Below are positions 1 through 23,914 of a stretch of 23,914 nucleotides of DNA, piece after piece. A model generated the notes under the pieces. That model had not been told where the DNA came from and ran no database searches. It saw only the letters and a program-made list of their open reading frames with translations. The stretch is from Baffinella frigidus (lineage: Eukaryota; Cryptophyceae; Cryptomonadales; Baffinellaceae), in contig MU646308.1 of assembly GCA_026770585.1 (NCBI GenBank), forward strand, positions 507,102 through 531,015, written 5' to 3'. Numbering within the stretch: the first letter of the stretch is position 1; every line of letters starts with the position of its first letter. The translations under genes were made by a program, and so were the position numbers.

Positions 1-18
1 GGGGGGGGGGGGGGGGGG
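1..18. repeat. Poly-G run
   Basis: 18 consecutive G at the very start; possibly a contig-end artefact. Confidence 0.6.
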
Positions 19-323
19 TTCTTATGAGCGAGGTACGCCTGTAGAAGAGAAAGAACTTTATTAACATCAAAATGGCCGCCATGTACGCACCCCAGCCGAG
101 GCTATGTTTCAGCAACCGCTTGCTGAAGAGGAGGCGGCGAAAGAAAACTACATGTTTTGTGTAGGAGGGGCGAGAGCGCCGCCGTAAGTTGACGAGTTGC
201 AAAAAGTTGCCTATTCCCCGTGGTGGTGGCGGTGCTTGCTCTTCCTGCGGCGGGGGGGGGGCATCTAGTTTACGGAGGGGGCAGCGTTTATGAAGGCGAA
301 CGCACTATCCCCCAAGTGGCGAG
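19..323. other. Left-edge region, weak minus-strand exon candidate
   Basis: Minus strand: pyrimidine-rich CCTCCTCTTCAG near 112, then an open frame to the window edge with GAYMAAILMLIKFFLFY, which could be a membrane segment. Its phase does not follow exon 15. The plus strand is also open from ATG at 71. No firm gene. Confidence 0.25.
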
Positions 324-415
324 TAGGCTCATACACCCTACCGTAGGGCCCTAGGACCTGCCTAGGACCTAGGCTCATACGCCCTACCGTAGGGCCCTAG
401 GACCTGCCTAGGACC
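324..415. repeat. 46-bp tandem duplication
   Basis: Two units starting TAGGCTCATAC and containing CCTACCGTAGGGCCCTAGG, a block also found in MITEs H and K. Confidence 0.85.
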
Positions 416-502
416 TCTTGGGGGTCGAATTTGACCCTGGCCACTTAAGGGGTGTTTATCGACGCGCAAACTCGCGGTCCTAGGAGCCGTAGGGAGTACC
501 TT

Positions 503-642
503 CACTGCAAATCCAGAGATTTTGTAAAAGTCAATTCACCCACAAAATCTGTCAATTTAGCAACGAGGTACCCGTAAATGGGTACTTCGAAAATCGATTT
601 TCGCCTTGAGTTGACTAATGCAAAAACTCCGCCCTGGCAGTG
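503..642 (+). mobile_element. MITE family B, copy 1
   Basis: About 140 bp bounded by CACTGC...GCAGTG. The same element lies inverted at 9494-9632, matching over ACAGATTTGTGGG and the CTTGAGTTGACTAAT blocks. Confidence 0.7.
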
Positions 643-938
643 TACCTTAGTGCAACCCCGCATGCCTCTGCATACCATCTTGATTATGGAGGCCAAAACA
701 CTGGAGGGGAAAGCACAGCAAACGGGCGCCTCCATTTTTCAAAGCTCATTTTGAAACATGGAAGAATTGCAGAATTCGGCGTGGCATGGATTCGGGGTCG
801 GGTCGGTGAATTCCAGAAAATGGTCTGATTCTTGCGGGGAGGCACCTTCGCGGTTCTTGTGGTGCTTCGCTAGCGAGGAGCGACAAGGCCTTGCGGATTC
901 AATGCGGCCTACCGGATTCAACCCAGTAGCATGCCGTT

Positions 939-1077
939 CCACTTAGCAGCGGTCGAGTTCCTTTTCGCCTTGAAATCAAGGCGAAATTCCGGTTGGAATC
1001 CAGGGCAATCGATAAGATTCTAGTTCAAATCGTTTAAATGGACTGTATCCGTGAAGCCCCCGGTGGCTGCTAAGTGG
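939..1077. mobile_element. Foldback element with 12-bp ends
   Basis: CCACTTAGCAGC at the left and GCTGCTAAGTGG at the right; internal hairpin CGCCTTGA/TCAAGGCG. Confidence 0.65.
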
Positions 1078-1276
1078 AGGGTTGACATGGCGGGCGTGTT
1101 GGTATCAATAACGGTCTGTTTGTCTGGGTGGTCTTTATATCCATCTACCAATCAATTAATCTATTCATCTATCTATCTATCTATATATCTACCGTTGTCT
1201 GACCTCTTCAGGGAGTCATCCTCTCGGTGCGTGTGGCGCTTCCAGAAAGATGCGGTCCCAGGCGCGCTAAGGCCCA

Positions 1277-1300
1277 GAGCTATGCCAAATGGCATAGCTC
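1277..1300. other. Perfect short hairpin
   Basis: GAGCTATGCCA, 2-base loop, TGGCATAGCTC. Confidence 0.7.
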
Positions 1301-1468
1301 ACGTTTCTGAGGTGGGCTCGTTTCGCAAGGCTCATAAACTTTTGTATCACTCAACTCAAGGCTCAAGGGCCTCATTTAGGACCTTTATCGAGAGTAATAA
1401 AGAAGAAGAAGGGAAGGGCCCACCGCGCAGTCCCAGGAGAGCTATTGTGTACCAACACGCTACTGACG

Positions 1469-1761
1469 CTAGGGCCCACCAACAATGCATGCCAATGACG
1501 CTAGGGTCTCCCAACACTGCATGCTAACAAAAATTCCTGCAGGAATTGTGGCTCGACCCATGACTGCGTGGGACCCGGTGTGGACCTCGCTGGTCGTAGG
1601 AAGGACGCTAGGAACACGCAAGGCAGTCACGACCGACCGTCTGGCTTCGGCGTCCGCGTGACCGGTCACGCGGGCGTTCACGAGCCTGCCGGCGGGGCTG
1701 TTCCACGGGGTTCTGTCTGACCTTTTCGGGGAGCCATCCTCTCCGTGCGCGTGGTGCTTCC
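1469..1761 (-). CDS. Gene A exon 16, tentative terminal exon
   Basis: Begins after TCTCTCTAG with GG, the phase needed after exon 15. It stays open for 96 codons to TAG at 1471-1469. It starts [15 protein letters not shown], homologous to exon 15, then continues through [20 protein letters not shown]. It could instead be a donor-side shard of exon 15 whose donor was lost (CAGACAG|AACC) and that happens to stay open. Codon pattern is not decisive. A further copy at 739-885 also stays open to a TGA. Confidence 0.3.
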
Positions 1762-2108
1762 CTAGAGAGATGCGGTCCTAGGAGAGCTAATGTGTACCAA
1801 CACTGCATGCTAACAACAACTCCTGCAGGAATTGTGGCTCGAAAAATAACGGGGTTGTGTCTGGCCAGATCTTGTGGAGATGAAATAATTAATACCTTTG
1901 TTGAGATGGAAGGGTGCCTCCCCGCATGCGGGGAGGCACCCTCGGGGTGCGTCTGGATAGTCTATCTATCCATCTATCTATCTATCTATCTATCTATCTA
2001 CCGTTGTCTGGTCAGTTCCTCCCCGCATGCGGGGAGGCACCCTCGGGGTGCGTCTGGATAGTCTATCTATCTATCTATCTATCTATCTATTCATCTTTCT
2101 ATCTATCA

Positions 2109-2141
<33 letters not shown>

Positions 2142-2142
2142 C

Positions 2143-2180
<38 letters not shown>

Positions 2181-5100
2181 GTCTATCTACCTATCTACCT
2201 ATCTATCTATCTATCTATCTATCTACCGTTGTCTGGTCTCTTCGGGAAGGCACCCTCGCGGTGCGTGTGGCGCTTCCATAGAGAGATGCGGTCCTGGGCG
2301 CGCTAGGGTCTCCCAACACTGTATTAATCCTAACGACGCTAGGGTCTACGAACACTGTGTGCTTGTGTCATGTGGATCGCTAAGGTCTACACCATCTGTA
2401 TCTGCTAATAACAACTCCCTGACGGGGTTGTGTCGGACCTTTTTGTGGGGCCGTCTTCGCGGTGTTTGCGGTGCATGTCTGTTTGTTTGGATGGTCTATT
2501 TATCTATCTATCTATCAATCTATCAATCTATCAATCTATCTATCTATCTTTCTACCGTTGTCTGACCTTTTGGTGGAGCCGTCTTCGCGGTGTTTGCGGT
2601 GCATGTCTGTTTGTTTGGATGGTCTATTTATCTATCTATCTATCAATCTATCAATCTATCAATCTATCTATCTATCTTTCTACCGTTGTCTGACCTTTTG
2701 GTGGAGCCGTCTTCGCGGTGTTTGCGGTGCTTGTGCGCCTTCGGCACGTTGCTGATCGGCGGCTGCGCGAGAGCGAGGATGAGCGTTCAGGCAATGCGGG
2801 TTTAAGGTTTAGGGTTGTTGGTTTCGGGTTTATGACTTATTGTTTACGGTTTATGGTTTATGCTTCATGGTTTATAGTTCATGGTTTAGGGTTTAGAGTC
2901 TAGGGTGTAAGGCTTCGGCACGTTGCTGATCGGCATCTGCGCGAGAGGGGTTAAGGTTAATAGCAATACGCCTTCCCTCAATCTAATCTCCATAAAAGTA
3001 TTCATTAATTGCTCTTGGGCAACGAAAATTGCTACACGATCTGCTCATAAAAGTAATAGTAAAGCATTTGTGTAGTAAATTTCGTTGCGCCAAAAGCAAT
3101 TAATTAGTACCTTTGTGGAGATGAAATCCCGGCCGAGGACATCACTGGTCTCTGCGCGGGCGACATCCCGAGGCGGTCTAGGGTTTGGGGTTTGGGGTTT
3201 AGGGTTTATGGTTTACGGTTTAGGGGTTAGGGGTTAGGGGTTAGGGGTTAGGGGTTAGGGGTTAGGGGTTAGGGGGTAGGGGTTAGGGGGTAGGGGTTAG
3301 GGGTTAGAGGTTAGGGGTTAGGGGTTAGGGGTCAGGGGTTACGTGTGTACCGATCGGTGGCTGCAACAGCGCGGAAGATTAGGTAGGGTTTGCTGGACTG
3401 GAGTACGCCTGCACGCTGAATGGGATAGAGCGCTTGTGGGAAAACTTGGCCGATTTCAACGAGATTTTTTTTCAGAATTTGTGCCAGAATCGTTTAGATG
3501 GACCGGTTTCATGTCACGTCCTGGTACAAAATCTCTGAATTTCTGAAAAAAAATCTCGTTGAAATCGGCCAAGTTTTCCCACAAGCTCTCTAGAGGCGCT
3601 GACAACACAGCCACACGCACAGCGTTTTCTGACCGTGCACCTACCCCTCGATTTCGCTATCTGAAACTGCGAGGCCACACAGCGGGCTACCAAGGGATTT
3701 TCGGGCGCTGAGAGCCCGAGTTTCCGTTACCTTATCCGTAGCAACCCCCCTATGTCCTTACGGGTTGCCTACCGTAGAATCCTAGGTCTTATTGCGTAGG
3801 GGTCATTCACAATCCCTTCGAAGTCCGCTGTGTGGTGCGAGAGGCCGAGAGGCCGAGAGAGAAAACACCTAAATTTCGGAGCAAAACCAGCCACGTACGA
3901 CAGTTGACTAATCAAAGGGGTTCCTTGTGGCCACTTAAGGGAGATGTACGATAGTTGACCAATAAAAGGGGCCGCTGGTACCAACTCTCCCTGATTAGTC
4001 ATCGCCCTGTTACAAAACCTGCCCAGATTAGTCAACAGGTATGTTCATAGGCTAACGCCCTGAAAATCGGGTAGTTAAGCCTACGGTATTGCCTACAGTA
4101 GGCCGTAGGGCCTACGGGGGGTCCTATGAAACATAGGTCCTAGGAGCCCTACGGCCTACCGTAGGCAATACCGTAGGCCTAACTACCCGTTTTTCAGGAC
4201 GTTAACCTATTAAAGTAACTCTCGGTACAAACCAGGACGATGGCTAATCCGGGGAGGGTCAGTACCAGGAGGAAGCCCTGCGATTAGTCAACACATTTTA
4301 GTCGATTAGTCAACAAAAGTGTGATTAGTCAACACTTTTTTGTCTACACGTGCGCGAGTCTCGGCACGCACCAGGAGATTCATCTCGAAACATAACTGAA
4401 TCAGTTCCCTAATTGGCGTTTTCATTTAATTAGGAGGCCTATTTAAATTTACTATGCCCTAACTAATTTCTCCTATTCAACCTCCTATTGAAAAGGAACT
4501 GATTCAGTTATCTTCCGAGATGAATATGGTAACAGCTACTCGTACTTGTAGGTGCTCCTGGTACTAACTTTCATTGGTGCTACTCATGTTGGTACCCAGC
4601 TACAAGTACGAGTAGATGCGCTCGCGAACCCCTAGCTCTGTCCCACTTGATTTGGGCTCCTCATCAATTCGCCCCCCCCCCCCATTTCCAAGGTGGATTT
4701 TGCCCCGCCCCCAGGAAATTCACATGCGAAATGGGGGCGGGGGCGAATTAATGAGGAGCCCAAATCCAAGTGGGACAGAGCTAGGACACCTCGATGCTGT
4801 GGTCGAAAACTGTCAGGGGTGTGAGCGGTACGCACCACCACGCCAGAGGGCTCGAAACATCCACTTTTGACATCTTTCAGGGGAAATCCCCTGAATACTT
4901 AAGTCAACGACGCCATATCTGGCGTGGATAAGGCGTCAGTTTCCCTCGAGCCCTCTGGCGGAAACTGTGAGGCTCGCCACTCGGAACACTGAGGAGAACG
5001 TTGCTGAAGTCAATTATTGACTCCTTTCTTAGGAAACACGCCAAAAGTCAGCAATTGTTGGGCACGTTATCCCCGGATAGCCGGGGGAGGTGTGCTCCGT

Positions 5101-7048
5101 AGCCTCCCGAGCGGGCGGTACCGCCCACACCTCACCGAACCAAGAAACCCTGAGATCGTTTAGTCAACCTGAGATCGATTAGTCAACAGGTTCACCTCCA
5201 AAAACAAGAGCTCCAAAAACAAGAATTCCAACATCCGTAGCAAGAGGCAGTGCCAGGGCGATGGCCAATCCGGGGAGGGTTACTACCAGAAACCCTGAGA
5301 TTGATCAGTCAACAGGTGATTAGTCAACATTTAGGACCTGTATCGAGAGTAATAAAGAAGAAGAAGATAAGTCAACATTGATTAGTCAAAATTTATTAGT
5401 CAACGCGGAATCTCGGTACGCACCAGGACGTGGTATCCGTGCGCCTCCGGATGGTCACGCCGGTGTTCGTTGAAGCGCTCCAGCGTCTGAAAACGCGCGG
5501 TTTCGAGATTTTAGTACAATTTAGAACGCAATAGGTACCTGTCGCGTCCGATTGGTACCGGATACCAACCTGTCGCGTCCGCAAAAAACGCGCGTTTTCG
5601 AGGTTATACAATGCTAATAAAACGCACACCCGCGTGTCGGACACACTCCGATCATCAGAAATCGTGCGTTTTCGTGAGGTCACGTCCGGAATCGGCACGT
5701 TAGGTCTGTCGTGCACACTCCGTTCGTGCGGAATCGCGCGGTTTCGAGGTCATACAATGCTAATAAACACAGCGGACTACAAAGGGATCTCGTGCATAAC
5801 CCCAAGTGAATACGCCCGGCAGAACTGTGCGGAATGATCCCCAAAAGAGGCTCAGAGAACCCAACCCTAAACCCTAAACCAGAGCACAAAGGGGTTAGGG
5901 GGGACGCGCGTCAGGGCGGAACGAACCTGCTTTTTACTTTTTATTTTATTTTATTTTTAATTTCTATTTTTTATTTTTGGTTCTGGGGACACGTGGGTTT
6001 GAGGGTGGGAGGGGGGCGCACGTCCGGATGGGGGGTTTAGGGGTTGGGGTCTAGGGTTAAGGGTTTAGGGTTTAGGGTTTAGGGTTTAGGGTTTCAGGGT
6101 TAGGGGTTGAGGGTTTAGGGGTTAGGGGTTTAAGGCTTAGGGTTTAGGGGTTAGGGGTTTAGGGTTTAGGGGTTAGGGGTTAGGGTTAAGGGTTTAGGGG
6201 TTACGTCAGGGTGGTCGACCCAGCTGAAGGCTCTTAGGGCTTAGGGTCCATATTTTGTTGGGTTGGGTTTGAACATAAGGTTTCAGGGTTTGGATGTGGG
6301 GTTTAGGGGTTATTCAGGGGTAAGGCGTTACGTCAGGGTGGTCGACCCAGCTGAAGCCCGATGAATTGGACGCGACTGCAAAGCGGTCGAGCGGCGTGTA
6401 TCTGGTATTTAGGGTTTGTGGTTCAGGGTTTGGGTCCTGACCAATGGCCTACCGTAGGATTGTATGGATTATTTGCTAGTGGGTTATTCATGATTGCTTA
6501 TGGGTTATTCACAATCCCGTATACGGCGTCCAAGCCCGAGGGATCGAAAGTCGAGCGGCGTGTACCTGGTGTTTGTTTTTTGTTGTTTTTTGTTTTTTGT
6601 TTTTTGTTTGGAGTTTGGGGTTTGGAGATTGGGGTTTGGGGGTGAGGGTTTAGTGTTTGGTGTTTGGTGTCTCAGGGGTTATGGTGTAGGGTGTAGGGTG
6701 TAGGGTGTATGGTACGGGGTATAGGATGTAGGGTGTAGGGTGTAGGGTGTAGGGTAGGGTTCAGGGTGAAGGGTTTAGGGTAGGGTTCAGGGTGTAGGGT
6801 TCAGGGTAGGGTTCAGGGTGTATGGTGTAGTGTGTAGTGTGTAGGGTGTATGGTGTAGGGCGTAGGGTGTAGGGTGTAGGGTGTAGGGTAGGGTTGAGGG
6901 TGTAGGGTGTAGTGTAGGGTGCAGGGTGTAGGGGCGAGTACCCGTTCGAACCCCGCGCTTCCAGGATTCAGGATTCGGGTACAAGATTTCGGGTGTAAGG
7001 TTCCGGGTCTAGAGTTTCGGGTGTAGGGTTTAGGGGGGGGATACCAGT

Positions 7049-7104
<56 letters not shown>

Positions 7105-8744
7105 GAGACCCGCGCTTTAGCGACCGCCCCGGTTGGTAACGTGACCAAATTTGAATCAGAAAAGCCTTAAAGTTGATTGCCACGTGGTAAGTTGACTTCT
7201 GATGAAAGGTCCGTAGTCCACCGTGTGGTACGGGCGGAACAACGCTACCCCTGTACAGGGGTACCTCGGTCATAAGAAATCGCACCCCCCATAGGACCAC
7301 CATAGGGCCCTAGGCATAGGCCTACTGTAGGGTCCTAGGGAGGAGCAGTTTCTTATGACCACACGGTGGACTACGTAGCCTATGGTAGGGTCCTAGGGAG
7401 GGGCAGTTTCTTATGACCACACGTTGGACTACGGACCTTTCATCAGAAGTCAACTTACCACGAGGCAATCAACTTAGTCCACCGTGTGGTCATAAGAAAG
7501 GTAGGGGGGGCTACCCGTTGGAGTCCCGCGATTTCGCGATTGCCCCCGACGCGAGCAGCGTGCACACCGCCCTGGATACAGCGTTTAGGGTTTAGGGGAA
7601 AATAATCATAACAATAAAAATAATAATAAAATAATAATATGCCTTATTCGAAAAAAGAGGCGATTTTCGTAGTGGGCGCCCGTGCGAAATCGTCCCCGTC
7701 AACTATGACCCCTGTTTCGGGGGTATGCGTTAGGGTATTAGTTAGGTTATGAGTTAGGGTATGCACTAGGGTATGAGTTGAGAGGAGAGGGGTTTTGCGA
7801 CCGCCCCCGGCTGCGAGCAGCCACACAGCGGGCTTCGAAAGGATTTTCGGGCTTTGAGAGCCCGAGTTTCCGTTACCTTATCCGTAGGAACCCCCCCTAT
7901 GTCCCTACGGATTGCCTACCGTAGGGTCCTAGGTCTTATCGCTTAAGGGTTATTCAAAATCCCTTGAAAGCCCGCTGTGTGGCGTGCACACCACCCTGGA
8001 TACAGCGTTTAGGTTGATGGATTATGGCTTATGGTTTATGGTTTATGGATTATGGATTATGGTTCATGGTTTATGGTTTATGGTTTATGGTTTAAGATTT
8101 ATGGGTTATGGTATATGGTTTATGGTATATGGTATATGGTTTATGGTATATGGTATATGGTATATGGTATATGGTATATGGTATGTGGAATATGGTATAT
8201 GGTATATGGTATATGGTATATGGTATATGGTATACGGTATATGAATTATGGTTAAGGGTTGAGGGTTGAGGGTTTACGGAGACAATTTCGTACGGGTGAG
8301 AATTGGAGTAGTTTGCGCACCGTTCTCGCTGGGGGTGGGAAGACTCGGCGGCGAAGTGCAGTCTCTCTCTCTCTCTCCCTCCCTCTCTCTCTCTCTCCCT
8401 CTCTCTCCCTCTCTCCCTCACTCTCCCCCCCTCTCTCTCCCTCCCTCTCTCTCTCTCCCCCTCTCTCTCTCAGCCCCGCTCTCTCTCTCCCTCTCTCTCT
8501 CTCTCTCTGGGAGCAGTTTGCGCACCGTTCTCGCTGGGGGTGGGAAGACTCGGCGGCGAAGTGCAGCGGCGTCTTCTTCAGGACCCCTGCGCGCAGTTAT
8601 GAGCCTCAGTCACACAGGTCTCTCTCTCTCTCTCTCCCCCTCTCTCTCTCTCTCTCCCTCTCTCCAGGTGGCGCAACGTTTCAGGACCCCTGCGCGCAGT
8701 TATCAGCCTCAGTCACACAGGTCTCTCTCTCCCTCCCTCTCTCC

Positions 8745-8783
<39 letters not shown>

Positions 8784-11700
8784 GACAGGTGGCGAGCCTC
8801 GTTTCAGGACCCCTGCGCACCACGACGGTTGACTAATCAAAGGGGTGCCTGGTACTAACCCCCCCGGATGAGTCATCTCCCTGGTACAAAACCTGCCCAT
8901 ACCACACGGTGGGCTTCGAGGGTTTCGATAGGCCTGGATTCCAGGGGGGTACGTGACCAAATTGCACCAGAAAATCTCTCAAGTCAATTGCATCAAGGCA
9001 AGTTGACTTTTGATGAAAGGTTCGTAGTCCACCGTGTGGATTAGTCAACATGCAAGAGGTACGCGAGGTGCAGCGGCGTCCGTTTCAGGACTCCTGCGCG
9101 CGAGAGGGAGGGGTTGACTTTCATGTCAAGTTGACTTTGCTGTCATGTTGACTTTGCTGTCAAGTTGACTTTACTTTGCTGTGAAACAGCTTACTGTAAA
9201 GCAACTGCAGCAGAGCGGGGGGCTGCGCGGGGGAGAGGGAGGGGTTGACTTTTCCGTCAAGTTGACTTTCCTGTGAAACAGATTGCCCACACGGTGGAAT
9301 AAACATGGATTTCGCAAATAACCCGCAAGCGAATAATCCATACACTCCTGCGGTAGTCCGCTTCAGGGCCCATGCGCGCGCGCGAGGGTTTGACCTTGCT
9401 GTCACGTTGACTTTGCTGTGAAGCAGATTTGCCCACACGGAGGGAGAAGGGGCTTTATTTTGCTGTGAATCAGCTTACTTCATTCATTCAGTTCACTGCC
9501 AGGGCGAAATTTTTGTATTAGTCAACTCAAGGCAAAAATCGAAAATCAAAGTACACCGATGGTGTTTCTCGTTTCTAAAGTTGACAGATTTGTGGGGGTG
9601 TTGACTTTTACAAAATATCCGAATTCGCAGTGGGCTGTAAAGCAATACATGCAGAGAGGGGAGTGGGGGGGAGACTGTCGAGAGCTAACCCCCCTAAACC
9701 CTGATCCCTAAACCCCAAGCCCCAAACCACAACCCCTAAAACCCAAACCATAAAAACTCAGACCCAGATCTCTCAACCCTGGACCATAGGGAACCATACG
9801 CCCTTAACCGTCAACCCTGAGGGAGCGCACCGCCCACGTGCTGATTCGTGTCCGCCTTCTTCTCCAGGAGCAAAGAGAGCATTGGAGAGGAGCCTTTCGT
9901 AGCCCGAAAGGCATCCACGTGGATGATGTCGAGATCTAACCCCCCTTAACCTTAATTCCTAAACCACAAATCCCAAACCATAAGAACTTGGACCGTAATC
10001 CCTGAACCCTTGACCCAAAACCATACCGCCAGCGTGCTGATTCGGGTCCGCCTTATTCTCCAGTAGCAGCGAGAGCATCGGCGGAAAGCCTTTCGAAGCA
10101 GCAACATGAAGAATGTCGAGGTCTCCAGCTTCGTCTGAGAACCTACCACGCCAGAGTGTTCGAGGGGGTCAATTCTTAAAAAACGTCTCAGGATACGGTT
10201 GACAACTTTTGAGAACCACTTCCTTGAGGGGGAATTGACTTTTGGCGACTCCTTCCAAGACTCTGGCGTGGAACGGTGTGTGTGTGGGGGGTGATTTCAT
10301 TGGCGAATTCCAGCCGCTTTTGGCGGAGCGAAAAGAATGAAACAACGGCAAAAGATGACGATTCTGGTGCTAAATTGTCATCTTTTGGCATAGTTTCACA
10401 GAAGCCCATGAAGGCAGCCACATTAATGTGCGTAGCCACTCAATTCAAACCGCCTTTTATGCTATCGTAAGGGTGGTGTCTCTCTTATTTTGCTATATTA
10501 GCTATATTAGCTGCGACATAGCTTTAATATAGGAGAAAACCCATCCCAAGATAGCAAAAACACGGTATAAATTGAGAGGCCTCGCCCATGAACGTGGATG
10601 ATGCCAAGATCCCTGGCGTCATCTGAGACTCCAAACCCCAAAGGTTTGGAGTTTGAGGTTTTAGCGAACTCCAGCAGGTTCAGCTAGAGTGGTTTTCAGA
10701 TATGTCCGCCACGCGAACATAATAGAACAAAAGTGAATCGTCAACTTTTCGAAAAGTTGACGATGCTGGTTCTGAATCGTCGACTGTTGGCGGAGGAGGT
10801 TAGGCGAATTCCAGCGGAACCCCTAAACCCGAAGACCCTACCCCCCTAGCAACTCACGCTGCAGGCAGCGACGTGGATAATGTCGAGGTCGCCGTCAACC
10901 CCAACCCCAAATCTCTAATCCCCAAACCGGGTTCTGGCTTAGTACTAGAATCTGTTAACCTTTGGCATTGCTTCATTCTTTTCGCAGCCAACAGATTAAT
11001 AGGGTAACGGCCTGAAAATGGGGTAGTTAGGCCTACGGCATTGCCTAGGACCTCCTACCGTAGGCCGAGACTTTTTGGTACTAGGATCCCTCGGCCGACG
11101 GTAGAAGGTCCTAGGCAATGCCGTATGCCTGACTACCCCCTTTTCAGACCGTTAGCCTATGAAGATGCGAAACCCGCTTCACCAACCCTCCAGGGTCCAC
11201 ACAGTGGACCACGGACCTTTCATCAAAAGTCAACTGACCCTGTGGGCAGTTGACTTTAAGGATCGTCTAATGCAAATTTGGTCACGATACCGCTAAATCT
11301 AGGGTCTCGAAACCCTTGAAGCCCACCGTGTTAATCTCCATAGAAGAATTAATTAATTGCTTTTGGCGCAACGAAATTTACTACACAACTGTTTTACTAT
11401 TACTTTTATGAGCAAATCGTGTAGTAATTTTCGTTGCCCGAAAGCAATTAATTAATACTTGTATGGCGATTAGTGTGGTTTGTCACCGTCCTTGAACACA
11501 CCCTGTCCGGTTCATTCAACAGCCACGGCTGGGCCCTACACCCTACACCCTACACCCTAAACCCTAAACCCTAAACCCTTAACCAACAGGCGTGTTCCCA
11601 ACTACTACTCCGTCCCAGTTCAGTCACCCCCCGGTAACCCTAAACCCTCAACCCTAAGCCCGGAACCATAACTCTCATTATCCTGAGGATAATATGGGAA

Positions 11701-14700
11701 CCCAGTCACAGCAAAAATGCTGGCAAAATCTTCTCGCTAGCAGTGCACTCCCACTCGAGAATGCTAGAGGATCCTATTTATATGTGTGGTTGTAAACATG
11801 TGTACCAGGATAAGGTGTTCCAACCTCGTGACTAGCCAATACATGGCTAGTTACGTGACCAATCAACGAAAGTTACTACACAAATGCCCACTTTTAAAAG
11901 CACATTGGTTTTAAATAGGCCCCTGTAGGATTCTCGTGTGGTCACCCGCGGATTCGCAAGTCCTCCCTCTTCCCAGTACAAATAACCCCCGAAAACTAAC
12001 CCCTACACCGGGTTTCAGGTTTGGGGTTTCGGGTGTGGAGTGCAGCAATAACCCGCGGATTCCGTTAGCGTTGATGAGCGTGCGCATGAATAGGGTAACG
12101 GCCTGAAAAGGGGGTAGTTAGGCCTGCGGTATTGCCTAGGACCTCCTACCGTAGGCCGAGATTTTTTGGTCCTAGGATCCCTCGGCCTACGGTAGGAGGT
12201 CCTAGGCAATACCGTATGCCTGACTACCCCATTTTCAGGCCGTTAGCCTATGAGCCTGCCCCACAGATCCTCCCTCTTCCGCCCGGTACAAAAGGTGCCC
12301 TATTCAGCCAACTAGAACCTACGGGGTTGGGGGGCTGGGGTTTAAATCAACCCTAAGTGGGGGTTCCTGTTTAGCCAACTAAACCCCCAACCACGCACCC
12401 GCGGATCCCGTTAGCCTCGATGAGCGCGCACACACCCCGCAGGTCCTCCTTCACAGTCAAACATTTCGCTAACGCCAAGCCCCATATCACCCAATGCAAA
12501 CAGTGGACTTTTGAGTAGATAAGAGGGCACGCACCCGCGGATTCCGTTAGCCCCTTAAGTCCTCCCTTAGCGAGGCGATTTTGCTCAAGTCGATTCCTAT
12601 ATGGTCCCAACACAAACTGTCGACTTTTCGCGGGCGCAAATCGGCACTCACCCGCGGATTCCGTTAGCCTCGATGAGCGTGCGCATGCCCCTGAGGTCCT
12701 CTTTCTGCACAGCCTCTTGCATTGCTAGGTACACCACCTGTAGGGTTTCGGGGTGGGGGTTTAGGGGTTGGGGGTTGGGGGTTGGGGGTTGGGGTTTAGG
12801 TTTTAGGTTTTAGGTTTTAGGTTTTAGGGTTTAGGGTTTAGGGATTAGTCTTGACAGCCTCCTGCTTTGCTAGGTACACCACCTGCTCCTAGTGTAGGGT
12901 TTGTGGTTTAGGGTTTAGGGTGTGGGGTTTGGAGTGTAGGGTGTAGGTTTTGGGGGTTGTGATTTGGGGGTTCGTATTTCGTGTTTCGGGTTCCGGGTTT
13001 CGGGGTTTGGGTTCCGGGCTTCGTGATTCAGTTTTCGGGCCGTGAGTTTCGGGTTTCGTGTTTCGTATTTTGGGCTTCGGGTGTAGAGTTTCGGGTTTCG
13101 GGTTTCAGATTGCGGGTCTCGGGTCTCGGGTCTCGGGATTCGGGATTCGGATGTCGGGTTCCAGGGTCCGGGTTTCAGGTTTGGGGTTTGGGGTTTGGGG
13201 TTTGGGGTNNNNNNNNNNNNNNNNNNNNNNNNNNNNNNNNNNNNNNNNNNNNNNNNNNNNNNNNNNNNNNNNNNNNNNNNNNNNNNNNNNNNNNNNNNNN
13301 NNNNNNNNNNNNNNNNNNNNNNNNNNNNNNNNNNNNNNNNNNNNNNNNNNNNNNNNNNNNNNNNNNNNNNNNNNNNNNNNNNNNNNNNNNNNNNNNNNNN
13401 NNNNNNNNNNNNNNNNNNNNNNNNNNNNNNNNNNNNNNNNNNNNNNNNNNNNNNNNNNNNNNNNNNNNNNNNNNNNNNNNNNNNNNNNNNNNNNNNNNNN
13501 NNNNNNNNNNNNNNNNNNNNNNNNNNNNNNNNNNNNNNNNNNNNNNNNNNNNNNNNNNNNNNNNNNNNNNNNNNNNNNNNNNNNNNNNNNNNNNNNNNNN
13601 NNNNNNNNNNNNNNNNNNNNNNNNNNNNNNNNNNNNNNNNNNNNNNNNNNNNNNNNNNNNNNNNNNNNNNNNNNNNNNNNNNNNNNNNNNNNNNNNNNNN
13701 NNNNNNNNNNNNNNNNNNNNNNNNNNNNNNNNNNNNNNNNNNNNNNNNNNNNNNNNNNNNNTGGGGGTTGGGGGTTTGGGGTTTGGGGTTTCAGGTTTCA
13801 GGTTTGGGGTTTGGGGTTTGGGGGTTCGACCTGCTTCTTCGAGAGGGGCGCGGGGTCGTCCAGCCGCCTTTGCCGCACGCCGAAGCACCCCTGATGTTTG
13901 GGTTAAGGTTCACGTTTCCTCTGATGAAGCAACCCTGGCAAAGACATCACTTTTCTGAAAAAAAACGCACTGTTAGGTTCTAGGGTTGAGATGTGTGGAG
14001 GGTTTAGAGTTTAGGGTGACAGTTTAGGGTTTAAGGTGAGGGTTTAGGGTTTAGGGATTGTGAGGGGCGGGGGGTAGTCTAGCCGTCTTTGCCGCACGCC
14101 GAAACACCCCTGATGTTTGGGTCGATGTTTACGTTTCCTCTGATGAGGCACCCACACAGCGGGCTACGAAGGGATTTTCGGGCGCTGAGAGCCCGAGTTT
14201 CCGATATCTTATCCGTAGGAACCCCCCTATGTCCCTACGGGTTGCCTACCGTAGGGTCCTAGGTCTTGTCGCTATTCGAAATCCCTTCGAAGTCCGCTGT
14301 GTGGCCTGGCAAAGACATCACTTTCCTGAGAGAAAAAAACGCACGGTTAGAGTTTAGCGCTGAGAGCTGTGGATTGGGGGTGAGGGCTTAGGGTTGAGGG
14401 TGCGAGAGGGGCGCGGGGTCGGTTGGGCGCCTTTGCCGCACGCCGAAACACCCCTCGGTTTTGGGTTCAAGGTTTAGGGGTTGGGGGTGGGAGTTCAGGG
14501 AGTGGAGCTTAGCGGCTAGAGTTGAGAGATTGGGGGTTTAGGGTTGGGGTTTAGGGGGTTCAGGGTTTAGGGTTTAGGGTTTAGGATTTAGGGTTTAGGG
14601 TTTAGGGTTTAGGGTTCAAGGTTCAGGGTGTGCAGGGTTTAGGGTTCAGGGTTTGTAGGTTTTAGGGTTTAGGGTGTAGGGTTTAGGGTGTAGGGTTTAG

Positions 14701-17700
14701 GGTGTAGGGTGTAGGGTGTAGGGTGTAGGGTGTATGAGGTAGGGGGTAGGGAATGTACCTGGATGAACTCGTCGAAGTCAACGCTGCCCGACCCATGCAT
14801 GTCATAGGGTGTGGGATTTGTAGGGTTCAGGGTGCAGGGTTCGAGTTTCAGGGTGTGCAGGGTTTAGGGTTCAGGGTTTGTAGGTTTTAGGTTTTAGGGT
14901 TTAGGGTGTAGGGTGTAGGGTGTAGGATGTAGGGTGTAGGGTGTAGGGTGTAGAGCGTAGGGTTTAGGTTTCAGAGTTTGTAGGTTTTAGGGTTTAGGGG
15001 GTAGGGGGTAGGTTTAGGGTTTAGGGGGTAGGGTGTGTACCTGGATGAACTCGTCGAAGTCAACGCTTCCCGACCCATCCATGTCAATCGCCTGCATTGG
15101 GGGTAAGGGTTTAGGGTTTATAGTTTATGGTTTGGGGTTTGGGGTTTGGGGTTCGGGGTTTGGGGTTTGGGGTTTGGAGTTTGGGGTTTAGCGTTTGGGG
15201 TTTTGGGTTAGGGTTTAGGGTTAAGTCAATTGCCTGCAGCGAGGGGGGGCAGCGAAGGGTTTAGGTGTCGGGGTTTAGGGTTTAGGGTTCCGGGAACAAT
15301 CCTAACTCGGTTCGAGGTTGGGGTTCATTTCATAGGAAAACCTATTTAATTTTAAACATTGGATTTCAATACAGATTACTACACGTTGTTTTAATCCTTA
15401 CTAGTAAAGATCGTTGTGTGGAGTAAATGTCATGACCGAAACAGTTAAAATTAAATCAGTTTTCCTATGATGTTGGGGCGGTCCAGACCTAGACTAGCAT
15501 CTTGGCTGCGGAGGCGGATAGATCCCTACCCCCAAACACCACTCTCTCTCTCTGCCCTAAACCAGTCTATTTGGGCTCACCACTTCAGTGCGCCCGGGCT
15601 CTCTGCCACTCCAAAGGTAACAAATTCGTACCGCGAACCCAGCGTGTCAACTTGAGAGTAGTCGGGGAACCCGAGTGAGGCAGAGCTACAAGGTGATTGG
15701 GGCGGTCCAGACCTCGACCTGCATCTTGGCGGCTTGAGGGTCTAGGCTTGAGGGTCTAGGGCCCAAAAGTTGAACCCTAATCCGCGCACACGTGGACGAT
15801 GCTGGTGCTAAGCCGTCTACTTCTGGCATTTCTCAGTCTGGGGTTCGTGGCCGAGATATGAAAATCGTTGTGATCAGTGCGGGAGGCACGCGGTCCAGAC
15901 CTGGAACAAGCCTTAAAGTTGATTGTCTTTGGGCAAGTTGACTTTTGATGAAAGGTTCGTAGTCCACCGTGTGGATTGGGGCGGTCTCATCGCGTCCCTC
16001 CATAGAATCTATCTCAGAAACTGCCCATCCAAACGATTTCTGGTACAAATCAAAAGAGTTTGAAAACTCTCAATGCACATAATGGCTCCAAGCCCCACCC
16101 AAATCTGAGATAGAATCTATGAAGGGGCCCGATGAGGTTGAGACCTAGACCAGCATCTTGGCGGCGGACGCGCAGAGGATCCGCCCCAGCGCTTTGGGGG
16201 TTCACCCTACGGTATTGTATATCACAGCACCCTACGGAACACCGTAACTAGGATGACGCCGGAATCAAGGCGTCCGCCCTTCCACACAGAGGGCTACGAA
16301 GGGATTTTCGGGCGCTCAGTGCCCGAGTTTCCGTTACCTGATCCGTAGGAAACCCCCTATGCCCCTACGGGTTGCCTACCGTAGGGTCCTAGGTCTTATC
16401 GCTCAGGGGTTATTCAAAATCCCTTCGAAGTCCGCTGTGTGGTTGGGAAGGCGGTCGAGACCTGGACCAGCATCTTGGCGGCGGACGCGGAGAGGATCCG
16501 CCCCAGCGCTTTCATAACCTGAGGGTGCGGGAAATTCAACGTTACCTTAAGTTAACGGAGGTTCCACTTTTGCTTTGAGACGTTCCACTCTCGACTCTTG
16601 TCTCGGTGGGCAGCGCTCTTCGCAGAGAGACATTATCAAGCTCTGCCTGAGTTTTATTCTGGCTCGTCCTAAAGGCTTTCTATTCGCCCTTTTGTACTGG
16701 ATTTCTGCTCTTAAATACTTTTAAGGACGAGCCAGAATAAAACTCAGACAGAGCTAGATTGTTTTCCGGTGGCGGAGAGGATCTGCCCCAGCGCTTTCAT
16801 AACCTGTTGTTAGGGGAAAGGCAGAGCAACATTATTTTCCGGTGGCGGATAGATCCCGCCCCAGCGCTGTCATAACCTGTGGACACCCTTGTGATGTCAG
16901 ACTGATTTTTTTTTGCGAAACGGTCAAACCTTTGACCTTCAAATGTCTGGCCCTCTGGTGGCTGTGGCGGAGAGGATCCGATCCGCCCCAGCGTTTTCAT
17001 CACCTGCAGCCAGCCTTCCACACAGCGGGCTACGAAGGGATTTTCGGGCGCTGAGAGCCCGAGTTTCCGTTACCTTATGCGGCGAGACATTATTTTCCGG
17101 GAAAGAGGGAGAAGCCGTGTTTATTTCCAACTCGCCGTGTATGTTACATATGTCAGTCAAACTCCAACCGACTCCAACGCGAAAAAGTATCGAACGGAGC
17201 ACCTAGCCACGCGAGGCTATCCATGCGAACAGAATAAATGTCGATTTTGAATTTTGTGGTAAGAAATGGTCACGTGCTACACGCAAAGCGTGTAGCCTGT
17301 CTTTCTATTCGACCAAATATATAAAATTACCACACAAACGCTTACAATCGACATTTATTAAGTTCGCATGGATAGCCTCGTGTGGAGAAGATACTTGTGG
17401 CGAGCCTAGATTGACTTACGGCAGAGGAGGGATCGACTTAATGCAGAGCCGGGATCGACTTTAGACGTTGTCAACTTATGGAATGAGGTGGAAGGGACCT
17501 GGGCCAGCTCCTTTGTCTCGATCTGGCCGTCGCCTTCGTAGTCCTTCTTGTCAAACTCGTGCTTGTACCTGCCAGAGGGAAATGACTTAGCGGGGGGAGA
17601 TGACTTAAAAAAACGAGTGAAAGAGTTAACTTAAACCTGAGAGGGGAGATGACCCAGAACGTGATAGGGAGAGTTGACTGAAACCTGCGATCCAGCGGAG

Positions 17701-20700
17701 GACTCTCGAACAATCTAAGCTATGAAGACTACCAAACCAGTCCCACTTTAATAGGAGCTAGAGCAGGAGGAACTACATAGCGGCGCCTAACATTCACTCA
17801 GGCCCGCCAAATTAAAAAACTGCCTGCTTCAGTGATTATTGGGACTGATTCAGCGATCTTCCGGAATGGAATCGGACCTGATTCAGCGTTTCGTGTTTCG
17901 TGTTTCGTGGTTCGGGTTCCGGACCTCGCGACATCGCGCGGGGCCCCGATCGGGGAAGTCCGAAGTTGGCCACCACACAATGGGAAAATGGGAAAATGGG
18001 AGCCATTTTGTCTACTTTTTAGAAATTCGTGGCAATAAATTTCTCAAAAGTTGACAAAATGACTCGGGGTTCGGCCGAACCCCGAACCCTGAAACCAGGT
18101 CCGATTCCAGACGGAACCGCGCCGTTTCGTGTCATCCTACGGGTGGGTTTTGCTATCTTGGCCATGACACGAAAACCTCGTAGCATAGGGTGTTGGGTTT
18201 CGGAACTTTGTCAGTAAACCTCTCTCTCTCTCTCTCTCTCGGGTGTAGGTGGTTCCGGGTTTCTGGTATCGGGTTTCGGGTTTCTGGTATCGGGTTTCGG
18301 GTTTCTGGTATCGGGTTTCGGGTTTCTGGTATCGGGTTTCGGGTTTCTGGTATCAGGTTTCGGGTTTCTGGTATCGGGTTTCGGGTTTCTGGTATCGGGT
18401 TTCGGGTTTCTGGTATCGGGTTTCGGGTTTCTGGTATCGGGTTTCGGGTTTCTGGTATCGGGTTTCGGGTGTCGGGCTTCAGACCTGACGATGTCGCGCG
18501 GAGCCACGATCGGGAATTCCGGACAATCCGGCGGAGGCTTCGGGTTTCGAGTTTCGGGTTTCGACTTTCGTGTTTCGTTGAATTCGCCCGAGTGCCAGTA
18601 AAAACATCTCTCTCTCTCTCTAGGGTGTAGGGTGTGGGGTTTCGGACCTCGCAATATCGCGTGGAGCCCCGATCGGGAATTCCGGCCGATCCGGGGGTGG
18701 CTTCCGCGGGGAGTCTCCCAATCTGGGGTTAGGGTTCAGGGTTTAGGGTTTATGGTTTAGGGTTTAAGACTTAGGGTTTAGGGCTTATGGTTTAGGGTTT
18801 AGGGCTTAGGGTTTAGGGTTTAGGGTTTAGGGTTTATGGGTTTGGGTTTGGGGTTGCGGTCGGGGGGAGGCTTTCTCCCAATCTGGCGAAGCGCGGGTGG
18901 GGCACAGGTTATCGGCTCAAGGTCTTTGGATCCATAACCTGTGGTTTCATTGAAACCAACATGCCCACGATGCACAACCCCCCCCCAGGCTTTGTTGCAC
19001 TCGAGGGCCTAGAAACGCCCTTGGACCCACTACTGAAAACCCACAGCCCCCCCTGTGACGGATTTCGTCACAAAACGGCTCCAATTTCCATCCCTCAGGA
19101 CTGACCAACTTTCAAATTAAAATTCCTTAATGTTTTTTTACTACCCAAACTTCCTTTTAAACCCAGATTCGTTTTTAAACAAATAGATGGACAGGGTGGG
19201 CTAAGGACGTGCAGAAGCATAACCTGTGCCTCATCTGCGAGAGGCTAGTCCTTCTGCTGTAGGCTACGTGAACAGTGCACATGACCTCTCTCTAGGTCCT
19301 GTTCAGGCCTCTCTCTTGGTCCTGCTCAGGCACAGCCTCGGTGGGGGTGCATACACGGCGGGCGTGTTGGGAGTAATTAAGGTCTCACTCAAAGGGTTTG
19401 GGGGTTAGGGTTCAGGGTTCAGGGTTTAGGGATTAGAGATAAGGGTTTAGTTTCAGGGCTGGCCTTAGGCGCCCAAGGGGACAGTCGTTGATCGATACCC
19501 CCCCGAGTTTGCAGCCCAGGGTTTAGGGTGTAGGACTGTGACTATAGGCACTCAAGGAAAAAATCGTTCAAGAGTTCACGCTGGTACACAAAAAAATCCG
19601 GTTTAGGGATCAGGGTCGAGGGTCCAGGGTGTAGGGCGGACCTAATCCGGGGACATGTTTAATTTAACAGAAAATGATTCCCTATTTGTTCATAGGAGTT
19701 GGACGAAGGTTAATTAGGGCCCTAAGTGAATTTAATTGGGGCCAGAATCCGGTCTGATAGGCCATTTTCTTTTAAATTAAACATGTTCCCGGATGAGACC
19801 GCAGACGCCCAAGGGGGCGGCCGTTGATCAAATCCCCTCAACCCCAAACCCTAAACCGTGCACGCTGATACAAAACACTCCCCGTTTCAAGTTTAGGGTG
19901 CAGGGCAGACCTTAGGCGCCCCAGGGGGCAGTCGTTGATCGAGACCCCCCCGAGGCCGTGCACGTTCCCGAGCCCCCGCATTGCGCCGGAGCGGTCGGGC
20001 TGCGATCGTAAATCCTGCGCGAGTTTTGGGGTTTAGGGTTTAGGGTGCAGGGTGCAGGGGCTCGGTGCAGAAAGCCACGCCTGTTGACTGACTTGAGGCT
20101 ACTGTGGGACACAATGGTTTAGTCACCGTCGTGGTGCAAGTTAGTGTGCGGGGCGACTCAATTTAAACCGCCTTTTTTGCTATCTTAAGGGTGGTGACTC
20201 TCTTATTTTGCTAGATTAGCTTCGACACAGCTTTAATATATACGAAAAACCATCCCAAGATAGCAAAAACACGGTTTAAATCGAGTCGTCCCGCTCATGA
20301 AAGTGAGGAAACTAGGTTGATACCGGAACTAGGTTGTCCACTCGCACTCATCTCGCTCCACCCGTGGGGCGGGTGGGCGTGCATGCCCTAGCTCTGCCGC
20401 ACTCCGGTTGGCCGACTATTCTCAAGTTGGCATGCTGGGGTTGCGGTACAAATCCGTCAACTTTGGAGCGGGAAAGCGCCCCGGGCTCACCAGATTGACG
20501 AGCCCAAATAGACGGAGACAGAGGTAGATACCTGCCATTCCTGGTCGACGTGCCCAAACTGATGCCCGGTGGCGCCCTTGTACTCCCAGTACTGCCTGCT
20601 CCCGCCATGCTCTCCCGTTAGTGCCAGCCGTACAGCCTCTCCTCCGATACGCCAACCGGCCCTTAGTCAGCCCAAATGTTGTGATAGCATGTCTCTCAAT

Positions 20701-20796
20701 GAAACCCCACCGAATCTCTGGCTGCTAAAACCCACGAAGGAGACTGCGTGGCGGGGGTGCGTGCACACACTGGTTCAGGCCGGCGTAGGCCGCCAT
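1469..20796 (-). CDS. Gene A: EF-hand plus ankyrin-repeat protein, 16 exons (spliced model)
   Basis: Composite gene read on the minus strand. Exons run 20771-20796, 20532-20661, 19911-20014, 18648-18722, 17499-17568, 16462-16518, 15041-15091, 13831-13890, 12652-12737, 10027-10142, 8526-8586, 7515-7571, 6332-6401, 5424-5486, 2684-2762 and 1469-1761. They total 1398 nt, or 465 residues plus stop, and every junction keeps phase. Domain order: unrecognised N-terminus (1-111), EF-hand loops at about 121-132 and 157-168, a linker, ankyrin repeats about 200-320, basic tail. The EF pair predicts Ca2+ binding and the ankyrin part predicts protein binding, so a Ca2+-responsive scaffold is a reasonable inference. 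Splice sites are GT-AG. I know no named orthologue. Extra exons could be hidden, including in the N gap. Exon 16 is the weakest. The ratio of intron to coding sequence is about 13:1. Confidence 0.72.
1911..1942. repeat. 32-bp perfect palindrome in an exon 15 shard
   Basis: Centred on GCATGC; the arm AGGGTGCCTCCCCGC is inverted exactly. The central 20 bp recur at 2018-2037. Confidence 0.9.
2684..2762 (-). CDS. Gene A exon 15: basic tail
   Basis: 79 nt, acceptor CTCTCGCGCAG, donor AACG|GTAGAAAG. Encodes [18 protein letters not shown] then GSTKRSDN, strongly basic. It is the first of a long series of donor-side shards downstream (2556, 2423, 2227, 2002, 1911, 1715, 1193, 833). Two acceptor-side shards lie upstream (2917-2945, 3343-3372). 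Confidence 0.65.
2986..3122. mobile_element. MITE family F, copy 1
   Basis: Ends ATCTCCAT/GTGGAGAT and long internal complementarity including CAATTAAT and CAACGAAA; about 137 bp. Confidence 0.85.
3178..3338. repeat. TTTGGGG/TTAGGGG array
   Basis: Long run of GGGGTTAG units with few variants. Confidence 0.95.
3432..3586. mobile_element. Foldback element with 46-bp perfect inverted ends
   Basis: Left arm 3432-3477 starts GCTTGTGGGAAAACTTGG and is exactly complementary to 3541-3586; 63-bp centre. Single copy here; the perfect arms suggest recent insertion or conversion. Confidence 0.95.
3675..3835. mobile_element. MITE family H, copy 1
   Basis: CCACACAGCGGGCTAC at left, GTCCGCTGTGTGG at right, 161 bp. 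Internal GGGCGCTGAGAGCCC and CCTACCGTAGAATCCTAGG. Confidence 0.93.
3903..4036. mobile_element. MITE family J, copy 1
   Basis: GTTGACTAATC at left, GATTAGTCAAC at right, with a partial tandem left end at 3954. The right end gives the empty site for the I insertion at 8902. Confidence 0.75.
4047..4210. mobile_element. MITE family K, copy 1 (long foldback)
   Basis: Arms about 65-70 bp starting TAGGCTAACG and GGGTAGTTAAGCCTACGG; near-perfect hairpin. Confidence 0.9.
4378..4525. mobile_element. Foldback element, ATTCATCTCG ends
   Basis: Ends ATTCATCTCG and CGAGATGAAT, with the inner block AACTGAATCAGTTCC complementary to GGAACTGATTCAGTT; 148 bp. Confidence 0.85.
4536..4615. mobile_element. Short foldback element
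   Basis: 16-bp perfect ends CTACTCGTACTTGTAG / CTACAAGTACGAGTAG. Confidence 0.75.
4632..4784. mobile_element. Foldback element, CTAGCTCTGTCCC ends
   Basis: Arms of about 35 bp including GATTTGGGCTCCTCAT; poly-C and poly-G in the centre. Confidence 0.9.
4841..4960. mobile_element. Foldback element, CGCCAGAGGGCTCGA ends
   Basis: 15-bp perfect ends; related at the tip to MITE L at 10146. Confidence 0.8.
5424..5486 (-). CDS. Gene A exon 14 (probable)
   Basis: 63 nt, acceptor CGCGTTTTCAG, donor CTG|GTGCGTACC, phase 0 both sides. Encodes [20 protein letters not shown] plus L, a His/Arg/Glu-rich helix-like stretch. A second frame is also open, but it does not fit the phases of exons 13 and 15. 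No clear shards, unlike its neighbours. Confidence 0.55.
5490..5790. repeat. Imperfect direct repeats around GCGCG(G/T)TTTCGAGG
   Basis: Repeated blocks include TTTCGAGGTTATACAATGCT, its relative TTTCGAGGTCATACAATGCT and ATCGTGCGTTTTCGTGAGGT. No gene seen here apart from exon 14 at the left border. A remnant of an H-like end lies at 5768-5790. Confidence 0.6.
5860..6331. repeat. TTTAGGG-like array in the intron between exons 13 and 14
   Basis: GGGTTTAGGG units at 6030-6210; preceded by a TTTTATTTTA tract at 5935-5975. Confidence 0.9.
6205..6565 (-). pseudogene. Shards around gene A exon 13
   Basis: Donor-side copy 6205-6229 (FSWVDHPD then GTAACC) downstream and acceptor-side copy 6523-6565 (ACACCAG then [10 protein letters not shown]) upstream of the intact exon at 6332-6401. 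Confidence 0.75.
6332..6401 (-). CDS. Gene A exon 13: final ankyrin start
   Basis: 70 nt, acceptor CTAAATACCAG, donor GAC|GTAACG. The first base completes Gly of the preceding D-x-N-G, and [23 protein letters not shown] follow. YTPLD is an ankyrin TPLH variant. Acceptor-side shard at 6523-6565 (YTPLD kept) and donor-side shard at 6205-6229. Confidence 0.78.
6570..6930. repeat. GGGTGTAGGG-like array
   Basis: Variants of GGGTGTA and GGGTTCA, about 350 bp, in the intron between exons 12 and 13. Confidence 0.93.
6942..7132 (-). pseudogene. Donor-side shards of gene A exon 12
   Basis: At 7103-7132 the minus strand reads [10 protein letters not shown], and at 6942-6965 AAGCGCGGGGTTCGAACGG followed by GTACTC. 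Both lie downstream of exon 12. Confidence 0.6.
7051..7102. repeat. GA microsatellite
   Basis: Uninterrupted GA run of about 50 bp. Confidence 0.97.
7126..7482. mobile_element. Damaged family I copies and a 58-bp direct repeat
   Basis: Truncated I at 7126-7224 and a deleted I at 7417-7482. Between them a 58-bp unit starting GTAGGGTCCTAGGGAGG is repeated (7327 and 7385). Confidence 0.7.
7515..7571 (-). CDS. Gene A exon 12: ankyrin repeat
   Basis: 57 nt, acceptor CGCTGTATCCAG, donor CGG|GTAGCC, one base in and two out. Encodes [18 protein letters not shown], the outer helix and hairpin of the repeat begun in exon 11, ending in the usual D-x-N-G. A shard of the same exon (about 7800-8005) is split by MITE H2. 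Confidence 0.86.
7800..8008 (-). pseudogene. Acceptor-side shard of exon 12 split by MITE H2
   Basis: Minus strand: CGCTGTATCCAGGGTGGTGT to CACG, then element H2 (7982-7821), then CTGCTCGCAGCCGGGGGCGG. Continuous with exon 12 when the element is removed. Confidence 0.82.
7821..7982. mobile_element. MITE family H, copy 2
   Basis: 162 bp, inserted in an exon 12 shard between GCGAGCAG and CGTGCACACC. Exon 12 itself is the empty site and shows no duplicated bases. Confidence 0.95.
8019..8247. repeat. GGTATAT/GGTTTAT minisatellite
   Basis: About 230 bp of 6-8 base units, grading from GGTTTAT to GGTATAT. Confidence 0.95.
8361..8783. repeat. CT microsatellites around exon 11
   Basis: Runs at 8361-8511, 8621-8666 and 8722-8783. 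On the minus strand they are GA, so they do not serve as pyrimidine tracts for exon 11. Confidence 0.95.
8526..8586 (-). CDS. Gene A exon 11: ankyrin repeat
   Basis: 61 nt, acceptor ACTGCGCGCAG, donor AACG|GTGCGC. The split Gly codon joins exon 10, giving a continuous ankyrin stretch: ADPNQHAGG then [26 protein letters not shown] is the diagnostic ankyrin motif. Four acceptor-side shards lie upstream (8668, 8790, 9068, 9345). One of them reads [10 protein letters not shown], a conservative variant. A donor-side shard is at 8318-8363. Confidence 0.87.
8828..9049. mobile_element. MITE family J, copy 2, interrupted by family I
   Basis: J sequence 8828-8901 and 9040-9049 around a complete I element. 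Confidence 0.85.
8902..9039. mobile_element. MITE family I, complete copy
   Basis: CCACACGGTGGGCTTCGA ... TAGTCCACCGTGTGG, 138 bp, nested in J copy 2. Confidence 0.92.
9100..9440. repeat. GTTGACTTTGCTGT-rich tract
   Basis: Repeated AAGTTGACTTT and CTGTGAAACAG blocks with CCCACACGG tips; looks like degraded MITE sequence. No gene beyond exon 11 shards. Confidence 0.55.
9494..9632 (-). mobile_element. MITE family B, copy 2
   Basis: Reverse-orientation relative of 503-642. Confidence 0.7.
9685..9800. repeat. CCCTAAA/CCCCAAA array (plus strand C-rich)
   Basis: Orientation is opposite to most arrays within gene A. Confidence 0.85.
9826..9937 (-). pseudogene. Near-complete donor-side copy of exon 10
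   Basis: Minus strand reads LDIIHVDAF, then [14 protein letters not shown] and a GTGCGC donor. Frame damage in the middle. Lies downstream of exon 10. Confidence 0.75.
10027..10142 (-). CDS. Gene A exon 10: ankyrin repeat
   Basis: 116 nt starting after TAG at 10143-10145, donor GGCG|GTATGG. Encodes [50 protein letters not shown] and KADPN are classic ankyrin features. Phase 2 in and phase 1 out. The acceptor TAG directly abuts the terminus of MITE L (10146-10271). A second acceptor (TTCTCAG, 8 bases inside) would break phase with exon 9. Confidence 0.85.
10146..10271. mobile_element. MITE L next to exon 10 acceptor
   Basis: CCACGCCAGAGT / ACTCTGGCGTGG ends, 126 bp. Its terminus lies directly beside the TAG acceptor of exon 10. 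Confidence 0.88.
10438..10578. mobile_element. MITE family M, copy 1
   Basis: ACTCAATTCAAACCGCC / CGGTATAAATTGAG ends, inserted in an ankyrin exon copy. Confidence 0.88.
10737..10764. other. 28-bp perfect palindrome
   Basis: Arm ATCGTCAACTTTTC followed by its exact inverse complement. Confidence 0.9.
10999..11160. mobile_element. MITE family K, copy 2
   Basis: TAGGGTAACGGCCTGAAAA ... GTTAGCCTA; 162 bp foldback. Confidence 0.93.
11197..11478 (-). mobile_element. MITE family I, inverted copy carrying MITE F2
   Basis: CCACACAGTGGACCACGG at left to GTGTGG at right once the F2 insertion is removed. Confidence 0.87.
11332..11472. mobile_element. MITE family F, copy 2, nested in a family I element
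   Basis: TTAATC...GATTA ends; inserted inside the terminal CCACCGTGTGG of the I element at 11197-11478. GTG is present on both sides. Confidence 0.87.
11540..11945. other. Intron stretch without gene
   Basis: CCCTACA/CCCTAAA array 11540-11665, then unique AT-richer sequence with weak inverted repeats (CCTATTTA near 11774 and TAAATAGG near 11913). Nothing coding recognised. Confidence 0.6.
12090..12251. mobile_element. MITE family K, copy 3, inside an exon 9 shard
   Basis: Same ends as copy 2. It separates GATGAGCGTGCGCATG from the rest of the shard; ATGA occurs at both borders and may be a target duplication. Confidence 0.9.
12652..12737 (-). CDS. Gene A exon 9
   Basis: 86 nt between CGAAACCCTACAG and the donor CGCGG|GTGAGT. 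Encodes [18 protein letters not shown] then [10 protein letters not shown] plus GG. The end resembles the second helix and loop of an ankyrin repeat. Only this frame is open. An acceptor-side shard is at 12850-12888. Donor-side shards are at about 12530, 12404, 12048 and 11946. Confidence 0.75.
12750..13208. repeat. GGGTTTAGGG / GGGTTTCGGG array up to the gap
   Basis: Degenerate G-rich units ending in pure TTTGGGG at the N run. Confidence 0.92.
13209..13761. other. Assembly gap
   Basis: 553 N. Flanked on both sides by TTTGGGG repeat, so the true length is unknown. Confidence 1.
13831..13890 (-). CDS. Gene A exon 8 (probable)
   Basis: 60 nt, 20 codons: [20 protein letters not shown]. Acceptor CCAAACATCAG, donor CAG|GTCGAA, phase 0 both sides as required between exons 7 and 9. 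Acceptor-side shards at about 14062-14115 and 14405-14455 begin GGGTGTTTC, a synonymous TGC to TGT change that favours this frame. A longer alternative starting at the T-rich acceptor near 13956 contains stops in this frame. Confidence 0.55.
14062..14455 (-). pseudogene. Acceptor-side shards of exon 8
   Basis: Two copies begin GGGTGTTTCGGCGTGCGGCA on the minus strand and diverge before the donor. The nearer one has MITE H3 in its upstream flank. Confidence 0.65.
14152..14304. mobile_element. MITE family H, copy 3
   Basis: Inserted between TGATGAGGCAC and CCTGGCAAAGACATCAC. The related empty site is TGATGAAGCAACCCTGGCAA at about 13922. Confidence 0.95.
14480..15030. repeat. TTTAGGG/GTGTAGGG arrays around the EF-hand shard
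   Basis: 14525-14750 and 14810-15030 bracket the donor-side shard of exon 7; CAGGGTTTAGGGTTCAGGGT is repeated either side of the shard, marking the duplication unit. Confidence 0.9.
14759..15240 (-). pseudogene. Shards of the second EF-hand exon (exon 7)
   Basis: Donor-side copy 14759-14805: [12 protein letters not shown] plus FIQ and GTACAT donor; the first two codons and the acceptor are missing and loop position 3 is His instead of Asp. Acceptor-side copy 15225-15240: CTGCAG then AID. Confidence 0.87.
15041..15091 (-). CDS. Gene A exon 7: second EF-hand
   Basis: 51 nt, 17 codons, acceptor CCCAATGCAG and donor CAG|GTACAC, phase 0 both sides. Encodes AI, the loop [12 protein letters not shown], then FIQ. 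All Ca2+ ligands are in canonical positions (D1, D3, S5, D9, E12, Gly 6). The first Asp is 36 residues after that of exon 5, the spacing of paired EF-hands in calmodulin. That independently confirms the joins of exons 5, 6 and 7. Confidence 0.9.
15330..15470. mobile_element. Foldback element, TCATAGGAAAAC ends
   Basis: Arms include AAAACCTATTTAATTTTAA and TTAAAATTAAATCAGTTTTC; 141 bp. Confidence 0.88.
15549..15689 (-). mobile_element. MITE family N, copy 1
   Basis: GGCAGAGCTAC end with CAACTTGAGAGTAGTCGG core; five copies in the window. Confidence 0.8.
15905..15974. mobile_element. Truncated family I copy
   Basis: Right half only, ending GTAGTCCACCGTGTGG. Confidence 0.82.
15986..16136. mobile_element. 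Foldback element inside an exon 6 shard
   Basis: TCATCGCGTCCCTCCATAGA / TCTATGAAGGGGCCCGATGA. The related empty site is GCGGTCGAGACC; GGT occurs on both sides, suggesting a 3-bp duplication. Confidence 0.88.
16282..16442. mobile_element. MITE family H, copy 4
   Basis: Complete 161-bp copy adjoining the donor side of exon 6. Confidence 0.93.
16462..16518 (-). CDS. Gene A exon 6: EF-hand linker helices
   Basis: 57 nt, 19 codons: [19 protein letters not shown]. Acceptor CACCCTCAG, donor CAG|GTCTCG, phase 0 both sides. It corresponds to the calmodulin segment that joins EF loops 1 and 2 (V-M-x-x-L-G pattern). Seven shards flank it: three acceptor-side copies upstream and four donor-side copies downstream. 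Among those that keep the last codon, two (15478, 16139) have TAG where the exon has CAG, so this copy is the intact one. Confidence 0.88.
16639..16755. mobile_element. Foldback element, AGCTCTGCCTGAG ends
   Basis: Arms include GTTTTATTCTGGCTCGTCCT; 117 bp. Confidence 0.9.
17018..17078. mobile_element. MITE family H, truncated copy
   Basis: Only the left 60 bp remain, up to CCGTTACCTTAT. Confidence 0.85.
17207..17385. mobile_element. Foldback element, CCACGCGAGGCTATCC ends
   Basis: Near-perfect arms of about 40 bp including CATGCGAACAGAATAAATGT; 179 bp. Confidence 0.93.
17499..17568 (-). CDS. Gene A exon 5: first EF-hand
   Basis: 70 nt, acceptor TTCCCTCTGGCAG, donor CCCAG|GTCCCT. Encodes YKHEFDKK then the 12-residue loop [12 protein letters not shown] and LAQ. 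Loop positions 1, 3, 5, 9 and 12 are D, E, D, E, E, with Gly at 6 and Ile at 8, so a functional Ca2+ site is predicted. It matches the calmodulin pattern of a Phe before the loop and a TKEL end. Confidence 0.88.
18222..18622. repeat. 21-bp minisatellite with CT tracts either side
   Basis: About ten units of GTTTCTGGTATCGGGTTTCGG at 18258-18475. The period is seven codons, which keeps frames open on both strands. Confidence 0.97.
18648..18722 (-). CDS. Gene A exon 4
   Basis: 75 nt with a textbook acceptor (CCTAACCCCAG) and donor GCGAG|GTCCGA. One leading base and two trailing bases fit exons 3 and 5. Encodes [16 protein letters not shown] then IGAPRDIA, a Pro/Arg-rich linker before the first EF-hand. 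Shards at 17921-17965 and 18486-18532 (donor side) and 18862-18896 (acceptor side) differ from it mainly at third codon positions over the APRD(I/V)(A/V)R stretch, supporting the frame. Confidence 0.7.
18725..18850. repeat. TTTAGGG array upstream of exon 4
   Basis: GGGTTTAGGG with GGGCTTA and GGTTTAT variants; supplies CCTAACCCCAG at the exon 4 acceptor. Confidence 0.92.
18901..19230. mobile_element. Possible 330-bp element with 12-bp ends
   Basis: GGCACAGGTTAT / ATAACCTGTGCC, with another CATAACCTGTGG at 18932. No coding seen. Confidence 0.55.
19231..19450. other. Intron stretch with small tandem duplication
   Basis: CTCTCTAGGTCCTGTTCAGG is followed by a diverged copy at about 19306-19330. 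Nothing else recognised. Confidence 0.5.
19452..19845 (-). pseudogene. Donor-side shards of exon 3
   Basis: 19452-19500 reads [13 protein letters not shown] but its donor is GC (CTAAG|GCCAGC). 19801-19845 reads [11 protein letters not shown] with GTCTCA donor. Confidence 0.75.
19647..19792. mobile_element. Foldback element, CCGGGGACATG ends
   Basis: Arms GACATGTTTAATTTAACAGA and TTTAAATTAAACATGTTCCC; 146 bp, sitting between two exon 3 shards. Confidence 0.9.
19911..20014 (-). CDS. Gene A exon 3
   Basis: 104 nt, acceptor CTCGCGCAG, donor CTAAG|GTCTGC, phase 0 in and 2 out. Encodes residues about 53-87 and includes [20 protein letters not shown]. Two donor-side shards follow downstream (19801-19845 and 19452-19500). 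Shared codons GVSIND and PLGRLR persist in the shard at 19452. No domain recognised. Confidence 0.7.
20154..20288. mobile_element. MITE family M, copy 2
   Basis: CGACTCAATTTAAACCGCC / ACGGTTTAAATCGAGTCG ends, 135 bp, in the intron between exons 2 and 3. Confidence 0.9.
20388..20527 (+). mobile_element. MITE family N, copy 2, at the exon 2 donor
   Basis: CTAGCTCTGCC ... GACAGAGGTAG, 140 bp. Exon 2's intron starts GTAT and then enters the element. Confidence 0.88.
20532..20661 (-). CDS. Gene A exon 2
   Basis: 130 nt between CTGACTAAG and the donor CAG|GTATCT. It encodes 43 residues after a split Gln, including [20 protein letters not shown] and [16 protein letters not shown]. Trp, Tyr and His rich; no family recognised. 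MITE N2 ends four bases inside the downstream intron, so the intron begins almost at the transposon terminus. An in-frame TGA lies just upstream of the acceptor, which helps place the exon start. Confidence 0.65.
20771..20796 (-). CDS. Gene A exon 1 (start codon)
   Basis: ATG at 20796-20794 in the context GGCGGAATGGCGG. It encodes MAAYAGLN plus two bases, then a GTGTGTGC donor. The split codon CA|G gives Gln with exon 2. The frame is open for 14 codons upstream, back to a TGA, so the ATG is the likely start. An acceptor (GTTGAG) just after that TGA leaves open an earlier exon. Chosen mainly because its phase fits exon 2 and gene B begins divergently 274 bp away. Confidence 0.45.
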
Positions 20797-21070
20797 TCCG
20801 CCCGCAGCAACAAAAACTTCTTGTCGCCCTCGCCCGACTCAACGAGTCGCCGTTAGTTCGGGCCCGCCTCAGGGCCTAATCAAACGGAGCCTGGATATTG
20901 AGCCAGTTCCCTCAGGGGAATGGGCGAAAACGAACGGCTGCCCTCAGGAAACGCCTACTCATCCAACCTCGATTTGATCTACTTCAGAGAGGGGTGAAAA
21001 AAAGAAACTCACCGTTGTTCGCAGCTGGAGTGGGCGAACGGCAACGCCCCCATCGTCCATCAGAGCGACA
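20797..21070. promoter_or_regulatory. Divergent promoter / 5' leader region between genes A and B
   Basis: 274 bp separate the two candidate start codons. I see no clear TATA box. A short hairpin (CGACTC, loop AAC, GAGTCG) lies at 20835-20849. On the minus strand a strong donor (ACG|GTGAGTTTC, junction at 21013/21012) suggests a leader or upstream coding exon of gene A that would overlap the 5' end of gene B. Confidence 0.45.
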
Positions 21071-21385
21071 ATGTCCGGGTCGCGCGCAGCCAAGGAGCTC
21101 CGGAAGCAGAATTCCGGGCGATCGAGCGACCCCATCTGCCTGGAGGATGACGACGCCATCCTCGCGCGGGTGCTTTACGAGAGTGAGCTGGAGGCGGGGG
21201 TGGGTGCCGCTGACGAGGAGGCGCTCGCAGCAGAGCTTTCTATGATGGATCGTCCTGCAGCAACAACGGCAGGAGGAAGGGGAGCCGGCGCGGGAGGGAG
21301 AGCGGAGGGGCGCAGTGGGAACGATGCGGCAGGGAGGAGGGGCGTGGGGCGAAAGCAGGACCGGGAGTCCAGCGAGGAGATTGTG
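21071..21385 (+). CDS. Gene B exon 1: UIM and SUMO-interaction-like motifs
   Basis: ATG at 21071. 105 codons to a proposed donor ATTGTG|GTGGAC. Near residue 20 lies DPICLEDDD, a hydrophobic core followed by acidics as in SUMO-interacting motifs. It runs into DDAILARVLYESELE, which fits the UIM pattern L-x-x-(A/V)-L-x-x-S between acidic residues. A Gly/Arg/Ala-rich linker follows, then SSEEIV. The end is chosen because SSEEIV joined to DQLERVLQLS of the next visible exon makes a good acidic UIM start in phase 0. Such motifs occur in ubiquitin receptors and deubiquitinases; which one this is cannot be told. Confidence 0.62.
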
Positions 21386-21560
21386 GTGGACAGGAACTCC
21401 CCCAACCGTCTTGAGCATCAGAGCAACATTCGTTTGTGCGCACACCATCGGCTTGGTGGACAGGAACGCCCCCATCCGTCTTGGGTGGACGGGAACGCCC
21501 CCATCCGTGAGCATCAGAGCAGCACCCCTTTGTGCGCACACCATCGGCTTTGTGCGTGAA
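21386..21560. repeat. Tandem shards at the start of gene B intron 1
   Basis: Three diverged units share GAACGCCCCCATCCGT and CATCAGAGCA. The same motif lies just before the gene B start codon (21039-21070). On the minus strand the units read (V/A)ALM...GGV(P/A)V with third-position changes. On the plus strand they read NAPI...HQS. Which strand is coding is unresolved. Confidence 0.6.
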
Positions 21561-21639
21561 GGCACACTGACCGGGGCACGCGGAATCTCCACCACGCCGT
21601 TGTCATCCTCCCCGTCCTGAACCATCCCCGCCCTTCCCC

Positions 21640-21900
21640 GCGCGCAGTCCTCCTCCGCGCCGCACCGACGTCGCCGGAGCAGCGCGCGGCACGGCCAGGG
21701 CGCGCGGCCGCGACGATCCGCGCGCCGGCGGGCCGCGCGACGATCCGCGCGCCGGTGGGGCGGGGGCAGGGGTGGGGGCACGTGGCGCGCCGCCAGCCAG
21801 GGCGGGAGGCGCGGGCGCGGGGGCGCGTGTGGGAGGAGGGGCGGGGGCGCGGGATATGGGTGAAATGTCGGAAGAGGTGTGTGGGGGGTTGTGGGCGGGG
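21640..21900. other. Very GC-rich intron tract
   Basis: Dense CpG sequence with a direct repeat of CGCGACGATCCGCGCGCCGG at about 21708 and 21735. Open on the minus strand only because GC-rich DNA has few stops. No gene supported. Confidence 0.6.
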
Positions 21901-21901
21901 T

Positions 21902-22151
21902 CTAGCTGTGTCTCAGTCTATTTGTGCTCACCAATTTTCTGGGCCCGGGGCTCTTTCCCGCCCAAAAGTTGTACCGCACACCCAGCTTGTTAGTTTGAGA
22001 ATAGTCGGTCAACCCGAGTGAGGCAGAGCTAGCACCTGGCGAGCTCAGAGCTAGAACCCCGCTCAGAAGTTGATTTGCCGGGTTTGTGTACAAATTTGTC
22101 AAATTTCGATGTGAATACGATCAGTCAACCCGACTGAGGCAGAGCCAGACA
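21902..22151 (-). mobile_element. MITE family N, copies 3 and 4
   Basis: 21902-22032 complete (ends GGCAGAGCTAG); 22045-22151 truncated relative in the same orientation (ends GGCAGAGCCAG). Confidence 0.82.
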
Positions 22152-22179
22152 GTATCCGATCGCGTAGGTCAGGGATACG

Positions 22180-22290
22180 TTTTTCCACCAGGAAACGTTT
22201 ATCATATAGGAACATGGTCCACATTTCTTCTGCGATCGACTTTACAAGTGATTTTATCGCGGCCGAACGTTTCTCAGGTGGAAACAATTG
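22180..22290. mobile_element. Short foldback element
   Basis: TTTTTCCACCAGGAAACGTT paired with AACGTTTCTCAGGTGGAAAC. Confidence 0.7.
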
Positions 22291-22429
22291 ACTTTCGATT
22301 GCGGGTTTTCCGTTTCTCGGGAATTAACGGCATTTGTACGAGATGTCGCCTGAAATCAGGCAGCCTGCGGCGCAAAAAAACAGATAAACACACATGTAAA
22401 GTCAATCACACAAGAAAATGATTCCCATT

Positions 22430-23065
22430 CAACTATCCTAAACCCTGAAACCTGAGCCCTAAACCCTGAACCCTGAACCGCAAACCACAAACCCCAAAAC
22501 CCAAACCACAAACCACAAACCCCAAACCCCAAACCCTAACCACGGAACAGCCCCCCAACCCCAAGTCACAAATCACAAACCCGAAACCCGAAACCCGGAA
22601 CCCCCAAAATAAAATAAACCCGAACACCCCAACCGTACACCCCAACGCAGGACAAACTCGAGCGCGCGCTGCAGCTGTCGGCCCAAACTCTGAACCCTAA
22701 ACCACAAACATCAAACCCTAGAACCTAAATCCTAAACCCCAAACCCCAAACCCCAAACCACAAACCACAAACCACAAACCCTGAAACCCAAAACCTAACG
22801 CAGGACCAACTGGAGCGTGCGCTGCCCCCCAACCCCAAACCCTAAATCACAAACCCGAAACCCGAAACCCGGAACCCCCAAAATAAAAATAAACCCTAAC
22901 ACTCAAACCCTACACCCTAACGCAGGACCTACTGGAGCGTGCGCTGCAGCTGTCGGCCCAAACTTCAAACTCCAAACCCTACACCACAAACCTCGAAACG
23001 CCCAAAATAAAAAACCGAAACGCCCAAAATAAAAAAATAAAAACCCCTACACCCAAACCCTCCTC
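22430..23065. repeat. CCCTAAA/CCCCAAA/CCCGAAA arrays in gene B intron
   Basis: C-rich on the plus strand, the gene B sense strand, interleaved with three UIM-exon shards. One segment beginning AACCCGAAACCCGAAACCCG is duplicated at 22578 and 22852. Confidence 0.93.
22651..22957 (+). pseudogene. Three acceptor-side shards of gene B UIM exon
   Basis: 22651-22682 (DKLERALQLSA), 22804-22825 (DQLERAL) and 22926-22957 (DLLERALQLSA), each directly after ACGCAG and then dissolving into CCCAAACCC-type repeat. Confidence 0.88.
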
Positions 23066-23078
23066 CACCCGAACGCAG

Positions 23079-23174
23079 GACCAGCTCGAGCGTGTGCTGC
23101 AGCTGTCGGCGATGGCGGCGGGCGTGGGGGGTGAAGACACGATCGACCTCGACGCCGACGAGCAGACCCGCAAG
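23079..23174 (+). CDS. Gene B exon 2 (or later): UIM
   Basis: 96 nt, 32 codons, acceptor CCCGAACGCAG, donor CGCAAG|GTTCCC. Encodes DQLERVLQLSAMAAG (UIM core L-E-R-V-L-Q-L-S), then GEDTIDLDADE, an acidic hydrophobic patch like a SUMO-interacting motif, then QTRK. Three acceptor-side shards precede it at 22651, 22804 and 22926. In these the core reads LERAL, and LERALQLS in the two longer ones, even closer to the UIM consensus. Confidence 0.78.
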
Positions 23175-23234
23175 GTTCCCCTCTAGAGCGCTGTGCAGAG
23201 AATTTGGCACCGAAAATAATAATTAAATGGTAGA

Positions 23235-23372
23235 CTAGCTCCTCCTCACCCGCGTTGACCGACTATTCTCAAGTTGACATGCTGAGTGCGTGGTACAAAT
23301 TCCGCAACTTTTGAGCGGGAAAGAGCCCGGGCTCACCAGATTGGTGAGACCAAATAGACTGCGGCAGAGGTG
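23235..23372 (+). mobile_element. MITE family N, copy 5
   Basis: GACCGACTATTCTCAAGTTG and GAGCCCGGGCTCACCAGATT cores shared with copy 2. Confidence 0.82.
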
Positions 23373-23574
23373 CCAGCCTCAACCAGCCAGCCTCGACGCT
23401 TTGCTTCCGAGGCGCAGCAGCTACTAAGCTGTAGAACACTCGTGTGTCCTCGGGAGTTTCGTGGCTGCAACCGTCGAGGATTCACGACTTAGGGTTTACG
23501 GTTTAGAGCCTTGGGTTCAGGATGCACGGTATAGGGTTTGGGTTTGGAGCCTGATCCGTACCTGCGCGTAGCAG

Positions 23575-23602
23575 GCGACCAACCTCTCGCTGGGAGGGGA
23601 CG
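23575..23602 (+). pseudogene. Acceptor-side shard of gene B Gly-rich exon
   Basis: CGTAGCAG followed by ATNLSLGGD, homologous to AIKLSMGGD of the exon at 23665. Confidence 0.75.
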
Positions 23603-23664
23603 GTTTAGGCCGCAAACCTTCAACCGGAAATCCTGAATTCTGAACCCTGAACACAACCCCCTAG

Positions 23665-23914
23665 GCGATCAAGCTCTCGATGGGAGGGGACCCCCGTGCC
23701 GCGCGGCGCCCGTTCGCCCCTTCCGGAGGAGGAGGAGGAGACAGCAACTCCGGCAGAGGATCAGGCGGCGGCGGCAGCAACAACGGTAGGGCAAGCGGAG
23801 GCGCCGGCAGCAGCAGCGGCAGCGGCAGGGCTGGCGGAGGCGCCGGCGGGGGCGGGAGCAACGGTAGGGTAGGGGGGGGCGCCGGTGGGAGCAGCAGCAA
23901 CGGCAAAGGAGGGG
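23665..23914 (+). CDS. Gene B exon 3 (or later), runs off the window: UIM end plus Gly/Ser-rich region
   Basis: Acceptor CAACCCCCTAG. Starts AIKLSMGGDPRAARRPF and stays open to the window end. Across the splice, DADEQTRK plus AIKLSMGGD forms another UIM-like helix (A-I-x-x-S) split by the intron. The rest is low-complexity Gly/Ser/Asn. An acceptor-side shard (ATNLSLGGD) lies at 23575-23602. Confidence 0.65.

Follow-up and report, generated by a model that had tools for sequence, protein, structure and literature searches.

Partial exon copies of fixed polarity in introns of Baffinella frigidus, probably the exon-anchored part of a local duplication process

The window analyzed here is a 23,914-nucleotide stretch of the Baffinella frigidus genome, positions 507102 to 531015 of contig MU646308.1 in assembly GCA_026770585.1 (382,457,362 bases in 1364 contigs). 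It has a GC content of 52.4% and contains 553 N, the parent assembly being a draft with gaps. HSP70 sequences likewise point to Baffinella frigidus or a very close strain: among at least 120 matches listed for an intact HSP70 gene of this genome, the named proteins of highest identity come from cryptophytes (Guillardia theta, 90%), several multi-HSP70 proteins of pig and plants reach higher bit scores at 72 to 76% identity, and one protein without a name is 100% identical. A Baffinella frigidus HSP70 protein aligns to a single contig in 15 stretches (95 to 100% identity in 12, and 93, 90, and 79% in the remainder), with two additional weak stretches at 49 and 35%. The window carries gene A on the minus strand and gene B on the plus strand. 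Exon boundaries of gene A were set from splice sites and homology; 10 of its exons were searched against ±2.2 kb of flanking DNA at E ≤ 1e−3, and for gene B we searched one exon, the last one read in the window, against its flanks. The in-frame join of exons Ea, Eb, and Ec encodes an EF-hand pair (Pfam EF-hand_8, E 4.2e−10), and three other gene A exons encode ankyrin repeats. This homology favors the view that the intact exon copies are the ones that encode protein. The span taken for exon Ed has stops in all three frames; one frame would stay open if an acceptor further downstream, GCCAG, were used. Joining the first exon of gene B to the last gave no match to any Pfam family.

Table 1. Exons of genes A and B and their local direct copies (positions within the window; upstream and downstream refer to the direction of the gene)
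Feature	Position	Strand	Identity	Remark
Exon X1	19911..20014	-		Intact, preceded by CAG and followed by GT
X1 donor-edge copy, downstream	19454..19507	-	91%	Donor is GC
X1 donor-edge copy, downstream	19796..19837	-	79%	
Exon X2	18648..18722	-		
X2 donor-edge copy, downstream	18460..18541	-	82%	
X2 donor-edge copy, downstream	17914..17954	-	88%	
Exon Ea	17499..17568	-		EF-hand 1, 22 residues; no local copies found
Exon Eb	16462..16518	-		19 residues
Eb acceptor-edge copy, upstream	16966..17006	-	83%	
Eb acceptor-edge copy, upstream	16840..16882	-	81%	
Eb acceptor-edge copy, upstream	16767..16819	-	85%	
Eb donor-edge copy, downstream	16136..16195	-	95%	
Eb donor-edge copy, downstream	15701..15733	-	91%	
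Eb donor-edge copy, downstream	15477..15521	-	87%	
Exon Ec	15041..15091	-		17 residues
Ec donor-edge copy, downstream	14740..14804	-	94%	
Exon Ed	13831..13954	-		Acceptor placement uncertain
Ed acceptor-edge copy, upstream	14305..14350	-	89%	
Ed interior copy, upstream	14062..14153	-	88%	
Ed 3'-half copy, upstream	14371..14474	-	76%	Without acceptor or true donor
Exon Ee	12652..12737	-		28 residues
Ee acceptor-edge copy, upstream	12849..12885	-	89%	
Ee donor-edge copy, downstream	12526..12552	-	96%	
Ee donor-edge copy, downstream	12392..12452	-	85%	
Ee donor-edge copy, downstream	12028..12088	-	80%	
Exon Ef	10027..10134	-		Ankyrin repeat
Ef internal copy, upstream	10865..10893	-	83%	
Ef donor-edge copy, downstream	9829..9903	-	83%	
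Exon Eg	8526..8586	-		Ankyrin repeat
Eg acceptor-edge copy, upstream	9063..9101	-	87%	
Eg acceptor-edge copy, upstream	8680..8714	-	97%	
Eg donor-edge copy, downstream	8305..8361	-	98%	
Exon X3	7516..7571	-		Boundaries tentative
X3 acceptor-edge copy, upstream	7982..8013	-	97%	Followed by palindromic insert
X3 donor-edge copy, downstream	6928..6968	-	76%	
Gene B exon	23079..23174	+		Last exon read in window
Gene B acceptor-edge copy, upstream	22638..22682	+	89%	
Gene B acceptor-edge copy, upstream	22794..22825	+	88%	
Gene B acceptor-edge copy, upstream	22909..22957	+	88%	

The 11 exons tested (10 of gene A and 1 of gene B) gave 28 local direct matches, which confirms the original prediction that introns at this locus carry partial copies, here called shards, of the edges of neighboring exons. 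The predicted sides were found as well, as 11/11 acceptor-edge copies lie upstream of the exon and 14/14 donor-edge copies lie downstream; the remaining matches are two internal copies and one 3'-half copy without a donor, all upstream. Gene A alone accounts for 25 matches (14 donor-edge downstream, 8 acceptor-edge upstream, 2 internal upstream, and the 3'-half copy). The number first given, more than 30 copies, is plausible when the few sub-threshold copies seen by eye are included (among them acceptor copies at about 18897, 10617, and 8813 and a donor copy at about 11950; all lie on the predicted side), but 28 were found at the thresholds used. Likewise, the statement that there was no exception holds for every edge copy and has to be qualified for the upstream 3'-half copy of Ed, which our script labeled donor-type and which by eye stops before the AAGAAGCAG/GT junction. 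The two other Ed matches are parts of one copy interrupted by a palindromic insert. Exon Ea had no copy within ±2.2 kb at E ≤ 1e−3, and the gene B exon had none downstream within 700 bp.

The arrangement is not confined to the window. We assembled a genome-wide sample of 85 exon matches from Pfam searches, picked by the match and not by the presence of copies (9/10 TCP1, 30/45 kinesin, 17/17 HSP70, 4/4 myosin, and 25/108 kinase matches). Left out were one TCP1 match at a contig end with its flank missing (L009), 15/45 kinesin matches, and 83/108 kinase matches, and the kinase exons in the sample are biased to short open frames. At least one local direct copy was present at 38/85 exons, a count that still includes three later-dropped loci, and at 34/79 after all drops. 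With the same three loci included, copies were found at 32/51 exons with a match length of 60 to 150 bp, at 4/17 of 150 to 250 bp, and at 2/17 of the longer ones.

Five loci were dropped from the sample. L047, a shard that derives from the L040 exon and lies downstream of it, had two upstream donor-type matches and one downstream internal match; L053 and L054 are an inverted HSP70 pair with 2 inverted matches; and L064 and L067 are exons within telomere-like arrays with 3 "full" alignments each. After the drops, the sample contained 35 acceptor-edge copies upstream (18 exons), 29 donor-edge copies downstream (21 exons; 32 minus 3 at L076a, which is telomere-like and suspect), and no reversed edge copy. 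Donor fragments found upstream as often as downstream would have spoken against the original prediction, and after the drops no donor-edge copy was left upstream. The 24 internal direct copies follow the same trend, with 14/14 upstream ones derived from the 5' half of the exon and 8/10 downstream ones from the 3' half; two inverted internal matches also remain. The copies differ from their source exon by a median of ~14%, and the median shift is 227 bp. Hence, exon-edge copies with side polarity extend beyond the window and recur across the genome sample.

The matches are local and direct. With their own flanks as the target, the 79 exons had 89 direct and 6 inverted matches, compared with 6 direct and 9 inverted ones in 237 draws of swapped flanks from other loci, and shuffling 15 of 41 exon-centered loci left 0 direct pairs. 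Direct orientation and an adjoining source are the features expected of small tandem duplications made by break repair, whereas a single family spread across many genes as whole introns, which is expected of Introners, was not found; the shards match their own exon. An assembly artefact might be considered, since the assembly is a draft and the window contains 553 N, but the ~14% median divergence, the further insertions within some copies, and the presence of the pattern on many contigs make this extremely unlikely.

Why are edge copies then restricted to one side of the exon? In a simulation, we accepted only those duplications after which exactly one exon was left intact. When the new copy was placed next to its source, 101 edge copies fell on the right side and 0 on the wrong side, whereas copying to a random nearby site yielded 53 right-sided and 44 wrong-sided ones. 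Dispersed local copying was rejected, as it predicts reversed copies and none was seen after the drops. The strict polarity follows because only two kinds of adjacent duplication leave the exon unharmed, each of which fixes the side of the truncated copy. A duplication running from the upstream intron into the exon would place a truncated acceptor copy ahead of the intact exon, and one running from inside the exon into the downstream intron would place a truncated donor copy after the intact exon; a duplication wholly inside the exon would destroy it and be removed by selection. Polarity can therefore come from geometry and selection for one intact exon, and a special system is not needed.

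We hypothesize that short local direct duplication is a widespread process that adds to introns and that the copies are those of its products anchored in an exon, and we consider this reading probable. Units of ~25 to 80 bp when recent, mostly 100 to 600 bp apart, would continually be added to introns. The most likely lesion would be a break with long complementary overhangs that is repaired by fill-in and joining, often with filler DNA, and arrays may have been built by subsequent unequal exchange or by further events of this kind. A copy with a single splice site would presumably be ignored, as no exon is defined around it.

The original prediction had also named the duplicated unit as the exon edge plus adjoining intron, and in a strong form exon edges and splice sites would be specifically targeted. 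The 41 exon-centered loci contain 254 local direct pairs, of which 44 touch the target exon, compared with 29.0 expected under random placement. Moreover, the aligned intron part is only 2 to 6 bp long in 22/68 copies, so that homology extends no more than 6 bp past the splice site into the intron, which is short for random breakpoints. Both observations would fit targeting. However, duplications in introns away from exons are almost the same in length, shift, and identity: the 35 exon-anchored and the 213 unanchored pairs show a median length of 54 versus 51 bp, a median shift of 248 versus 206 bp, and a median identity of 86.7 versus 84.8% (Mann-Whitney P = 0.09). Specific targeting is hence very unlikely, and the unit named at the outset is not upheld, as similar duplications also occupy introns away from exons. 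Duplications cover 11 to 23% of each intron bin out to 1.5 kb and 26% of the exon, and pairs that do not touch the exon cover 6 to 11% within 150 bp and 11 to 19% beyond. The non-exon background consists of seven loci, which were picked for a palindromic element and not for exons and in which coverage ranges from 0 to 53%. The exon edge looks to be mostly a visible anchor and not the target, and the modest excess of exon-anchored pairs may arise via the conserved exon copy that is held by selection.

The form of the copies is only partly that of a plain tandem duplication. Among 91 copies (including the 3 suspect ones at L076a), 11 abut, 78 have testable spacers, and 2 lack a flank. Homology beyond the copy was detected in 39/78 spacers at z > 3 and in 32/78 at z > 5; in the other 39/78 z was ≤3. 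As half of the testable spacers have no homology beyond the copy, many duplications are spaced. Of the tandem duplication first proposed, local duplication as the source is supported, and plain tandem duplication is incomplete, as it fits the 39/78 homologous spacers. Tandem arrays with overlapping alignments are present at L030, L041, L045, and L048, and at several loci, such as L088, L065, and L061, an unrelated spacer lies next to a copy of 94 to 98% identity. Recent copies (identity of ≥92%; 14 of the 68 copies positioned relative to a splice site) mostly have a unit of tens of base pairs, as expected for break-repair duplications: 13/14 span 25 to 77 bp and include 2 to 39 bp of intron, and one is a 506-bp unit. 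The spacers without homology count against the preferred reading of local duplication, to which filler DNA or a second event must be added.

The copies could instead mark sites where an element, palindromic (MITE-like) or otherwise, inserted with an unusually long target duplication (40 to 75 bp). At L088, a 60-bp direct repeat, 97% identical, surrounds a 116-bp stretch that is matched by three other sampled loci, which jointly cover its full length; by eye it resembles positions 19660 to 19790 of the window. More generally, 16/29 spacers have a full or partial match in other sampled loci (one of these spacers is telomere-like). Against this, the L088 element lacks one end by eye, the contiguous arrays require no inserted element, and 13/29 spacers match no other sampled locus, a result that is weak because only ~300 kb was sampled. 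Element insertion with long target duplications is therefore an unlikely source of the copies, and a single inserted element as their cause was rejected on the 13/29 spacers without a match. Telomere machinery was rejected as a source of spacers, as telomere-like DNA makes up 5.9% of 66 spacers and 10.5% of 641 random intervals. A search of viral contigs for relatives by an element end gave 0 matches.

Upstream and downstream shards might also come from one event, in which a break at one point of the exon is mended by insertion of a copy of the exon and intron ends around it. Consistent with this, the two kinds end within 8 bp of each other in 7/18 exons that have both, for example, at L030 and L048. 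However, permutation expects 3.7 to 4.1 of 18 at this distance (P = 0.04 to 0.07), the P value rises to 0.13 to 0.17 at 10 bp and to 0.47 to 0.58 at 15 bp, and in many exons copies are present on just one side. A shared break point had looked striking in the first 10 exons and was unconvincing in 18, and we consider a common origin of both shards highly improbable.

Small duplications from break repair reportedly were described in rice by Vaughn and Bennetzen in 2014. In mouse cells, 43-bp 3' overhangs are processed by CST/Pol alpha fill-in and end joining into small tandem duplications (PMC8355091). These fill-in duplications are direct, tens of base pairs long, and, according to the same source, abundant in genomes, and the Baffinella copies share direct orientation and size; in contrast to them, the Baffinella copies are often spaced by 100 to 500 bp of other DNA and are dense in introns. 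In the potato RdRp gene, a direct duplication spans an intron-exon boundary, as here; the exon piece of the upstream copy turned intronic, and the acceptor of the downstream copy is used (Ma et al. 2016, PMC4974935). That case is one event that made a new intron, whereas in Baffinella many events apparently lengthened existing introns. Introners are likewise intron-forming DNA, and some families have repeats flanking the insertion (Gozashti et al. 2022, PMC9860276), but there one family occupies many genes, in some cases with target duplications of 3 to 9 bp, whereas shards copy the exon of their own gene. Rogers and Bendich (2025, PMC11782384) also attribute direct repeats near intron ends to the repair of breaks at insertion; those described are 4 to 30 bp long and lie at both borders of one intron, while the shards are mostly longer, lie inside introns, and are polar with respect to side. 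In those parts of the open-licence PMC literature that we drew on, we recognized no description of introns filled with partial exon copies. As read here, the mechanism is ordinary and the extent is unusual.

Since selection keeps one copy fixed, the duplications can be placed and counted against the exon, and the shards are thus a readable fossil record of intron growth. They also illustrate that a strict polarity resembling a special system can arise from simple geometry and selection. The published genome of Baffinella CCMP2293 is reported at 534.5 Mbp, with 41.1% repeats, 53.9% GC, and a BUSCO value of 72.3%, compared with 87.2 Mbp for Guillardia theta (PMC9756366); the word "intron" is absent from the main text of that paper, which gives strain CCMP2045 as conspecific. 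We offer local duplication as one process contributing to the growth of the Baffinella nuclear genome, and shards may help explain why gene finding is difficult in this organism, where the BUSCO value is 72.3%.

What happens to the splice sites that the copies carry? The alignments show the splice dinucleotide intact in 65/67 copies (acceptor AG in 35/37 and donor GT in 30/30), and there is no sign in these copies that decoy splice sites are purged. Three sites, the L036 and L042 acceptors and the L048 donor, had no motif placement and are absent from both the placement and the dinucleotide counts; the L070 donor is in the placement set and absent from the dinucleotide tally. Where the alignment runs on for at least 8 bp, 43/44 dinucleotides are kept, compared with 36.9 expected (P = 0.003, with copies treated as independent). 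These numbers would be consistent with shards being functional decoy or alternative splice sites maintained by selection. However, the copies share ancestry, the splice positions were chosen while viewing the copies, and one L086 copy has GC, so that we give this explanation little credence. The excess may stem from shared ancestry and the choice of positions, or it may be real. If the sites were selectively kept, the one-sided arrays (acceptor-only upstream and donor-only downstream) could be tolerated or used as decoys or stepping stones, and intron growth would be coupled to exon recognition; we consider this quite unlikely. The accuracy of splicing amid many intact one-sided splice sites can now be tested directly. 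The over-kept dinucleotides, together with the exon-anchored excess, the lower coverage near the exon, and the 2- to 6-bp intron parts, count against our preferred explanation by local duplication. GC donors were seen in two copies, the L086 copy, noted by eye, and one of the two X1 copies of the window.

The window holds five copies, one of them partial, of a palindromic element that is about 165 bp long and has CCACACAGCGG-type ends. Two of these elements lie inside exon shards, the partial copies of exon edges with their splice site, and divide them (insertions at about 14154-14304 and 7812-7982), which suggests that the shards tolerate insertion. A second palindromic family is present at dozens of sites across the genome.

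Palindromic elements by family and window position
Element	Position	Remark
~165 bp, CCACACAGCGG-type ends	3667-3836	
~165 bp, CCACACAGCGG-type ends	7811-7982	within exon shard
~165 bp, CCACACAGCGG-type ends	14152-14304	within exon shard
~165 bp, CCACACAGCGG-type ends	16282-16443	
~165 bp, CCACACAGCGG-type ends	17018-17081	partial copy
second family, ~167 bp	3426-3592	

Degenerate arrays of the TTTAGGG/CCCTAAA type cover 12.2% of the window; across the sampled loci the figure is 10.6%. In an HSP70 gene on contig C62 (loci L064 and L067), the introns adjoining two exons consist almost entirely of such arrays.

At 21385-21554, close to the first exon of the plus-strand gene of the window (gene B), three copies of the 19-base stretch GGTGGACRGGAACKCCCCC lie within about 120 bases, and the placement of the donor there is therefore tentative.

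Elsewhere in the genome, on contig C709 of assembly G000, two HSP70 matches (L053 and L054) are inverted relative to each other with about 0.9 kb between them, and share about 95% identity across the roughly 780 bases seen in both. Some kinase matches in the same assembly are surrounded by open frames of 7,968 to 46,653 codons, which are probably runs of N read through rather than genes.
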